NCBI RefSeq assembly: GCF_002886185.1
Contig: NZ_KZ614146.1
Coordinates: forward strand, 3,299,556-3,363,555
Direction of reading: 5' to 3'
Origin: Salipaludibacillus neizhouensis
GTDB taxonomy: Bacteria > Bacillota > Bacilli > Bacillales > Salisediminibacteriaceae
Length of the DNA: 64,000 nt
Part shown: positions 1-64,000 of the stretch, piece by piece
How positions within the stretch are numbered: the first letter of the stretch is position 1
Layout of the letters: each line of letters opens with the position of its first letter
Made by a program: the position numbers and the translations under genes
The notes under the pieces: model-generated
Databases searched by the model: none
Told to the model about the DNA's origin: nothing
Seen by the model: only the letters and a program-made list of their open reading frames with translations

Positions 1-229
1 CGTATCGCGCACGCCTTAAGCAACGTATTGGTTGATCTTTACCTATAACCTCAAGGTTAAATCCATTCTCTAGAAAGATCTGAGAAGGTCTTTTTCCTGT
101 TTTATATTCTTGAACAGCCTTTACTTTAAAATATGGTTGGTAAGAGATCGATCGATCCGACACACGTACAACATTCGGATTCTTCTCTAGTTCTTTCATT
201 TGAAACTCTGAATATATGTTTTTACTCAT
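1..229 (-). CDS. Partial HTH-domain protein of the kind found beside IS3-type transposases
   Basis: An open frame runs from an ATG at 229 off the left edge of the window. The 76 visible residues begin MSKNIYSEFQMKELEKNPNV and include the segments KAVQEYKTGKRPSQIFLENG and IGKDQPIRCLRRAR. From memory this resembles small HTH proteins encoded next to, or as the first ORF of, IS3-family insertion sequences in Bacillaceae; GKRPSQIFLENGF looks like an HTH-type helix pair. A GGAG-type ribosome binding site lies just upstream. The transposase itself, if present, is outside the window, so I cannot say whether the element is intact. Family assignment is inference from motif resemblance. Confidence 0.55.
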   Translation of the reverse strand, partial: MSKNIYSEFQMKELEKNPNVVRVSDRSISYQPYFKVKAVQEYKTGKRPSQIFLENGFNLEVIGKDQPIRCLRRARY

Positions 230-271
230 GTCCATTCTCCGTTCTAATGATTTATTTTATTATAAACGGGT

Positions 272-880
272 TTATCTTATAAAAACATAAAAACCCGAAT
301 AATGAGGCACTTTTTTTAAGTGTCCATTATTCGGGTTACAGTTCAGTTTTGCACCAGCTTTTCTGTTACCTTCCCATCCTTTTTTCCGCAATTCAATCGC
401 TATCAACGTATTAAGAAAACCATGACCTACTAATACTACCGATCCATATTTCTTTGCATAATCAATTAATTGCTGCGACCCATTTTCAGCTCTCAATTTA
501 GCACTTTTCAAAGATTCACACTCGTTAGAATATCCACACAACCAAAGTAATCTTAAAATGAGTGCCCAACTATTTGGCTTTAATTTTATATTAAAAATCT
601 TCATTGAACGCGCAGGCAACTCTGTTTCTCGAAACAATGAGTCAGAGATGGTTTTCACTTTTGAATTTAATAACATTGCCGATTCTACGGATCTATTTAA
701 TTCACTCGTAATAATAATATTTGCAGTTTTTGCTTTTACTAGGGTCTCATAAGGAAAAATGGATTCTTTAAACACTCCATGACAATCATACTTTTCAACC
801 CACTTCCTAAACTCGAAACAAGTTATTTTATCATTTTCAGATAGCTGAGATTTTCCATGTCTAATAAATGATATTTCCAC
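272..880 (-). CDS. Histidine phosphatase (phosphoglycerate-mutase-like) family protein
   Basis: The N-terminus carries the RHG phosphohistidine motif (SFIRHGKSQ) and the second half has VVLVGHGFLNTL, the second catalytic-histidine region, with SELNRSVESA between them. These are the hallmarks of the histidine phosphatase superfamily, which removes phosphate through a phosphohistidine intermediate; the substrate cannot be inferred. I prefer a GTG start at 880 because GAGGAG lies about 5 bases upstream and it places the RHG motif at the usual distance from the start; an open frame continues back to a TTG at 916. The 3' end is odd: a strong intrinsic terminator lies inside the last codons, so the C-terminal 20 or so residues may be a read-through tail after loss of the original stop. 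Confidence 0.75.
   Translation of the reverse strand: MEISFIRHGKSQLSENDKITCFEFRKWVEKYDCHGVFKESIFPYETLVKAKTANIIITSELNRSVESAMLLNSKVKTISDSLFRETELPARSMKIFNIKLKPNSWALILRLLWLCGYSNECESLKSAKLRAENGSQQLIDYAKKYGSVVLVGHGFLNTLIAIELRKKGWEGNRKAGAKLNCNPNNGHLKKVPHYSGFYVFIR
292..337 (-). terminator. Intrinsic terminator overlapping the 3' end of the histidine phosphatase gene
   Basis: AACCCGAATAATG (292-304) and CATTATTCGGGTT (325-337) form a perfect 13-bp stem. On the minus strand it is followed by a T-rich stretch. It sits upstream of the stop codon of the gene it would terminate, which is unusual. Confidence 0.8.
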
Positions 881-1002
881 GATACTCTCCTCGCACTTTG
901 CTTTAAACACTATCAATAATAAAAATTTCCAGATAAAAATCTTAGCTGTTCACTTTCAATTTCAAGATAAATTCTAGTATAAACATCCATACTTTTAAAA
1001 AA

Positions 1003-1719
1003 TCAATCTATGTTCTTTAAGAACAGCCTTACTGTGGTTATAAACTTTTCTGTTTCTGATTCTTTCAGGGTATGACCTGACTTTTCAAAAACCTCTGCCA
1101 TTCCATCATTTAATTTCTCTACATAAACGTTCAATTGCTCCTCTGACAGCAGGGATTCATCAAGCACTCCTCTCATTATTAAAGTTGGGCAGTTAATTCG
1201 ATGTAGCTCGTGTCGGAAATTAACATACTTTGAGTCTTCTTCTATTCCCTTTACTACATGTGGTTTCATAATCTCAGATCCTAATTTATCCCCCCAATAA
1301 CTTTCTAAATACTCCTTAGCCCATCCTTTTGGCATTTCTTTATGTTCTGCTGGGTACTCGGCAAGTATCAAACCTTTTAAACAATCTGCATTGTTAATTG
1401 CATAACTTAGTGCGTATGAAACTCCTCTCGAATATCCCATGAGGTAAAAGTTTTTTAAACAGAATTGTTTAACGAATGTTTCAATGTCTCTCACGTGGTG
1501 TTCTAAAGAATAACCATGATCGGGAGAATTGCTTTTCCCTCGACCTCGATGGGAAAATGTAATACATCTTCTTGGCAACAATGCTGACATTACTTCCATA
1601 TAGTCCTCAGCTGATTCAGATAATCCTGGACAAATTAAAAGTGGTATACTTTTATCATCCTGAGGATTACTGTCTATATAATGAAGTTCTACTTCTTCTT
1701 TTTTTATATAATTTTTCAC
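1003..1719 (-). CDS. Alpha/beta hydrolase
   Basis: The protein (about 238 aa) has the alpha/beta hydrolase layout: an oxyanion strand LLICPGLSES, an HRGRGKS segment, the nucleophile elbow GYSRG with Ser near residue 98, an acidic residue in RGVLDESLL and a C-terminal histidine in KSGHTLKES. It is probably a cytoplasmic serine hydrolase; the substrate is unknown. The GTG at 1719 is preceded at good spacing by GAGGAG, so I chose it over the GTG three codons upstream. It stands alone between genes on the same strand. Confidence 0.8.
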   Translation of the reverse strand: MKNYIKKEEVELHYIDSNPQDDKSIPLLICPGLSESAEDYMEVMSALLPRRCITFSHRGRGKSNSPDHGYSLEHHVRDIETFVKQFCLKNFYLMGYSRGVSYALSYAINNADCLKGLILAEYPAEHKEMPKGWAKEYLESYWGDKLGSEIMKPHVVKGIEEDSKYVNFRHELHRINCPTLIMRGVLDESLLSEEQLNVYVEKLNDGMAEVFEKSGHTLKESETEKFITTVRLFLKNID

Positions 1720-1842
1720 CCTAGGCACTCCTCAATACAAGACTGTTATTATGCATTCTCTATCCATTCATACGCTAGATTCTGCCGTCCTGATGAGCAT
1801 GGAATTAGATAAAGTTATATTTTTCAAAGGATTTCCTTTCTA

Positions 1843-2118
1843 TTATCTATCAGATAATTTTAATTTATCAATATATCTCTTTCCTTCTAATAATGAAAGC
1901 CCTAAAGTTTCTCTTGCCTTTTTTACTGCTTTTACATCTTTTCCTTCTTCTATTAATTCACGTAATTCTTCATCTACTGGGTTTTCTGACATAACCGTTT
2001 GATTCTTTAATTGATCTAACGAATATTTCAAACCTCTGATACGACCTTCTAATGTAAGTACCATAATTATTAAATAAATAACCATGAAAAAGGTTATCGT
2101 TATGAGAGTAGATTCCAT
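1843..2118 (-). CDS. Small membrane-anchored protein with a ribosomal L7/L12 C-terminal-like domain
   Basis: The 91-residue protein starts with a hydrophobic segment (ITFFMVIYLIIMVLTLEG) followed by a charged linker. The C-terminal part, VKAVKKARETLGLSLLEGKR, resembles the C-terminal domain of ribosomal protein L7/L12 (the GLGLKEAK motif), a domain that also occurs in small Bacillus proteins of unknown role. A good AGGAGG-type site precedes the ATG. Function unknown. Confidence 0.6.
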   Translation of the reverse strand: MESTLITITFFMVIYLIIMVLTLEGRIRGLKYSLDQLKNQTVMSENPVDEELRELIEEGKDVKAVKKARETLGLSLLEGKRYIDKLKLSDR

Positions 2119-2196
2119 TTAATTAACCTCCTGTATTTGATTTTCCTGCTTTAAAACTACCGCTCTGTAACTCTAGCAAAACTGAAAGCGTCGTGA

Positions 2197-2727
2197 TCAA
2201 ATCAACTTGTACATCTGAATGTCATCTACATATTCGTTTTCGTTTATCTTTATTTCGTTAACTTTACGACCTTCTTCCACAAATCCCATCCTTTTATACA
2301 TAGATATTGCCCTTTGATTAGTTGAGAATACTCCTAAACTGACTTTCTCTATTAAACGGTTCGTTTTAGCCCAATCTAATAGTTCTTTTACAAGCAACTT
2401 TCCAATCCCCATACCTCTGTAATCTTCACTGATCATCATCCCCAACGAGCCAACATGTGACAATCTTTTCCGATTTTGTACAAAGAATACGATCCAGCCA
2501 ACAATTTCACCATTCATTTCAGCTATAATGAGGGTTTCTCTTTCATTTTCTAATATCTTCTGAATCCATTCCCTTTGTTGATCCGGTGTTTTATTGAATT
2601 CTTCGGTTACTGTGATTAAATACTTCTCTTCAGAGACGACGTTTTTTTGTATTTCTAATACTGATTTCGCATCCTCTAATTGCCCTGTCCGAATTTTTAC
2701 TATGATATCCTCATTAATATCGAACAT
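2197..2727 (-). CDS. GNAT family N-acetyltransferase
   Basis: The 176-aa protein shows the GNAT fold signature: IAEMNGEIVGWIVF (strands 3-4) and the acetyl-CoA binding segment MISEDYRGMGIGKLLVKELL near residues 98-117, followed by VSLGVFSTNQRAISMYKRMG, the typical C-terminal region. It transfers an acetyl group from acetyl-CoA to an amine; the substrate is not predictable. A GGGGAG site lies about 9 bases upstream of the ATG. It is monocistronic by spacing. Confidence 0.85.
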   Translation of the reverse strand: MFDINEDIIVKIRTGQLEDAKSVLEIQKNVVSEEKYLITVTEEFNKTPDQQREWIQKILENERETLIIAEMNGEIVGWIVFFVQNRKRLSHVGSLGMMISEDYRGMGIGKLLVKELLDWAKTNRLIEKVSLGVFSTNQRAISMYKRMGFVEEGRKVNEIKINENEYVDDIQMYKLI

Positions 2728-3388
2728 ATTTAATAACTCCCCATCTACTTTTTCAACAATCTACATTTATTAATGATAACTCTCTTCAACTATTCTCCTA
2801 TTTATTTTAACATCATCTTCCATTAATTTGTAATTATTAGCACAAAAAAGAAACTGCTTTTAGACAAGTCAATTAATAGACAGAAACTAGTGCAAAATTA
2901 TCTTCAGAAAAACTGTATTGCAGTTTTTCTGAAACTTTTATATCTATTTTTTGAATATGTTGCTTTGTTATCATCGAAGGTTGTTTAGAAGAATTACCGT
3001 TTACTATCCGTAGATGATCCTCGAGCCTCCTCGAGCTAACTAACGCGCTGCGCGGGGTCTCGCTTGGATCATTCTTCCACAAGAGCCTCTCGGTTTCTTC
3101 CAAACAACTATTTATTTTCTTTGCTCCTTATTATAAGAAAATTATTATTTATTAACTTTCTAAAAGTAATAATCATTATCACTTATTAATGTTATTAAAT
3201 CCCATTAATGGAATTTATGTGATTAAATGATTATTAATAAAACTAATAATTATGTTACGATTTCATTAATTAAATGAAAGGAGGTCTTAAAATAGGGATC
3301 GTATAATCTCTTTAGTAAGCGATTACAGTTTCATTCATCTAGAATTACCAAGCCCATTGAATTAAAATTCAAAAAAGGACGTGAGTAG
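2728..3388. other. 660-bp intergenic region upstream of the pectate lyase gene
   Basis: An open minus-strand frame at 2873-3103 encodes a low-plausibility peptide without a ribosome binding site. It spans a GC-richer patch (about 3010-3110), so I do not call it a gene. The segment near 2950-2985 (TCATCGAAGGTTGTTT) recurs near 23790 and belongs to a dispersed repeat. From 3120 the DNA is very AT-rich. GAAAGGAGGT occurs at 3276-3285 with no start codon behind it, TATAAT is at 3302-3307, and a cre-like site follows. Confidence 0.5.
3314..3327 (+). promoter_or_regulatory. cre-like site (CcpA) in front of the pectate lyase gene
   Basis: AGTAAGCGATTACA matches the core TGTAANCGNTTNCA at every position but the first. 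It lies about 7 bases downstream of TATAAT (3302-3307), so it would overlap the start point of transcription if that is the -10 box. No convincing -35 hexamer is visible. Confidence 0.45.
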
Positions 3389-4390
3389 ATGATGAAAGTA
3401 AGATGGTTTAAAATGATTTTGTGTAGCTTAATGGTAACTTTTTTTGTAGGTTTGTCTTTACAAACCGCTCATGCTAATACGCCAGACTTTAATATGGAAG
3501 GTTTCGCAACTTACAATGGAGGCACGACTGGTGGAGCGAATGGTGATACGATAACTGTTCAAACAGGAGATGAATTACTCCAGGCATTATCTTCAAAAAA
3601 TTCAAATACACCATTGACTATTTATGTGGATGGTACGATTACTCCAAATAACACTTCCGATAGTAAAATTAACCTTAAAGATGTATCCGATGTTTCTATT
3701 CTAGGTGTTGGAACGAATGGGGAGTTTGATGGCATTGGGATTAAAATCTGGAGAGCCAATAATATAATTATACGCAACCTTACCATTCATGAAGTAAACA
3801 CTGGTGATAAAGACGCAATCAGTATTGAAGGGCCTTCAAGTAATATTTGGGTCGATCATAATGAGCTTTACGCCAGTCTAGATGTGCATAAAGATTATTA
3901 TGATGGTTTATTTGATATAAAGCGGGATGCCTTTAATATTACCTTCTCATGGAACTATGTTCATGATGGTTGGAAAGCAATGTTAATGGGGTCTTCTGAT
4001 AGTGATAGCGCTGATAAAAATATTACATTCCACCATAATCATTTTCAAAATTTAAATTCGCGTGTTCCTAGTTTCCGTTACGGTGAAGGACACCTTTACA
4101 ATAATTACTTTGAAAATATTGAAGGAACAGCTATTAATGCACGTATGGGAGCTGAACTTCTTGTTGAAAATAACCTTTTTGAGAATTCCAATAATCCGTT
4201 AGGCTACTGGTATAGTAGCACAACTGGATACTGGAACGTATCAAACAATTTGTATGTAAACAGTACCGGAAACCAACCAACGTCATCCACGACAAATTAT
4301 TCTGTACCCTATAGTTATAATCTTCATCCAGTTCAGGATGTAAAATCCATCGTTACACAATATGCAGGTGTAGGTGTATTACAACACTAA
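3389..4390 (+). CDS. pel: Secreted pectate lyase, polysaccharide lyase family 1
   Basis: The 333-aa product begins with a Sec signal peptide (charged MMKVRWFK, hydrophobic core [16 protein letters not shown], probable cleavage after AHA). The mature part has PL1 beta-helix motifs: [12 protein letters not shown], the Ca-binding segment [14 protein letters not shown] with a further aspartate in [20 protein letters not shown], and the catalytic-arginine region [19 protein letters not shown]. It cleaves polygalacturonate by beta-elimination outside the cell. The length is typical of compact Bacillus Pel enzymes and no extra binding module is present. It is monocistronic, with its own leader and a hairpin that begins inside the last codons. 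It should supply pectin fragments for the uptake cluster at 51-64 kb. Confidence 0.92.
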
Positions 4391-4434
4391 ACTAGTAAGC
4401 CGCCCGTTCTGGCGGCTTACTAGTTTAGTGTTGT
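4381..4434 (+). terminator. 24-bp perfect hairpin spanning the pel stop codon
   Basis: Arms 4381-4404 and 4411-4434 are exactly complementary over 24 bp around a 6-base loop (CGTTCT). The left arm includes the last two sense codons and the TAA stop. The downstream sequence GTTTAGTTTTTATAAT is only moderately T-rich, so the structure may stabilise the mRNA 3' end as well as terminate. Confidence 0.8.
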
Positions 4435-4592
4435 GTTTAGTTTTTATAATATAGTAGCATTTAGATCCACAAAAGGTAAAGGAAGTTTTGTTATTTAGAG
4501 ATGCCTTTAAATAGCTTATCTATCACCTTCACTAATACTCAATAATTTTCATTTCTATCTCTCAAATATCTATTTGAGAATAAGCATTAGTT

Positions 4593-4835
4593 TTAACAAT
4601 TATTCACATGATTAGTGGGCGTTCTTTGTGTATTTCTCTTCTTTTTTTGTTTATTGAAATAATAGATTAAAGAAATAACAGGATAGATTAATCCTAAGAT
4701 AGAGAAATCCCTAAAGAATTGGTTTTGTATAACAAATGAAAATATAATAGTACTAATGAGAAAAAATATTAATAAAACAAACAAAGTATAATAGATTTTT
4801 TTGTATGAGATCAAATTATAATTAATACCCCCCAT
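4593..4835 (-). CDS. Small two-TM membrane protein, hypothetical
   Basis: The 80-residue reading frame encodes two hydrophobic helices (about residues 14-34 and 43-63) and a basic, lysine-rich C-terminus (KQKKKRN). I do not recognise a family. The ATG at 4835 lacks a clear Shine-Dalgarno sequence, so either the start or the gene itself is uncertain. It is convergent with pel. Confidence 0.4.
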   Translation of the reverse strand: MGGINYNLISYKKIYYTLFVLLIFFLISTIIFSFVIQNQFFRDFSILGLIYPVISLIYYFNKQKKKRNTQRTPTNHVNNC

Positions 4836-5030
4836 CGTGTTTACTGAAAATCACAGCAACAATGACGCTTTTATGTACAGATATATGCCTACTTTCTAAA
4901 AACAAAATTCAGAAACTCATTTCACTTCATGGCATAACAATTAAATTCACTTTTTTTATCCATAAAAGGTTATTAATTCAAGTATAATACATATTTAACA
5001 AACTAACTATTTAGATAAGAAGGTAACAAA

Positions 5031-5144
5031 ATAAACGTTCTATTCTTCTTCTTCATCCTATTAGTAGTTACAGCTTATTTAACGGATGTATATGCTTGTG
5101 TGGCCTTTATTCGTTTCTCGGCTATAATAATTTCCCAAGACTAA
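5031..5144 (+). other. Possible short membrane peptide reading frame beginning with ATA
   Basis: A 37-codon open frame starts at ATA (5031), 6 bases after AGAAGGTAAC, and encodes a strongly hydrophobic peptide (NVLFFFFILLVVTAYLTDVY and onward). TATAAT lies at 4983-4988. Either a non-standard start is used, the ATG has been mutated to ATA, or the frame is fortuitous. Confidence 0.2.
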
Positions 5145-5230
5145 ACTTAGCACTAAATTCATTCAACTGTTTGAGTAGTTTCGCTAATGAAATGGTACAA
5201 TTACTAATAAACGAAATGAAAGGTGATCAC

Positions 5231-5944
5231 ATGTTTTTAAAAAGGATTGAACTTCAGCATGAACGTATTCCATCTTTTAAAACGTATCCTTTCTCGATTC
5301 CATCTATAAAAGATCTTCGACAATTGGATTTAGAAAATAAAGTTACTTTTTTTGTTGGAGAAAATGGTTCTGGAAAATCCACGCTTTTAGAAGCTATTGC
5401 AGATAAATGCGAGTTTAATACAGCTGGCGGAGGGCGAAATAACTATTATGATGTGGAGTCTTCCGAATCAGCACTAGGAGAGTATATAAGGCTTTCCTGG
5501 CTCCCAAAGGTAACGAATGGATTCTTTCTCAGAGCAGAGTCTTTTTATCAGTTCGCTTCACATATTGATACAATAGGAGCTCATGATGCCTATGGTGGAC
5601 GATCTTTGCATGAACAGTCACATGGAGAATCCTTTTTTTCTCTCTTTTTAAATCGTTTCAAGGGAAAAGGAATCTATTTATTAGACGAGCCAGAGGTTGC
5701 TTTATCACCGCAACGACAGCTTTCATTTTTAAAAATCATTCATGATTTAGTCTCATGCGGTGACAGTCAATTTATTATCGCTACACATTCTCCAATTCTT
5801 TTAGGGTTTCCAAACGCCACAATTTTAAGTTTTGATAACGGCACAATTAAAGAGATTGATTATGAGGATACAGACCATTATCAAATAACAAAATACTTTT
5901 TACAAAATAGAGAAAGGTTTTTACAGGAAATTTTAAAGGATTAA
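5231..5944 (+). CDS. Stand-alone AAA/ABC-type ATPase
   Basis: The 237-aa protein has a Walker A motif (FVGENGSGKSTLLEAI), a signature-like region around HEQSHGESFFSLF, Walker B LLDEPEVALSP and a switch histidine in IIATHSPIL. This is the AAA_21-like fold of SMC/ABC-related ATPases that occur without membrane partners. The start was set at the ATG at 5231, with AAGGTGATCAC just before it; the open frame extends 45 codons upstream, but that part looks non-coding. Related ATPases occur alone or in defence and DNA-maintenance modules; no nuclease partner is encoded next to it. Specific function unknown. Confidence 0.75.
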   Translation: MFLKRIELQHERIPSFKTYPFSIPSIKDLRQLDLENKVTFFVGENGSGKSTLLEAIADKCEFNTAGGGRNNYYDVESSESALGEYIRLSWLPKVTNGFFLRAESFYQFASHIDTIGAHDAYGGRSLHEQSHGESFFSLFLNRFKGKGIYLLDEPEVALSPQRQLSFLKIIHDLVSCGDSQFIIATHSPILLGFPNATILSFDNGTIKEIDYEDTDHYQITKYFLQNRERFLQEILKD

Positions 5945-6100
5945 CAATGATTACGAATTGCTTCTGCCTCTCCACTAAACTTGTATTGCACACAACTCTC
6001 CCCAAAATAACAGTCTTTTATTAAATATCATGGTTTGCTATATTTGAGTAACAAATAACTCATAAGTGAGAGACATCACTTATTGAAAAGAGGAATATAG

Positions 6101-6736
6101 ATGAAAATAGATTTACCAAGGATGCCGAAAGATTTGCCTTCAAAGAATTTTCACGATATTTTTTACGAAGAGGATTTAGAATTGGAGATGTGTGAAATAA
6201 AGGAATCTACATTTGATAATGAAGTGTTAAATAAGGTTCGACTATCCAATTTGGTTATGAAAGGTTGTAAGTTTAACAATACTGATTTTAGTAATATCGA
6301 TATTACAGATGTCTCATTTGAAAACTGTGATTTCTCGAATGCGATTCTAAAAGGTTCTTCCATTCATAGAACGATGTTTAAAAACTGCAAATTACTAGGT
6401 GTTGATTTAACCGATTCCCGCTTTGGTAATGTTCAGTTTGATAATTCATTGTTGAACTTGGCTTCATTCGGAAATTCAAAATTTGAGAAAGTAAACTTTC
6501 AAGAAAATTCATTAGAATCAACGGATTTTTACGATTGTAGATTTAAAAAAGTTGAATTTATTCGTTGTAATATCAACAGTGCAAACTTTGAAAAAACTTC
6601 CCTCAAAGGGATAGATATCAGCACTTCAAATTTTGAAAAACTAATTATATCTTTAGCCGATTTAAAAGGCTGCAAAGTATCTACCTTCCAGGCCATTCAA
6701 TTTTCTTCTTTATTAGGTTTGGTCATTACGGATTAA
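6101..6736 (+). CDS. Pentapeptide-repeat protein
   Basis: From about residue 35 onward the 211-aa protein follows the A(D/N)LXX-type pentapeptide periodicity: CKFNNTDFSNIDITDVSFEN, CDFSNAILKGSSI, CKLLGVDLTDSRF and CRFKKVEFIRCNINSANFEK. Such proteins fold as right-handed quadrilateral beta helices; some protect gyrase and others are scaffolds of unknown role. Here function cannot be assigned. A GAGG-type site precedes the ATG. No signal peptide or membrane helix is present. Confidence 0.85.
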   Translation: MKIDLPRMPKDLPSKNFHDIFYEEDLELEMCEIKESTFDNEVLNKVRLSNLVMKGCKFNNTDFSNIDITDVSFENCDFSNAILKGSSIHRTMFKNCKLLGVDLTDSRFGNVQFDNSLLNLASFGNSKFEKVNFQENSLESTDFYDCRFKKVEFIRCNINSANFEKTSLKGIDISTSNFEKLIISLADLKGCKVSTFQAIQFSSLLGLVITD

Positions 6737-6794
6737 CGGTTATCAAGACATAAATTCTTATACTAGCAAAATTGAAAGAGGAAAGACATGGTTT

Positions 6795-6850
6795 TTTTCC
6801 CCGGGAGGCTAAAGCATGGCCCGGGGGAAGCTGCCGCTTAGGGCAAAACT
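6795..6850. repeat. Degenerate copy of dispersed repeat family B
   Basis: The GC-rich stretch CCCCGGGAGGCTAAAGCATG followed by GCCCGGGGGAAGCTGCCGCT resembles the inner hairpin of the repeat seen intact at 34769-34868 (GCATTGCCCGCGGAAAGCGT). Only the middle part is present. Confidence 0.4.
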
Positions 6851-6880
6851 AGACTAATATGATTGAGCTGGTAATCTTCT

Positions 6881-7102
6881 TTACCGCCCTATAATAACAG
6901 GATACTTACTAACTTTATAAAAACTTGTTATCAACATGTAGCCGAAAATGATTCCAGCTATTTGTGTAAAGCTATGACTTAGTAAAATTAAATTTAACTT
7001 GCCAGATGGAAGGGTTAATATAGGTGCATGAAAATAAAAAATCGGATAACAGCATAAATATAAAAAAGGAATACCAACAAACAACAACTTCTCCATATTC
7101 AC
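6881..7102 (-). CDS. Small hydrophobic membrane protein, hypothetical
   Basis: The 73-aa product has two hydrophobic segments (LLFVGIPFLYLCCYPIFYF and IAGIIFGYMLITSFY). The GTG start has GGAGG seven bases upstream, good support for translation. It follows the next gene by about 20 bases on the same strand, so the two are probably co-transcribed. The family is not recognised. Confidence 0.55.
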   Translation of the reverse strand: MNMEKLLFVGIPFLYLCCYPIFYFHAPILTLPSGKLNLILLSHSFTQIAGIIFGYMLITSFYKVSKYPVIIGR

Positions 7103-7121
7103 TTTCCATCCTCCACTTTGC

Positions 7122-7319
7122 CTAAATTGTTGAATAAATAGGTAAGCCTAATAGTAAACCAAGCGGAAAATACACTAAAGGAAAAAAGTACAGCGGTGTA
7201 AGTCCCGCAGAGGTTGAGACTTCTGCTTCAATATCTAGTATAAGTTCCCCAATATATATAAACAATCCAAGCAAAAAAATAGTGTAGACTAAATAAGCCA
7301 GTGATTTTTTAATAGACAA
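7122..7319 (-). CDS. Small hydrophobic membrane protein, hypothetical
   Basis: The 65-aa product has two predicted helices (LAYLVYTIFLLGLFIYIGEL and YFFPLVYFPLGLLLGLPIY). It starts at a TTG with GGGAGG seven bases upstream. It is the first gene of a likely two-gene operon with the membrane peptide at 6881-7102. No family is recognised. Confidence 0.55.
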   Translation of the reverse strand: MSIKKSLAYLVYTIFLLGLFIYIGELILDIEAEVSTSAGLTPLYFFPLVYFPLGLLLGLPIYSTI

Positions 7320-7393
7320 GTGAATACCTCCCGATAAAATAATTCAAAAAAGATTGCGCTAAGTTTTAAATTTATAAGTTATCTTGTTAAAAA

Positions 7394-7435
7394 AAAGACA
7401 CTAAAAAAGTAAAAATCGACTTTTTCAGTGTCTTT
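7394..7435 (-). terminator. Terminator of the yerA-yerB-yerC transcription unit
   Basis: Arms 7394-7410 and 7419-7435 pair over 17 bp with one mismatch around an 8-base loop. On the minus strand the stem is followed by a run of Ts. It lies 15 bases beyond the yerC stop. Confidence 0.85.
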
Positions 7436-7449
7436 CCTAATTTCCCATA

Positions 7450-7752
7450 TCATTCTTTTGAATCCTTGGCTACGCGAGCCAAAGCAAATTGGTAGCCGTC
7501 ATTTCCATAATTAATACATCGCTTCACACGTGAAATTGTAGCTGTACTTGCACCAGTATCTTTTTCAATACGTTGATAGGTGTCACCGTCCATTAACATA
7601 CGAGCTACTTCTAAACGTTGAGCTAATGATTGAATTTCGTTCATTGTACAAAGATCGTCAAAGAATGTATAGCATTCCTCTACATCTTTCAAGCTTAATA
7701 TTGATTTAAACAGCTGATCTAGCTCTTTCCCTCGTAATTTATCAATTTGCAT
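7450..7752 (-). CDS. yerC: YerC/YecD family TrpR-related protein
   Basis: The 100-aa protein matches the TrpR-like YerC family: CTMNEIQSLAQRLEVARMLM followed by the HTH segment GDTYQRIEKDTGASTATISR and a basic VKRCINYGNDGY tail. It is a putative DNA-binding regulator with unknown targets. It lies downstream of yerB in the same order as in B. subtilis and ends before a strong terminator. Confidence 0.9.
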   Translation of the reverse strand: MQIDKLRGKELDQLFKSILSLKDVEECYTFFDDLCTMNEIQSLAQRLEVARMLMDGDTYQRIEKDTGASTATISRVKRCINYGNDGYQFALARVAKDSKE

Positions 7753-7795
7753 GTAATGAATTCATCCTCTCGTATTCAAGGTAGTGATAACGGTA

Positions 7796-8860
7796 TTATT
7801 CGTCAAACGACACTCGATTTTCAATACCGCCGTCTACGAAGTTAATCCATGTTTGCCCTGGTAAAAATGACAGTGCTTCGTCATCTTTAAAAGGAAGGAT
7901 AAGACCTTCTACATTTCGCCACTCTGCTTCGATGAATTCCCCACCTTGAACTAAAAGGGCTTCTCCACCTGATTCGATATCGATAGAACGGCGACCTTGA
8001 TTATCTAACACTTGATGAGCAGATGCTACAATGAACACATTTTTAGGAGCAACTGGCTCTCCTGTCTCCAGATCATCTACACGATTTCCACCGACTGAGC
8101 GGACATAGCTATTGGTCTCTTTGTCATAATCAAACCGTACATCATTCACACTACTATTATAACTAATATCAAGTCCTTGTGCAGTTCCATCAGCCTTCAC
8201 ACTGTCTTCCTCATCAAAGAAAGGTAATTCAGGTGGTTCACGGTCTTCCACAGTTAATCCTAGGTCGTTGGCAGCATCTACTAAATCCTCATATGTAGTA
8301 TACATATTATGTGGAGCAGAGCGGTCAGATGTGCGCATAAAATATTGACCATCATAGTCAAGACCACTAATATACGGTACTTGTTCCCTTTTAATCAAGT
8401 CAAATGCTCCGGGACTTCCTCCAGCCGATGAATAAATAGCATCATAACCAGTATTCAAATGGACAAAATACTCCCGTGCACTTCGTACATTTCCAATTAC
8501 TTCTGGTTGATCGCTATGAAAAATTGCTAATAATCGTGTTATTTGTCCTTCTGTTAAAAGTTCATATACAACATCAGCCTGGTACAATCCAGAATGTGGC
8601 CTAGATGAAGTGGAATTCTCTATCATCACACCGAAAGCACGATGATCTGTTGATTCCTCTGTAGGCTCACCAGTTAATGGGAAAGTATTGCTCGGTTCTA
8701 TTTCTGTATTTTCTGGTTCAGAATTTGTTTCCTTTTCTGTTTCTTCCACTTCTTCCTCAGCATCTTTCGTTTCAGCTACCTCTGAGGAGTCCTCCTCGTT
8801 ATTGCAGGCAGTCAATATGAGGATACATATAATTGCTAAACATGAATATAAAACTTTCAT
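7796..8860 (-). CDS. yerB: YerB-type lipoprotein (DUF3048)
   Basis: The 354-aa precursor has a lipoprotein signal (IICILILTAC, lipobox LTAC with Cys19) and an acidic Glu-rich linker (about residues 20-60). The DUF3048 domains follow, with AFGVMIENSTSSRPHSGLYQ, VIGNVRSAREYFVHL and SAPHNMYTT. It is predicted to be anchored to the outer face of the membrane; its biochemical function is unknown. It sits between yerA and yerC. Confidence 0.9.
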   Translation of the reverse strand: MKVLYSCLAIICILILTACNNEEDSSEVAETKDAEEEVEETEKETNSEPENTEIEPSNTFPLTGEPTEESTDHRAFGVMIENSTSSRPHSGLYQADVVYELLTEGQITRLLAIFHSDQPEVIGNVRSAREYFVHLNTGYDAIYSSAGGSPGAFDLIKREQVPYISGLDYDGQYFMRTSDRSAPHNMYTTYEDLVDAANDLGLTVEDREPPELPFFDEEDSVKADGTAQGLDISYNSSVNDVRFDYDKETNSYVRSVGGNRVDDLETGEPVAPKNVFIVASAHQVLDNQGRRSIDIESGGEALLVQGGEFIEAEWRNVEGLILPFKDDEALSFLPGQTWINFVDGGIENRVSFDE

Positions 8861-8897
8861 AAAGGTATCTGCCTCTCTTCTCTATGCTTGTTCTAGT

Positions 8898-10646
8898 TTA
8901 CCGCATTAACGAAGGAAAGAGTACCCTTTTCTTCTTCACATCAAATATCCCTTTTTGTGTAATTCTCACGTAAGGCAGGTGTGTAGAAGAGAAAAATAAT
9001 AAGCTGTAAATGGGATCACCGTGAGGATACCCGCGTTCTTTTAATGCCAGTCTTAACTGTTCCTCCTGATCAATTAGTCCTTCATCCAAGTTCGCTGAAG
9101 ATAGCACCCCTCCTATTTTTAATGGTACAGTGGCCACCACCCGATCACGATCTAAAAGTACAATACCCCCTTTTATATTTTTTAACTCTTGAAATGCGTC
9201 CAAAAGACCTTGCTTGCTTTTTCCGACCAATAAAATGTCTCCTGTTGTGGAAAAAGAACTCGCGAATCCATATAAGTTCTTCGCAAATCCCCTTACAACG
9301 GTTGTTACTAACCATTTTCCAAAGCGGTCGGCCAGTATTATAAAACATTCATCTGAGTTTTCCGGAAGTTCCTCCATGGTTATGTCCTTATCGATTTGAT
9401 AAGGTTTCATAATAACATCGTTCGTCATCTCCACTCCAAGAGGCATCGAAAATTGAAAATCATTTCTGGTTAAATCCCAATCTAATTCCATTTCTCCTAA
9501 ACCATACTCTCCCCAGTCAAAAGGTATTTCCGGGAAACACGGCTTATCATCTTTTCGAACCCACTTGCCTTTCGCAAGTACTTCAGTTGGCATTGGATTG
9601 TCCTTGCTTTGTAAAAAGTTAAGGTTCGCAATTCTTCCGGGCGCCACCATCCCAAGCACATCATCCATATGAAAGTGTGTCGCGACATTTACTGTCACCA
9701 TGTTTATAGCTTCTATCATAGGTACACCTTCATCCATAGCAATTTGAATGAGATGCTCCATAAACCCATGTTTCATAAAATGTGGTGGTGAACCATCAGT
9801 TGTCATCATTAAGTGATCGTACTGACGAAAGTCTTTTTCATGAAGCTCTTTAAGAATCCTTGGTAAATCTGGTCGGATCGATGAATATCTAAGTGATGCC
9901 ACCATACCTACATCAAGTCTTTTTAGGACATCATCTGCTGTCATAGATTCATGATCTCCGTCAACCCCAATGATTGCCGCTTGTGTTAATGTTTTTTCAC
10001 CAGCACCGGGAAAATGACCTTCAATGGGCTTTCTTACATCCTTTGTTGCTTGCATCCAATGAAGAATACTGTCATCTCCATTCAATACAGATGGCCAATC
10101 CGTCAATTCCCCACCTTGAACAACAAAAGGATGCTCCAACCACTTCTTCATGTTTGAATAATCAAAACCATCGTTATTATCCTTTAACTCTGTTTGCGCA
10201 TCGTACCTGACCCACCACAACATTGTAGCCGGGGTTTTCTGGATATCATCCAATAATGAAAGCGCTTGCTTATTTGTTGAATGAAAAAAGAAAGGTAAGT
10301 TGTCATTTATTAATGTCGTTGTCCCACGTTCTGCTGCATATTTTGCAAGGCTAAGGGGATTATATAACTGAAACGGATGAGCATGATGTTCAATATAACC
10401 TGGTACAACGTATTTTCCACTTGCGTCGACGAATTCAGTATCATTTTGTGCAGCCGGCATGGCTTCTCCAACATATACAATCCGATCACGATGAATCCAG
10501 ATATTCCCCTGCATCCAAGTTTTCCGATAGCTATTCAAATATGTTGTATTTGTCACAACCATTGTCGGTGCCTTTTTACCTTGCACCACAGCCAGCTGAT
10601 CACGAATTTGTTTCTTTGTCCAATAATGTGAAAATCCTTTTATCAT
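8898..10646 (-). CDS. yerA: YerA, adenine-deaminase-like amidohydrolase
   Basis: The 582-aa protein is an amidohydrolase of the adenine deaminase family. Residues 30-90 carry the start of the metal site (VPGYIEHHAHPFQLYNP), EGHFPGAG and the aspartate segment MTTDGSPPHF follow, and the C-terminal part resembles the adenine deaminase C-terminal domain. Ade enzymes convert adenine to hypoxanthine; YerA homologues are divergent and their activity is not established. It is first in the yerA-yerB-yerC unit, and B. subtilis carries these genes close to purD. Confidence 0.88.
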   Translation of the reverse strand: MIKGFSHYWTKKQIRDQLAVVQGKKAPTMVVTNTTYLNSYRKTWMQGNIWIHRDRIVYVGEAMPAAQNDTEFVDASGKYVVPGYIEHHAHPFQLYNPLSLAKYAAERGTTTLINDNLPFFFHSTNKQALSLLDDIQKTPATMLWWVRYDAQTELKDNNDGFDYSNMKKWLEHPFVVQGGELTDWPSVLNGDDSILHWMQATKDVRKPIEGHFPGAGEKTLTQAAIIGVDGDHESMTADDVLKRLDVGMVASLRYSSIRPDLPRILKELHEKDFRQYDHLMMTTDGSPPHFMKHGFMEHLIQIAMDEGVPMIEAINMVTVNVATHFHMDDVLGMVAPGRIANLNFLQSKDNPMPTEVLAKGKWVRKDDKPCFPEIPFDWGEYGLGEMELDWDLTRNDFQFSMPLGVEMTNDVIMKPYQIDKDITMEELPENSDECFIILADRFGKWLVTTVVRGFAKNLYGFASSFSTTGDILLVGKSKQGLLDAFQELKNIKGGIVLLDRDRVVATVPLKIGGVLSSANLDEGLIDQEEQLRLALKERGYPHGDPIYSLLFFSSTHLPYVRITQKGIFDVKKKRVLFPSLMR

Positions 10647-10707
10647 CTATATCACCTTATTTATTCTCAATGAGATTATTTTAGTTCAGCTTAAAAAACA
10701 CAATTCA

Positions 10708-10721
10708 AGTAACCGCTTTCA
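10708..10721. promoter_or_regulatory. cre-like motif between yerA and the DUF2892 gene
   Basis: AGTAACCGCTTTCA differs from the core TGTAANCGNTTNCA only at the first base. It lies 62 bases upstream of yerA and 73 bases upstream of the divergent small gene. It may be a CcpA site, but a single imperfect match is weak evidence. Confidence 0.3.
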
Positions 10722-10793
10722 CTATTCTACCATATTTGTGCATTCCATCACTAAAGAAATGTGACAAATTTGAAAACTAAGGAGGAATTTAAC

Positions 10794-11045
10794 ATGGTAA
10801 AGCCTAATATTGGCATAATCAATGCATTAATTCGAATCACTTGTGGTCTTATGATGGTTAGTTGGGGAACTTCTAGACTTCATCGCAAACCGCATAGCAA
10901 CACATCTTTTATCACGATTTTTCTCGGTTCTATGAAAGTTGCTGAAGGAATTACCCGATTCTGTCCACTCGTTTTTCTTTATAAGAAAAACTCTGGTGAC
11001 TACTCGTATGAAAACAGCAATAGCGAACCAATTAATCCCTCTTAA
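10794..11045 (+). CDS. DUF2892 (YgaP-type TM domain) family protein
   Basis: The 83-aa product begins MVKPNIGIINALIRITCGL and contains the conserved GSMKVAEGITRFCPL segment of DUF2892 proteins, with two hydrophobic stretches. The start was chosen at 10794 because AAGGAGG lies nine bases upstream. It is a membrane protein of unknown function and is followed by a second tiny membrane ORF. Confidence 0.75.
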   Translation: MVKPNIGIINALIRITCGLMMVSWGTSRLHRKPHSNTSFITIFLGSMKVAEGITRFCPLVFLYKKNSGDYSYENSNSEPINPS

Positions 11046-11075
11046 GATTTTTGGCTGGAAAGGTTTGATGTAAAG

Positions 11076-11195
11076 ATGCTTTGGGAAATAGCAACCGATT
11101 CATTGTTTTTGTTTTTCCTCTTTTTTGGAAGTATTGTTTTTGGGCTATATTTTTGGATGAAGCTTTATAACAAACGTAAAAAAGCAGAGGAATAA
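11076..11195 (+). CDS. 39-residue single-TM peptide
   Basis: An ATG at 11076 opens a 39-codon frame with one hydrophobic helix (SLFLFFLFFGSIVFGLYFW) and a basic tail (KLYNKRKKAEE). It begins 30 bases after the DUF2892 stop on the same strand. The composition is typical of a genuine small membrane peptide, but the upstream GGAAAGG is a modest ribosome binding site. Confidence 0.45.
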   Translation: MLWEIATDSLFLFFLFFGSIVFGLYFWMKLYNKRKKAEE

Positions 11196-11254
11196 TAGCT
11201 TTCGAAACAGAAGTACCTTTTTTGTTCCCTTATTGATATTTCCAAAAACTTGAA

Positions 11255-11340
11255 GACTCGAAGTGCTTATTTCTGCGGGAATAGCAATAGCTGAAGCTTG
11301 GCCCGTGGAGAGCATCCGATAAGTGCTAGTTAGAACATTC
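11255..11340. repeat. Degenerate copy of dispersed repeat family B
   Basis: CTCGAAGTGCTTATTTCTGC followed by GGGAATAGCAATAGCTGAAG and CTTGGCCCGTGGAGAGCATC matches the left and central parts of the repeat at 34769-34868. The right end has decayed. The rest of the 11196-11438 gap shows nothing else. Confidence 0.6.
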
Positions 11341-11438
11341 CTTTAAATTCAACAACCTCTTTTGAAAAAAGTAGTATGACTTACTTATTATTTGGCACTC
11401 TATAAGAGGTAACAAAATATGCACTAGGAGGAGATCTC

Positions 11439-11702
11439 ATGCCACAAAACCAACAAAATCAGCAACAAGTTCAACAAGCACAGCAAGCAATTCAACAGGC
11501 GCAAGCAGTGATTCAACAAAAACAGCAACAAGCTAATCCACAGGCGATTCAACAAGCTCAAACAGCTTTACAACAAGCTACGCAGCAATTGCAGCAAGCT
11601 CAAGGCAGTGCACAACCGAACCAACAGCAACAATTCCAACAAGTTCAGCAGCAATTGCAGCAAGCGACTCAACAGCTTCAACAAGCACAAAACACCAAGT
11701 AA
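11439..11702 (+). CDS. Gln/Ala-rich low-complexity helical peptide
   Basis: The 87-residue product is composed almost entirely of Q, A and a few polar residues (QQVQQAQQAIQQAQAVIQQK, QLQQATQQLQQAQNTK). It has two internal repeats that would form a long amphipathic helix or coiled coil. AGGAGGAG lies just upstream of the ATG and a hairpin follows the stop, so it looks like an expressed single gene. Similar Q-rich small proteins occur in spore formers, but I cannot assign a role. Confidence 0.65.
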   Translation: MPQNQQNQQQVQQAQQAIQQAQAVIQQKQQQANPQAIQQAQTALQQATQQLQQAQGSAQPNQQQQFQQVQQQLQQATQQLQQAQNTK

Positions 11703-11727
11703 ATTCAAATATCTGTCTTTATTAATG

Positions 11728-11759
11728 AATGACTTCGGGAGTATACCCGGAGTCATTTC
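11728..11759 (+). terminator. Hairpin after the Gln-rich gene
   Basis: GAATGACTTCGGG (11728-11740) pairs with CCCGGAGTCATTT (11747-11759) with two G-U pairs. The following sequence is only weakly T-rich. Confidence 0.6.
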
Positions 11760-11812
11760 CTTCATTCAACTTATCCCAAATAAATGTAAAACGTAAGAAA
11801 GTGGTGAGCTTT

Positions 11813-12475
11813 ATGAGATCGAAAAAAAAGATATCTCAGCACCATTTTTAAAACGAAAAAAAACGTTTTCTGGTTATGTATCCTTCTTCTTGTCTTCATA
11901 TACAGTGGTTCATTACTATACGGTCAATTAAAAGAACTTCCCGAAGGTCTCTCCTTTGAAAGTACCAATAATCAAAGCGAGGTCTATTTTCTTCGTGATA
12001 TTAATTATACTAAGAATAACAAAAGAATGAAAAACCAGGAAATAATAGAAGAAATAGAACAACTAGTAAGCCGTTCTGAAGACTTTATATTAGTGGACAT
12101 GTTTTTGTTTAATGATCAATACCCTGAAATCATTCATACACCTGAACTAGCAAGAACTTTCACCGAAAAATTAATCGGGAAAAAAATAGAAAATCCTTAC
12201 ATTTCCATCACGGTTTTAACCGTTCTACAGCGATAGGTGGTTCAGCAAATTTCACTAAAAAGAATCTAGAAGATGGCGTTTATGAAATGGATCTGAAAAT
12301 TACTGGAAGTCCAAAGGAGGCTGTACTGGAAGATATAGAAACCTATCTTAAGACTTTGTGGGAAAATGATGAGATTGATTTCACGGAAGAATATAGTGAG
12401 TCTAAAGAAGAAGCTTCCTCTTTTCGTTATTGGCTCTATCGACTACAAGAAGCAAGTGGACTCTCAACTTTTTAA
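11813..12475 (+). pseudogene. Phospholipase D-like protein, degenerate
   Basis: An ATG at 11813 opens a frame that stops after 11 codons. A second frame then encodes an N-terminal TM segment and SEVYFLRDINYTKNNKRMKN with a following FILVDMFLFND. A third frame encodes STAIGGSANFTKKNLEDGVY and a C-terminal tail ending GLSTF. These pieces correspond to the two ends of the phospholipase-D/cardiolipin-synthase-like membrane proteins of bacilli, but the central part, including the first HKD motif, is missing (junction near 12205-12235). There is thus a frameshift near 11850 and a large internal deletion. It cannot make the full enzyme. Confidence 0.7.
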
Positions 12476-12476
12476 C

Positions 12477-12605
12477 TAAGAAAAACGGCATAGCCGTCTT
12501 TTGTTAAATACAGCGTTAGCTTCCGCCGCCATCTTTTAAGTATCAAGGGTGGGTTTCCCTTGATACTTGCGGCGAGAAGGTAGCTGCTAATTTTATAACT
12601 TCTTA
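12477..12605. repeat. Structured repeat A, copy 1 (short central hairpin)
   Basis: The copy begins TAAGAAAAACGGCATAGCCG and ends TTCTTA. It contains a terminator-like hairpin (ACGGC-ATA-GCCGT then CTTTT) and a long stem (CTTCCGCCGCC with GCGGCG and GAAGG). The stem encloses the hairpin AGTATCAAGGG-TGGGTTT-CCCTTGATACT. It starts one base after the pseudogene stop. The pairing partners vary together between copies (see findings). Confidence 0.85.
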
Positions 12606-12614
12606 TCTCTGAAC

Positions 12615-12652
12615 AAATAATCACACCAGGTAAACCCCCGATGTGATTATTT
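12615..12652. terminator. Terminator for the 12655-12825 gene
   Basis: AAATAATCACA (12615-12625) and TGTGATTATTT (12642-12652) form a perfect 11-bp stem. T/A-rich flanks on both sides make it potentially bidirectional. Confidence 0.65.
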
Positions 12653-12654
12653 AT

Positions 12655-12825
12655 TTATATTAGCGGGAAGTTCTCCTCATAACGAGGATTGGTGTAGTAT
12701 GGTGGTCTTGGTCCTATATTAGGCATTGGCCAAGTATACGGATTGTCGTTATATAACATCTCTACCATTTTCTCAGAAGCATCGACTAGCAGTAGCTCAA
12801 CCTCTGGATTGTAATAATAATCCAC
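12655..12825 (-). CDS. Small hypothetical protein, Tyr/Pro/Asn-rich
   Basis: A GTG at 12825 is preceded seven bases upstream by GGGGAGG and opens a 56-codon frame. The product is rich in Tyr, Pro and Asn (DYYYNPEVELLLVD, PMPNIGPRPPYYTNPRYEEN), a composition often seen in small coat-type proteins of spore formers. I do not recognise a family. The open frame extends to an ATG at 12858 that lacks a ribosome binding site. A terminator follows. Confidence 0.5.
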   Translation of the reverse strand: MDYYYNPEVELLLVDASEKMVEMLYNDNPYTWPMPNIGPRPPYYTNPRYEENFPLI

Positions 12826-12994
12826 TAGATACCCTCCCCTCTGTTTATCCCTAGTCATTAACCTATTCAGCTTGCTCTAAGAAGGTACTCATTCGTCTAA
12901 TATGTCTTTGAATCCAAGCTCAAATTGGCACGTCAAATGCCTACCCAGCATAGATTGAAATAAAATTGGCTGTGTCTAAACTGGGAGGTTAAGC

Positions 12995-13948
12995 ATGAAG
13001 AAAAATAAAAACAATCATTCATCTGAACAATCACAGGCGAAAAAAGATACGTATCCGATGTACCCAAATTACGGGAAAATAACGCGATACGAAGACATAC
13101 CGATCAACGTTCCTGAACAACGTCAGCTTCGCCAACCTGGTTTGGAAAAACTAATGGTTCCATCTCCCATCATTGAGAACCCAAACTATATGGGTAGTGG
13201 TAAATTGTCAGGAAAAGTCGCTCTTATTTCCGGTGGAGATAGTGGGATAGGTGCAGCTGTTGCCATCGCATTCGCGAAAGAAGGGGCGGATGTTGCTATT
13301 GCCTATTTAGATGAGCATGAGGATGCAAATCGAACAAAAGATAGAATTGAAGAACTAGGTCAACGTTGTTTGCTAATGCCTGGTGATCTACGTGAAAAGC
13401 AGCAGTGTATCTATATTGTTGAAAAAACAATCGAAACATTTGGCTCTCTGCATATTCTTTGTAATCACGTTGGTATTCAATTTCAACAAGAAAGCCTGAC
13501 AGATATTACTGATGAGCAATTTGATGACACATTTAAGGTGAATATTTACTCTCACTTTTACACTACTCGAGCGGCACTTCCCTATTTAGAACCAGCTAGT
13601 TCCATAATTAACACTGCCTCGATTGTCGCCTATGTAGGTTTTGGGCAAATGATTGATTACACCGCTACAAAAGGAGCAAATGTCGGTTTCACACGTGCAC
13701 TAGCCAACAATCTGGTAGACAAAGGAATACGAGTGAACGCAGTTGCCCCCGGACGTACTTGGACGCCACTGATTCCAGCCAGCTTCTCTGCAGATGCCGT
13801 TGCAGTGTTTGGCAAAGACAATCCTATGGAACGGATGGCCCAGCCATTTGAACTTGCTCCGACTTATGTATATCTTGCTTCGGATGACTCACGATTTGTT
13901 ACTGGTCAAACGCTTCACGTGAACGGTGGCGAGTGGACATCTTCCTAG
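12995..13948 (+). CDS. SDR family oxidoreductase (YhxC/YdaD-like), first tandem copy
   Basis: The 317-aa protein has a 65-residue N-terminal extension typical of the B. subtilis YhxC/YhdF/YdaD group. A Rossmann NAD(P) site ([20 protein letters not shown]), NHVG, a catalytic Ser in [10 protein letters not shown], the YTATKGA Tyr-x3-Lys motif and a C-terminal [11 protein letters not shown] follow. It is a predicted cytoplasmic NAD(P)-dependent dehydrogenase of unknown substrate; YdaD is a general-stress protein in B. subtilis. GGGAGG precedes the ATG. The next gene is a close paralogue 19 bases downstream. Confidence 0.88.
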
Positions 13949-13967
13949 TTTAAGACAGGAGGTACAC

Positions 13968-14906
13968 ATGAAACGAAAAAATAAAAAAGGTCAAAACTCA
14001 ACCGATCACTATCCTTTGCACTCTCATTACGGGAAAATCACCCGTTACGAAGAAGTTCCCTTAAATTTTCCTGAACAAAGACAATTTCAGCAGCCTGGAT
14101 TGGAAAAGTTAATGGTGCCCCCACCTATCATAGAAAATGCGCAATATAAAGGCACTGGAAAGCTAAAAAATAGAGTGGCCCTTATTTCAGGGGGAGACAG
14201 TGGTATTGGGGCAGCTGTAGCTATTGCATTCGCTAAAGAAGGTGCAGATGTCGCAATCTCCTACTTAGATGAACACGAGGATGCGAACAGAACGAAAACA
14301 AGGATCGAACAACTCGGTCAGAAGTGCCTGTTACTACCTGGAGACTTGCGTGAAAAACAACAGTGTATAAACATTGTAACTCAAACAATCGAAGTTTTCG
14401 GACACCTTGAAATCCTCTGTAATCATGTAGGCATTCAACTGCAACAATTAAACTTGCTCGATATCACAGATGAGCAATTTGATGATACCTTCAAAGTTAA
14501 TGTTTATTCTCATTTTTATACCACAAGAGCAGCCCTTCCTTTTTTATCCGAAGGGTGCTCCATTATCAACACTTCTTCCGTCGTCAGTTATGCTGGCATG
14601 AAAACATTAATTGACTACACTGCTACAAAAGGAGCGAATACTGGTTTCACAAGAGCATTAGCGAGTAATTTGGTTGATCAAGGTATTAGGGTTAATGCTG
14701 TTGCTCCAGGTGCAACGTGGACACCACTTATTCCCTCCAGTTTTTCAGCCGATGAAGTAGCTATATTTGCAAGTGAGAATCCAATAGGACGTGCCGCCCA
14801 ACCTTTTGAACTCGCTCCCACTTATGTATATCTCGCTGCGGAGGATTCACGATTCGTTACTGGCCAAACACTTCATGTTAATGGTGGTCAATGGATGTCT
14901 TCTTAG
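13968..14906 (+). CDS. SDR family oxidoreductase, second tandem copy
   Basis: The 312-aa product is a close paralogue of the upstream gene across its length: the same LEKLMVP segment, the same [20 protein letters not shown] cofactor site, the same YTATKGAN active site and GQTLHVNGG end. The start was set at the ATG at 13968, which has AGGAGG six bases upstream; the frame extends 14 codons into the previous gene. Tandem duplication with divergence is evident. The two genes form an operon ending at a hairpin. Confidence 0.88.
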
Positions 14907-14936
14907 TTTGGTAGATCACTAAACAGCATATTAAGT

Positions 14937-14963
14937 CCTCATGACCTATTTAAAGTCGTGAGG
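14937..14963 (+). terminator. Terminator after the SDR gene pair
   Basis: CCTCATGAC (14937-14945) pairs with GTCGTGAGG (14955-14963) with one G-U pair, followed by TTCTATTTTG. Confidence 0.7.
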
Positions 14964-15094
14964 TTCTATTTTGTGCTATCGAAAGGTAAACTGAAGTATT
15001 TATTGTCCAGAACCGACTTTTTAAATTGTTGTCGGAGAAGGATTCCTTTCATGTATATAATTATGTTAGTATTATTTTATTGACATTTTCTACT

Positions 15095-15250
15095 AAGAAA
15101 ACCGGCATAGCCGTCTTTTGTTAAATACAGCGTCAGCTTCCGCCGCCCCCGAGTAGCACCTACGAAGTGCGTGTAGGTGCTACTCGAAAGGAGGTGGGTT
15201 TCCCTTGATACTTGCGGCGTGAAGGTAGCTGCCCATTTTATAAATTATCT
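15095..15250. repeat. Structured repeat A, copy 2 (alternative central hairpin)
   Basis: The copy shares the left end (TAAGAAAACCGGCATAGCCG) and the outer stem with copy 1. Between the arms, the 5' half of the usual central hairpin is replaced by a different stem, GAGTAGCACCTAC with GTAGGTGCTACTC (about 15150-15186), followed by AAAGGAGGTGGG. The unused 3' half CCCTTGATACT is still there. It ends 20 bases upstream of the next gene. Together with the terminator it accounts for most of the 14907-15269 gap. Confidence 0.8.
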
Positions 15251-15269
15251 CATAAAAAGGAGTGTTGTT

Positions 15270-15812
15270 ATGTTTACATATCGGATAAACAACGAGGCTT
15301 ATATGAAACTTTTAGATATGAATGATGCCTTGCCACTTTTTAATTTGATAAAACGATCAAAGAATTTACACCAGTGGTTGCCATGGGTGGAAGGAACGAA
15401 GGAAGTTACCGACACGCAACAATTTATCCGCATTGCTATGAAGCAATATGCAGATAATAACGGTTTCCAGGCCAGTATATGGTACAGAGGTCAAATTGCC
15501 GGGCTTATTGGCTTTCACCAAATCAATTGGAACAACCGCGCAACAAGTATCGGCTATTGGCTAGGAGAAGAGTTTGAAGGTTTAGGATTAATGACACAAG
15601 CCTGCAATGCAATGATACAGTATGCATTTCGTGACTTGCATTTAAACAGAATAGAAATTCGTGCAGCTGTCCAAAACTATAAAAGCCAGGCAATACCACA
15701 ACGCTTAGGCTTCACAAAAGAAGGATGTATTAGGCAGTTCGAATGGCTTCATGATCATTACTCCGATGCTTTTGTATACAGTTTGTTAGCAGAAGAATGG
15801 GCGACCAGATAA
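15270..15812 (+). CDS. RimL/RimJ-type GNAT acetyltransferase
   Basis: The 180-aa protein has the RimJ/RimL layout: LPLFNLIKRSKNLHQWLPWV near the N-terminus, IAGLIGFHQINWNNRATSIG, the acetyl-CoA segment YWLGEEFEGLGLMTQACNAM and RIEIRAAVQNYKSQAIPQRL. It resembles the ribosomal-protein-serine acetyltransferase group (YdaF-like); the substrate is unknown. The ATG at 15270 has AAGGAG upstream. It probably forms an operon with the gene that starts one base after its stop. Confidence 0.82.
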   Translation: MFTYRINNEAYMKLLDMNDALPLFNLIKRSKNLHQWLPWVEGTKEVTDTQQFIRIAMKQYADNNGFQASIWYRGQIAGLIGFHQINWNNRATSIGYWLGEEFEGLGLMTQACNAMIQYAFRDLHLNRIEIRAAVQNYKSQAIPQRLGFTKEGCIRQFEWLHDHYSDAFVYSLLAEEWATR

Positions 15813-15813
15813 C

Positions 15814-16380
15814 ATGATGTTAAAATCCGAACATGATATTTCGCAACTTATCCAACAATGTAATGACATGATGGAAATACTAAAAGCTGTGCAACTCTTG
15901 AATTTACCTGACTGGTGGGTTTGCGCCGGTTTTGTAAGGTCTAAAATATGGGACACCTTGCACGAATTTCAAGAAAGCACTCCTCTTTCTGACATCGATG
16001 TCATCTACTTTGATGTGATGCAAACAGATGAGCACTTAGAAAAGGAATTAGAACAGGAGTTAAGACGCATCTCCCCTACCTATCCTTGGTCTGTGAAAAA
16101 CCAAGCCAGAATGCATGTCATTAATGACCTCCCCCCTTATAAGTCAGCTGAAGACGGGATTGCTAAATTCCCCGAAACAGCTACTTCATTAGGTGTCCGA
16201 CTGGATACACCAGGAAACGTCGTGCTTACAGCACCACATGGGATACAAGATGTGATCAATTTAATAGTTAGACCAACACCTCTTTTTAAAAGCACTAAGC
16301 ATCTTGCTGCTGTTTATAATCAACGAGTAAAATCTAAAAATTGGCAGTCAAGATGGCAGAGGCTTGTTACCGAAACTTGA
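15814..16380 (+). CDS. Nucleotidyltransferase family protein (NTP_transf_6/DUF925 type)
   Basis: The 188-aa protein contains WWVCAGFVRSKIWDTLHEFQ followed by PLSDIDVIYFD, the divergent nucleotidyltransferase DxD site of the PF06042 family. LGVRLDTPGNVVLTAPHGIQ and the C-terminal LAAVYNQRVKSKNW are also typical of it. The biochemical role of this family is not established. The first ATG follows the preceding stop immediately, and a second ATG directly after it is also possible. Confidence 0.8.
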   Translation: MMLKSEHDISQLIQQCNDMMEILKAVQLLNLPDWWVCAGFVRSKIWDTLHEFQESTPLSDIDVIYFDVMQTDEHLEKELEQELRRISPTYPWSVKNQARMHVINDLPPYKSAEDGIAKFPETATSLGVRLDTPGNVVLTAPHGIQDVINLIVRPTPLFKSTKHLAAVYNQRVKSKNWQSRWQRLVTET

Positions 16381-16449
16381 GGGGAGAAAATCCTATTCTT
16401 AAATGAAAGCTGTTTGACAAATTTATCATTGAAAAGTTTGAAAAAGAGA

Positions 16450-16545
16450 AGGGGATGACTCCCTGCAGATTAGCAGAAACGAACGTTACTTCACGAGCAG
16501 GCGGAAGCATTGCCAGGGGAAAGCTTCCGCCTAGAGCAGATTAAA
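16450..16545. repeat. Diverged copy of dispersed repeat family B
   Basis: ATGACTCCCTGCAGATTAGC, a variable middle and GCGGAAGCATTGCCAGGGGA with CCGCCTAGAGCAGATT match the central and right parts of the repeat at 34769-34868. The terminal TTCGAG is not retained. Confidence 0.6.
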
Positions 16546-16634
16546 ATACCGCTACTTATAACATAGCTATCTACCAGGAAAGAGCCAACCTTCGTTCAAA
16601 ATAGTGAACAACAATTACTTCGATTTTGGTCCTT

Positions 16635-17618
16635 CTACTTTATTTGTAAAAGTCTCCGTTGCGATAAATGTACTAACTCCCCGCTAAGACTACACAATAC
16701 GAGCACCTTTTTATGAGACAAAGCCTGAAACCCTATGTCAGACATATGATCCTGCAATGACGGTGGTAATCGCCGATAATAAGGTTCTAGGGCTAATCCA
16801 TTTGATGTCTCCAAGAATAACCAAAACGCTTCTCCGTATAATTGCCATTTTAAACTTAGTGTTTCTTCTTTTTGTAGTAATCGTAACGCCTTTTGACCAC
16901 ACAATCTATCTTGAATAGGTGATAAGCCGAATTCAAACGAATGTCCTTTCACTCTTAAGTGCTTTCGAAATGCTGTCATTTTCCCAGGGAACTCGGCTGC
17001 GTTAACTTCATTATTAAAAGGTACAGCTGACTCAAACTCTTGATAATGTCCACATAATTGATGAATATGAGGAATGACTCGATCATTAGAAACAGAGTGC
17101 TTTTGAAAGAATAAATATAACAAGGCCGCTTCCGACCAAGCTCCCATCGCAGCGTATGTCGCAGAAAAATTTCTTTTCTCTTTCAGACAGGATTTCGCAA
17201 ACATTGTCCGTGATGTCACAATGTCCGTTACCTGATCCAACTGTTTTTGCCTGCCCTCCTCAGAGAATAAATAATCTTTCACCCAAGTTTGTATATTTTT
17301 TAATTGATTATTAGTATCTATAATAACTATACTCTCGACTAAAAACCGATAATCCCAAGGGCTCTCCATAACCATCCTTTTTGTTGGCAGCTTGTTTAAA
17401 GGTTTTTTGTCTATTTGAAGTATTTCATCCCTATATTCAATATTCTTCGATCCAATAAAACCTCTATCTTTTGAATAAAGTGTTATATCCACATCACTAA
17501 ATTCATCCGCTTCACCTCTAGCTACCGATCCACTTACAAGAACGTGACTTATATTACAATTACTGTCGTAAATATAATTTTTAGCAATATCCATCAGTTC
17601 CAAGCTTCTCTTATTCAT
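16635..17618 (-). CDS. Nucleotidyltransferase-domain protein (aminoglycoside-adenylyltransferase-like)
   Basis: Near the N-terminus, HVLVSGSVARGEADEFSDVD is the GS-x-RG-x(n)-D-x-D active site of the MNT/KNT nucleotidyltransferase fold. The remaining 250 residues are mostly helical, as in stand-alone nucleotidyltransferases. The substrate is not predictable; a resistance function is possible but unsupported. The start was set at the ATG at 17618 because CGGAGGTTAAC precedes it; an open frame continues upstream to 17675 without a site. Confidence 0.75.
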   Translation of the reverse strand: MNKRSLELMDIAKNYIYDSNCNISHVLVSGSVARGEADEFSDVDITLYSKDRGFIGSKNIEYRDEILQIDKKPLNKLPTKRMVMESPWDYRFLVESIVIIDTNNQLKNIQTWVKDYLFSEEGRQKQLDQVTDIVTSRTMFAKSCLKEKRNFSATYAAMGAWSEAALLYLFFQKHSVSNDRVIPHIHQLCGHYQEFESAVPFNNEVNAAEFPGKMTAFRKHLRVKGHSFEFGLSPIQDRLCGQKALRLLQKEETLSLKWQLYGEAFWLFLETSNGLALEPYYRRLPPSLQDHMSDIGFQALSHKKVLVLCSLSGELVHLSQRRLLQIK

Positions 17619-18254
17619 GTTAACCTCCGGAAATTTTGACGTCTCTATAATAGCCTTTTCTATACAATACGACATAATTCCTTGTAGATTTTTCGAAAAT
17701 TTTGCTATATTTTGCAGCTAGGTCATTAGATGTCATTTCTATTGAACTACACATTATCCAAATTCTATTAAGCTATTTTATCTTTATACTACTTTAAGAA
17801 GAATCTATGTTTTTGAATTTGTATCTATATTATCTGAGGCACTATAAAAATTGAAAGAAATATAAAAAAGTAACCTCCTTTCTAATTGTACTTTAATCCC
17901 TCTCGTTAATAGAGTACACCTCTCCAATCTTTCATATGAATAAACGGCTCAAGGCTTGACTAAAAGAGCAAGTCTACAATACTGAACACCCAGCAACCTT
18001 ATTTTACCCCCTAAGAGAACAGTCCCATTAAAGGCTTAAAAATGGATTTCAGGACAAAAAATCATTCTATTTTCCTAGATTTATTATCAGACCTTAATTT
18101 CTTAACTATTTTATGAGGGGCATTTGGAATCCATTCCCTAAGAAACTACAAATAAAAAGCACCTCCCATAGTGGAAGATGCAGTAAAACTACTTTGTGAC
18201 AGAATTGAAATCAACACTAATATCACGGTTATTTTTGGAAAACGAATTCCTATA
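17619..18254. other. 636-bp intergenic region
   Basis: No convincing gene is present. On the minus strand AGAAAGGAGGTTAC occurs near 17870-17885 without a usable start codon behind it. Near 18159-18181 GCACCTCC and GGAAGATGC form an imperfect minus-strand hairpin followed by TTTTTAT, a possible terminator for the HAD gene. Confidence 0.4.
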
Positions 18255-18929
18255 TCAAAAGACCGGCCACTGATTTTTTTCTGCAATTTGCTTCATAGTA
18301 GAGTTAGGATTAACTACTACTGGTTTATTGACAAACTCCAGTAAAGGAAGATCGCTCTCACTATCTGCATACGCCCATAAATTATCGCCGTCTGAACGAG
18401 AAGTCTCATCATGAGACATTTTCTCTCCAATCCAGTCAACAATTTTTCTTACCTTCTCTTGACCGTTTACAATCGTACCTATTTCTCCCGTACAATATCC
18501 TTGATCATCAAATAAGATCTCTGTACTTATCACTGGCACATCCAATTGTAACTCTCTAATAAAAGCTTCAAGAAACGGGGTTAGCGCTCCTGACAATATT
18601 ATCACTTGATCTCCTTTTGACTGATGCTCACGTATTGTATGCACTAAATCTTGATGGACTTCGTGTGATCCCGCTAGAACGAGGTGGTTGAAAAACTCAT
18701 CTAATTCCTGTTTTGTTTTCCCTTTAAACGACTTGGCAAAAGCTTTAAAAAAAGTGTGTCTGAACGCCTGCTTCCCTTTCCATACACCAAGGCCTACAGC
18801 TTTCACCATTCCCCCACTGACTAACAACCACTCTTTCCATGTAAACTCTTTTTCAGCTACTAAAAACATCGCCTTAAATGAGTTACCTTGATAAAGTGTT
18901 CCGTCAAAATCCACTGTTACAATCGCCAT
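18255..18929 (-). CDS. HAD-IB family phosphatase
   Basis: The 224-aa protein has HAD motif I (VTVDFDGTLYQGNSF, nucleophile Asp8), motif II (VIILSGALTPF), a lysine region and motif III (AYADSESDLPLLEFV). The subfamily IB cap resembles phosphoserine phosphatases and lysophosphatidic-type phosphatases. It is probably cytoplasmic; the substrate is unknown. It stands alone, 63 bases downstream of the ABC operon on the same strand. Confidence 0.82.
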   Translation of the reverse strand: MAIVTVDFDGTLYQGNSFKAMFLVAEKEFTWKEWLLVSGGMVKAVGLGVWKGKQAFRHTFFKAFAKSFKGKTKQELDEFFNHLVLAGSHEVHQDLVHTIREHQSKGDQVIILSGALTPFLEAFIRELQLDVPVISTEILFDDQGYCTGEIGTIVNGQEKVRKIVDWIGEKMSHDETSRSDGDNLWAYADSESDLPLLEFVNKPVVVNPNSTMKQIAEKNQWPVF

Positions 18930-18992
18930 CTAAACACCTGCCTCTTTAGCAAGTTTAATAGAGTTGTCCCGAAATGTAAATATATAACAAAA

Positions 18993-19688
18993 CTATTCCA
19001 CTTTAATAATATCAACATTAGTATCATCACCTATTTCTAAACCTTCAGGCACCTTGAGATAAAGGATTTGTCCCCCCATCGATGATGATGAACTGCGGCC
19101 CATCATCTTCGATTCTCCATAGAATTGACTCATAGGAAATCCCATCTCGAACTCTCCGTGATTAATCGTAACCGACAGAGGTTCATAAATATTAAGCGAG
19201 TTATTTTTCAGTTCAACTCTAATTGGACTTACTTCATTAGAAAAATCCCACTCATCTACAATTAATCTAGGATAAAAATAAGTAGCTTCTATCATTTCTG
19301 TATACTCTGACGTTTCCTCCAGATAAACAGCAACGTAGAACTCCTCAGCTTTTTGCTCAATATTCAAAACATCATTCTCGTAGTCAAATGCCCATAACTC
19401 CGTTTTATTTTTATCTACTAACTCTTCGATCTCCCCTTTTAAAAGAGCATCTTCAATATAGATATCTTGTTCATGCACTACATCGCCCTTAGCAATTTCA
19501 CCTTTCAAAGATTCTGTTTCGATTGGAAGCAAAAAAGCAACTGGTACAGAAAGTACTAAAATACTTAAATAACCTAAGAACAACCACTTCAGACCTTTAG
19601 AGTTACTTCTTATTATCTTATTATCGATTCCTTTTTTCATAAAATACACTATCAGTCCAATAATAACTAAAATAATGAGCATCCCCAT
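18993..19688 (-). CDS. Membrane-anchored protein of the YtrA-type ABC operon
   Basis: The 231-aa protein has two N-terminal transmembrane helices (about residues 3-16 and 33-52) and a large, acidic extracytoplasmic domain rich in beta-type sequence. Its ATG overlaps the stop of the permease gene (TAATG), so translation is coupled. I do not recognise a named family. Its position suggests an accessory or sensor subunit of the transporter. Confidence 0.55.
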   Translation of the reverse strand: MGMLIILVIIGLIVYFMKKGIDNKIIRSNSKGLKWLFLGYLSILVLSVPVAFLLPIETESLKGEIAKGDVVHEQDIYIEDALLKGEIEELVDKNKTELWAFDYENDVLNIEQKAEEFYVAVYLEETSEYTEMIEATYFYPRLIVDEWDFSNEVSPIRVELKNNSLNIYEPLSVTINHGEFEMGFPMSQFYGESKMMGRSSSSSMGGQILYLKVPEGLEIGDDTNVDIIKVE

Positions 19689-20293
19689 TAGCGAATCACC
19701 TCCATCTTATTCGTAAGGAGAATCGTGCTTAAATAGATCACCAATATCGAGACTATCATTTTTAAAGTAAATAATACGAATGATGATTCCATCATGAAAA
19801 AATTAATTATCGAAATTATCATACCTTGCTCACCTGAATTGATCATCAATCCACCTAAAAATACAACCGGAATGATTACTTGCAGAGCTTTGTTAAATTG
19901 AATTAGCATCCCAAATAAATAACCTAGTACACTAAAGACTAGTAAATAGAGAAAAGCTGTAGCAAATCCAATTATAAATTCATGAGCTTGGGCTGACATT
20001 AGAAAATCCTCAGTTATGTGTCCCTCATCTTGATAGATAAAAATAATCACTCTGATTAGAAATGGAGACAGAGAGGCCGTTAACGAGCCAAGAAAGCTCA
20101 TTGTCAGCAGAAATAATCCATTTGCTAAATGACTGGTTAGCCGATTTGTTACAAACATAAAATCAGCATATCTATACCCTTTTGTAGTTAGTAAAAACGC
20201 TGTAATAAATCCCCACAACATAGTTAGAACAAAAACACTAGATGCGGAATAGTAATTAATTTTCACTTCAAAAATATCAAAACCCGCACTCAT
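19688..20293 (-). CDS. ABC-2-like permease, apparently missing its N-terminus
   Basis: The 201-residue frame has five to six transmembrane helices (for example SSVFVLTMLWGFITAFLLTT, FLLTMSFLGSLTASLSPFLI and IIPVVFLGGLMIN), typical of the small permeases encoded beside YtrA-type regulators. The ATG at 20293 lacks a good site. A 42-codon frame immediately upstream, with a strong ribosome binding site, encodes what looks like the true N-terminus in another phase, so the gene is probably frameshifted near 20305. Confidence 0.6.
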   Translation of the reverse strand: MSAGFDIFEVKINYYSASSVFVLTMLWGFITAFLLTTKGYRYADFMFVTNRLTSHLANGLFLLTMSFLGSLTASLSPFLIRVIIFIYQDEGHITEDFLMSAQAHEFIIGFATAFLYLLVFSVLGYLFGMLIQFNKALQVIIPVVFLGGLMINSGEQGMIISIINFFMMESSFVLFTLKMIVSILVIYLSTILLTNKMEVIR

Positions 20294-20303
20294 CTCACCA
20301 CTA

Positions 20304-20432
20304 TTAAATGCTAATAATAGAGATAATCTGTAGAAAAATTAACGTGGTAAATACACCTGAATATGAGTTTAGTTTAAATAAATATAATTTTTTAATCGTA
20401 TCATCCATGTTAATTTTAGCTAAAGACATCAT
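20304..20432 (-). pseudogene. Detached 5' part of the ABC permease gene
   Basis: ATGATG at 20432 follows AAAGGAGG and overlaps the end of the ATPase gene. The 42-codon frame (SLAKINMDDTIKKLYLFKLN, then a hydrophobic TTLIFLQIISIIS) stops at TAA. Removing one T from the ATTTAAT at the end would continue into NSGEMSAG and the permease frame at 20293. This fits a single-base frameshift, whether real or a sequencing error. Confidence 0.55.
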
Positions 20433-21309
20433 CAATACCTCCTTTTGACGAGCTTGTTAAATAAACACAAACCTCACTTGGTGTAACATTGGAAATCTCC
20501 ATTCCACTTCTTTTTATTCGTTGAAGAGTTTCCTCTGAATACGTGTTTTTTGAAACAATATACATTTGATCCGGGCCATGAGTTTTCTGATACAAAATAG
20601 ATTGATCTTTTGTAGACTCTTTTACTAGTTCCGCTTTACCTTTGAAGGCTATAGCATAGTTTTTTAAATCTTCAATAGGCATGTGTAAATGAGTCTCACC
20701 GTCCTTAATCAGCAAGACTTCTTCTAGCAGATCTTCCATTTCATTTAAATGGTGACTCGAGAGCAGGATTGTTCTCGGATGCGCGAGGTAGTCTTTTAAC
20801 AGAGCTCGGTAAAAATCATTTCGTACCGCTTCATCCATTCCAGTCGTCGGCTCATCAAACACAGTTAATGGACAACGGGAAGCTAAACCAATTATCATAT
20901 TGAATGTACTCTTTTTACCTTTCGACAACGTATCATGACTTTGGTTTTCATCAAATGAAAAGTATTCAAATAAACGCTGAGCTAACGATGCATCCCATTT
21001 TTCATAAAATCTTCCCGCTTCTATTAATATTCCTTTTAAATTCAAGGAAGGCATACTCATCTTGTCATCGACTAAGATAGAATTTGCGGAAACCAAAAGG
21101 CTATTAAATGGTTTTTCTGAAAATACCTTTACCTCTTCTGAAGTTGCTTGAATGAAGCCTGATATAATATTTAATATCGTTGTTTTACCGGCACCATTTC
21201 TTCCAATCAAGCCCGTTATTTTATTTTCCTCAATAGAGAATGTCGCATTATTTAACGCTTTTGTACGTCCAAACTTTTTCGATACATCCTGAAAATGGAC
21301 CACTGTCAT
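20416..21309 (-). CDS. ABC transporter ATP-binding protein
   Basis: The 297-aa protein has Walker A (GLIGRNGAGKTTILNII), a degenerate signature (DTLSKGKKSTFNM), Walker B (LTVFDEPTTGMD) and a switch histidine in ILLSSHHLNEM. It is the ATPase of a YtrB-like exporter. Its start overlaps the regulator stop (ATGA) and its end overlaps the permease start, so the genes are tightly coupled. Confidence 0.88.
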   Translation of the reverse strand: MTVVHFQDVSKKFGRTKALNNATFSIEENKITGLIGRNGAGKTTILNIISGFIQATSEEVKVFSEKPFNSLLVSANSILVDDKMSMPSLNLKGILIEAGRFYEKWDASLAQRLFEYFSFDENQSHDTLSKGKKSTFNMIIGLASRCPLTVFDEPTTGMDEAVRNDFYRALLKDYLAHPRTILLSSHHLNEMEDLLEEVLLIKDGETHLHMPIEDLKNYAIAFKGKAELVKESTKDQSILYQKTHGPDQMYIVSKNTYSEETLQRIKRSGMEISNVTPSEVCVYLTSSSKGGIDDVFS

Positions 21310-21692
21310 TTTTCTTCACCCTTCCCTTCAAGGTTTGCCTGTCTAATCATTTCAAGAAGTTCTTTTTCATCCACATCTAAATATTTCGCTTCCAAAACTA
21401 ATTCTTGAACTAACCTCTTCAACGTCTGTTCCTTACGTTTATTAATGATATTTTTTTTCGCATCTATCGAGACAAACATCCCTAATCCTCGCTTTTTATA
21501 AATGACGTTTTCATCCATTAATATCATCAGTCCCTTGCCGGCTGTGGCTGGATTAATATTAAACATTTCTGCCAATTGATATTGGGAATTGACCTTATCA
21601 TCCTTCTTGAAGTTTCCATTTAAGATTTCCGTCTCAATCCATTCAGCAATTTGTACGTAAATAGGTTTTGTGCCCTCTGTATTTAAAAACAA
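21306..21692 (-). CDS. GntR-family (YtrA subfamily) transcriptional regulator
   Basis: The product (about 129 aa) begins LFLNTEGTKPIYVQIAEWIE and has the winged HTH KVNSQYQLAEMFNINPATAG. A short C-terminal helical region follows, as in YtrA-type repressors that control a downstream ABC operon in response to envelope stress. The start is probably the TTG at 21692, because the upstream ATGGAAGGAGGGG itself acts as the Shine-Dalgarno sequence. The first 20 bases of the operon leader were not examined for an operator. Confidence 0.85.
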   Translation of the reverse strand: MFLNTEGTKPIYVQIAEWIETEILNGNFKKDDKVNSQYQLAEMFNINPATAGKGLMILMDENVIYKKRGLGMFVSIDAKKNIINKRKEQTLKRLVQELVLEAKYLDVDEKELLEMIRQANLEGKGEEK

Positions 21693-21919
21693 GACCACCC
21701 CTCCTTCCATGAGACATAGTGCATTAGTGTTGTAATGTACTATGATTATATCCTATTATTGGAATTAAAGTAAATAGTTTTCTCACTAATTTTTTAAAGT
21801 TTCAATTAATGCTAATGACAATTATTCGGCTTGTTTAAGTGAACAATTTACTCATGAGTTTACTTATGATTCATACATAAATTTCGATTTTTCATAAACA
21901 CTATGTAGTGGAGGTGAGT

Positions 21920-22084
21920 GTGATAAATAATCATGAGAAACGCAATGAACAGCATAACAAAAAAAATCGTAGTACTGACAAAAACATTTACTTAGATGCA
22001 CGAAATGGACAAACTGAGTTTGCGGCAGAAAATGATGCTCAACAAATCAAAAAGTCGAAGAAAAGTAAAAAACGTGATCGTTAA
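21920..22084 (+). CDS. Gamma-type SASP-like small spore protein
   Basis: A GTG at 21920 with GGAGGTGAG just upstream opens a 54-codon frame. The core NGQTEFAAENDAQQIKK resembles the TEFA-(S/A)E-(T/N)-(D/N)-AQ-x-(V/I)-K repeat of gamma-type small acid-soluble spore proteins (SspE). It is flanked by Lys/Arg/Asn-rich ends. A terminator follows directly. Only one repeat unit is present and the protein is unusually basic, so the assignment is by motif. Gamma-type SASPs are amino-acid stores in the spore core. Confidence 0.6.
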   Translation: MINNHEKRNEQHNKKNRSTDKNIYLDARNGQTEFAAENDAQQIKKSKKSKKRDR

Positions 22085-22101
22085 TTTCTAAAAAGGATAG
22101 T

Positions 22102-22149
22102 AGCTGTCTTGAAAGGAAATATTTTCAATCCTTCATAGACAGCTTTTTA
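22102..22149 (+). terminator. Terminator after the SASP-like gene
   Basis: AGCTGTCTTGAAAGG (22102-22116) pairs with CCTTCATAGACAGCT (22130-22144) with a small bulge, followed by TTTTTATTTT. Confidence 0.8.
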
Positions 22150-22264
22150 TTTTGACTGATTTAGCTGTTTCTTTCCCTTACAATACATAACTTCAAATAG
22201 ATGAAAGCTCAAGGAAAGAAAGCTATAATTAACAAAGACTAATAACAAAAGGAGATTCTTACTT

Positions 22265-23737
22265 ATGCTAAATGAACGCTTACAGAAGTTTTACGAAGAA
22301 CAATTAGAGGAATTGACGATAGACGACATTCGGATCGCTTTAAAAAAAGAGTTAATTACCATAAAAGAGTTGATCATGCTGTACCTCAAACGAATAGCAG
22401 AGTTTGATAAAGGAGAGAACGGCGTTAATGCTATTTTAGAAATAAATCCCGAGGCAATCCAACAGGCAGAAGCGTTAGACATGGAAAGGAAAGAATCAGG
22501 TTTTCGCAGCTCATTACATGGCATTCCTGTATTAATAAAGGACAACCTTGCAACAGCCGATAAAATGCATACGAGTGCTGGTTCTTTAGCCTTGGCCGAC
22601 AGCTATGCAATGAAGGATTCGTTTCTCGTGAAACAACTTCGCGAAGCTGGGGCGATCATTATTGGCAAGGCGAATATGACCGAGTGGGCAAACTTCATGA
22701 CAGAGAATATGAAAAATGGCTATAGTTCCCGTGGGGGGCAGGTCTTAAATCCTTATGGATCAGGTATTGATTGCGGGGGATCAAGCTCTGGATCAGCTGC
22801 TGGTATTGCAGCGAATCTTGCTATGGTTGCCATCGGGACAGAGACATCGGGTTCCATTCTGAGTCCAGCCAGTCAAAACTCCGTTGTTGGCGTGAAACCG
22901 ACAGTTGGTCTTTTAAGCCGATCAGGTATCATTCCCATATCTATTACACAAGATACTGCCGGACCAATTACACGAACGGTAAAGGATGCTGCGCTCTTAT
23001 TAAATACACTCGTTGCTCATGACCCATCTGATCCAGTCACAAAAACAAATCATGAACTCACAGAATTTAATTTCACTTCCAGTCTGGAAAAAGATACCTT
23101 ACAAGGTTCGCGGCTCGGAATTGCCCGGGAAGGGATTTTTGAAAATATATCGGATGAAGAAAAGCTTATAATGGAAGAAGCTATTCAGAAGTTGAAAGAC
23201 CTTGGAGCAGAAGTGATCGATTCCGTCGTTGTAAAGACAATGGATGCACCCTGGTCGATGGATGTCATGCTTTTTGAATTCAAAACGGCATTAAATAGCT
23301 ATCTGCATGAGTATGCATCAACTACTTCACCAAAAACGTTAGCAGATATTATCCAGTTTAACCGGCTCGAACCTTCCACGCGATTAAAGTATGGACAAAC
23401 AATCCTTGAAAAGTCTGAGCAATCGAGTGGTACGTTAACAGAACCTGCTTATTTACATGCATTAACCTTTGACTATACAAATTCAAAAGAAAAAGGTATC
23501 GATCTAACATTGGCTGAAAATAACCTGGATGCGATCGTTTATCCTAACAATCTTGGTGCCGCGATTCCTGCTAAAGCTGGCTATCCATCCATAACAGTTC
23601 CTGCCGGCTATACGTCTGAAGGTCATCCAGTTGGAATTACATTCACCAGCAAAGCCTATTCTGAACCAATGCTTTTAAAACTTGCATACGCATATGAACA
23701 AGCAACGCTGAAGAGAAAAGCCCCAAAGTTAGAATAA
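22265..23737 (+). CDS. Amidase-signature family amidase
   Basis: The 490-aa protein has the amidase signature: the catalytic lysine in GIPVLIKDNLATADK, the cis-Ser/Ser region CGGSSSGSAAGIAANLAMVA and TETSGSILSPASQNSVVGVK. It is longer than GatA and lacks linked gatB/gatC, so it is more likely a peptide or general amidase than the tRNA amidotransferase subunit. No signal peptide is evident. AAAGGAG precedes the ATG. Substrate unknown. Confidence 0.85.
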   Translation: MLNERLQKFYEEQLEELTIDDIRIALKKELITIKELIMLYLKRIAEFDKGENGVNAILEINPEAIQQAEALDMERKESGFRSSLHGIPVLIKDNLATADKMHTSAGSLALADSYAMKDSFLVKQLREAGAIIIGKANMTEWANFMTENMKNGYSSRGGQVLNPYGSGIDCGGSSSGSAAGIAANLAMVAIGTETSGSILSPASQNSVVGVKPTVGLLSRSGIIPISITQDTAGPITRTVKDAALLLNTLVAHDPSDPVTKTNHELTEFNFTSSLEKDTLQGSRLGIAREGIFENISDEEKLIMEEAIQKLKDLGAEVIDSVVVKTMDAPWSMDVMLFEFKTALNSYLHEYASTTSPKTLADIIQFNRLEPSTRLKYGQTILEKSEQSSGTLTEPAYLHALTFDYTNSKEKGIDLTLAENNLDAIVYPNNLGAAIPAKAGYPSITVPAGYTSEGHPVGITFTSKAYSEPMLLKLAYAYEQATLKRKAPKLE

Positions 23738-23794
23738 TTGCATTGCAGTCTTAAAATACTTCGTGTCTTTTTTTCTATTTTGTTGCTTTATAAT

Positions 23795-23872
23795 CATCGA
23801 AGGTTGTTTTGAAGCATTGCCCGAGAAAAGCGTCCGCCTAGAGCAGATTCGAGTCCTCTCTGTTAAAAGAAA
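23795..23872. repeat. Right half of dispersed repeat family B
   Basis: GAAGCATTGCCCGAGAAAAG, CGTCCGCCTAGAGCAGATTC and GAGTCCTCTCTGTT match the right half of the copy at 34769-34868. The preceding TGTTGCTTTATAATCATCGA is shared with 2950-2985. Confidence 0.65.
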
Positions 23873-23887
23873 ACAACCATCTCTAAA

Positions 23888-23939
23888 AAGACTGTTCTAC
23901 CAAATCATTATTCTTAACTGATTTGATAGAAACAGTCTT
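23888..23939. terminator. Terminator of ppdK (probably bidirectional)
   Basis: The arms AAGACTGT-TCTAC-CAAATCA and TGATTTG-ATAGA-AACAGTCTT pair with small bulges, and T-rich sequence follows on both strands. It lies about 30 bases past the ppdK stop. Confidence 0.75.
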
Positions 23940-23965
23940 CATTTTTAAAAATATAGTCAACTAAC

Positions 23966-26617
23966 TCAGTGAATTAACACTTTAGAACGAATCGTTGCTT
24001 GTGCAGCAGCTAATCGCGCTAACGGAACACGGTATGGCGAGCAGCTTACGTAATCCAGCCCTTTTTCAAAGCAAAACTCGATGGAACTCTTTTCTCCACC
24101 ATGTTCTCCGCAAATCCCTGTCTTTAATGCCGGCTTTGTTTTCCGACCAAGATTTACACCAGTTTCTATTAACTTTCCAACTCCATCTTGGTCCAATATC
24201 ATAAATGGGTTATCCGGTAATGTTTGTTCATCAATATAGTGCTGTAGAAATTTACTTTCTGCATCATCCCGACTGAATCCAAACGTAGTCTGCGTTAAAT
24301 CATTCGTTCCAAAGGAGAAGAAGTCTGCCTCTTCAGCAATTTGATCGGCAGTCAACGCTGCTCGTGGAATTTCTATCATCGTGCCTACAGTGTAATCTAC
24401 CTTTTTCCCTGTTTCATTTGCTACTAGCTCCGCTGCCTCATCCACAACTATGCGCATCAATTTCAATTCATTGACGTGCCCTACAAGTGGAATCATAATT
24501 TCAGGGGTGACATCAAATCCTTTTTCTAATTGTAATGCAGCCGCGTAAAAGATCGCCTTCGCTTGCATCATATAGATTTCCGGATAAACGACACCGAGAC
24601 GACAACCACGGTGACCAAGCATCGGGTTAAATTCATCTAACTGACGAATTTTACGAAGTAACAGTTCTTTCTCTGGTAACTCCTTCGATTGAGGATCCAT
24701 GATTTGAAGTTTCGTAACTTCTACAATGAGCTCTTCTTTATCAGGTAAAAATTCATGAAGCGGTGGGTCTAGCAATCGAATCGTTACGGGATGGCCATTC
24801 ATCACCTCGAAAATGTTTGAAAAATCTTCTTGCTGCATCGGCAGAAGTTTCGTTAAGGCTATCATCCGATCCTCGAAATTCTCGGCCAAAATCATTTCTT
24901 GAACGATTGGCACTCTTGCTGGATCCATAAACATGTGCTCTGTTCGGCAAAGCCCTATTCCTCCAGCACCAAATTCCAATGCTTTTCTTGCATCCGTTGG
25001 ATTATCCGCATTCGCTCGAACTCCTAGTGTTCGCTCGTCATCTGCCCAAGAAAGCAGCTCTTGGAACTCTTCAGATAATTGAGGATCAATCATCGAAACT
25101 TCGCCCAGCATGATTTCCCCGGTGCCACCATCAATCGTGATCGTATCTAAGTAGTGAACGACTGTATCACCGACATAGAATTCTTTTTTCTTAATATCAA
25201 TCCTTATCTGATCACAACCACAAATACACGCTTTTCCCATCCCGCGCGCTACGACAGCGGCGTGACTTGTCATCCCGCCACGACTCGTAACAACTGCTTG
25301 AGAAGACACGATACCGTGGATATCATCGGGCGTGGTTTCTGTACGAACAAGAATCACTTTTTTCCCATCTTTTGCTAAAAGCTCCGCATCATCGGAATCA
25401 AACACTACTTGCCCGGTAGCTGCTCCAGGAGATGCGGGCAACCCTTTGGCTAGCTGGTTTATTTCGATCGACTCGTCAATTCGTCGGTGTAAGAGCTGAT
25501 TTAATTGTTCGGGATCTACCCGAAGGAGCGCTTCTTGTTTTGTAATGATTCCTTCCTTCACCATCTCGACAGCAATTCGGATAGCTGATTGCGCTGTTCG
25601 TTTGCCATTCCGTGTTTGTAGGATAAATAAATTCCCTCGTTCTACCGTGAATTCAATATCCTGCATATCTCCATAATGACTTTCCAGTCGATTGCATGTT
25701 TCTACAAACTGTTGAAAAACAGCAGGCATATTTTCCTCTAACGTTTGAATCGGTTGCGGGGTTCGAATTCCTGCAACAACATCTTCGCCTTGTGCATTTA
25801 TTAAATACTCCCCGTAAAGAATCGATTCCCCAGTAGAAGGATCTCTTGTAAAGGCAACGCCCGTGCCGGAATCATCTCCCATATTGCCAAAAACCATGCT
25901 CTGAATATTTACAGCCGTACCGAGATGTTTGGGAATTTTATTCAAGGTTCGATAAATAATTGCCCTTTGGTTATTCCACGAATCAAACACGGATTCAATC
26001 GCAAGAAAAAGCTGTTCTTTTGGATCCTGCGGAAATAATCTCTTCGTATGACTTTTGACAATTTCTTTGTAACCTACGATGACTTCTTTCCAGTCTCCTG
26101 CCGTTAATTCCGGATCCGTGGCATAATCCTTCTTCTCTCGAAAATCTTCAAGAAATCGCTCGAAAAAGTAAGCATCCACGTCCAGCACGACATCGCTGAA
26201 CATTTGAATAAACCTGCGGTAGGAATCAAAAGCAAATCGAGGATTATTTGTTAATCCAGCAATAGCCTCAACCGTGTCATCATTCATACCTAAATTCAAC
26301 ACTGTATCCATCATCCCTGGCATGGAAAATACCGAACCTGACCTCACTGAAACGAGCAAAGGGTTCGATACATCCCCGAGCTTTTTCCCTGTCACCGACT
26401 CTAAATGGTGCAGGGATTCAAGTACTTCGTGCTCCAAGTCATCCGTTACTTTCTTGTCAGAGTCGTGATAAGCGTTACATGCTCGAGTCGAAATCGTAAA
26501 TCCGTATGGAACCGGTAAACCAATGCGCGTCATTTCCGCTAAGTTAGCTCCTTTTCCACCTAAAGTTTCCTTCATACCACTTTTACCTTCATCAAACATA
26601 TAAACTAACTTATCCAT
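23966..26617 (-). CDS. ppdK: Pyruvate, phosphate dikinase
   Basis: The 883-aa protein has the three PPDK domains. The N-terminal ATP-grasp starts at GGKGANLAEMTRIGLPVPYG. The phosphohistidine domain contains GGMTSHAAVVARGMGKACIC, with the catalytic His and the regulatory Thr two residues before it. The C-terminal PEP/pyruvate TIM barrel holds GICGEHGGEKSSI. It interconverts ATP, Pi and pyruvate with AMP, PPi and PEP in the cytoplasm. The regulatory protein gene is directly upstream with a 2-base gap, so the pair is co-transcribed and a CcpN-like site precedes it, pointing to a gluconeogenic role. Confidence 0.96.
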   Translation of the reverse strand: MDKLVYMFDEGKSGMKETLGGKGANLAEMTRIGLPVPYGFTISTRACNAYHDSDKKVTDDLEHEVLESLHHLESVTGKKLGDVSNPLLVSVRSGSVFSMPGMMDTVLNLGMNDDTVEAIAGLTNNPRFAFDSYRRFIQMFSDVVLDVDAYFFERFLEDFREKKDYATDPELTAGDWKEVIVGYKEIVKSHTKRLFPQDPKEQLFLAIESVFDSWNNQRAIIYRTLNKIPKHLGTAVNIQSMVFGNMGDDSGTGVAFTRDPSTGESILYGEYLINAQGEDVVAGIRTPQPIQTLEENMPAVFQQFVETCNRLESHYGDMQDIEFTVERGNLFILQTRNGKRTAQSAIRIAVEMVKEGIITKQEALLRVDPEQLNQLLHRRIDESIEINQLAKGLPASPGAATGQVVFDSDDAELLAKDGKKVILVRTETTPDDIHGIVSSQAVVTSRGGMTSHAAVVARGMGKACICGCDQIRIDIKKKEFYVGDTVVHYLDTITIDGGTGEIMLGEVSMIDPQLSEEFQELLSWADDERTLGVRANADNPTDARKALEFGAGGIGLCRTEHMFMDPARVPIVQEMILAENFEDRMIALTKLLPMQQEDFSNIFEVMNGHPVTIRLLDPPLHEFLPDKEELIVEVTKLQIMDPQSKELPEKELLLRKIRQLDEFNPMLGHRGCRLGVVYPEIYMMQAKAIFYAAALQLEKGFDVTPEIMIPLVGHVNELKLMRIVVDEAAELVANETGKKVDYTVGTMIEIPRAALTADQIAEEADFFSFGTNDLTQTTFGFSRDDAESKFLQHYIDEQTLPDNPFMILDQDGVGKLIETGVNLGRKTKPALKTGICGEHGGEKSSIEFCFEKGLDYVSCSPYRVPLARLAAAQATIRSKVLIH

Positions 26618-26619
26618 CG

Positions 26620-27435
26620 CTAGGTTCCCCTCTCCATTTTCAGTACTTCCATAATATAGTTAGCTGTTTCTTCGACAGCTTTATTAGAAACATTTATCAC
26701 CGGGCATCCAACCCGTTTAATGATTTTATCTGCATACTCTAGTTCTTCAACAATTCGTTCCAGTCTTGCATAAGTCGCTCCTGAAGTTAATCCCATTGCT
26801 CTAAGTCGTTCTTTACGAATTTCATTTAATTTATCCGGAGTGATTACAAGTCCAACGCAACGGTTACTAGGCAACTGAAAAAGCTCCTCTGGTGGAGCAA
26901 CTTCTGGCACTAGCGGGATATTCGCCACCTTGAATCTTTTATGAGCTAAATACATAGATAGAGGAGTCTTAGATGTTCTCGACACACCGATGATCACTAA
27001 ATCTGCTTTTAATATCCCCCTCGCATCTCTGGCATCATCATATTTCACGGCAAACTCAATGGCTGCGACTCTTTGAAAATAGTCATCATCCAGTTTTCTG
27101 ATTCTCCCAGCCTCATGAGCCGGTTGCTTACCAAATGATTGACTTATCGCATTTGTCAACGGATTTAGCAGATCTACTGTTTTTATATTTTCTTCTGCTG
27201 CCCGACGATCTAAATATTCCTTTAATTCATCAATCACAATCGTATAAGCGAGAATGGATTGGTACTCCTTCGCCTCCATGATCACTTCCTCAATATCCTT
27301 TACACCGTTCACATAAGGATTCCGGTGAAACTCGACATCCGTTAAAGAAAATTGACTAGTGACAGCGTTTACAACGTGTTCTGCTGTTTCTCCTACTGAA
27401 TCTGATAGAATGAATATCCTTTTTTTCCTGCCCAT
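26620..27435 (-). CDS. PPDK regulatory protein (bifunctional kinase/pyrophosphorylase, YqfL family)
   Basis: The 271-aa DUF299 protein begins KRIFILSDSVGETAEHVVNA and contains the P-loop-like IIGVSRTSKTPLSMYLAHK with ANIPLVPEVAPP. These proteins phosphorylate with ADP, and dephosphorylate with Pi, the threonine next to the catalytic histidine of their PEP-forming partner. Here ppdK is the next gene, so PPDK is the natural target; in B. subtilis, which lacks PPDK, the homologue is YqfL. Confidence 0.93.
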   Translation of the reverse strand: MGRKKRIFILSDSVGETAEHVVNAVTSQFSLTDVEFHRNPYVNGVKDIEEVIMEAKEYQSILAYTIVIDELKEYLDRRAAEENIKTVDLLNPLTNAISQSFGKQPAHEAGRIRKLDDDYFQRVAAIEFAVKYDDARDARGILKADLVIIGVSRTSKTPLSMYLAHKRFKVANIPLVPEVAPPEELFQLPSNRCVGLVITPDKLNEIRKERLRAMGLTSGATYARLERIVEELEYADKIIKRVGCPVINVSNKAVEETANYIMEVLKMERGT

Positions 27436-27482
27436 TACTCACCCACTCTCGTTTTCTAGTATCATTGATGAGGATATCTCCA

Positions 27483-27537
27483 TTCAATTAGTGTATACTA
27501 TATTTACTAATTTAAAATATAGTATAACACATTGAAT
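27483..27537 (-). promoter_or_regulatory. Extended dyad with CcpN-like operator
   Basis: TTCAATTAGTGTATACTATA pairs, with gaps, with the arm TATAGTATAACACATTGAA about 8 bases further on. On the minus strand TGTGTTATACT (27531-27521) fits TRTGHYATAYW, which I recall as the CcpN consensus, at every position. The other arm is one base short of it. CcpN represses gluconeogenic genes in B. subtilis. Confidence 0.5.
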
Positions 27538-27808
27538 TCAGAATTAAATATAATATTCCGATTTTTATGATTAGTATTTAAAACCCTTCACCATACTGGT
27601 TATATGCCTCTCTGTAAATGTACTCATTTAACTATTAAAAAAGAAGTGATTCCGTTAGTATTTATAATAGATAGTTCCTTCACTCCTTTAAATCTATCTT
27701 TAGGTGGAAACTCTACTAGGGGATCTTTATAATGAAGTTCAGATTGAGAAAACCAAGTATAGTATAAAGCGCTCAGTAAAAGCTCGAACAACTGGCAGCC
27801 TAAAGTGA

Positions 27809-27913
27809 AAAGCAAAAAAAGCCCTCGTTCCCGGGTACGGGAAAAAAGGCATGGGGTGGGTGAAAAAACCAGAAAAAGCAGCGTACAATAAAGTTTATAA
27901 GAAAAACGCGTAG
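27809..27913 (+). pseudogene. Orphan C-terminal coding fragment, cut by repeat A copy 3
   Basis: A 34-codon frame preceded by a stop and lacking a start encodes LVPGYGKKGMGWVKKPEKAA followed by YNKVYKK, a protein-like basic sequence. The last codons belong to the left end of repeat A (from 27898). It looks like the remnant of a gene into which the repeat inserted. I do not recognise the parent family. Confidence 0.3.
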
Positions 27914-28050
27914 CGTCTTTTATTAAATACAGCGTTATCTTTCGCCACCCCGAGTAGCACCTACGTAATGTGTGTAGGTGCTACTCGAAAGGAGGTGGGT
28001 TTCCCTTGACACGCGTGGCGTAAAGATAGCTGTCAACTTGCACATTCTTA
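27898..28050. repeat. Structured repeat A, copy 3 (alternative central hairpin)
   Basis: The left end is TAAGAAAAACGCGTAGCGTC and the right end CACATTCTTA. The terminator-like hairpin is ACGC-GTA-GCGT instead of ACGGC-ATA-GCCGT. The outer stem is TATCTTTCGCCAC with GTGGCGTAAAGATA. The centre is the GAGTAGCACCTAC / GTAGGTGCTACTC hairpin, as in copy 2. Confidence 0.85.
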
Positions 28051-28145
28051 TCTATCAGAAAAACCTCATTCAGCTTTTGGGACTTCCTTAAGAAACTTAA
28101 GTAAGGCTAGTTTTAATTCCAATAATTTTCTATTTCAACTGTTTT

Positions 28146-28898
28146 TTAGCCGTATATCGTTTTTAATGCATGATCGTCTACGTCCTGAGGTGACCCATCA
28201 AAAACAAGTCGTCCTTCTGCTAAACCAATGATGCGGTCACAATATTCCAATGCAAGTTCTACATTATGCAAATTAATAAGTGTCGTCATATTTTCTGTGT
28301 CATGGACGTCACGAATTAACTGCATTACTTCTTTAGAAGTGGTTGGATCTAAACTCGACACTGGCTCGTCTCCTAAAATTAATTTAGGTTTTTGCATAAT
28401 CATCCTGGCAATTGCTACGCGCTGTTGCTGTCCACCACTCAATTGATCCACTCGTTTATGAGCCATATGGTCAATACCAACTCGTTCCAAGGCACGCATT
28501 GCTCGTTCTCTTTCTTCTGCTGTAATCAAACCAAGCATATTCTTCCACCTTGGCCGATAGCCAAACCCACCCATCACACAGTTTTTATGTGCGCTGAGCC
28601 GAGGTACAAGATTAAATTGTTGAAAAATCATCCCAATTTCACGTCTTGTTATACAGAGTTGGTCTTTATTCATTGTCGTCATCTCTTTATCTAACCATAT
28701 CACCTTTCCATGACTTGGTCTGACTAATTGATTAATACACCGAATAAATGTAGATTTCCCAGCTCCGCTTCGTCCCAATACACCAACAAATTCTCCTTGT
28801 AGGATAGATAAGTTAATACTATCAAGTGCCTGTTCTTTTTTACCTTTATTCCCTTTACTTTTATAGATCATCGAAACATCTTGTAGTGTTAATACCAT
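28146..28898 (-). CDS. phnC: Phosphonate/phosphite-type ABC transporter ATP-binding protein
   Basis: The 250-aa protein has Walker A (GVLGRSGAGKSTFIRCINQL), the PhnC-typical EIGMIFQQFNLVPRLSAHKN, signature LSGGQQQRVAIARM and Walker B LILGDEPVSSLDP. It energises uptake through the adjacent permease. The ATG at 28898 was chosen because AGGAGG lies eight bases upstream. It is last in the phnD-phnE-phnC series. No C-P lyase genes are nearby, so the ligand may be phosphonate, phosphite or phosphate. Confidence 0.92.
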   Translation of the reverse strand: MVLTLQDVSMIYKSKGNKGKKEQALDSINLSILQGEFVGVLGRSGAGKSTFIRCINQLVRPSHGKVIWLDKEMTTMNKDQLCITRREIGMIFQQFNLVPRLSAHKNCVMGGFGYRPRWKNMLGLITAEERERAMRALERVGIDHMAHKRVDQLSGGQQQRVAIARMIMQKPKLILGDEPVSSLDPTTSKEVMQLIRDVHDTENMTTLINLHNVELALEYCDRIIGLAEGRLVFDGSPQDVDDHALKTIYG

Positions 28899-28910
28899 GA
28901 CTTGCACCTC

Positions 28911-29657
28911 CTAAATCACCCGATTTCGCACATAGCTGCCTAACATGTCAACAAAAACAACCAGACCCATAATAAACAGTACGTACAAACTAACATTGTC
29001 ATATCTAAAGGTTTGGAAATCATTAAACAACAGCTGTCCTATTCCTCCTGCTCCAATAAACCCTAGGATTAGAGAGGTTCGAATAGCAACTTCAAAACGG
29101 TAAAAGTAATGAGATAGCACGTTAGGGATAATTTGCGGCAGAACACCATAAAGTGCAACCATGCTTTTACACAGTCCCATTGACTGAACAGCTTCTTGCG
29201 GTCCTTTATCCGCCGACTCAATGAGCTCTGCAATAAGTTTTCCAAGCACGCCAACGTTGTGAATAAAAATAGCTAGAACAGCCGCGTATGGTCCTAATCC
29301 GATTAACACAACAAAAAAGAGACCTAACACAATATCAGGAACAGACCGAAGAAAACTGAGCATGCTTCTTACCGTGTGGTATACATACCCATTTGGTGAC
29401 GTATTATTTGCAGCTAAAAAGCTGATCGGAATCGCCACTAGCAAAGCTAGAATTGTTCCTAAAAAAGCGACTTGTAACGTAATCAGACTAGCACTTAAGG
29501 CTACATTAGTTCTATCCCAATTAGGTGGGAAAAATCGTTCTGAGAAGGCCACAAAATTATCTAATGGGATTGGCCTGACTCCTGTTCCAATAGAACTCCA
29601 AATGACGATCCCAAATATAAAGACAGTTATTAAAATATTCTTTTTATTAAACCACAT
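28911..29657 (-). CDS. phnE: Phosphonate-type ABC transporter permease
   Basis: The 248-aa protein has six hydrophobic helices and the binding-protein-dependent permease loop (GPQEAVQSMGLCKSMVALYG with the following LPQIIPNVLSHYFYRFE). These are characteristic of PhnE, with AIRTSLILGFIGAGGIGQLL near the end. Only one permease gene is present, so it would act as a homodimer. It is 12 bases upstream of the phnC start. Confidence 0.92.
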   Translation of the reverse strand: MWFNKKNILITVFIFGIVIWSSIGTGVRPIPLDNFVAFSERFFPPNWDRTNVALSASLITLQVAFLGTILALLVAIPISFLAANNTSPNGYVYHTVRSMLSFLRSVPDIVLGLFFVVLIGLGPYAAVLAIFIHNVGVLGKLIAELIESADKGPQEAVQSMGLCKSMVALYGVLPQIIPNVLSHYFYRFEVAIRTSLILGFIGAGGIGQLLFNDFQTFRYDNVSLYVLFIMGLVVFVDMLGSYVRNRVI

Positions 29658-29704
29658 AAGTACGTCACCACTATTCCTTTGACCTAAAGTATTTTATCTA
29701 TTCT

Positions 29705-30589
29705 TTACTCAGCGTCAATTTCGCCTTCTTCAATCATGATGTCACGAATTAATTGATAGTCCTCATCTGTAGCTTCGGTAAATCCAGTTGCTGCAAATCC
29801 TTCTAATACCACTTCATTATCCATGTTTAAAAATGTTTCTTTAATCAATTCAACCGTTTCATCATCTACGTCAGGTGATACCGACCACGGATATTGAAAT
29901 AAAGCTTCGGATTGCCAAATTACTTTCGTTTCAGATTCATCAAGAGTTCCTTGCTCAATAAGCGAGTTGTAAAAAGCACTATCAATTGCTCCAGCGTCCA
30001 CTTGATTACTTTCTACTTGCTCTCCGGTTATATCATGAGATCCAGAAAAACTAACAACATCAAACTCATATTCTTCTTCATTTGTGTAAACACCACGATC
30101 ACTTAATTCCTTACCGGGAACGAGAGAACCGGATGTAGAAGAAACAGAACCAAAAGCAAAGGATCGTTCTTCCACGTTTTCCAAGAATTCATCCAATGTA
30201 TCCCATGGATTGTCCGCGTGAGTAATAATATAGGAATAGTAAGACGCTTCACCGTCAATGAGCTGTGTAATAATTGCTTCTGCTCCTGATTCATCATTTG
30301 CACTTACATACGTTCTCGGTCCTAAGTAAGCCATTTGAATATGTCCGTAGTTCAAGCCTTCCACAACACCATTATAATTTGGATAAACCTCTATTTCGAC
30401 GTCCTGAGGAAGGGCTTCATCTAATTCACCTTCTAATTCTTCTACTGCTTCAAGAAACTCATCACCCGATAATGCTGGGATGACGCCTACATGAAACGTT
30501 TCTCCAGCTTGTTCTTCCTCATTTTCGCTACATCCTGCTAGTATTGCCACTAAAGTGGCCGTAATCAATCCTTTAGTAATTAGTTTCAT
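29705..30589 (-). CDS. phnD: Phosphonate-type ABC transporter substrate-binding lipoprotein
   Basis: The 294-aa precursor has a lipoprotein signal (LVAILAGC, Cys20) and PhnD-family features: GVIPALSGDEFLEAVEELEG, EVYPNYNGVVEGLNYGHIQM with AYLGPRTYV, SFAFGSVSSTSGSLVPGKEL and VESNQVDAGAIDSAFYN. It captures the ligand outside the membrane. The family cannot be resolved further by eye between phosphonate and phosphite. Confidence 0.9.
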   Translation of the reverse strand: MKLITKGLITATLVAILAGCSENEEEQAGETFHVGVIPALSGDEFLEAVEELEGELDEALPQDVEIEVYPNYNGVVEGLNYGHIQMAYLGPRTYVSANDESGAEAIITQLIDGEASYYSYIITHADNPWDTLDEFLENVEERSFAFGSVSSTSGSLVPGKELSDRGVYTNEEEYEFDVVSFSGSHDITGEQVESNQVDAGAIDSAFYNSLIEQGTLDESETKVIWQSEALFQYPWSVSPDVDDETVELIKETFLNMDNEVVLEGFAATGFTEATDEDYQLIRDIMIEEGEIDAE

Positions 30590-30628
30590 TTTATTTCCCC
30601 CAAAATTGTTTATTTAACTTCTACTATG

Positions 30629-31657
30629 TCAAGATTCATTCAAACCTCTAAAAATTGACAGATAGTCTGTTGTCTCTTGCTCAACGGTCCGTTCATGTTG
30701 AAAATAAGCTTGTGCTCTTTCTGTCATACGTTTTGTCTCCAAAGGATTTTTCCTAATACGGTTGATAAGCTCTGGAAAATCAGAAGGATATTGATATATG
30801 TATCCTGTTTTGCCATGTTTGATTAACTCACTGTTGCCGGCATTATTTCTTGCAATTACGGGGATACCCAGTGCCATCGCCTCGCAAAGTGCCGTGGATT
30901 GTCCTTCTTCTTTGGACGTATTAATCACAACATCAGCCTCTGCATATACATTGCCCATCTCGTCAAACGGAACTGTCGAATGATATTCCAAAAAAGAATA
31001 GTAATCACAAGCGGCTAATACTTCCCGCTCCACATCTTTATCAAGTGGTTCGCCAATCACCTTTACTTTCAAAAAGGGTATCTGCTTGTCCAGGTCTTTC
31101 CAAGCATCTAATAGATGTAATACATCTTTAATCGGTCTTAAGCCTGCCGGAAGTAAAATCTCAAACTTTTCATCTTTGTTAGATCCTTGATCTGTTCTCT
31201 TTGGAGGAATAACAGCCTGCGGAACAACCTTTACTTTTCCTTCCCAATCCGGGTTGACCTCAACTACCATTTTTCGTGCTTCCTCACTAAAACAAACGAC
31301 TGCCGTTGATTGGTTAACAAGATTCACAGTTGTTTCATTCCACCCTTTTTCAGCGAGGTCTACATGCACATCTGTTCCACCCATTGTTAATATAAAAGGC
31401 TTATTATAATCAAAGTTGCATTTCTGTTCATCAACCCACTTAGCAAATCTCGTAATGTGTAAAATATGCACCCAAGTACTCTCCCGGAGTATCTCCTCGA
31501 ACTGCTTTCAGGTGCCTCCTTCATTATAGGCAAAAGATCGGACAGGGTAGCCCCTTTTCTCATAACCTTCTTTTATTCGACGAGTTGTTGTCACGTTACC
31601 CCGTCCTGCTTTGTCAAACGGTGTTACAAAAGCAATAACGTTTCCGTTATCCATCAT
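30629..31657 (-). pseudogene. Glycosyltransferase family 4 gene interrupted by an in-frame TGA
   Basis: From ATGATG at 31657 the frame reads NGNVIAFVTPFDKAGRGNVT and RRIKEGYEKRGYPVRSFAYN, meets TGA at 31508-31510, and continues in the same phase to 30629. The downstream 280 residues have GT4/GT-B features: ILLPAGLRPIKDVLHLLDAW, VYAEADVVINTSKEEGQSTA and LCEAMALGIPVIARNNAGNS. Full length would be about 342 residues. The stop near codon 50 means either a nonsense mutation or restart downstream (GTG at 31471). It lies directly upstream of phnD on the same strand. Confidence 0.7.
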
Positions 31658-32024
31658 ACCCTACCCCTTTCAAACTTTCATATATATTGCTCAGTTAAGA
31701 AAAACCGCATAGCCGTCTTTTGTTAAATACAGCGTCTGATTCCGCCGCCATCTTTTAAGTATCGAGGGTGGGTTTCCCTTGATATGTGCGGCGTGAAGGT
31801 AGCTCCTAATTTCATAAATTCTTAACTGAGCGCAATCTTTTCACGGTTGTACCTTTTATATTTTGACCTATGTATGCAATATAATCCACTAGATCGGCTT
31901 ACTATTTGCTTATACAGTTAGTTTTCCACTAATGACCATCCTTTAAAACATGTAAAAACGCCCAGAGAACTTCTCAGAGCGTTTCATCAATACGGTTATT
32001 TTTTTATAAATGCCTAATATCTCT
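31658..32024. other. 367-bp intergenic region containing repeat A copy 4
   Basis: Repeat A occupies 31689-31831. The remaining 190 bases are AT-rich. AAACGCCCAGAGAACTTCTC followed by AGAGCGTTT (31956-31984) forms a hairpin, AAACGCtC-type arms around GAGAAGTTCTC, that could terminate the 32025-32309 gene on the minus strand. Confidence 0.5.
31689..31831. repeat. Structured repeat A, copy 4, with extended terminal inverted repeats
   Basis: GCTCAGTTAAGAA at the left and TTCTTAACTGAGC at the right form a perfect 13-bp terminal inverted repeat. Inside are ACCGC-ATA-GCCGT, the CCGCCGCC/GCGGCG outer stem and the AGTATCGAGGG-TGGGTTT-CCCTTGATAT central hairpin (two G-U pairs). Confidence 0.85.
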
Positions 32025-32309
32025 CTAGATATTTGAGCAGTTCTTATAGTTAGTGCAATAATTCTTATCAATTTTCTTAAACACTTGTTGTCGATCCTCA
32101 TTATTGCATGACAAACTGGAAATCAACTGATATCTGGCATTAAAGTAATTCACCCATATATCCCAAAGTTTCTCTCTCGTCATTTCAAGATCGTATTCCA
32201 ATGAATTCTCTTGTAAAATCCATTCGATCTCTTCACGGGGAGGAGTATCCTTCGAACTTAATTTCTGTAAAGGCTTATATCTCGATCTTTGTTGCCTCAA
32301 AAGACTCAC
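32025..32309 (-). CDS. Small hypothetical protein downstream of the XRE regulator
   Basis: The 94-aa product is charged and mostly helical by composition (EEIEWILQENSLEYDLEMTR, EKLWDIWVNYFNARYQLISS). It has cysteines near the C-terminus (CNNE, YCTNYKNC). A GTG start has AAGGA upstream. It follows the XRE gene by 45 bases on the same strand, so co-transcription is likely. Function unknown. Confidence 0.5.
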   Translation of the reverse strand: MSLLRQQRSRYKPLQKLSSKDTPPREEIEWILQENSLEYDLEMTREKLWDIWVNYFNARYQLISSLSCNNEDRQQVFKKIDKNYCTNYKNCSNI

Positions 32310-32354
32310 CTCAATCCTTAATAATTGCAGAATAAATGTTAGACCACAAACTTT

Positions 32355-32783
32355 TTAAGAAGGCTTTTCTTCATCAATAGCATTAAGATTCGTCAATATA
32401 TCATCTAGAATAATAAAAATAATTTTCTCTAGATGTTTTCTTTTTTTATAGGGCATTATAGATAATTCATATAATGAATCTCTCATTCTAGGATTATGTT
32501 TTATATAGTGCAAAAGTTTGATGCTTATCTCACCAAGTTCTTCTATATTTTGATTTTGCAAAGCTATAGCTGTTTCTTTATGCTTCTCATATCCTACAAG
32601 AGTATCCAGATTTATCTGAAAGATATCACATAGTTTTATCAAAGTTTGGAGATCAGGAGTACTTTCCTCATTTTCCCAACGAGTAATAACTGTACGTGAA
32701 ATGTTTAGCTTTGTTGCTAAGTCTTGCTGTGTCCATTTATATAACCTTCGATAGAGGCGAACATTATCACTTAAACGTATCAT
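32355..32783 (-). CDS. XRE-family HTH transcriptional regulator
   Basis: The N-terminal 65 residues form a Cro/CI-type HTH: LYRRLYKWTQQDLATKLNIS, RTVITRWENEESTPDLQTLI and LCDIFQINLDTLVGYE. A 75-residue helical C-terminal domain follows. It is probably a DNA-binding repressor, perhaps of its own operon or of the divergent Spo0E-like gene about 160 bases away. Confidence 0.85.
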   Translation of the reverse strand: MIRLSDNVRLYRRLYKWTQQDLATKLNISRTVITRWENEESTPDLQTLIKLCDIFQINLDTLVGYEKHKETAIALQNQNIEELGEISIKLLHYIKHNPRMRDSLYELSIMPYKKRKHLEKIIFIILDDILTNLNAIDEEKPS

Positions 32784-32946
32784 TTTTTATCACATCTTTT
32801 TCTTTGTGTCTTTCTAAGTGTAACATCAATAACCAACCAGACAAGACTATGTGCTGTATTTGAACAATTCAATTATTGTGTTACTATAAAACTAATATAG
32901 GGTATAGGTGGTAATATATAAATTACCTACTAAAGGACTGATATCA

Positions 32947-33117
32947 TTGGACAATCCCAAGAACGATCAACTTAAGAGAGACATAGAAGAAATGAGAATA
33001 GATTTAGAAACTCAATTAAAAAGAAGAAAGTTCAGTAATCTTAAAATTATTGAAATCAGTCAAAATTTAGATGATCTTATTGCTGAATATATGATTAAAA
33101 CGAATAAAACAAAGTAA
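32947..33117 (+). CDS. Spo0E-like aspartyl-phosphate phosphatase
   Basis: A TTG at 32947, with AAAGGA nine bases upstream, gives a 56-residue protein of the right size. The sequence DIEEMRIDLETQL followed by IIEISQNLDDLIAEYM contains the Spo0E motif SQ-x-LD-x-LI. Such proteins dephosphorylate Spo0A~P and delay sporulation. The frame also extends to a GTG at 32908. It is divergent from the XRE gene. Confidence 0.72.
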   Translation: MDNPKNDQLKRDIEEMRIDLETQLKRRKFSNLKIIEISQNLDDLIAEYMIKTNKTK

Positions 33118-33365
33118 GTCAGTTCCGGTTATTAGTCCTAAATGTTTCACATTATCCAGAAGTTAAATTGAAATGTTAATAAAGAACCTTCACCAAATAC
33201 TCCTAAACTATTCGATCTTTTCAAATGTCTACTTATTGCTCCTGAAAAACCACTCTACAACTAAATGTTATTCATCATACAACAATTACTTTTACACCAA
33301 AATAATAATCATGCTCTTATCATCATATATTCTAAGATAACTTCGTTTAAAAGGAGAATAGATGT

Positions 33366-34562
33366 ATGAATATTAGAGCACGACGAGGTGACAGTTTTTG
33401 GTATTACAGCAGACTTTTTAATATCCCATTAAATTTGATAACTGACTCGAATCCAACAGTTGATGCTGGGTTATTACAAATAGGTCAGATTGTAAGAATC
33501 CCGGGGTATTTCGTGAACTTTTATACGATTCAGCCTGGAGATTCTCTTTGGAGGATTTCTAATCAGCTAGAAGTCAGTGTGGATACACTTTATCTGGTAA
33601 ACCCCACTCTAAACCCCTACGCTCTTCAAATTGGGCAAACAATTAATGTACCCTTTAGAGTTCATCGTCCGATCGTTGAAGGAAAAAGAGCCTACGGTTA
33701 TAACTCACTAGTAAATGATATCAGGCAGCTCACTGAGATCTATCCATTTTTGACTTCTCGTTCCATAGGAAATTCTGTGATGGGAAAAAATCTTATCGAA
33801 CTGAGTATTGGTCGCGGTGCTAAAAAAGTACACATGAATGGCTCCTTCCACGCACACGAATGGATTACCACTCCTCTATTAATGCAGACACTAAATCAAT
33901 ACTTATTGGCGCTAACAAACATGCAACCTATCAGAGGTTGGGATGTATCGCCTTTTTATGAATCGGTATTTTTGTCTATCGTGCCTATGGTGAATCCAGA
34001 TGGCGTAGACTTGCTAATTGAAGGATTACCGGATGAGGAACCATATCGCAGTGAAGTATTAGAAATAAATAACCAAAGTACTGACTTTTCCGGGTGGAAA
34101 GCAAACATTCGAGGGGTAGACTTGAATAATCAGTATCCGGCTTTATGGGAGGAAGAACAAGAAATATCAGACAAACCTGACCAACCTGCACCTAGAGATT
34201 TTCCGGGCCCAGCACCTTTGACAGAACCAGAATCTATAGCAATGGCAGAATTAACCGACGTCTCAGGATTTCATAGAGCGTTAGCTTTTCACACACAAGG
34301 CAGAGTAATCTATTGGGGATTTCAAGGTCTTGAGCCACCAGAGGCCGAAACAATTGTTACTGAGTTTGCCCGCGTCAGTAGCTATGAGCCCATTCAATAT
34401 GTGGAAAGTTATGCGGGCTATAAAGATTGGTTTATTCAAGAATGGAGAAGACCCGGATTCACGATTGAATTAGGCGAAGGCGAAAATCCTTTGCCGATTG
34501 GCCAATTTGATGAAATTTACGAAGAAAGTCTGGGAATATTTCTCGCTAGCTTATATATGTAA
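33366..34562 (+). CDS. LysM-M14 gamma-D-glutamyl-meso-diaminopimelate peptidase (ENDO I type)
   Basis: Two LysM domains (about residues 3-48 and 52-97; the second begins YTIQPGDSLWRISNQLEVSV) precede an M14 zinc carboxypeptidase. Zinc ligands are visible in SFHAHEW (HxxE, about 160-163) and AFHTQGR (about 308), and the catalytic glutamate in FTIELGEGENPLP (about 366-370). The architecture matches endopeptidase I of spore formers, which cleaves the gamma-D-Glu-mDAP bond in peptidoglycan. No signal peptide is present, as in the forespore-associated enzyme. AAAAGGAG precedes the ATG. Confidence 0.88.
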   Translation: MNIRARRGDSFWYYSRLFNIPLNLITDSNPTVDAGLLQIGQIVRIPGYFVNFYTIQPGDSLWRISNQLEVSVDTLYLVNPTLNPYALQIGQTINVPFRVHRPIVEGKRAYGYNSLVNDIRQLTEIYPFLTSRSIGNSVMGKNLIELSIGRGAKKVHMNGSFHAHEWITTPLLMQTLNQYLLALTNMQPIRGWDVSPFYESVFLSIVPMVNPDGVDLLIEGLPDEEPYRSEVLEINNQSTDFSGWKANIRGVDLNNQYPALWEEEQEISDKPDQPAPRDFPGPAPLTEPESIAMAELTDVSGFHRALAFHTQGRVIYWGFQGLEPPEAETIVTEFARVSSYEPIQYVESYAGYKDWFIQEWRRPGFTIELGEGENPLPIGQFDEIYEESLGIFLASLYM

Positions 34563-34569
34563 AGTTTTT

Positions 34570-34697
34570 TAAGAAAAACGGCATAGCCGTCTTTTCTTAA
34601 ATACATCGTTATCTTTCGCCACCATCATTTAAGTGTCAAGGGTGGGTTTCCCTTGACACGCGTGGCGTAAAGATAGCTGTCAACTTATAAATTCTTA
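34570..34697. repeat. Structured repeat A, copy 5 (short central hairpin)
   Basis: It starts 8 bases after the peptidase stop and has ends TAAGAA / TTCTTA. The terminator-like hairpin is ACGGC-ATA-GCCGT followed by CTTTTC. The outer stem is TATCTTTCGCCAC / GTGGCGTAAAGATA and the centre AGTGTCAAGGG-TGGGTTT-CCCTTGACAC. The first hairpin with its T-run may terminate the peptidase transcript. Confidence 0.88.
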
Positions 34698-34702
34698 TCT
34701 TG

Positions 34703-34735
34703 TAAGAAAAACGCATAGCGACTTATTTAAAGCAA
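34703..34735. repeat. Left-end fragment of repeat A
   Basis: TAAGAAAAACGCATAGCGAC restarts the left end of the repeat 5 bases after copy 5 ends, then diverges after about 30 bases. The remainder of the 34563-34980 gap holds repeat B and the purD terminator. Confidence 0.6.
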
Positions 34736-34768
34736 AAGAACTGCTTTCTTAACCATATATTTTAAAAA

Positions 34769-34870
34769 GCTCGAAGTAGCGAAGGTGGCGACTCCCTGCG
34801 GGAAAAGCAATAGCTGAAGCATTGCCCGCGGAAAGCGTCCGCCTAGAGCGGATTCGAGTCTCTCTGTTCG
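34769..34870. repeat. Best-preserved copy of dispersed repeat family B
   Basis: The ends are CTCGAA and TTCGAG. Inside, CTGCGGGAAAAGCAATAGCT followed by GAAGCATTGCCCGCGG makes a nested hairpin (CTGCGGG/CCCGCGG and GCAAT/ATTGC). Then AAGCGTCCGCCTAGAGCGGA follows. Partial copies occur near 6800, 11260, 16450, 23800 and 50517. Confidence 0.75.
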
Positions 34871-34923
34871 ACGAGAATAATAATCTTAAAAAAACCAATA
34901 ATTTTATAAATTTCTTGTAAAAA

Positions 34924-34961
34924 AGATCCCGTCAAAGTACAAATCGACTTTGACGGGATCT
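34924..34961 (-). terminator. Terminator of the pur operon
   Basis: AGATCCCGTCAAAGT (34924-34938) and ACTTTGACGGGATCT (34947-34961) are a perfect 15-bp stem with an 8-base loop, followed on the minus strand by TTTTTT. Confidence 0.92.
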
Positions 34962-34980
34962 TACCTCTTATGTTAAATTA

Positions 34981-36258
34981 TTATCTCTCAACCAACTGAT
35001 GCGCAATATCCTTTCGATAAAAAAGCCCATTCCACTCACTTCGAGCTAACACATCATACGTCGTACTTAATGCTTCCTTCAGCGTTGGAGCCACCGTCGC
35101 TAGCAACAACACTCGTCCGCCATTCGTTTTCCAACCACCGGCATCAGAATCATTTTTTACACTTCCAGCATGAAACCATAACTGATTTGCTTTGTCGTCA
35201 ACTTCAGGCAAATGAAACACTGTACCTTTTTCATAGCTACCCGGATAGCCCTCTGAAGCCAAGACAACTCCAACACAAGCTTCCTCCGCCCACTCAAGCG
35301 CTAGTTCCTCCTCATTTAAGACACTCTCTATCACATCTACCAGATCCGTCTTCAATCGAGGTAAAACAACTTGTGTTTCCGGGTCTCCAAAACGGGCATT
35401 GAATTCAATCACTTTCGGCCCTTGCTCGGTAATCATTAGACCAGCGTAAAGAATCCCTGTAAATGGAACCCCTTCTGTTACCATTGCCCCAGCCATGGGC
35501 CGTAAAATCGACATTTCAGCTTTTTTTAACCAATCACCATCTAAATGAGGAACCGGAGAATAGGCACCCATTCCGCCAGTATTAGGTCCGGTATCTCCTT
35601 CGAACGCTCGCTTATGGTCCTGTGCCGTAACCATTGGAATGACTGTATTACCATGAACAAAAGCCATAAATGATAACTCTTCCCCACGCAGGCATTCTTC
35701 AATGACCACTGATTCACCGGCATCCCCAAATGTTCGCTCACCCATCATTTGATCCAAGGCTTCTAAAGCCTCTGCTTCCGTTTCAGCGACTACTACACCT
35801 TTGCCAGCCGCTAATCCATCAGCTTTGACAACGATCGGTGCACCTACCTTTTGGATATATGCCTTCGCCTTCTCCAAATCGGTGAAAGATTCAAAAGCCG
35901 CAGTAGGAATACGATACTTTTCCATCAAATCCTTTGCGAATTGCTTGCTTCCTTCTAGTTCGGCAGCTGCTTTCGTTGGTCCAAAAGCTTTCAGACCTGC
36001 TGCTTGAAGATCATCGATTAATCCTGCAACGAGAGGGGCTTCAGGACCCACAACGGTTAACGAGACTTCTTCTGTTATTGCCAAGTCAACGAGACTCGAA
36101 TGGTCAGACATATCCGCTTGAACCGACCGGCATCCTGCCAGTTCGTTTATCGCATCGCTGCCCGGAGCAACGATTACCTCTGTTACTTTCGAAGACTGGG
36201 CAAACTTCCAAACCAAAGCGTGTTCTCGCCCTCCGCTTCCAATAACTAAGATTTTCAT
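34981..36258 (-). CDS. purD: Phosphoribosylamine-glycine ligase (GAR synthetase)
   Basis: The 425-aa ATP-grasp enzyme begins MKILVIGSGGREHALVWKFA. It carries APIVVKADGLAAGKGVVVAE, the conserved HDHKR-like AQDHKRAFEGDTGPNTGGMG, YAGLMITEQGPKVIEFNARF and GDPETQVVLPRL. It joins phosphoribosylamine and glycine in step two of IMP synthesis. It is the last gene of the operon, 24 bases after purH, and is followed by the operon terminator. Confidence 0.97.
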   Translation of the reverse strand: MKILVIGSGGREHALVWKFAQSSKVTEVIVAPGSDAINELAGCRSVQADMSDHSSLVDLAITEEVSLTVVGPEAPLVAGLIDDLQAAGLKAFGPTKAAAELEGSKQFAKDLMEKYRIPTAAFESFTDLEKAKAYIQKVGAPIVVKADGLAAGKGVVVAETEAEALEALDQMMGERTFGDAGESVVIEECLRGEELSFMAFVHGNTVIPMVTAQDHKRAFEGDTGPNTGGMGAYSPVPHLDGDWLKKAEMSILRPMAGAMVTEGVPFTGILYAGLMITEQGPKVIEFNARFGDPETQVVLPRLKTDLVDVIESVLNEEELALEWAEEACVGVVLASEGYPGSYEKGTVFHLPEVDDKANQLWFHAGSVKNDSDAGGWKTNGGRVLLLATVAPTLKEALSTTYDVLARSEWNGLFYRKDIAHQLVER

Positions 36259-36282
36259 ACAGATTCCCCCCTCATGTTTGTC

Positions 36283-37821
36283 TTAATGTTTAAAGTGTCT
36301 TACGCCAGTGAACACCATCGTAATCCCATATTCATTCGCCATATCAATCGATTCCTGATCGCGTTTTGAACCACCTGGCTGAATGATTGCTTTTATTCCC
36401 GCTTTCGCAGCTGCTTCAACCGTATCGCTCATTGGGAAAAAGGCATCCGAAGCCATGACAGCGTCTTTTGCTCTGTCTCCTGCTTGTTCAATAGCAATCT
36501 TCGCTGCACCAACACGGTTCATCTGTCCAGCACCTACACCGATAGTCTGGTCTGCTTTTGCTAAAACAATCGCATTGGACTTCACATGTTTGACTACTTT
36601 CCAAGCCATTTTAATTTGCTCTAGCTCACTATCCGAAGGTTTTCGAGTCGTTGGAATCGTTACTTCCACGTCTTCATAGCTCAATGTATCTGTTTCCTGC
36701 ACTAAAGCGCCACCTGAAACAGTGGTAATACGTTGTTCTACAGGTTGATTCGACTCAAGATCAACCGTTAATAAACGAATGTTTTTCTTCTCCGTTAATA
36801 CTGCTAGCGCCTCTTCAGAAAAACTAGGAGCTATGACAATTTCAAGAAAGATTTCCTTCATTTTTAACGCTGTTTCTTTATCAACTTCTTGGTTACAAGC
36901 AATGACACCGCCAAAAATAGAGGTTGTGTCAGCTTCGTAAGCCTTGGTAAAAGCGTCAAAAATCGTCGCGCCAATTCCGACACCACAAGGGTTCATATGC
37001 TTGATTGCAGCAACTGTCGGTCCTTCAAAATCACGAATCACCGCAAGAGCTGCGTCTGCGTCGTTAATATTGTTGTAAGAGAGCTCTTTCCCATGAAGCT
37101 GAGTAGAACGAGCAATTGATGTTGGGTTACCTAATGGTCGTTCATAAAAAGCTGCTTGTTGATGAGGATTTTCTCCGTAGCGAAGCATTTGCTTGCGGTT
37201 ATATGTAATCGTTAGTTTTTCGGGTGCCTCTTCGCCTACTTGTTTTGTTAAATACTCACCGATTAATGCATCATAAGCCGCGGTATGTCGAAATGCTTTC
37301 GCTGCTAGCTTACGTTTACGCTCCACTGATAATTCTCCATTAGAATCTTTTAATTCCTGTAAAACAACGTCGTAATCTTCTGCATCAACGATAATGGCCA
37401 CATCGTTGTGATTTTTCGCAGCGGAACGAATCATAGACGGGCCGCCGATATCAATGTTTTCGATCGCATCGTCAAACGTAGATGCAGGGTTTTCAATGGT
37501 TGATTGGAAAGGATATAAATTTACAATAACAAAATCAATAAGACCAATTCCTTGTTCTTTTAAAGCCTCCATGTGCTCTGTGTTTTCACGCACGCCAAGA
37601 AGCCCTCCATGAATGTTTGGATGAAGTGTCTTTACACGGCCATCCATCATTTCAGGAAACCCCGTTACCTCTTCGATTCCAATAACATTCACACCTGCTT
37701 TTTCCAATTCTCTTTTTGTTCCACCAGTGGATATTACTTCTACGTCCATCTCTTCAAGTTTCTGAACAAACGAAACGATTCCTCGTTTATCTGAAACGCT
37801 CACTAATGCTCGCTTTTTCAT
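36283..37821 (-). CDS. purH: Bifunctional AICAR transformylase/IMP cyclohydrolase
   Basis: The 512-aa protein has an N-terminal MGS-like cyclohydrolase domain ([56 protein letters not shown]). The transformylase domain follows, with [16 protein letters not shown] and [16 protein letters not shown]. It catalyses the last two steps to IMP. It abuts purN with no gap. Confidence 0.97.
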
Positions 37822-38403
37822 TTATTTCACGCTCCTTTGTAATTGGCTGATCACATGCTGAAGAGTCTTTGGATATAACTCATGCTCCACTTTTTGAATC
37901 TTACCCTGGAGAACCTCTTTTGTATCTGTTTCATTTATCTTAACAGCTTCCTGCGCTATAATAGGCCCTGTATCCATTCCTTCATCGACAAGGTGAATCG
38001 TTACTCCTGATACCTTAACACCTGCATCAAATGCTTGTCCAATAGCATCTAATCCAGGAAATGAAGGTAATAAAGAAGGATGAATATTGACGATCCTTCC
38101 CCCATATGCCTCAAGAAGTGTTGGTCCAATTAAGCGCATATAACCAGCTAAAACGATGAGTTCTACCCCTTTTGCTTGAAGCTCGGCCAAAATTTCTTGC
38201 TCAAATGCTGCTTTTGAGGCAAATGTTTTTGGTGAAAAAGAGTACAATGAAACTCCCGCTTTTTCAGCCCTTTTCTCTACGAGAGCTCCTGGCTTATCAC
38301 ACACTAAGAGCTCGACCGAAGCATCAACAAGTTCACTTTCAACTGCTTCTAAGATTGATTGAAAGTTACTTCCACTGCCTGATGCAAACACGGCAATTTT
38401 CAT
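37822..38403 (-). CDS. purN: Phosphoribosylglycinamide formyltransferase (GAR transformylase 1)
   Basis: The 193-aa protein starts [20 protein letters not shown]. It has [20 protein letters not shown], the catalytic [16 protein letters not shown] (Asn and His) and [20 protein letters not shown]. It uses 10-formyl-THF to formylate GAR. It overlaps purM by 4 bases. Confidence 0.97.
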
Positions 38404-39437
38404 AGTTTTAACGCTCCCTTGAATTGGATTCCTTCCCCTTTAACAACCTGCCCTAAATGAACAGGCGTTTCTCCTTGCTCACGAAGTGTATTTAACACAC
38501 CGTCCAAATTATCTTTCTTCACAGCCATCACAAAACCGATCCCTACATTAAACGTTTCAAGAAAGTCTTCATTAGTGAGGTTTCCTTTTTCTTTTAACCA
38601 ATGGAAAACAAAAGGCACTTCCCATTCACCAAGAGAAACCTCAGCCCCAAGTCCTTCCGGCAACATACGTGGGATGTTCTCGACAAAACCTCCACCAGTA
38701 ATATGGGAAGCAGCCTGTATCTGATCTGTGCCAAGAAAAGGTTTTACCGCCTCTACATAAATACGCGTCGGGGTCATAAATAACTCCCCTAATGTCGTTT
38801 CAAGGTTCTCAATTTTATCATCCCAAGTAAAGCCTGCGTCCTTAACAATTTTTCGTACTAATGAAAATCCGTTACTGTGAACGCCACTAGAAGTCAATCC
38901 AATAAGAACATCGCCTTCAGAAACACGGTCCGGTCCCCAAAGTTGACTTTTTTCAGCAGCACCAACAACGAAACCTGCAACATCATATTCTTTTTCATCA
39001 TATAATCCAGGCATTTCCGCCGTTTCACCACCGATTAAAGCACAATTCGATTGTCGACACCCTTCCGCAATTCCCGCAACAATTTGCTCGACTTGTTCGG
39101 GATCATTCTTTCCTAATGCTAAATAATCCAGGAAAAATAAAGGCGATGCCCCTTGAACAACAATATCGTTGACACACATCGCCACAGCATCGACACCGAT
39201 CGTGTCATGCTTATTTATTTCCTGGGCAATCATCAGTTTTGTCCCCACTCCGTCGGTACCTGAAACGAGCACGGGCTCCTTCAGATTTAACTGCGACAAA
39301 TCAAATAGACCACCGAAAGCACCTAGACCACCCATCACCTCTTTACGATAGGTTGACTCCACATGCTTTTTCATACGTCGAACACCTTCATATCCTGCCT
39401 CAATATTTACACCTGCGGATTCGTATGCTTTAGACAT
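38400..39437 (-). CDS. purM: Phosphoribosylformylglycinamidine cyclo-ligase (AIR synthetase)
   Basis: The 345-aa protein begins [20 protein letters not shown]. It contains [40 protein letters not shown] and [15 protein letters not shown], the signatures of AIR synthetase. It closes the imidazole ring from FGAM with ATP. It is two bases from purF and overlaps purN. Confidence 0.97.
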
Positions 39438-39439
39438 GC

Positions 39440-40864
39440 TTACTTTCCTCCTAGTACCTTATCGTAAGGATGATCTGTTTCCGGATAAATTTCTGTCGGG
39501 TACTGACCGGTGAAACAGGCGAGACACTGTCCACAGTTTTCCGTTGTATCGGGTCTTCCTATCCCGGTTTTTAATCCTTCAACACTTAAATAAGTGAGAG
39601 AATCTGCTCCCATTTCTTCCCGAATCTCTTCTGTTGTTTTGACAGAGGCAATTAATTCACCTTTTGTAGATGTGTCTATTCCATAAAAACAAGGATTAAT
39701 AATCGGTGGCGAACTGATTCGGACATGTACCTCTTTTGCTCCTGCTTCTCGCAATAAACCGACAATTCTTCTGCTTGTTGTCCCACGTACGATCGAATCA
39801 TCAATCATTACCACACGTTTTCCGGCAACTACCCCTCGAACAGCCGATAACTTCATTTTTACCCCCTGCTCTCGAAGTGCCTGAGATGGCTGGATAAATG
39901 TGCGATTAATATAACGGTTTTTAATAAGTCCTAACTCATAAGGAATTCCCGTCTCTTCAGCAAACCCGATTGCTGCAGAAATACTGGAATCTGGAACTCC
40001 TGTGACGACATCAGCTTCAATAGGGGCTTCTTTGGCAAGTTGCTTCCCAAGGTTTTTACGAGCATAATGCACATTTATTTGTTCAACATCACTGTCCGGT
40101 CGTGCAAAATATACATATTCCATCGAGCAAATTGTTCTTTTTGTTGACGGAGAAAATACGTCGATGTGAAGACCGTCGTCATCAATAGTAATTAACTCTC
40201 CTGGTTGAACTTCACGTTCAAATGTCGCACCAATAATATCAAAAGCACAGGTTTCCGAGGAAACCACATAAGCATCTCCCAATTTACCAATTGATAATGG
40301 ACGAAGACCGTTGGGATCCAAAGCGACAAACATTTTATCCTCTACGAGACATACTAAGGCATATGCTCCTTTAACCATCGTAAGTGCATTTTTAAGCGAA
40401 TCCTTTAAGTCAGGATAACCGCTTCGCTTCATTAAATGAGCGATGACTTCTGTATCTGAGGTAGTTTGGAAAATACTCCCTTGATACTCAAGCTGATGCT
40501 TTAATGCGGTCGCATTGACGATATTACCGTTATGAGCCAAAGCAAGACTTCCAGATTGTGAATTAAATTGCAGCGGCTGACAATTTACGAAATCACTTGC
40601 CCCTGCAGTTGTATATCTAGTATGACCAATCGCACCGGTTCCTTTTAAACGATCTAAAATATCCTGGTTAAACACGTCATTAACGAGTCCCATTCCTTTG
40701 TGAATCGAAAGCTTTTCCCGATCTGTCACGACTATTCCAGCACCTTCTTGTCCACGATGCTGAAGACTGTGTAAGCCGTAATACGTAATTTGTGCTGCAT
40801 CCACATGACCCCAAATTCCAAACACGCCACATTCTTCGTTTAAGCCTTTGATTTCACCAAACAT
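39440..40864 (-). CDS. purF: Amidophosphoribosyltransferase
   Basis: From the ATG at 40864 the protein (474 aa) begins [20 protein letters not shown]. Cys12 is the catalytic nucleophile exposed after removal of an 11-residue propeptide, as in B. subtilis PurF. The PRPP motif [15 protein letters not shown] and the Fe-S cluster cysteines in NPCFYG and [11 protein letters not shown] are present. It commits PRPP to purine synthesis. The start overlaps the end of purL by 25 bases; the frame also reads six codons further upstream, but the shorter start matches the family. Confidence 0.97.
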
Positions 40865-43071
40865 GAAATAGCACCTCTCCATGCGTCCTCAAGTTTCTGG
40901 ACGCTTTCGTTTACAAGAGTTTCCCCTTGTTGATTTTTTACAAGAATTTGCTTCTCATTAGTTACAACGCCAATCTCTTTCGCTTCCGGTATTAACTTTT
41001 CGAATTTTTCCGCATTTTCCTCTGACACGGTCAGAATATACCTTGATGGAGACTCACTGAATAACTCAGCAAGAACATCTTTCCCAGCTAATGTAACTTC
41101 TGCACCGAAGTCGGTACCAAACACGCATTCAGCCAGTGCTGGAAGAAATCCACCTTCTGATAGATCGTGTGCAGATTGGACCGTACCAGCTCTTATCGCA
41201 CCAAGAACTTGATCCTGACGATTTTTTTCTAGCTGCAAGTCAATGGATGGAGCCGGTCCGAAAATTTTACCTTCTGTAAACTTCTGTAATTCACTCCCGG
41301 AAAACTCAGGTTTTGCTTCTCCTAATGCATACACACGGTCACCAGCTTTTTGGAATGCCTGGCGCGTAATATGATCGAGACTTGTGATTAAACCGACCAT
41401 CCCAATAACAGGAGTTGGATAAATGGCCCCTTTTGCTGTTTCATTATATAAAGAAACATTCCCTCCAATAACAGGTGTTTCCAAGTCTTTACATGCTTCA
41501 CTTAATCCATCCGTAGATCGCTCCAGTTGCCAGAAAATTTCTGGTTTTTCCGGACTTCCGTAATTCAAGCAATCTGTTACTCCGAGAGGTTCTGCTCCCG
41601 AACAAACAAGATTTCTTGCTGCTTCAGCAACAGCTAACTTCCCGCCTACATACGGATCTAAATATAAATAACGGGAATTACAATCCGTCGTCATTGCTAA
41701 TGCCTTGTCTGTGTCGCGGATTCGAACAACTGCCGCGTCCGATCCAGGGGCAACAACTGTACTTGTTCTTACCATATAATCATACTGGTTATATACCCAC
41801 TCTTTGCTGGCAATCGTAGGCTGTTGCAGTAAATTCATTAATGTCTCAGAATAATCGGTCACATTTGGACGATAATCCTTTTGCTTCTGAAACTCCTGGT
41901 AATAGCTTGGTTCCTTGGATGGCTGATGGTAAACAGGTGCTTCCTCTGCTAGCGCATCAACCGGTACGTCTGCTACAACGTTTCCGTTATGCAAAAGTCT
42001 AAGACGATGGTCATCCGTTACTCGACCAACTACATTTGCCATTAAGCCCCATTTTTCAAAAAGGGTAATAAATTCTTGTTCACTGCCATCTTCCACTACA
42101 AGAAGCATCCGTTCTTGAGATTCTGATAACATCATTTCATAGGCTGTCATTGCTTTTTCACGTTGAGGTACGTTATCTAAATTCATCTCAATACCTGATC
42201 CAGCCTTGCTTGCCATTTCAGCCGATGATGAGGCTAACCCGGCTGCTCCCATGTCTTGAATACCGACTAATTTAGGGTGTTTTGTTGCTTCAAGACAAGC
42301 TTCTACCAATAATTTCTCCATAAATGGATCTCCAACTTGAACCGCCGGTCGTTTTGCTTCCGATTCTGCACTTAACTCTTCGGACGCAAAAGTTGCACCG
42401 TGAATACCGTCTCTACCAGTACTGGCACCAACATATAACACCGGATTTCCGACACCTTTTGCTTGCCCCTTTTGGATATCTTTATGATTAATTAAACCGA
42501 CGCACATAGCATTAACAAGCGGATTCCCCTCATAACAAGGATCGAATTGAATTTCTCCGCCAACTGTTGGAATTCCGATACAGTTACCGTATCCGGCAAT
42601 TCCAGACACGACACCTTCAAAAATATATTTCACTCTAGGATTCTTTAATTCACCGAAACGCAGCGAGTTAAGTAACGCTACAGGACGAGCCCCCATGGAG
42701 AAAATGTCACGGATAATTCCGCCAACTCCAGTGGCAGCTCCTTCATACGGTTCAATTGCGGAAGGATGATTATGACTTTCTATTTTAAAAACAACGGCCT
42801 GTTCATCACCAATATCAATGATTCCAGCACCTTCACCGGGTCCTTGCAGTACCTTTTCACCGGTAGTCGGGAATTTACTTAAGAGAACTTTCGAATTTTT
42901 ATAGCTGCAGTGTTCAGACCACATAACAGAAAATAGTCCTAATTCCGTATAGTTAGGCAATCTCCCTAGAATATCCTCCACCATTTGGAATTCTTTATCG
43001 CTTACGCCCATTTCCTGATAAACTTTCTGTTCTTTAATCATCGCAGGCGATGGTTCATGAAGTAGTTGCAT
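40840..43071 (-). CDS. purL: FGAM synthase subunit II (small-type PurL)
   Basis: The 743-aa protein has the AIRS-like repeated domains of small Pur[61 protein letters not shown] and [20 protein letters not shown]. It works in complex with PurS and PurQ, both encoded just upstream, to convert FGAR to FGAM. It overlaps purQ by 17 bases. Confidence 0.97.
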
Positions 43072-43738
43072 GCTGTTCCCTCCAATGCTTTACGATTGAT
43101 TTAAAAAGCTTTAATCCGTCTTCTGAACCTAACAAGCTGTCTACTGCTCGCTCGGGGTGAGGCATCATCCCAAGAACGTTGCCTTTTTCATTGGTAATAC
43201 CCGCGATATCATTTATCGAGCCGTTCAATTCGCTCTCGTAAGTAAACACAATCTGGTTGTTCTTTTCCAAAGAAGCAAGTGTTTCTTGATCACAATAATA
43301 ATTTCCATCACCATGGGCAACAGGGATAGTGATCACAGAACCTTCTTCATATGCCATCGAAAACATTGTTTCGCTATTTTTCACCTTGAGTGCTACAGGC
43401 TTGCAAATAAATTTCAATTTAGCATTTTTACGCATTGCACCTGGAAGTAAACCTGCTTCTAGCAGAACTTGAAATCCATTACAAACACCTAAAACCGGTT
43501 TTCCTGCAGTTGCTGCTTCTTCCACCGCTTTCATGATTGGCGAAAATCGGGCAATGGCTCCTGAGCGAAGGTAATCCCCATAGGAGAAACCGCCGGGAAG
43601 GAGAATGGCATCAAATCGGTCTAAGCTTGTCTCATCGTGCCACACATAAGAGACATCTTCGCCAAGTTCATCCTTAATTGCATGAAACATATCTAAATCA
43701 CAGTTGGAGCCCGGAAAGACAATGACCGCAAACTTCAT
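43055..43738 (-). CDS. purQ: FGAM synthase subunit I (glutaminase)
   Basis: The 227-aa class I glutamine amidotransferase has the oxyanion strand [17 protein letters not shown], the nucleophile elbow [17 protein letters not shown] (Cys) and the catalytic His-x-Glu in [14 protein letters not shown]. It delivers ammonia to PurL. It overlaps purS by 4 bases. Confidence 0.97.
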
Positions 43739-43995
43739 GAGGAGACAACCTCCTCTATTTCATAGCGATAATCCTCAATAACCGGGTTAGCAAGAAGCTT
43801 GTTACACATTTCTTTCACTTGGTCATCAATACTATCCTTGGTTGCTTCGATACGAAGATTCATAATTTTCCCGATGCGAACACCTTCCACCGTATCAAAA
43901 CCTAGCTGGTGCAAAGAATTTTGAACAGCTGATCCTTGAGGATCTAAAACACCCTCTTTTAATGTAACAGTTACCTTCACTTCAAAAATCATCAT
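43735..43995 (-). CDS. purS: FGAM synthase subunit PurS
   Basis: The 86-aa protein ([56 protein letters not shown]) is the small PurS subunit that bridges PurL and PurQ. AGGAGG precedes the first ATG, which overlaps the purC stop by 4 bases. Confidence 0.96.
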
Positions 43996-44705
43996 GATTT
44001 TCCTCCTAAACGAGCTAAAATAGTTTCATAACCTTCCTGCAAGTTTCCTTGCCCAAAACGGAACAAATCCTTATCAAATGAATCTCCTGTTTTAGAATCC
44101 CATAATCGGCATGTATCAGGTGAAATTTCGTCTGCTAACAATACTTTGCCTGAAATATCTCTTCCAAACTCTAATTTAAAGTCCACTAAGTCTACATCAA
44201 TTTTTTTAAATAACTCTATTAAATGTTCATTGACTTCTAGTGCTTTCTCTTTCAAAGAAGCGACCTCATCTTCTGTAGCAAGTCCCATCACACGAATATG
44301 CTCCTCATTCATTAGCGGATCTCCCAGCTCATCGTCTTTATAATAAAACTCGACAATCGGCTGATCGAAACGTTGTCCACGTGTAAGCCCCAGACGTTTT
44401 ACAAGACTACCAGCTGCAATGTTACGAACGACAACCTCGATCGGAATAATTGTCACTTTACGAATCAACTGCTCTGTTTCCGAGAGACGCTCGATAAAAT
44501 GACTCTTGATACCTTCTCTCGCCAGCAAAGAAAAAATAACGGAGCTGATCTCATTATTCAGACGTCCCTTACCTGTTAAAACATCCTTCTTAACACCATT
44601 AAATGCTGTGGCGTCATCCTTGTACTCCACCCATAGAACCTCAGGCTTATCCGTTTCATAAATCCGCTTCGCTTTTCCTTCGTACAAACAGCCTCGCTTT
44701 TCCAA
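43992..44705 (-). CDS. purC: SAICAR synthetase
   Basis: The 237-aa protein has LYEGKAKRIYETDKPEVLWV, the conserved IPIEVVVRNIAAGSLVKR and LVDFKLEFGRDISGKVLLAD with EISPDTCRLWD. It condenses CAIR with aspartate using ATP. An 85-base gap holding a hairpin separates it from purB. Confidence 0.97.
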   Translation of the reverse strand: MEKRGCLYEGKAKRIYETDKPEVLWVEYKDDATAFNGVKKDVLTGKGRLNNEISSVIFSLLAREGIKSHFIERLSETEQLIRKVTIIPIEVVVRNIAAGSLVKRLGLTRGQRFDQPIVEFYYKDDELGDPLMNEEHIRVMGLATEDEVASLKEKALEVNEHLIELFKKIDVDLVDFKLEFGRDISGKVLLADEISPDTCRLWDSKTGDSFDKDLFRFGQGNLQEGYETILARLGGKS

Positions 44706-44762
44706 TTGAAGGTCGCCTCCTGCCGTGTATTTTCGAAATATTGGTACTATTGAAATTATGAC

Positions 44763-44789
44763 AGAGGAGGGTTTTTACACCCTTCCTCT
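44763..44789 (-). other. RNA hairpin between purB and purC
   Basis: AGAGGAGGGT (44763-44772) pairs with ACCCTTCCTCT (44779-44789) with one bulged base. No T-run follows on the minus strand, so it is not a standard terminator. It lies in the only sizeable gap inside the operon (85 bases). Confidence 0.5.
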
Positions 44790-44790
44790 C

Positions 44791-46089
44791 TTATTTAACG
44801 AGTCCTAATCTGTCAAAAATCGTATCTACATGCTTTAAATGGTGATGATAATCAAAGCAATCATCTAATTCCTCTGATGAGAGATGAGCCGTAATCTGCT
44901 CGTCTGCATCAACCAGTTCGCGGAATTGAACCGCAGTTTCCCATGCTTCCATTGCTTTAGGCTGCACAATGTCATAAGCTTCTTCACGAGCTAGTCCTTT
45001 ATCAATTAGTGATAAAAGCACTCGTTGAGAATATATTAATCCGTAAGTTGCTGTCATATTACGCTTCATATTTTCCGGGAAAACCGTTAAGTTTTTAACA
45101 ATATTGCCGAATCGATTCAACATGTAATTCAAAGCAATCGTTGCGTCTGGCAAGATCACTCGCTCCGCCGAGGAATGAGTAATATCTCTTTCGTGCCACA
45201 GTGCCACATTTTCATAAGCAGTCATTACATGTCCTCTTAGCACACGAGCCAGTCCAGTCATATTTTCAGAGCCGATTGGATTACGTTTATGCGGCATAGC
45301 CGAAGATCCTTTTTGCCCTTTAGAGAAGAATTCTTCTACTTCTCTAACTTCACTCTTTTGTAAATTACGAATTTCTACTGCCATTTTTTCAATGGAAGAT
45401 CCTATAAGAGCAATCGTTGCAATATACTGTGCGTGGCGATCACGTTGCAAAGTTTGAGTGGAAATACGAGAAGCTTCTAATCCTAATCCCTCACAAACGT
45501 ATTTTTCAACGGATGGATCAATGTTCGCATATGTTCCTACAGCACCTGACAGTTTACCAACACGAACCATTTCGCTCGCCTGACGAAAACGCTCCAGGTT
45601 CCGTTTCATTTCTTCATACCAAAGCGCCAACTTCAATCCAAACGTGGTTGGTTCAGCATGTACACCATGTGTACGCCCCATCATTACCGTCATCTTGTGT
45701 TCGATCGCTTTGTTTTTCAAGATTTCTATAAAATTCAAAATATCTCGTTCAATAATGTCATTTGCTTGCTTTAATAAATAAGATAACGCTGTGTCTACAA
45801 CATCTGTTGAAGTTAATCCATAATGAACCCATTTTCTTTCGTCTCCAAGCGTTTCTGAAACTGCACGAGTAAATGCAACGACATCGTGACGAGTTTCTGC
45901 TTCGATCTCGAAGATCCGTTCTACGTCAAAAGACGCACTTTCACGGATTTTTGCAACATCCGCTTTAGGGATATCTCCAAGCTCAGCCCACGCTTCACAC
46001 GCGAGAATTTCTACTTCCAGCCAAGCTTGAAATCGGTTATTATCTGTCCAAATTGCACTCATTTCTGGGCGTGAATAGCGTTCAATCAT
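44791..46089 (-). CDS. purB: Adenylosuccinate lyase
   Basis: The protein (432 aa from the ATG at 46089) begins [20 protein letters not shown]. It has [28 protein letters not shown] with the catalytic His, and the fumarase-family signature [17 protein letters not shown]. It acts twice in purine synthesis, on SAICAR and on adenylosuccinate. The start forms an ATGA overlap with the purK stop. Confidence 0.97.
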
Positions 46090-47264
46090 TCCTCGGTTCC
46101 TCCTATTGTTTCTTCTGTATCTTCTGTTTCTTCCTCCTGTTTCCATATGGAAGATTCATCAATTGCCTCAAGTGTTTTTTCTAAATCATCTGTTAAAAAT
46201 GTGATGTGACCCATTTTCCTTCCAGTTCGCGCTTCTTTTTTACCATACATATGCAAGTGATTTTCAGGTAAATTTTCAAGGTTTTCTATGACACCATCTA
46301 CGTGTTCGCCTAAAATATTCACCATAATACTTGGTTTCAAAAGCGTAGTCTTCCCTAATGGCCAGCCGCAAATTGCTCTTATGTGCTGTTCGAACTGTGA
46401 CGTTTCACATGAGTTAATCGAATAATGACCAGAATTATGAGGTCTTGGCGCTAGCTCATTCACATAAATTCTTTCGTCGTCATCGACAAACATCTCGACA
46501 GCCAATGTACCAATCAAATCGAATGATTCAGCTAATTGTGTGGCTATCTCTATTGCCTGTTTTTCTACATCGGGCGAAATACGCGCAGGAACAATAGATT
46601 GATGTAATGCATTTTTGACGTGTATGTTTTCGGCAACAGGAAATGTCGTCATTTCTCCATTCACACTTCTTGTCACTATCACCGAAATTTCATGCTCAAA
46701 TGGGACCCAAGCTTCTAAAATAAAAGGCCCGCTTCCTTCCATTTCTGACCAGGCCGCTGGTAATTCATTATTTGAACGAATGATCCGTTGACCTTTGCCA
46801 TCATATCCTCCGCGTGTCGTTTTCAACACAGCAGGCAAGCCCAAAGCTTCTCTTGCTTGCTGAAGTTCACTCGCTGTTTCCAAAGCACGATAACGAACGA
46901 CTGGAATGTTAAATGATTTTATGGCTTTTTTTTCATGAATTCTGTCCTGCGTGATTGATAAAAGGTTACTTCCTTGAGGTAAATACATATTCTCTTCTAG
47001 CCATTTCGCTGTTTCTGAGTCAATATTTTCAAATTCATACGTAAGAACATCGCAAATTTCAGCAAGCTTCTCAGCGGCAGCCAAATCATCATACTTTCCA
47101 ATGATTTGTTCGTCTGCGACTTGTCCACACGGAGAGTCAGGGGTAGGATCAAGAACCGCCACTCGATAGCCCATCTCCCGAGCTGAAAGAGCCATCATTC
47201 TTCCGAGTTGTCCCCCACCTAGAATCCCAATTGTTTTCCCTGGTTCAATCCATTTATTTCTCAT
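46086..47264 (-). CDS. purK: N5-carboxyaminoimidazole ribonucleotide synthase
   Basis: The 392-aa ATP-grasp protein begins with [20 protein letters not shown]. It contains [38 protein letters not shown] and [20 protein letters not shown]. It makes N5-CAIR from AIR, bicarbonate and ATP for PurE. An acidic tail ([16 protein letters not shown]) extends the C-terminus. ATGA overlaps at both ends show tight coupling. Confidence 0.97.
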
Positions 47265-47746
47265 GATAACGCTCCTTCTTGCAAAACTTCGTCACGTTTT
47301 TTCTCACGCCGTTTTTCTAATCTATCTCTGATTTCTTCATCATGAACAGAGAGCTGTTGAGCAGCTAAAAGTGCAGCGTTTATCGCACCTGCTTTTCCAA
47401 TAGCAACGGTTGCCACTGGCACTCCAGCAGGCATCTGCACAATCGAAAGCAAGGAGTCCATTCCATTCAATGCTTTTGTTTGTACAGGAACTCCAATAAC
47501 CGGAATCGTTGTTTTCGCTGCTACCATTCCTGGCAAGTGGGCTGCCCCGCCTGCACCAGCGATGATGACTTCAAGTCCTCTTCCGCGAGCAGTTTCTGCA
47601 TACTCAAACATAAGATCCGGGGTTCGGTGAGCGGAGACAACTTTTGTCTCAAACGGAACACCTAGTTCTTTTAAGGTTTCCACCGTATTTTCCATCGTTG
47701 TCCAATCCGATGTCGAACCCATAATTACTCCAACTTTAACTGTCAT
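47261..47746 (-). CDS. purE: N5-CAIR mutase (class I PurE)
   Basis: From the ATG at 47746 the 161-aa protein reads [20 protein letters not shown], then [18 protein letters not shown] and [20 protein letters not shown], with [20 protein letters not shown]. It moves the carboxylate from N5-CAIR to CAIR. GGAGGTCAA lies upstream; the frame extends 17 codons further but that part is leader. It is the first gene of the operon. Confidence 0.96.
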
Positions 47747-47863
47747 ACAATATTGACCTCCTCGATTTTTAACTACTAACCAGTATTCCTTATTCAATTA
47801 TAAAGTATTTGTCACATTTGTGGCGCCAAAGAGAGAAATTGTCCCCTTAAGATGTCAGGATAA

Positions 47864-47912
47864 TAAAAAAACGCATCTTATCATCCAAACAAAGAGGGAC
47901 AATAAGACACGT
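47864..47912 (-). terminator. Leader terminator of the pur operon
   Basis: On the minus strand ACGTGTCTTATTGTCC (47912-47897) pairs with GGATGATAAGATGCGT (47886-47871) over 16 positions with four G-U pairs, closed by a 10-base loop and followed by T7. It lies between the guanine aptamer and purE, so it is the likely expression platform. Confidence 0.85.
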
Positions 47913-47953
47913 TGGATATTGCGCAATGGTAGAAAATCGCACAATAAATTTGA

Positions 47954-48023
47954 GCGATACAAAAGCAAGCCAGGTTTTCCGAAAGCATAAAATAACTTCC
48001 TTCCAACACCCGCCTTGTATCGC
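47954..48023 (-). promoter_or_regulatory. Additional long-range stem in the pur leader
   Basis: GCGATACAA (48023-48015 on the minus strand) and TTGTATCGC (47962-47954) form a perfect 9-bp stem enclosing about 50 nt, between the aptamer and the terminator. It could be part of a distal antiterminator arrangement; the alternative fold could not be computed. Confidence 0.45.
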
Positions 48024-48042
48024 GTAAATTTGTGTCCATCTC

Positions 48043-48110
48043 CCTCATAGTCCACTGATTAAGGTCAGTAGGTAGAAACTTCTGGGCCGAATTCCCAATA
48101 TTATATGAGG
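48043..48110 (-). ncRNA. Guanine (purine) riboswitch aptamer of the pur operon
   Basis: The minus strand reads P1 CCTCATA ... TATGAGG, J1/2 TAAT-type, P2 TTGGG/CCCAG with loop AATTCGG, J2/3 with the invariant GTTTCTACC, and P3 ACTGA/TCAGT with loop CCTTAA. GG in loop 2 and CC in loop 3 keep the kissing pairs. The base before the 3' arm of P1 (position 48050) is C, the guanine-specific C74 equivalent; adenine aptamers have U. Binding of guanine should favour the terminator at 47864-47912. Confidence 0.92.
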
Positions 48111-48133
48111 TAACGTATTTTTTTCTTACCCTA

Positions 48134-48163
48134 ATCATAACAATTACTCGTATACCTCGTCAA
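48134..48163 (-). promoter_or_regulatory. Sigma-A promoter of the pur operon
   Basis: TTGACG (48163-48158) and TATGAT (48139-48134) are separated by 18 bases on the minus strand. Predicted start about 48127, about 17 bases before the aptamer. Confidence 0.8.
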
Positions 48164-48170
48164 CATCGAA

Positions 48171-48210
48171 TCGAACATTTTATTGTTTTTTGTATTTATT
48201 GTTCGGATTT
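48171..48210 (-). promoter_or_regulatory. PurR box pair upstream of the pur promoter
   Basis: AAATCCGAACAAT (48210-48198, minus strand) fits the PurBox AWWWCCGAACWWT exactly. A second, inverted and weaker copy (TCGAACATT on the plus strand, 48171-48179) lies next to the -35 box. Two inverted boxes upstream of the promoter are the arrangement PurR uses in B. subtilis. Confidence 0.82.
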
Positions 48211-48458
48211 CGTCGATTCGTAAGAGGTTTTTACCAACAGAGTCCCTAAAACAAAGGCAATATTACCAGTATTTGGACTTTACAGTCACTGAAAATAGTA
48301 TTCTATAAAATGCTGTCTTCTAATCATTGAAAGAATTAATTCTTATAAAGGTACGAAAGTAAAAAAATATAAAGATATATACATTGAAACAAAAAAGACT
48401 ATTTATACGTATATACTAATACTAGATTAAGAGAGAATCTTATACGGAAGGTGATGTT

Positions 48459-49166
48459 ATGGAAATACTCTGTGTTGATTTACATCATGCCGGCTACTCC
48501 GACAACAAAAAAACGATTAAAAATATTCACTTCCAATTGCAACAAGGTGAATTAGTCGGATTAATCGGACCAAATGGAGCAGGAAAAAGTACAATTATTA
48601 AAACTATTTTAGGGCTTCTTGAAGAAGTTGATGGAGAAATTAACATCGCCGGCAATAATCGCTATGCGTATATACCTGAGCACCCCGTTTATTATGAAGA
48701 GTTCACGTTATGGGAACATATCGAACTGGCAAAAGCCGTTAATAACATAGAAGACGCTAATTTTTATCAACGTGCCGAACAATTAATTAGCCTTTTTAGA
48801 TTGGAACATGTTAAGCATCACTTTCCTGGTTCTTTTTCAAAAGGAATGCAGCAGAAATTGATGATCATAGTTGCTATCTTAATTAAACCAACCCTCTATA
48901 TTGTTGATGAACCATTCATCGGCTTGGATCCAAAAGCCATCAAAGACTTTTTATCCATTATAGATGAGGAACGTCAGCGAGGTGCAGCTATCCTTATGTC
49001 TACTCATGTGCTAGATACGGCAGAAAAAATTTGTGATCGCTTTTTATTAGTCAATCAAGGAGAACTAATCGCGGCTGGGACACTTGATGAAGTACGAGCA
49101 GTTAGTGTACCTGAAGCCTCTTTAATGGATTGTTTTTACTATTTTATGGAGAATGAAAAGCGATGA
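48459..49166 (+). CDS. EcsA/YthP-like ABC transporter ATP-binding protein
   Basis: The 235-aa protein has Walker A (GLIGPNGAGKSTIIKTI), signature FSKGMQQKLMIIVAI and Walker B LYIVDEPFIGLDP with a switch histidine in MSTHVLD. It is the ATPase partner of the EcsB-like permease encoded next, which it overlaps by ATGA. Ecs systems in bacilli affect protein secretion and membrane proteolysis; whether this pair is orthologous to EcsAB or to YthPQ cannot be told by eye. GGAAGGTGATG precedes the start. Confidence 0.85.
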   Translation: MEILCVDLHHAGYSDNKKTIKNIHFQLQQGELVGLIGPNGAGKSTIIKTILGLLEEVDGEINIAGNNRYAYIPEHPVYYEEFTLWEHIELAKAVNNIEDANFYQRAEQLISLFRLEHVKHHFPGSFSKGMQQKLMIIVAILIKPTLYIVDEPFIGLDPKAIKDFLSIIDEERQRGAAILMSTHVLDTAEKICDRFLLVNQGELIAAGTLDEVRAVSVPEASLMDCFYYFMENEKR

Positions 49167-50386
49167 CTCCAAAACAGTTATTTCAACAACGTCTAAAAAG
49201 AGAGTGGAACTACCATTATGAAGTATGGAAATCAGCTGTAGATTGGATAATCGCTTTATATTTCATAGTACCGTTCGTTATTTTTATATGCTACCAGTAC
49301 TACTCGATCTGGACCGATCAAGCACCCTGGATAGAAGCTTTCCCTCTTCAATATACACGGTATATTTTCTTTTACATATGTTTAATAGGTTCCGTCCGAT
49401 TGTTTATTAAAGAAGGCGATCTACTATTTCTCAGGCAGGAAAAACAGTGGGTTCAAGCTCTTATGAGGCACGGAATGATCTACTCCATGATCTTTTCGAT
49501 AGGACTTATCTTGATTCTAGCTGCTGCACTATATCCTCTCTGGAGGACATACGATGATACGAGTTTAAGCACCGTTTTCACATTTACTGTCTTCACTTCA
49601 TTATTTAGAATTAATATTCAATTCATCCGACAACTCTTTTCTATCTGGTTTAAACGGTGGCGATTATATTTTATCAACATGGCTTCGCTCATTACATTTT
49701 TCGTTGTTTTTCAGCTGTTTTTGATCAGTCCTTATTTCGTACAATGGTTTTTAATTATTATAAACGGAGTTGCTGCACGATTTTTATTCAATGTTCGTCT
49801 AAATTTGACGTGGAGCTTTCAAGCTGATTGCTTGAGAGAAGGACAACGCCAATTAGTACTAGCAACTTCCTTCATTAAAGCTAGCGGATATAGGGTCGAG
49901 AAAAATTTTCGCGCAAACAAAGAACCGTTCATTCTCTTCTCCGAGTCTGCTCAAGTATTCAAAAATAGAACGAATTCAAATATCATTACGGAAACCTTCA
50001 TTAAATTTGTGATTCGAAATAAGTCGAAATTACTTACACTCTTTCAGCTTGTTGTTTGCTTTGTCGTTGGTATCGTCGTTGCACCATTTTGGATCAAGTG
50101 GATTGTGTTACTTCTTTCTACCTTTAGTATCATTCATTTCATCCGCGGAAGTTGGGATGAAATGAAAAACCATTTGTACTTTAAACTTTATCCCAATCCC
50201 GGACATGAAGAAACGAGTTATGCTGTTAAAAAAGCAACCTTCATTCTAACACTTCCAATTTGCTTCTTATTTGGTTTTTTTACAGGCTGGTCCGCTTTTT
50301 TTCCCTTTGTATGGGCAGGGTTTCTCGTCGCAGTGATTGCTACGACACTCATGTATTTTTATGTTAAGAAGGAACTGATGGTATAA
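49163..50386 (+). CDS. EcsB-type ABC transporter permease
   Basis: The 407-aa protein has multiple transmembrane helices in two groups (about residues 25-130 and 275-400) separated by a hydrophilic middle. It begins with the EcsB-like LFQQRLKREWNYHYEVWKSA and continues with RLFIKEGDLLFLRQEKQWVQ, a segment typical of EcsB proteins. It forms the membrane channel of the transporter with the upstream ATPase. Confidence 0.82.
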   Translation: MTPKQLFQQRLKREWNYHYEVWKSAVDWIIALYFIVPFVIFICYQYYSIWTDQAPWIEAFPLQYTRYIFFYICLIGSVRLFIKEGDLLFLRQEKQWVQALMRHGMIYSMIFSIGLILILAAALYPLWRTYDDTSLSTVFTFTVFTSLFRINIQFIRQLFSIWFKRWRLYFINMASLITFFVVFQLFLISPYFVQWFLIIINGVAARFLFNVRLNLTWSFQADCLREGQRQLVLATSFIKASGYRVEKNFRANKEPFILFSESAQVFKNRTNSNIITETFIKFVIRNKSKLLTLFQLVVCFVVGIVVAPFWIKWIVLLLSTFSIIHFIRGSWDEMKNHLYFKLYPNPGHEETSYAVKKATFILTLPICFLFGFFTGWSAFFPFVWAGFLVAVIATTLMYFYVKKELMV

Positions 50387-50988
50387 GAAAAGCTGCATTG
50401 CAGTCTAAAAAACTTTTAAACTGTTATTGTTTCTCGTAAGTGGATTGAAAGAACGAATAAACACCAACCATGTAGAAAGGTTGTCCACGTTGACTTTCTT
50501 TTTTTTGATTAAGTAACTCGAAGTAGCGAAGGCGGAGACTCCTACAAGATTAGCAAAAGCTAAAGACCCAGCAGGATCAACTTCTCAGGGAGACTGAAAC
50601 ATTGCCCCCGGAAAACAGTCGCCTAGAGAGGATTCGAGTCCTCTGTTCAAAGAAAAACAAGGAATTAGGTTTTGCTCTAATCCTTTTTCTCTTTAAGGTA
50701 GGCAACATTGTAAAAATGGACTTTGATTTAAGGATGTGTTGTGGGAACTAAAAACCACCAATTGCCATTATCAAGGTTGTTTTTAGAATGCTTATATTTA
50801 CATAGTTTTAGACTGTTTTCCGTTCCCTAAACTATTCCCTTTAACTTTCCCCCTAAATTTGACGTCACACCAATATTAGGGAATAATTAATTTCAGGAGT
50901 ACGATTTTATATAGAAAGAATGACAGAACTAAACCGCTTTGACCCTTAGATTTGTTGTTGGAAGCAGAGAACCGCCCGCCCCAATGAT
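50387..50988. other. 602-bp intergenic region with repeat B and possible terminators
   Basis: AGAAAG (50474) and CTTTCT (50494) followed by eight Ts is a weak terminator candidate. A repeat B copy follows. GGAATTAG / CTAATCC (50661-50683) followed by TTTTTCT is a better plus-strand terminator. From 50700 to 50988 I see nothing interpretable. Confidence 0.5.
50517..50648. repeat. Repeat family B copy with an internal insertion
   Basis: The ends CTCGAAGTAGCGAAGG and GAGGATTCGAGTCCTCTG match the 34769 copy. The middle carries about 30 extra bases (AGCTAAAGACCCAGCAGGAT and neighbours) and a diverged ACATTGCCCCCGGAAAAC. Confidence 0.75.
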
Positions 50989-52095
50989 TTATTTTTCTAG
51001 AAACTTCATTTCATTATATGCCATTAATAACGGAGCAACTCCGTGACCATTATTTATTACAATCGGCTCACCATTAATATAATAATCATAGCTTCCATCA
51101 CGAACAACTCCTAACTCAGGGTGTGTCCCTAGTCCAGCACTTTTACAAATGCCGCCAAACAAAACCTCGCCATTATTTTCCGTTAAATATTCATTGACCA
51201 TACCATCAAAGGCATCAACACCGTACTTCGTATAGGCATCTGATAAGTAGCCAAGTCTTACCCCTTTTAGAATTCCGTAAGAGAGCATACCAGTACCACT
51301 AGTTTCTAAATAGTTTCCTTTTCTACCACTATATTCAACCACTTGGTACCATAGTCCACTATGATGCTGATAGCGTAGCATTCCATCTACTGATTCTTTT
51401 AAGAGATCCTTCAGTTCATCTGAATTTACGTCTTGATCTTCAAGTAATTCAAGAATATCTACCAGTGCCATCACATACCAGCCAACAGCACGTGACCATA
51501 CGTGTGGAGATAATCCTGTCTCTTTGTCGCACCAAAACATGTCTCGGCTTTCGTCATATGCATGATAATACAATTGCGTTTCATCATCATAAAGAAGCTT
51601 TCGTACGTTTCTAAATTGGTTTATCGTATCTGAATAATCCTTTTTCTCTTCAAACTCTTTAATATACTGTACATAGAAGGGTTGTCCCATATAAAGGCCA
51701 TCCATCCAAATTTGATGTGGATAGTTTGTTTTGTGCCAGAAGTTTCCTGTTTCCGTTCTTGGATACGTTTCGAGTTGTTTGTAAATTAAATCTATCGGCT
51801 TTTTATACCTTGGATCTTTTTCTTTTTTATACAAAGTATAGAGGATAGAAGTCATTCTAATTTGATCAATGCTATAGTAATTGATATCAATTTTCTCAAC
51901 ATTCCCATCCTCGTCAACGAGACGATCAATGAAATCCTTAACGAACTTGTAATCTCCTTCATTGCCAGTCTGCTCATAGCTATCAAGATAGGCTTTAAGA
52001 ATACAACCTTGTATATAGTGCCATTTTAATTCATACCACTTCCCACAACCATCCTTATATTCCTCTTTCAATTTCTCTACTAAGTTATAAACCAT
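50989..52095 (-). CDS. yesR: Unsaturated rhamnogalacturonyl hydrolase, GH105 (YesR/YteR-like)
   Basis: The 368-aa protein has GH88/GH105 motifs: the catalytic-aspartate region HQIWMDGLYMGQPFYVQYIK, SPHVWSRAVGWYVMALVDIL and a C-terminal GHGVAPLLMAYNEM. It lacks a signal peptide, so it acts in the cytoplasm. There it removes the unsaturated galacturonyl residue from imported rhamnogalacturonan fragments. It follows the YesM/YesN genes on the same strand. Confidence 0.9.
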   Translation of the reverse strand: MVYNLVEKLKEEYKDGCGKWYELKWHYIQGCILKAYLDSYEQTGNEGDYKFVKDFIDRLVDEDGNVEKIDINYYSIDQIRMTSILYTLYKKEKDPRYKKPIDLIYKQLETYPRTETGNFWHKTNYPHQIWMDGLYMGQPFYVQYIKEFEEKKDYSDTINQFRNVRKLLYDDETQLYYHAYDESRDMFWCDKETGLSPHVWSRAVGWYVMALVDILELLEDQDVNSDELKDLLKESVDGMLRYQHHSGLWYQVVEYSGRKGNYLETSGTGMLSYGILKGVRLGYLSDAYTKYGVDAFDGMVNEYLTENNGEVLFGGICKSAGLGTHPELGVVRDGSYDYYINGEPIVINNGHGVAPLLMAYNEMKFLEK

Positions 52096-52274
52096 AACTA
52101 TACACCTCCATATTTTTAAAAGAATTGATTGTATAAGATAACTGGAATATGTTCGTATCTCCTACAAATCCCAACACCCCTCTCTCCCCTTTCCAAACCT
52201 TTTTCACGCCTTCTAAAAAGCATGAAAGTTATTTTATTGATTACGAAGTTCCTTCTCACATTCGAAACGCATTT

Positions 52275-53831
52275 TTACGAAGATATCTTTTTATATTCCG
52301 ACGGAGTATACCCTGTATGCTTTTTGAAGACTTGGCTAAAATAACGAGGATTATTACCAAAACCAACGGCTTCGGCGACTTCGAAAACCCTTACTTCGTC
52401 GGTTTGTTGAATCAGTTTAGTTGCCTCCGACATCCTCAGTCTCATCAAATAAGTAGAGAATTTATCTCCAGTTTCTTTTTTGAATAATTTCCCTAAATAA
52501 TCAGGATTCATAAAAAATACATCTGACGCGATATAGGATAACGATAATGCCTCCTCACCAACATGTGCATTTGTATAGACAAGCACTTGATTGACAATTT
52601 TATTTTGAGTTGTTTTCTTTGCTTCATAATTTATTTCCACAATCTCTAATGCCATTTTTTTGATAAATTTTTCTATCTCCTGAAGAGTGGAATACGTGTG
52701 AAAGTCTTTTACTTTTTTAAACATGTCATCCATAACATCCGTTTTTGTCTGCCTTATGAGTGACATCAACAGTTCAAAACAATGCGAGCGGACAATTTGT
52801 ACTTCTGCTTTTGTATTTGTTAAGTCATGAAAAAACTGATTCAGGTATGAGACAGCTTCTTTTTCATTTCCGCTTCGAATGGCGAGAATTAATTCCTCAT
52901 GGTTAAAAGAACGGGCATGATGAGAAGATTCTTCGACATAAATATCATTTGCTGTTACAATTCCCCCGCTCCCTAAATAAAATCGTTGCGACATTCCTTC
53001 AAGAATTTCTTGATAAAGGCTGTGCAGATTAGTGATCGAACTAATACTGCTGATTGAAGTTGTAAAGTTACTATCGTAATATGACTGCCATTTCTCCTGA
53101 ACCCTTTTTATTTTCTCTATCAAAGAATGAGTTGGACTATCATCTATTAACAGAACAATACGCTCAGAAATGATGGTAGACAGTAAAATCCGCCGTGCCT
53201 TTCCTAGTTCACTCGTCACCATTTCCTTTAATATTAAGAGATTTTCATAATCATTTTTGTCATCAATAATAAAAGCAAGAAGTCTGTATGATTCCGTCTT
53301 CTCCTCCATTCCAAATAATTCTCGGTAGTACGACAACTCTTTCAGATCATACTTTTTATTAATTATAAATTCACGAAGAAATTGTTCCTTGGCCTTCGGA
53401 ATAACTTTTTGTAAATTCTTCTGGATACCTTTAATAAATTGTTCTTTTTCTTCACCCATATCTAATTCATCAACAATTTGTTTCAACGCTTCTTCTATCT
53501 TCTTTTCATTGCTTGGCTTAAGGAGGTAGTGCTTTACTCCACACCTCATCGCGGTTTTAGCAAATTCAAATTCATTAAATCCCGACAATACAATAAAACG
53601 GATATCCGGAAAAATGTCATAAACTGCTTCTATTAATTCAATTCCATTCATTCCGGGCATTTTTATGTCTGTAACTACAATATCCGGAGGATTTTCTTTA
53701 ATCCGTTCAAATGCCATTTTTCCATTGGAAGATTTCCCGGCTAAGCGTGCTCCGATGCTTTCCCAATCAACAATAGCGGCAATACCCTCCAGTATATTTA
53801 TTTCATCATCCACGACAAGAACATCATACAT
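52275..53831 (-). CDS. yesN: YesN-like response regulator with AraC-type DNA-binding domain
   Basis: The 518-aa protein has an N-terminal receiver (VVDDEINILEGIAAIVDWES, phospho-acceptor Asp in VVTDIKMPGMNG, and LLKPSNEKK). A long linker follows, and then a C-terminal AraC/XylS double HTH (SYIASDVFFMNPDYLGKLFK, VAEAVGFGNNPRYFSQVFKK with HTGYTPSEYKK). It is the cognate regulator of the YesM kinase 6 bases upstream. The likely targets are the binding-protein/permease operon and yesR. Confidence 0.92.
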   Translation of the reverse strand: MYDVLVVDDEINILEGIAAIVDWESIGARLAGKSSNGKMAFERIKENPPDIVVTDIKMPGMNGIELIEAVYDIFPDIRFIVLSGFNEFEFAKTAMRCGVKHYLLKPSNEKKIEEALKQIVDELDMGEEKEQFIKGIQKNLQKVIPKAKEQFLREFIINKKYDLKELSYYRELFGMEEKTESYRLLAFIIDDKNDYENLLILKEMVTSELGKARRILLSTIISERIVLLIDDSPTHSLIEKIKRVQEKWQSYYDSNFTTSISSISSITNLHSLYQEILEGMSQRFYLGSGGIVTANDIYVEESSHHARSFNHEELILAIRSGNEKEAVSYLNQFFHDLTNTKAEVQIVRSHCFELLMSLIRQTKTDVMDDMFKKVKDFHTYSTLQEIEKFIKKMALEIVEINYEAKKTTQNKIVNQVLVYTNAHVGEEALSLSYIASDVFFMNPDYLGKLFKKETGDKFSTYLMRLRMSEATKLIQQTDEVRVFEVAEAVGFGNNPRYFSQVFKKHTGYTPSEYKKISS

Positions 53832-53837
53832 CTCACT

Positions 53838-55625
53838 TCACTCCTTCACAAAAGGCAGTGTTATTGTTACCGTAGTACCCTGTCCTTTTTCACTCTCAAT
53901 CTCAACCCCATAATCCTGTCCAAACATAAGATGGATTCTTTCGTTAATATTATATAGCCCTATACCAGACCCTTTCGATTTTACTTTTCCTTCATATATT
54001 TGTTCTATCGTTTCCTTTTCGATTCCAGATCCATTATCTCTAACTTTAATCGTAAGATTCTCCCCTTTAGACAAGATATATACAGAAATCTTACATGTTC
54101 CTACCATTTCTTCAAGGGCGTGCTGAATCGCATTTTCTACAATCGGCTGAATAGTAAGCTTAGGAATAAGTGAAGCATTCAGTTCCGGATCACCTTCTAA
54201 CTCGAAATCTAGACGATCTTCATAACGATACTTTTGAATCGTAATATAATTCTTTACGATGTCGAGTTCTTCCTTTAATTTAATTAACGGGTCTTTTTTG
54301 CTTATAATATTTCTCATCATATTTCCCAATGCTTCCGCCATCGCTGAAACTTTCACCTGTTGGTTCATTTTTGCCATCCAGTTTATCGAATCAAGCGTAT
54401 TATAAAGAAAATGTGGATTGATCTGCGACTGCAGCGCTTTATATTCCGTTTCTTTAATAACAAGCTGTTTCCTATAATTTTCGTTGATTAATTCATTGAT
54501 TTTGTCGAGCATGATATGGAAATTCTGTTGAAGATCACCGATTTCATCTTTTAAATAATCCTTATTATCATATTCGATCTGATCAAAGTTTCCTTTTTGT
54601 ACTGTTTTCATTTTCTGGGTCAACTCTTCAATCGGCTTTGAAATCGCGTTTGCCGAGCGGCGACTTATAAAAATAGTAATAAACACGACTAACAAAATAT
54701 AAATTAACATTATTCTCGTAATCAGAGTTTTCTGACTGGATACATTCTCAAATGGAAGAATATTGTAGTATGTCATATTAAAAAATCTAGAAGACTGTGG
54801 GGTGACTAAATATTTTTCATTATCTATGTCTTTAATTTGATAATGATCACTTACTTGAAGGTCTAAAAAGGAATTTACTTCATTTGGCTGGAAAACGTCT
54901 GAATAAATGATATCTTTCCCCTGTGTAATAAAAAACTTTTTATTCGGAGTGAGATTTAAAGTATTATCAATCAGATCATCCAGATCGAGACTAATAATCA
55001 AATATCCTAAGTGGTCGAGCGACAATTTTTCTTGTTTTTTGAATTCCCTTGCTGCAAATAGAGTGTTACTCTGTTCGTCTCTATACCAAACATTGGACCC
55101 GCCAGCAGCATCTACTTGGGCTGTTATTTTTTCTATATCCACATCTTCAGAGGAGAATCCTCCTATACTAATTTTTCCATTTGCATCAACTATTTGAATA
55201 GACGGTATAAATGACCTCTGATTTACATACAATATGAGTCTCTCGATTATCTGCATTCGGGTAATATAGGATTCGTAACTAATTGTTTCTACTCTCAACC
55301 TATCTAAATAGGCTTGCAAATAATTGTCTGTCACGATTTGAAATGAAAATTCCTCGATTGCTTCTAATTCCCTATCAAGAACTGTAGAAGAAAGATGTAA
55401 GGTGTTTGCAGATTCTTCATAAATTTTATTCTCATAAATAACAGACAAATAATAAAAAGTTAGAATTCCCATTATGCCAAAAACAAACAAAAGTAAAAAG
55501 GTTAGTGAGAAGATTTTATTACTAATTTTTGTAAATCGATTAAATATATTCGTAGGATGTAACGCTTTCATTAAACGGATACAATGGAAATAAATAGTTG
55601 AGATAACCCGGGTGGAATTCTTCAA
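53838..55625 (-). CDS. yesM: YesM-like sensor histidine kinase
   Basis: The 595-aa protein has two transmembrane helices (about residues 35-60 and 295-315) flanking a 230-residue extracytoplasmic sensor, and a HAMP domain (RRSANAISKPIEELTQKMKT). The His-kinase internal region SQINPHFLYNTLDSINWMAK follows, then an ATPase with ENAIQHALEE, VRDNGSGIEKE and SGIGLYNINERIHLMFG. It senses an external or lipoprotein-bound sugar signal and phosphorylates the adjacent response regulator. Confidence 0.92.
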   Translation of the reverse strand: MKNSTRVISTIYFHCIRLMKALHPTNIFNRFTKISNKIFSLTFLLLFVFGIMGILTFYYLSVIYENKIYEESANTLHLSSTVLDRELEAIEEFSFQIVTDNYLQAYLDRLRVETISYESYITRMQIIERLILYVNQRSFIPSIQIVDANGKISIGGFSSEDVDIEKITAQVDAAGGSNVWYRDEQSNTLFAAREFKKQEKLSLDHLGYLIISLDLDDLIDNTLNLTPNKKFFITQGKDIIYSDVFQPNEVNSFLDLQVSDHYQIKDIDNEKYLVTPQSSRFFNMTYYNILPFENVSSQKTLITRIMLIYILLVVFITIFISRRSANAISKPIEELTQKMKTVQKGNFDQIEYDNKDYLKDEIGDLQQNFHIMLDKINELINENYRKQLVIKETEYKALQSQINPHFLYNTLDSINWMAKMNQQVKVSAMAEALGNMMRNIISKKDPLIKLKEELDIVKNYITIQKYRYEDRLDFELEGDPELNASLIPKLTIQPIVENAIQHALEEMVGTCKISVYILSKGENLTIKVRDNGSGIEKETIEQIYEGKVKSKGSGIGLYNINERIHLMFGQDYGVEIESEKGQGTTVTITLPFVKE

Positions 55626-55646
55626 CTAGCACCTCCTTAAGTTGCT

Positions 55647-56972
55647 TCATTTTGCTCTCAACGCCTTATTTTGTAAGCGTTTTCCATTTAATTTGTTTCG
55701 ATGCACAATAATCAGCACACCAATTAACCCAGCCAATTCACCGACGGAAGCACTTATAGCCCCATTCACACCGTTCCATTGAGGGTAAACTGAGACTAAT
55801 ATGGACAGAGTAGTAAATACTACAAGTAGATTTAATGTCTGTGCAATGACCATATTCCGTGTCTGCCGCTGCAACATAATAAATCCATTAAAGAAGTCGA
55901 CCCACGGGAAAATAAGTACTTTAAGGATAAAGAATTGTAACACGATTAACGTAGGTTCCGCCAGTGAGTCCTCGGCTCCCATTATAGTTTTCATGAACCA
56001 CATTCCAACAGGGGTAAACGACATGATAGATAAGAGAAGTGCTGGGATCAGACTGAGAAAAACTATAAACCTGCGCACTTTTTCCTTATCAGCTTGATAA
56101 TACTGCAGAACAAGTTGGTGCGTATACATAAAAAAACTGAGCATTAATTGAGAGATTGCAAATGCCAGTGCAAAAGAAGCAATACTCATCTCAATATCGG
56201 AGCTTTGAGTGAGAAAAACATAAATAATCGGTTGTAGCAGCGTTTGTAAAAGGAAGTAAAAAACGAGCGGCAAATAAAATGGCATAATATCTTTCATTTT
56301 CAATCCATCTGAGTTCTGCTTCGTCTTTTTAAGGATTAAATGTCCTTTCCAAACACTGACCACACATTCGATAAACATTCCAATTAAAAAAATAGCGGCA
56401 CCAGCCATACTCGTTACTTGATCAGTATAAACAAACCAAAACGATACAAGAAACATACCAGCTAACCGAACAATGACACCAACCGTCAACCACTTTGTTG
56501 CAAAATGGCTAATGATGACCCCTTGATATATTCCACGAATGCCAGAAACGATAATCACAAGTGATATAACACTGAAGGTAAGTGAGATGGTATTGACCAT
56601 ATTATAATCAGCATTAAATAAATGAATAAATACCCAGTTTCCGATTGGTGTAAAGCTGATGGCCATGCTTATTGAGATCATAATCAAGCTCACATACACA
56701 AAAATAACAGCAAGAGCTTTAAAAGACCTCATGTCTGTGACAAGTGCCGAGCTTGTCTGACGGAACACTATCAACGGTTTTTCCACAAGCCCGAAACAAG
56801 CATGTGCTACTGCATAACAAGCGATAATAAAAGCAGCGTCTTCTCCTCTACTTAAGGTTCCATTGATGATGACATGCGTTACTGCTGTTAAACTTGAAGA
56901 TATACCCAAGGGAATAAAAAATGCTATAAGATCATTATAAGATACATTGGAAGATCCATTCGCCAAGGTCAA
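55647..56972 (-). CDS. MATE/MOP-like multidrug or polysaccharide exporter-type membrane protein
   Basis: The 441-aa protein has about 12 hydrophobic helices and a MatE-like N-terminal half (IAFFIPLGISSSLTAVTHVI, RGEDAAFIIACYAVAHACFG), with EKPLIVFRQTSSALVTD between helices. It belongs to the MOP exporter superfamily. The substrate is unknown. It lies only 21 bases upstream of the YesM gene, so it appears to share its transcript, which is not the arrangement I recall from B. subtilis. Confidence 0.7.
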   Translation of the reverse strand: MTLANGSSNVSYNDLIAFFIPLGISSSLTAVTHVIINGTLSRGEDAAFIIACYAVAHACFGLVEKPLIVFRQTSSALVTDMRSFKALAVIFVYVSLIMISISMAISFTPIGNWVFIHLFNADYNMVNTISLTFSVISLVIIVSGIRGIYQGVIISHFATKWLTVGVIVRLAGMFLVSFWFVYTDQVTSMAGAAIFLIGMFIECVVSVWKGHLILKKTKQNSDGLKMKDIMPFYLPLVFYFLLQTLLQPIIYVFLTQSSDIEMSIASFALAFAISQLMLSFFMYTHQLVLQYYQADKEKVRRFIVFLSLIPALLLSIMSFTPVGMWFMKTIMGAEDSLAEPTLIVLQFFILKVLIFPWVDFFNGFIMLQRQTRNMVIAQTLNLLVVFTTLSILVSVYPQWNGVNGAISASVGELAGLIGVLIIVHRNKLNGKRLQNKALRAK

Positions 56973-57087
56973 CCACTTCTTCCCGCATAGATAAATGTTA
57001 CATTTTTATTTTGCTATTCACTTTATCTATAACAATGAACCGAACTGAAGCTTATTTGGCAGTGGCTAAGGTATGTAATCTCTTAAA

Positions 57088-58065
57088 TTATTTTGCTCTA
57101 TTCAAGTCTAATAATCCGATCCACTTCTTCTCTCTTTTAAAATAAAAATGAACAAATTTCCCGGCCAGGACTGCAAGGAATTGTTGAAAAATAATTGCCA
57201 ATACCACTGGAAGCGCCGTAGTTGGAGGGAAAAAAGTCACTGCAAGTGAAGCACCCACTCCCGTATTTCGCATCCCACTGTTGTACATTAAACTAATCGC
57301 AGTCTCCTTCTCCCACTTCAGTAGACAAGGGATAAATAGACCCATGAGGTAAGCAATAGATGAAATAGTCCAAACAAGTAAAAATAAGAAAATCAAGGTA
57401 GCATCTATCGTTTGAAAGAACGGTGCCACAACAGCACTATTAATGAGGATCACAGTCATAATGGCTATTTTTGAAAACGGGGCTAACGTTGTACCCAATT
57501 TTTTCGAACTCCCACCTGTCACTCGGTTAAAAAATATACCGCATAAAGATGGAAGGACAATCATCCAGAATAGGCCATTCATCAGACCAAGTGCATCCAT
57601 AGATACTTGCGTGCCAACCAAGAATTTAAGAGTAAGCGGAACTAGAAGTGGAGATAAGATGGTATTAATTAGTACTATTGCCAAGGTCAGCCCTGTATTA
57701 CCGCCGAATATCCCCGTCCACATTAGTGTTATTACGCCAGTAGGAATCGTAAAAGCAAGAACAAGACCTGCTATCATATAGATATCATCAGGAAAAAAAA
57801 TAAGACCACTAAGGTAAGCAAGAGAAGGAATGAAGAGCTGTAAAATAATCAAACAGACAACAATTGGAACCGGACGGGAAAAAGCTTGCTTTACATGAAA
57901 CAGGTTAAGACTAAGACAACTTGAAAAACTGATAAAAGCAAAAATCCACTTAACGATCCAATCAAGCTCAGCCATCCCACTCCACACCGTTACGCCCAGA
58001 CAAACTATTAAAGGGATCATGTACGGCATTGCCTTCTCTAATAAGAGATTAGTTTTTTTTAGCAT
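57088..58065 (-). CDS. Bile acid:sodium symporter (BASS) family transporter
   Basis: The 325-aa protein has about nine hydrophobic helices with BASS features: the unwound-helix segments MYNSGMRNTGVGASLAVTFF and IFGGNTGLTLAIVLINTILS, plus the proline-rich IPTGVITLMWTGIF. The family imports organic anions with sodium or exports arsenite. Here the neighbourhood suggests an organic acid or uronate, but that is inference only. A 115-base gap separates it from the MATE-like gene. Confidence 0.7.
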   Translation of the reverse strand: MLKKTNLLLEKAMPYMIPLIVCLGVTVWSGMAELDWIVKWIFAFISFSSCLSLNLFHVKQAFSRPVPIVVCLIILQLFIPSLAYLSGLIFFPDDIYMIAGLVLAFTIPTGVITLMWTGIFGGNTGLTLAIVLINTILSPLLVPLTLKFLVGTQVSMDALGLMNGLFWMIVLPSLCGIFFNRVTGGSSKKLGTTLAPFSKIAIMTVILINSAVVAPFFQTIDATLIFLFLLVWTISSIAYLMGLFIPCLLKWEKETAISLMYNSGMRNTGVGASLAVTFFPPTTALPVVLAIIFQQFLAVLAGKFVHFYFKREKKWIGLLDLNRAK

Positions 58066-58510
58066 TAAACTTCCTCTATTCTTTTACACAACTTCTAGCA
58101 TTGAAATAAAGATTATCTATACTTATATATACCCCACCGCCTACGTCTCCATAATAAAATTGATAAAAACACCTGATCTATACAATCTACGAATGTAGGG
58201 ATGGATCAGATCTTTTTCTATAGCAACGCCTAATAACTAATTTCGATTATATCGATACGATTTTAGCAATTTGTAATTAAGTGTAACCTATCAAATACTT
58301 TAGGAAAAGTCTGAATTTGTCCACTTAACAGAACTCTTATTTAACTTCAATCTTTCGTCAGCGTTAACCTTAACATTTTACTAGTTAGAGTCATTTCCTT
58401 CTTTAGTTCCGTTACCTTAAAAGAGATGGAAGGTTATTCAGCAGACCATAGTTACGTGGCTCTATTATATCAATGAACCTCCATCTACAGCTTGAATCTA
58501 TCTTTATCAC
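58066..58510. other. 445-bp intergenic region
   Basis: No gene is evident. CTGATC and GATCAG with an inner CTAC-GAAT-GTAG stem (about 58171-58214), followed by TTTTTCT on the plus strand, make a hairpin that could terminate plus-strand transcription. The remainder is AT-rich without recognisable sites. Confidence 0.4.
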
Positions 58511-59155
58511 CTAAACCAATCCCCGTATAAAAAAGATTCTCTTTCGTTCCACCTTTTTAAATGATTGACAAGCCATCCACATATTAAGCTGAACAAGAAG
58601 ACTTACGCCAAAAATTGGAATAAACCCCGGAAAAGAAATTAGAAAGTAATAGGTGGAAATACAAGTGATCAGCATCACCAAAACATTCCCAAAGAATAAG
58701 AAACTAAAAGCAATGGAGAATTTAACATATTGATAAAGTTTCAGATCAAAATGGACAAAAACTGGGAAAATATATAGGAGCATCAGAAGGAAAACAACTC
58801 CAATGATTGTCATGAGTACGTTGAGACTAAAGTAGAGCGATCCTTCGAAAGAACGAAAGAAATTTAAGTTAAAATACCAAAGGAGACCGAATGCAGTCAG
58901 ACAAATACCAAGAATATTTGCTCTGAAAAACTCCTTTTTATAAGCTTCCCAAAATGCTCGAAATACCTTTACATCCTCTTCGCCAAGGGCTGTTTTTCGA
59001 GCTACTGCAAAGACAGCAGTCGTACTCGGTGCTATTCCGAAAATGATCCCGCCTAAAAGCGTGCAAAAGACCCACATGACATTCAGATAAAAAAAGTAAC
59101 AAATCCATTGGCAAAGATTATATATACTTGTAAATAATCGACCCATTTCCATCAC
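58511..59155 (-). CDS. yesL: YesL/DUF624 family membrane protein
   Basis: The 214-aa protein has five hydrophobic helices and the DUF624 opening pattern (LGGIIFGIAPSTTAVFAVAR, FRAFWEAYKKEFFRANILG). DUF624 proteins accompany LplABC/Yes-type oligosaccharide importers in bacilli; their role is unknown. It follows the oxidoreductase gene by 41 bases. Confidence 0.85.
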   Translation of the reverse strand: MMEMGRLFTSIYNLCQWICYFFYLNVMWVFCTLLGGIIFGIAPSTTAVFAVARKTALGEEDVKVFRAFWEAYKKEFFRANILGICLTAFGLLWYFNLNFFRSFEGSLYFSLNVLMTIIGVVFLLMLLYIFPVFVHFDLKLYQYVKFSIAFSFLFFGNVLVMLITCISTYYFLISFPGFIPIFGVSLLVQLNMWMACQSFKKVERKRIFFIRGLV

Positions 59156-59196
59156 ATTTCACCCCAGTCATTTGTCCGTTTATCGGATTTCATATA

Positions 59197-60501
59197 TCAA
59201 TAGTTTGTTAGTGTTGGCCGCGCCAACAAATCTTCCACCCGGATCGACTGTTTTTCTTTCACTGACTTCCAAACTGCTTCTCCGGTTGTTACTGCATATG
59301 CCCCATCCTTGCTACCTGACAAGATTTTATATGGTCTCAATGGGTCTTCACCTAGAAATATGTCTTCCTGAATCACCGGATCGCCACCGCCATGACCACC
59401 TTCCCGTTCGACTACGTGGATTATTTCTTTTGATCCAAACAATGGAAAATAGTCAATTGTCTGTACAGGTATAGGAAATGGAACTCTTGACGGAGCATGA
59501 TATTCCATGGTTTCCAAGCGCCCTTTTGTTCCATTTATCGCCAATCGGTAGCCTTCATATGGAAGCGAAAAATTGATAGAATAGCTAAGCAATGCTCCCT
59601 GATCATATTTAATAGTCGCAGTGTAGGTATCTTCAATTGCAATTTCAGAATCAAAGATACACTGATCAGGACGATAATTCGTATATCCGCTGTGCTGCTT
59701 TATATCAGAATCGATATGGTCATCTTGAACCTTCATAGTATTACTACGGGAATTCCAGCGGGAATAGTAAGAACAGTTCCTTTTCACAATGCAACTCTCA
59801 CAATTACGAGAATCTTCCTGCTCTGGGTTGTATATGCTCTCACTTCCATAGTAGTTCAAAGCACCGAAAGCGAATACTTCTGAAGGCTTCTGATCAAGCC
59901 ACCAATTTATAAGATCAAAGTGATGGGAACTTTTATGAATCGATAACCCACCAGAAAGCTTGCGATCTCGATTCCAACGCTGAAAATAACTTGAGCCGTG
60001 ATAGGTGTCAATGTACCAATTGAGGTCCACCGAGGTAACCCTTCCGAGCTTCCCTTCGAGAATCATTTCTTTTATTTTAGTATGATGAGGTCCATAACGA
60101 TAGTTAAATGTAACGGTTACTTCACCCTTGCTGTTTTCTTCGGCATCCATAATTCTTCTGCAATCCGCTGCCGTAGTGGCCATTGGCTTTTCTGTGACCA
60201 CATCAAGGTCATGCTCTAGTGCCTTAACAATATACTTTACATGTGTCTCATCACGGCTTGCAACAAGAATTACATCCGGTTTGGTTTCCGATATCATGCG
60301 GTCGAATTCGCTGTCTGCAAACTCAGGTACATTAATAATCTCTGGAAGCTGTTCCTTACATATAGCAAAGCGTTTTTTGTCGACATCCAGCAGACCAACC
60401 AGCTGACAGTTATCAGAGAATTTTTTTAACATGGGCTCAATGAACATACCGATAGCCCTTTTACTCACGCCACAAACCGCAAACTTTTTCAAGACAATCA
60501 C
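59197..60501 (-). CDS. Gfo/Idh/MocA family oxidoreductase
   Basis: The 434-aa protein has the N-terminal NAD(P) fold (KKFAVCGVSKRAIGMFIEPM) and the family motif VVTEKPMATTAADCRRIMDA (EKP). GGLSIHKSSHHFDLINWWL carries the catalytic lysine/histidine region. A cysteine group C-x2-C-x5-C (NCESCIVKRNCSYY) is present in the middle. It probably oxidises or reduces a sugar or uronate derived from pectin. It lies directly after the permease gene in the import operon. Confidence 0.85.
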   Translation of the reverse strand: MIVLKKFAVCGVSKRAIGMFIEPMLKKFSDNCQLVGLLDVDKKRFAICKEQLPEIINVPEFADSEFDRMISETKPDVILVASRDETHVKYIVKALEHDLDVVTEKPMATTAADCRRIMDAEENSKGEVTVTFNYRYGPHHTKIKEMILEGKLGRVTSVDLNWYIDTYHGSSYFQRWNRDRKLSGGLSIHKSSHHFDLINWWLDQKPSEVFAFGALNYYGSESIYNPEQEDSRNCESCIVKRNCSYYSRWNSRSNTMKVQDDHIDSDIKQHSGYTNYRPDQCIFDSEIAIEDTYTATIKYDQGALLSYSINFSLPYEGYRLAINGTKGRLETMEYHAPSRVPFPIPVQTIDYFPLFGSKEIIHVVEREGGHGGGDPVIQEDIFLGEDPLRPYKILSGSKDGAYAVTTGEAVWKSVKEKQSIRVEDLLARPTLTNY

Positions 60502-60548
60502 CCCACCCCTTTATTTTCTTACCTAAATCAACTATGCTTTAAATGGTC

Positions 60549-61397
60549 TTAACCCTTCAAACCACTTGTACTAATTCCTTCCACAATATAGCGTTGAAAG
60601 ATAAAGAAAATAACTATGATTGGAAGCAAACTTAATGATGTCATTGCGAACATTGCACCCCAGTTTGTAACTGCTTCTGGGTCGGAGAATAATTTTAGTG
60701 CCAAGGAAACCGGATATTTTTCTGGTGTCTGAAGATAAATCAAAGGTGCCATAAAGTCATCCCAGCGCCAGTAGAATGAGAAAATTGCAGATGTCATCAA
60801 TGCTGGTACAACAAGTGGCAAGATGATACGGGTAAAAATTGAGAAAGTATTACATCCGTCAATTCTAGCTGCCTGATCGAGTTCTTTAGGAATAGTTCTA
60901 ATAAACTGCATGATCAAAAAGATAAAAAACGGAATCCCGAAAAATGTCGGTAAAATGAGCGGCAGATAAGTGTCAATCCAGCCGAACCAGTTAAACATAA
61001 TGTACTGAGGAATCATGGTCATTTCAAAAGGAAGCATCATTGTTAACATCATAATAACGAACCACAATTTTTTCCCTCTAAAAGGAATACGGGCGAATCC
61101 ATATGCTATTAGAGCTGAAGAAAAAATACTTCCTACGGTTGAGATAATCACAATTATAAAGGTATTCTTATAGAAAGTTGTAAAGGTTATTCCAGCAAAT
61201 CCTTCCCAACCTTCTACGTAGTTTGAGAATTTCCATGACTCAGGAAAAATAGCATGTGCATCAACAAAAACCTCTGAACTCTCTTTAAATGAACTTCCGA
61301 GCATCCAGACAAGTGGGTAAAGCATTATTAAAGTAAATGTCCCTAACACTAGATGCTGAGTTATTTTTTTTATTTTTTTCTTCGTTTTATATTCCAC
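60549..61397 (-). CDS. yesQ: Carbohydrate ABC transporter permease (YesQ-like)
   Basis: The 282-aa protein has six transmembrane helices and the EAA loop of sugar permeases (QFIRTIPKELDQAARIDGCN, TFSIFTRIILPLVVPALMTS). It is the second permease of the oligosaccharide importer, 18 bases after the first. It is paired with the permease at 61416-62399 and the binding protein. Confidence 0.9.
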   Translation of the reverse strand: MEYKTKKKIKKITQHLVLGTFTLIMLYPLVWMLGSSFKESSEVFVDAHAIFPESWKFSNYVEGWEGFAGITFTTFYKNTFIIVIISTVGSIFSSALIAYGFARIPFRGKKLWFVIMMLTMMLPFEMTMIPQYIMFNWFGWIDTYLPLILPTFFGIPFFIFLIMQFIRTIPKELDQAARIDGCNTFSIFTRIILPLVVPALMTSAIFSFYWRWDDFMAPLIYLQTPEKYPVSLALKLFSDPEAVTNWGAMFAMTSLSLLPIIVIFFIFQRYIVEGISTSGLKG

Positions 61398-61415
61398 AAT
61401 CGGGTCCTCCTTCTA

Positions 61416-62399
61416 TTAGTTGTCATAATGAACCCAACGTTCTGAACTTTTAAAGATTAAAGCTGTGAAAATCGCAATAATTAAAAGCATCACCCAGGCC
61501 AACGCTGAAGCGTATCCCATGCTAAAGAACTGGAATGCTTGTTTGTACATGTACAGAACATACAGAAGCGTACTGTTCATCGGTCCTCCATTTGTAATGA
61601 CAAAACTCGGAGTAAATGCCATGAAGCCTTGAATAACCTGCATAATTGTATTAAATAATATAACTGGAGTAAGCATTGGTACCGTGATTTTGAAGAATTG
61701 CTGGATCGGACGGGCACCATCTACTTCTGAAGCTTCATAGTAAGTTCTTGGAATATTACGCAAACCTGCTAAGAAAATCAACATGGATGAACCAAATTGC
61801 CATCCATACAATACAACTAGTGTCCAGATTGCTGTACCTGGGTCTCCCAGCCAAGAGTGGGTAGGCAACCCGACACTGGATAGTACTCCATTAAAAGCAC
61901 CATCGTTTCCAAATAACTGTCTCCACATGATAGAAACACCAATACTTCCGCCAACAATGGAAGGTAGGTAAAGCAATGTTCTATACACCCCTACCATTTC
62001 AACCACTTTATTTAACGCTAGTGCAACTAATAAAGCAAAGACCAAACGTATTGGAACTGCCGTCCCTGCATATAAGAATGTCACTTCCATTGCTTTCCAA
62101 AACATAGGGTCGCTTGTGAACATTTCTTTGTAGTTTCCTAGTCCAATCCAGGTATTTCCTCCCACTAGGTTAGCTTCGTTAAAAGATAAATATAAAGAAT
62201 AGAGTATAGGGAAAAGTGTTAGGGCAACCGTTCCAATGATAAATGGGGAAATAAACAAATAGCCCATTCCATTTTCATAACCACTTTCCATTTTTTTCTT
62301 TTTAGTTCTTTTAAAGTTAAATTTAGGACCTTTCTGATTGCTTTTTAAAGTTTTCTCTAGCGGGCTTGTTTCATCGTTTATTTGTTTCACCGTCATCAC
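61416..62399 (-). CDS. yesP: Carbohydrate ABC transporter permease (YesP-like)
   Basis: The 327-aa protein has a 40-residue basic N-terminal extension followed by six helices. The EAA motif is YYEASEVDGARPIQQFFKIT, and NTIMQVIQGFMAFTPSFVIT and FSMGYASALAWVMLLIIAIF are typical of the LplB/YesP group. It forms the channel with YesQ. A terminator-like hairpin separates it from the binding-protein gene. No ATPase gene is linked, so a shared ATPase such as MsmX is expected. Confidence 0.9.
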   Translation of the reverse strand: MMTVKQINDETSPLEKTLKSNQKGPKFNFKRTKKKKMESGYENGMGYLFISPFIIGTVALTLFPILYSLYLSFNEANLVGGNTWIGLGNYKEMFTSDPMFWKAMEVTFLYAGTAVPIRLVFALLVALALNKVVEMVGVYRTLLYLPSIVGGSIGVSIMWRQLFGNDGAFNGVLSSVGLPTHSWLGDPGTAIWTLVVLYGWQFGSSMLIFLAGLRNIPRTYYEASEVDGARPIQQFFKITVPMLTPVILFNTIMQVIQGFMAFTPSFVITNGGPMNSTLLYVLYMYKQAFQFFSMGYASALAWVMLLIIAIFTALIFKSSERWVHYDN

Positions 62400-62422
62400 C
62401 TCTTTCTTCTATAAATAAAAGA

Positions 62423-62463
62423 GGTCCTGTTAACCCATAGAATTAGAACCCCTACACAGGACC
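62423..62463 (-). terminator. Hairpin between binding-protein and permease genes
   Basis: GGTCCTGT (62423-62430) and ACAGGACC (62456-62463) form an 8-bp stem followed on the minus strand by TCTTTTATTT. As in other sugar importers it may stop most transcripts and so keep the binding protein in excess over the permeases. Confidence 0.65.
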
Positions 62464-62477
62464 ACCTTACTTTCTAC

Positions 62478-63809
62478 CTATTTAGCTAGTATATTCTCTG
62501 CATCTTTTCTGAATTGTTCTGATCCTTCTTCCGGTGTTAACTCACCATACATCACCAGTTCATCAATATTTACCAAAGTCTGTAATACTTCAGCTGCATC
62601 CGAAGGGAAGTTTGTGTCAGCAGGCGTGCTGTTCTTTCCAACATATTCAATATACTCATAAACCTGTTGATCGCCTTCACTTAAAATTGGTGCTAATTCC
62701 TCACGAACATCTGAATCGATTGGAACACCTCGATCTGTACCAATAATTTCAAACACTTCTGTTGCATTCGTGAAGAAACTGATGAATTTCGCCGCTTCTT
62801 CTTTGTGCTCAGAATTTTCACTGATAGACCAGAGCATAGATGGCTTCAGGTACATGCCACGATCATTGTTTTCACCAGGGAGCATAACCATTTCAAGTGG
62901 TGTCCCAGCTGCATCCTGAAGACTGCCTATTTGATTAGACCAAGAAGTTAAGTCCGTTGCCGCTTCGCCACGGGTAATTAATTCATCCTCGAGCCCTTTA
63001 ATTTGAGATATAATGTCATAGGAAGGCATCAAATCGGAATCTATCATTTCCTTATTCCTTGTAAAATAATCAACTAGCAGCTGATCACCTTCATATCCAA
63101 GGCCTGTCCCATCTTCATTAAATAGTTTCTCTCCTTGCTCTCTTAAATAGTATTCGAAGTGGTTTCCCGGCTCTAACAAACGTGTACCATATTTACCGGT
63201 TGCATCATGAATTTCTTGTGCCATTGTCTGATAATCTTCCCATGTCCAATCGTGTGTAGGTGGTTCCACTCCCGCTTCTTCAAATATTTTTGGATTATAG
63301 ATTGTAGCCATGGCGTTTGTTCCGGTTGGAATCCCAACCAGTTTCCCTTCAACCTTTCCAGAATCGATTGTACCCTCATCTGTTCCTTCAAGATCAATGG
63401 TTCCATCCTCTACAAAAGGAGCTAGGTCGGTAAGTAAGTTTTGGGCAGCATATTGGTTCACGAATTCACCAAAGTTTTGCTGCATAATATCAGGAAGATT
63501 ACTCCCCGCTGCTTGGGCTGCCATTTTTTCAAAATATCCGTCAAACCCTGTAAATTCTGTCGTAATCTTCACATGTGGGTTTTGTTTTTCATACAATGTT
63601 ATAACTTCTTTCGTCATATCATGACGTCCTTGCGACCCCCACCATGACATCCTCAATTCTACTTGTTCCTCACTAGTATCTGAATTTCCTGAACTGCTCC
63701 CTTCTTCATTTCCGGATGCTGACTCTTCTGCGTCACCCCCGCAGGCTGTAATTAAAAAGATCATAAAAGCAGTACACAACAACATTAGTATTTTTTTCAT
63801 GTTTTTCAC
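62478..63809 (-). CDS. yesO: Extracellular sugar-binding lipoprotein (YesO-like)
   Basis: The 443-aa precursor has a lipoprotein signal (FMIFLITAC, Cys about 23) and an acidic, Gly/Ser-rich linker. Its family-1 solute-binding domain contains RMSWWGSQGRHDMTKEVITL and VKITTEFTGFDGYFEKMAAQ. It captures rhamnogalacturonan-derived oligosaccharides for the YesP/YesQ permeases. It is first in the operon, behind a consensus cre site. Confidence 0.9.
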   Translation of the reverse strand: MKNMKKILMLLCTAFMIFLITACGGDAEESASGNEEGSSSGNSDTSEEQVELRMSWWGSQGRHDMTKEVITLYEKQNPHVKITTEFTGFDGYFEKMAAQAAGSNLPDIMQQNFGEFVNQYAAQNLLTDLAPFVEDGTIDLEGTDEGTIDSGKVEGKLVGIPTGTNAMATIYNPKIFEEAGVEPPTHDWTWEDYQTMAQEIHDATGKYGTRLLEPGNHFEYYLREQGEKLFNEDGTGLGYEGDQLLVDYFTRNKEMIDSDLMPSYDIISQIKGLEDELITRGEAATDLTSWSNQIGSLQDAAGTPLEMVMLPGENNDRGMYLKPSMLWSISENSEHKEEAAKFISFFTNATEVFEIIGTDRGVPIDSDVREELAPILSEGDQQVYEYIEYVGKNSTPADTNFPSDAAEVLQTLVNIDELVMYGELTPEEGSEQFRKDAENILAK

Positions 63810-63821
63810 TCCTTTTCTATT

Positions 63822-63837
63822 TTGAAAGCGCTTACTT
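63822..63837 (-). promoter_or_regulatory. cre site (CcpA) of the yesO operon
   Basis: TTGAAAGCGCTTACTT fits WTGNAANCGNWNNCWW at every position. It lies just downstream of the predicted start point and 13 bases upstream of yesO, a position where CcpA blocks elongation. Confidence 0.8.
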
Positions 63838-63849
63838 ATTACTCACTTA

Positions 63850-63855
63850 ATCATA
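63850..63855 (-). promoter_or_regulatory. Probable -10 box of the yesO promoter
   Basis: TATGAT on the minus strand, with no good -35 hexamer 17-18 bases upstream (TTTATT-like). This fits an activator-dependent promoter. Confidence 0.5.
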
Positions 63856-63897
63856 TGCTATGCTTACTTTTAAATAAATAAAAAATTCAGATATCAT

Positions 63898-63925
63898 TGT
63901 CTAAAAACCAGACAATTGTCGGACA
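63898..63925 (-). promoter_or_regulatory. Palindromic candidate binding site upstream of yesO
   Basis: TGTCT (63898) and AGACA (63910) form one dyad, and GACAATTGTC (63911-63920) is a perfect 10-bp palindrome followed by GGACA. They lie about 45-75 bases upstream of the -10 box, where an AraC-type activator such as YesN would bind. Confidence 0.45.
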
Positions 63926-64000
63926 TTAAAAAAATTAGTTACAAAGCCATTGTTATACGTTTCATTTTTGAATCTAAATAGATAAATTCTAAATAGATAA

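Follow-up and report, generated by a model that had tools for sequence, protein, structure and literature searches.

A window of 64,000 nucleotides, the whole stretch of DNA first read, contains several copies of a structured repeat, here called repeat A, and these copies raise the question of what kind of element they represent and by what route it spreads. Because the copies mostly face one way and often adjoin terminators, spread as folded single-stranded DNA is suggested, and on balance we favor the view that repeat A is a non-autonomous mobile element, MITE-like and geneless, which moves in this form into the feet of hairpins.

Structure and distribution of repeat A

A sequence-only reading of the window had placed five full copies in it, and the R1 profile, built from 26 copies (copies 1, 4 and 5 among them), recovers all five on the + strand with E ≤8.2e-12 (Table 1). 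Each copy folds better than its 200 shuffles (z -4.2 to -8.5, the test being confined to the 148-nt core for copies 2 and 3). The layout consists of TAAGAAAAAC-hairpin 1, a linker, a long stem with an apical hairpin, and TTTTATAAATTCTTATCT; copies have three stems and run to about 130-160 nt, with a 26-copy consensus of ~130 nt.

Table 1. Copies of repeat A and associated features in the window
Feature	Position	Strand	Evidence or remark
Copy 1, short form, TAAGAAAAAC to TTCTTATCT	12477..12608	+	R1 match 12476-12615, 171.4 bits
Copy 1 hairpin 1, ACGGC-ATA-GCCGT; A run precedes, T run trails	12485..12497	+	sequence, fold
Copy 1 long stem, CTTCCGCCGC with GCGGCG-A-GAAG	12520..12579	+	encloses apical hairpin 12540-12566 (GTATCAAGGG / CCCTTGATAC)
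Copy 1 3' end motif, TTCTTATCT	12600..12608	+	
Terminator-like hairpin at the 3' foot of copy 1, AAATAATCACA / TGTGATTATTT	12615..12652	.	read by eye
Copy 2, long form, other apical hairpin	15094..15250	+	R1 match 15093-15260, 99.8 bits
Copy 3, long form	27898..28053	+	R1 match 27897-28060, 73.5 bits
Copy 4, short form	31696..31827	+	R1 match 31695-31834, 140.4 bits
Copy 5, short form; hairpin-1-like piece, then repeat B downstream	34570..34701	+	R1 match 34569-34707, 153.5 bits

The compensated stems described earlier are largely as reported. The outer stem is CGCCGC/GCGGCG in copies 1, 2 and 4 and CGCCAC/GTGGCG in copies 3 and 5, and the central stem, GTATC/GATAC in copy 1, takes the form GTGTC/GACAC in copy 5, both as read in the sequence. 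For hairpin 1 the form ACGC-GTA-GCGT given for copy 3 holds, but the perfect ACGGC-ATA-GCCGT, attributed to three copies, occurs just in copies 1 and 5, with copies 2 (CCGGC) and 4 (ACCGC) carrying one uncompensated mismatch each. Likewise, TAAGAA/TTCTTA-type ends had been assigned to all copies, and a 3' TTCTTA is found in copies 1, 3, 4 and 5, but copy 2 reads TTATCT. The different apical hairpin of copies 2 and 3 (GAGTAGCACCTAC...GTAGGTGCTACTC) was absent from that description. The flanks of copy 4, TTGCTCAG and CTGAGCGCAA, are near-complementary, as though a host palindrome surrounds this copy.

The paired changes had been taken to suggest selection for folding. In two alignments, one of 26 copies from the source genome and the other of 10 such copies with 12 from the genome of another genus (G045), both the cells with a two-sided change and the covariation score lay above all 500 shuffles, which take no account of shared descent. 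The number of pairs with a two-sided change was equaled or exceeded by 0/500 shuffles in the 26-copy alignment and by 127/500 in the second, and the number of further pair types was within the shuffle range in both (384/500 and 125/500, respectively). Selection for folding is supported by the two-sided cells, by the covariation score and by a layout kept in other genera where the stems are partly or wholly replaced, but not by the pair count in the second alignment or by the pair types in either.

The apparent confinement of the copies to an accessory region proved to be an effect of the window, as copies are spread over contigs C1-C4. The 5.5-Mb source genome (G000) holds at least 180 copies, which occupy far more than a hundred intergenic gaps and frequently adjoin gene terminators. 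The search of relatives that had been proposed as a check found zero copies in 7 congeners, 70 in G045, and 1-3 diverged copies in each of three further genomes, repeat A being present in 5 of the 35 genomes examined. Head-to-tail pairs and arrays are seen, as are deletion derivatives reduced to hairpin 1 plus the end motif, and in some derivatives the middle parts are swapped or lost.

Orientation and target sites

With strand relative to replication set by GC skew, 130 of 149 copies in the source genome lie on one strand and 19 face the opposite way, one of 150 copies having been dropped for lack of a neighboring gene on one side. For G045, where the borders were chosen from the data, 51 of the 54 listed copies lie on one strand, and the GC skew has the expected sign at 12/12 loci. 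The bias in both genomes is toward the lagging-strand template, the orientation associated with IS200/IS605-type elements, and Y1 transposases are described as acting on this template in passages of PMC6006769. Gene direction is a partial confounder: neighboring genes point toward the 3' side of repeat A in 119 of 149 cases, and copies between diverging genes are rare (12/149). For G045 the strand bias goes beyond a gene bias assumed at 75% (p 0.0003).

The flanks are asymmetric. A one-sided motif, NNTAANAAAA, is found on the 3' flank, which has 6.3 bits versus 0.8 on the 5' flank (100/150 copies, the other 50 being left out of the count). With the 37/150 copies followed by a hairpin-1-like piece set aside, a hairpin of ≤-8 kcal/mol is found on the 3' side of 69/113 copies versus the 5' side of 32/113, an excess that is modest relative to random intergenic points because 30/74 of these also reach -8 kcal/mol. 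Hairpins pre-exist at many insertion sites, and four copies of repeat A interrupt repeat B, of which uninterrupted copies are found elsewhere. Congener empty sites were not obtained; one 20-kb part of the window was searched, and what it matched were genes of 65-75% identity.

No constant target duplication was seen in 61 clean copies, the 89/150 others being left out of this test. Some copies may nonetheless have duplicated their target, since flanks of ≥5 nt are shared in 21/150 copies versus 9.2 expected, and at two fixed positions 3-4 nt matches are somewhat commoner in the clean copies than in shuffles; at C2:660524 a repeated CCTC is present. These shared flanks, together with the short inverted ends, would be explained if repeat A were a classical MITE mobilized in trans, as double-stranded DNA, by a DDE transposase; TAAGAA/TTCTTA would be its terminal repeats, and its duplications would have worn away. 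The strand bias would then reflect counterselection of copies facing against transcription or replication, in keeping with the direction of the neighboring genes. We consider this rather unlikely. A DDE-type MITE combines terminal inverted repeats with a constant duplication, whereas the inverted ends here are short, at 6 nt, the clean copies lack such a duplication, the target information is confined to one side, and the strand bias goes beyond that assumed for genes.

The A run and T run that flank hairpin 1, the conservation of stems through compensation, and the preference for gene ends with few copies in diverging-gene gaps might instead indicate a mainly functional structure, selected at gene ends as an RNA element or as a terminator of transcription in both directions, for which mobility would lie in the past only. 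That also appears improbable given the absence of copies found in the 7 congeners versus their abundance in the source genome, the many insertion sites that already hold hairpins, the swapped or lost middle parts, and the Rfam result: no family matches repeat A at gathering score, the sole match in the window being a purine riboswitch elsewhere, and a permissive scan of copy 5 gave at best 18.7 bits versus a gathering score of 39.

A retroelement relative, in which a short RNA would reach terminators through the reverse transcriptase of a group II intron, would fit the insertion of group IIC introns at terminator motifs (PMC4424553) and the 9 domain V matches in the source genome, 8 of them above cut-off, but is highly improbable, and a relation to group II introns was rejected: the window is without a group II intron match (no domain V match at gathering score), and three element motifs searched at ≤4 mismatches in 5 intron loci gave one 4-mismatch match, which lies at the outer margin of a single locus and is detected both with the end motif and with the reverse complement of that motif.

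Search for a mobilizing enzyme

The source genome has 7 Y1_Tnp matches above cut-off, some of which are pieces of broken genes. There were no R1 matches at E≤1 in its 7 Y1 loci (L067-L073), and no Y1 gene flanked by copies was found. The RAYT-like Y1 gene at C2:1165381 was considered as a carrier of repeat A ends, the adjoining end motif having first resembled the shared right end, and was rejected: in the source genome this motif terminates a truncated repeat B beside a terminator-like hairpin. Given this truncated repeat B, and a 63% identical Y1 gene without the end motif at apparently the same place in G002 and G003 (flanks compared by eye), a separate insertion of a repeat is the better explanation for the motif. 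The presence of Y1 genes was also rejected as an explanation for that of repeat A, Y1 being found in 24/35 genomes and repeat A in 5, as was a Y1 clade common to the genomes with repeat A, whose rows are ungrouped in a 32-row tree of the Y1 genes with fetched loci.

The genome contains 81 end-motif matches. Nineteen regions were read, chiefly ones whose match lies beyond the 150 listed copies, and a longer, autonomous form of repeat A was not found in them. What they hold is additional complete copies, deletion derivatives, hybrids, repeat B and another repeat that has this end; on reading, no transposase frame besides the Y1 gene at C2:1165381 was recognized.

Proposed mechanism

Mobility through a folded single strand had already been suggested for these copies, and the strand bias, the one-sided target and the nested insertions support it indirectly; an enzyme was not found among the Y1 genes and regions examined. 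A single-stranded intermediate, an enzyme acting in trans and the use of hairpins in target choice most likely underlie the spread of repeat A. The folding strand would have the sequence of the lagging-strand template (reverse-complementary to the strand as written); an enzyme in trans would cut this folded strand at its ends, and the cut strand would join exposed single-stranded DNA at a hairpin foot, immediately 3' of T-rich sequence. The usual target would be the intrinsic terminator of a gene or, in a second copy of repeat A, its terminator-like hairpin 1; insertion at the latter would give rise to the head-to-tail arrays.

It is possible, although we put this forward tentatively and hold it to be doubtful, that repeats A and B, variants included, constitute a modular family with a shared 3' end, a hairpin-foot target and folded-strand spread at the replication fork; the enzyme serving it would then be something other than a dedicated RAYT or an intron reverse transcriptase. 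Copies of repeat A would seed their own arrays because the terminator-like hairpin they carry would itself be a target.

Should repeat A indeed move as folded single-stranded DNA, terminators would offer such elements places to land in addition to punctuating transcription, and an orientation bias combined with compensated stems would be a computable signature of single-strand mobility in Bacillota.

Comparison with known systems

REP/REPIN sequences are high-copy intergenic hairpin repeats whose movement is attributed to Y1 enzymes working in trans on single strands (PMC3733652, PMC8266576 and PMC6006769). Repeat A is also high-copy, intergenic and hairpin-forming, in a genome with Y1 genes, but it is ~130-160 nt long with three stems versus 20-40 nt for REP, and no Y1 gene was found flanked by its copies. 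Searched by term, the REP/RAYT literature says little on Bacillota: in the portions available, PMC6006769 and PMC2817692 mention neither Firmicutes nor Bacillus, PMC8266576 does not mention Firmicutes, and the two mentions of Bacillus in PMC3733652 both concern bcr1. A REP palindrome also has GTAG as its 5' foot. In the 26-copy consensus, inspected by eye, GTAG is missing from the feet of all three short-form structures (hairpin 1, long stem and apical hairpin), and GAGTAG occurs at the base of the long-form apical hairpin.

In the IS200/IS605 family the target stays on one side. Repeat A resembles members such as IS608 and ISDra2 in its hairpins near the ends, its lagging-strand bias (compare PMC6006769) and its apparent lack of a constant target duplication, and differs in having no internal transposase gene and in the two variable bases that separate its target motif from its end. 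With group IIC introns, for which intrinsic terminator motifs serve as targets (PMC4424553, in part), it shares neither a domain V match nor a reverse transcriptase.

The bcr1/bcr elements of the Bacillus cereus group are similarly high-copy, MITE-like, comparable in length and from Bacillus (partial texts of PMC6542083, PMC2267715 and PMC3446304). According to PMC6542083, bcr mobility is tied to TTTAT motifs and to the B. cereus group, and bcr1 copies are expected in plasmids; copy 1 has no match at 1e-5 to 72,556 plasmid records, or to phages. The earlier statement that repeat A belongs to no named family stands with respect to Rfam at gathering score, while for bcr1 the comparison is indirect. 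No title or abstract opening in the literature searched describes repeat A, subscription papers being thinly covered, so that a description elsewhere is possible. What the analysis adds to the earlier reading is the strand bias of repeat A with respect to replication, its one-sided 3' target motif, and its insertions into repeat B.

Copy number, structure and distribution of repeat A

The sequence-only reading had reported five copies of a folding repeat, repeat A, in the window, and both sequence inspection and matches to a covariance model (R1) confirmed that they are real. R1, derived from an alignment of 26 copies, matched all 150 candidates scored in the own genome (G000, contigs C1-C4), the weakest with an E value of 4.2e-10. 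A BLAST search using a 20-kb segment of the window as query located 29 more places, and given that window copy 3 is not among the 150 copies listed by R1, the 5.5-Mb genome contains at least 180 copies; additional full copies were present in two regions inspected later (L212 and L217). Match length divides the 150 into 91 short and 59 long copies, and the long copies that were inspected carry a different apical hairpin.

In the written orientation the 5' part consists of TAAGAAAAAC with hairpin 1 (ACGGC-ATA-GCCGT and variants, with an A run 5' and a T run 3'), followed by the linker TTAAATACAGCGT. A long stem, CTTCCRCCGC / GCGGYG-T-GAAG, encloses the apical hairpin, after which come TAGCTG, A/T-rich DNA and TTCTTATCT. 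All five copies in the window fold more stably than shuffled sequences, by 4.2 to 8.5 standard deviations.

In a sample of the family, matches at E 1e-4 were found in 5 of 35 genomes, the own included: G045, from another genus, had 70 among 93 scored, G010 three, G008 two and G050 one, while seven other congeners had none at this threshold. A wider sample gave matches at E 0.001 in 3 of 40 genomes (G000, G008 and G010), and copy 1 had no match in plasmid and phage collections. Hairpin 1 is of another sequence in the copies from G008 and G050, which keep the plan and the end motifs; in G010 the long stem and the apical hairpin differ as well, again with plan and end motifs unchanged. Seven copies (from G008, G010 and G050, plus one from G045) gave fold z values of -4.0 to -10.4. 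Exceptions were L061, where hairpin 1 is absent, L065, where it is unfolded, and L064, which has no 3' end; the R1 boundary cut L063 and L066 inside hairpin 1.

Compensated changes in the stems

Among 26 own-genome copies there were 22 cells with two-sided change vs 5.8 in shuffles, five pairs with such change vs 1.9, and a covariation score of 0.085 vs 0.054, none of which was equalled in 500 shuffles, although these shuffles, here and below, ignore the shared descent of the copies. An alignment of 22 copies from two genera gave 27 two-sided cells vs 9.3 and a score of 0.139 vs 0.079 (0/500 each); here the pairs with two-sided change (5 vs 3.9) were not in excess (127/500 shuffles as high), nor were further pair types in either alignment (384/500 and 125/500). 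Some proposed pairs were unsupported: one in the outer stem, unpaired in 24/26 and 17/22 copies, and the outermost and innermost apical pairs, unpaired in 14/26 and 13/22 copies, respectively.

Insertions, derivatives and other repeats

Four copies of repeat A interrupt a second interspersed repeat, repeat B, which also occurs in uninterrupted form; at one of the four, C1:2844476, the assignment is based on a 70-73% match. Two short derivatives retain hairpin 1 and the end motif (the 3' end sequence of repeat A), and in two hybrids a segment with GTGCTACTTTTGTAGGTGCTA takes the place of the central part of repeat A; this segment is present also downstream of a 204-codon Y1_Tnp (Y1) frame in L069. 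Repeat A is not alone in having the end motif: it also occurs in a subset of repeat B copies and in one or more further repeats, among them L214, whose 3' part comprises a hairpin, GTGCGG...CCGCAC, then ATTTTATAAATTCTTATCT, the end motif, and lastly an A run. Some repeat B copies have the end motif and adjoining terminator-like hairpins. Copy 2 ends about 20 nt upstream of the likely start codon (ATG) of a frame for a GNAT acetyltransferase and so may sit in the leader of that gene.

Locations of repeats and of a riboswitch aptamer
Feature	Location	Strand	Score
Repeat A, copy 2	window 15094-15260		
Repeat B, CTCGAAGTAGCGAAGGCGGCGACTCCTGCGG ... CTAGAGCGGATTCGAG	window near 23838, 34771-34900, 50526-50640		
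Purine riboswitch aptamer	window 48028-48128	minus	76.1 bits
Repeat B interrupted by repeat A	C1:103157, C2:660524, C1:3543692, C1:2844476		
Short derivatives	C1:2920508, L219		
Hybrid L215	G000:C2:1167832		
Hybrid L222	G000:C2:1128368		
Further repeat L214, 3' part	G000:C2:1052712		

A shared flank suffix of at least 5 nt occurs in 21/150 copies, where 9.2 were expected and none of 500 shuffles gave more than 20. Among 61 clean copies no combination of length and position of target duplication stood out strongly; the largest excesses were 6 vs 1.3 at 3 nt (shuffle maximum 5) and 3 vs 0.3 at 4 nt (shuffle maximum 3). Some copies may therefore have a target duplication.

The target site

With copies aligned on their ends (100 of the 150), the 3' flank showed NNTAANAAAA with 6.3 bits vs 0.8 bits in the 5' flank, although part of this motif could be the element's own, since the boundary is not fixed to the base. 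Mean fold energies were -11.8 kcal/mol for the 60 nt 3' of the element vs -6.3 when shuffled, -6.8 vs -6.0 for the 5' side, and -8.0 for 74 random intergenic points. Folds of -8 kcal/mol or better were found on the 3' side of 69/113 copies (37 of the 150, with a hairpin-1-like piece next on that side, being set aside), on the 5' side of 32/113, and at 30/74 random points. By eye, many 3' hairpins among the flanks listed are terminator-like. The 5' end of repeat A, TAAGAAAAAC plus hairpin, is itself similar to the target, from which head-to-tail pairs would follow.

Strand relative to replication

With the leading strand assigned by local GC skew, the written strand is in the lagging sense in 130 of 149 copies; on the window's plus strand the skew is negative in all eight 8-kb bins. 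Along C1, 94 copies show 15 orientation changes vs 45 in shuffles (minimum 30). The 54 copies listed for G045 show 8 vs 27 (minimum 14), with plus in 27/27 at 0.8-2.95 Mb, borders picked from the data themselves, and minus in 24/27 elsewhere; the skew had the sign expected under the same rule at 12/12 loci.

Gene direction is in part a confounder of this bias. By crude ORF calls the 3'-side gene is directed toward repeat A in 119/149 copies, and both neighbours are directed away in 12/149. A share of 130/149 would be unlikely from gene direction alone at an assumed 75% (p 0.0003).

Y1 genes as candidate mobilizers

The own genome has seven matches to Y1_Tnp, a RAYT-like transposase, some of them fragments of broken genes, and none of the seven loci has an R1 match at E 1. 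One open frame has the end motif on its 3' side, and was considered as a carrier of repeat A ends; the motif proved to be part of a truncated repeat B, and relatives in G002 and G003, apparently at the same place, are without it. In a tree of 32 rows, with some Y1 genes left out, rows from element-carrying genomes did not group (9 changes vs 8.0 shuffled). Relatives of the own Y1 protein were identified at 8 loci, from Bacillus, Mesobacillus, Lentibacillus and Caenibacillus as well as from two distant MAGs.

Y1 genes lie immediately upstream of an SSB-like frame in L196 (G050), L204 (G016) and L205 (G045), and of a ComM/YifB-like frame in L183 (G008) and L184 (G016); judging by eye, we take these to encode a single-strand DNA-binding protein and a ComM/YifB-type protein, respectively.

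Comparison with known systems

Mobility as a single strand at the feet of hairpins is the best explanation of repeat A, one that we favor by a modest degree; our confidence is held there by the 30 of 74 random intergenic points at the hairpin threshold and by the possible duplication in some copies. The own genome has nine matches to group II intron domain V (C1, C2 and C3), eight of them over the Rfam cut-off. Repeat A behaves like an IS200/IS605-type or RAYT-moved element (PMC6006769, PMC8266576), a likeness by which we claim membership in neither. Likewise, it has a kind of target in common with group IIC introns (PMC4424553), again as a likeness and not as membership.
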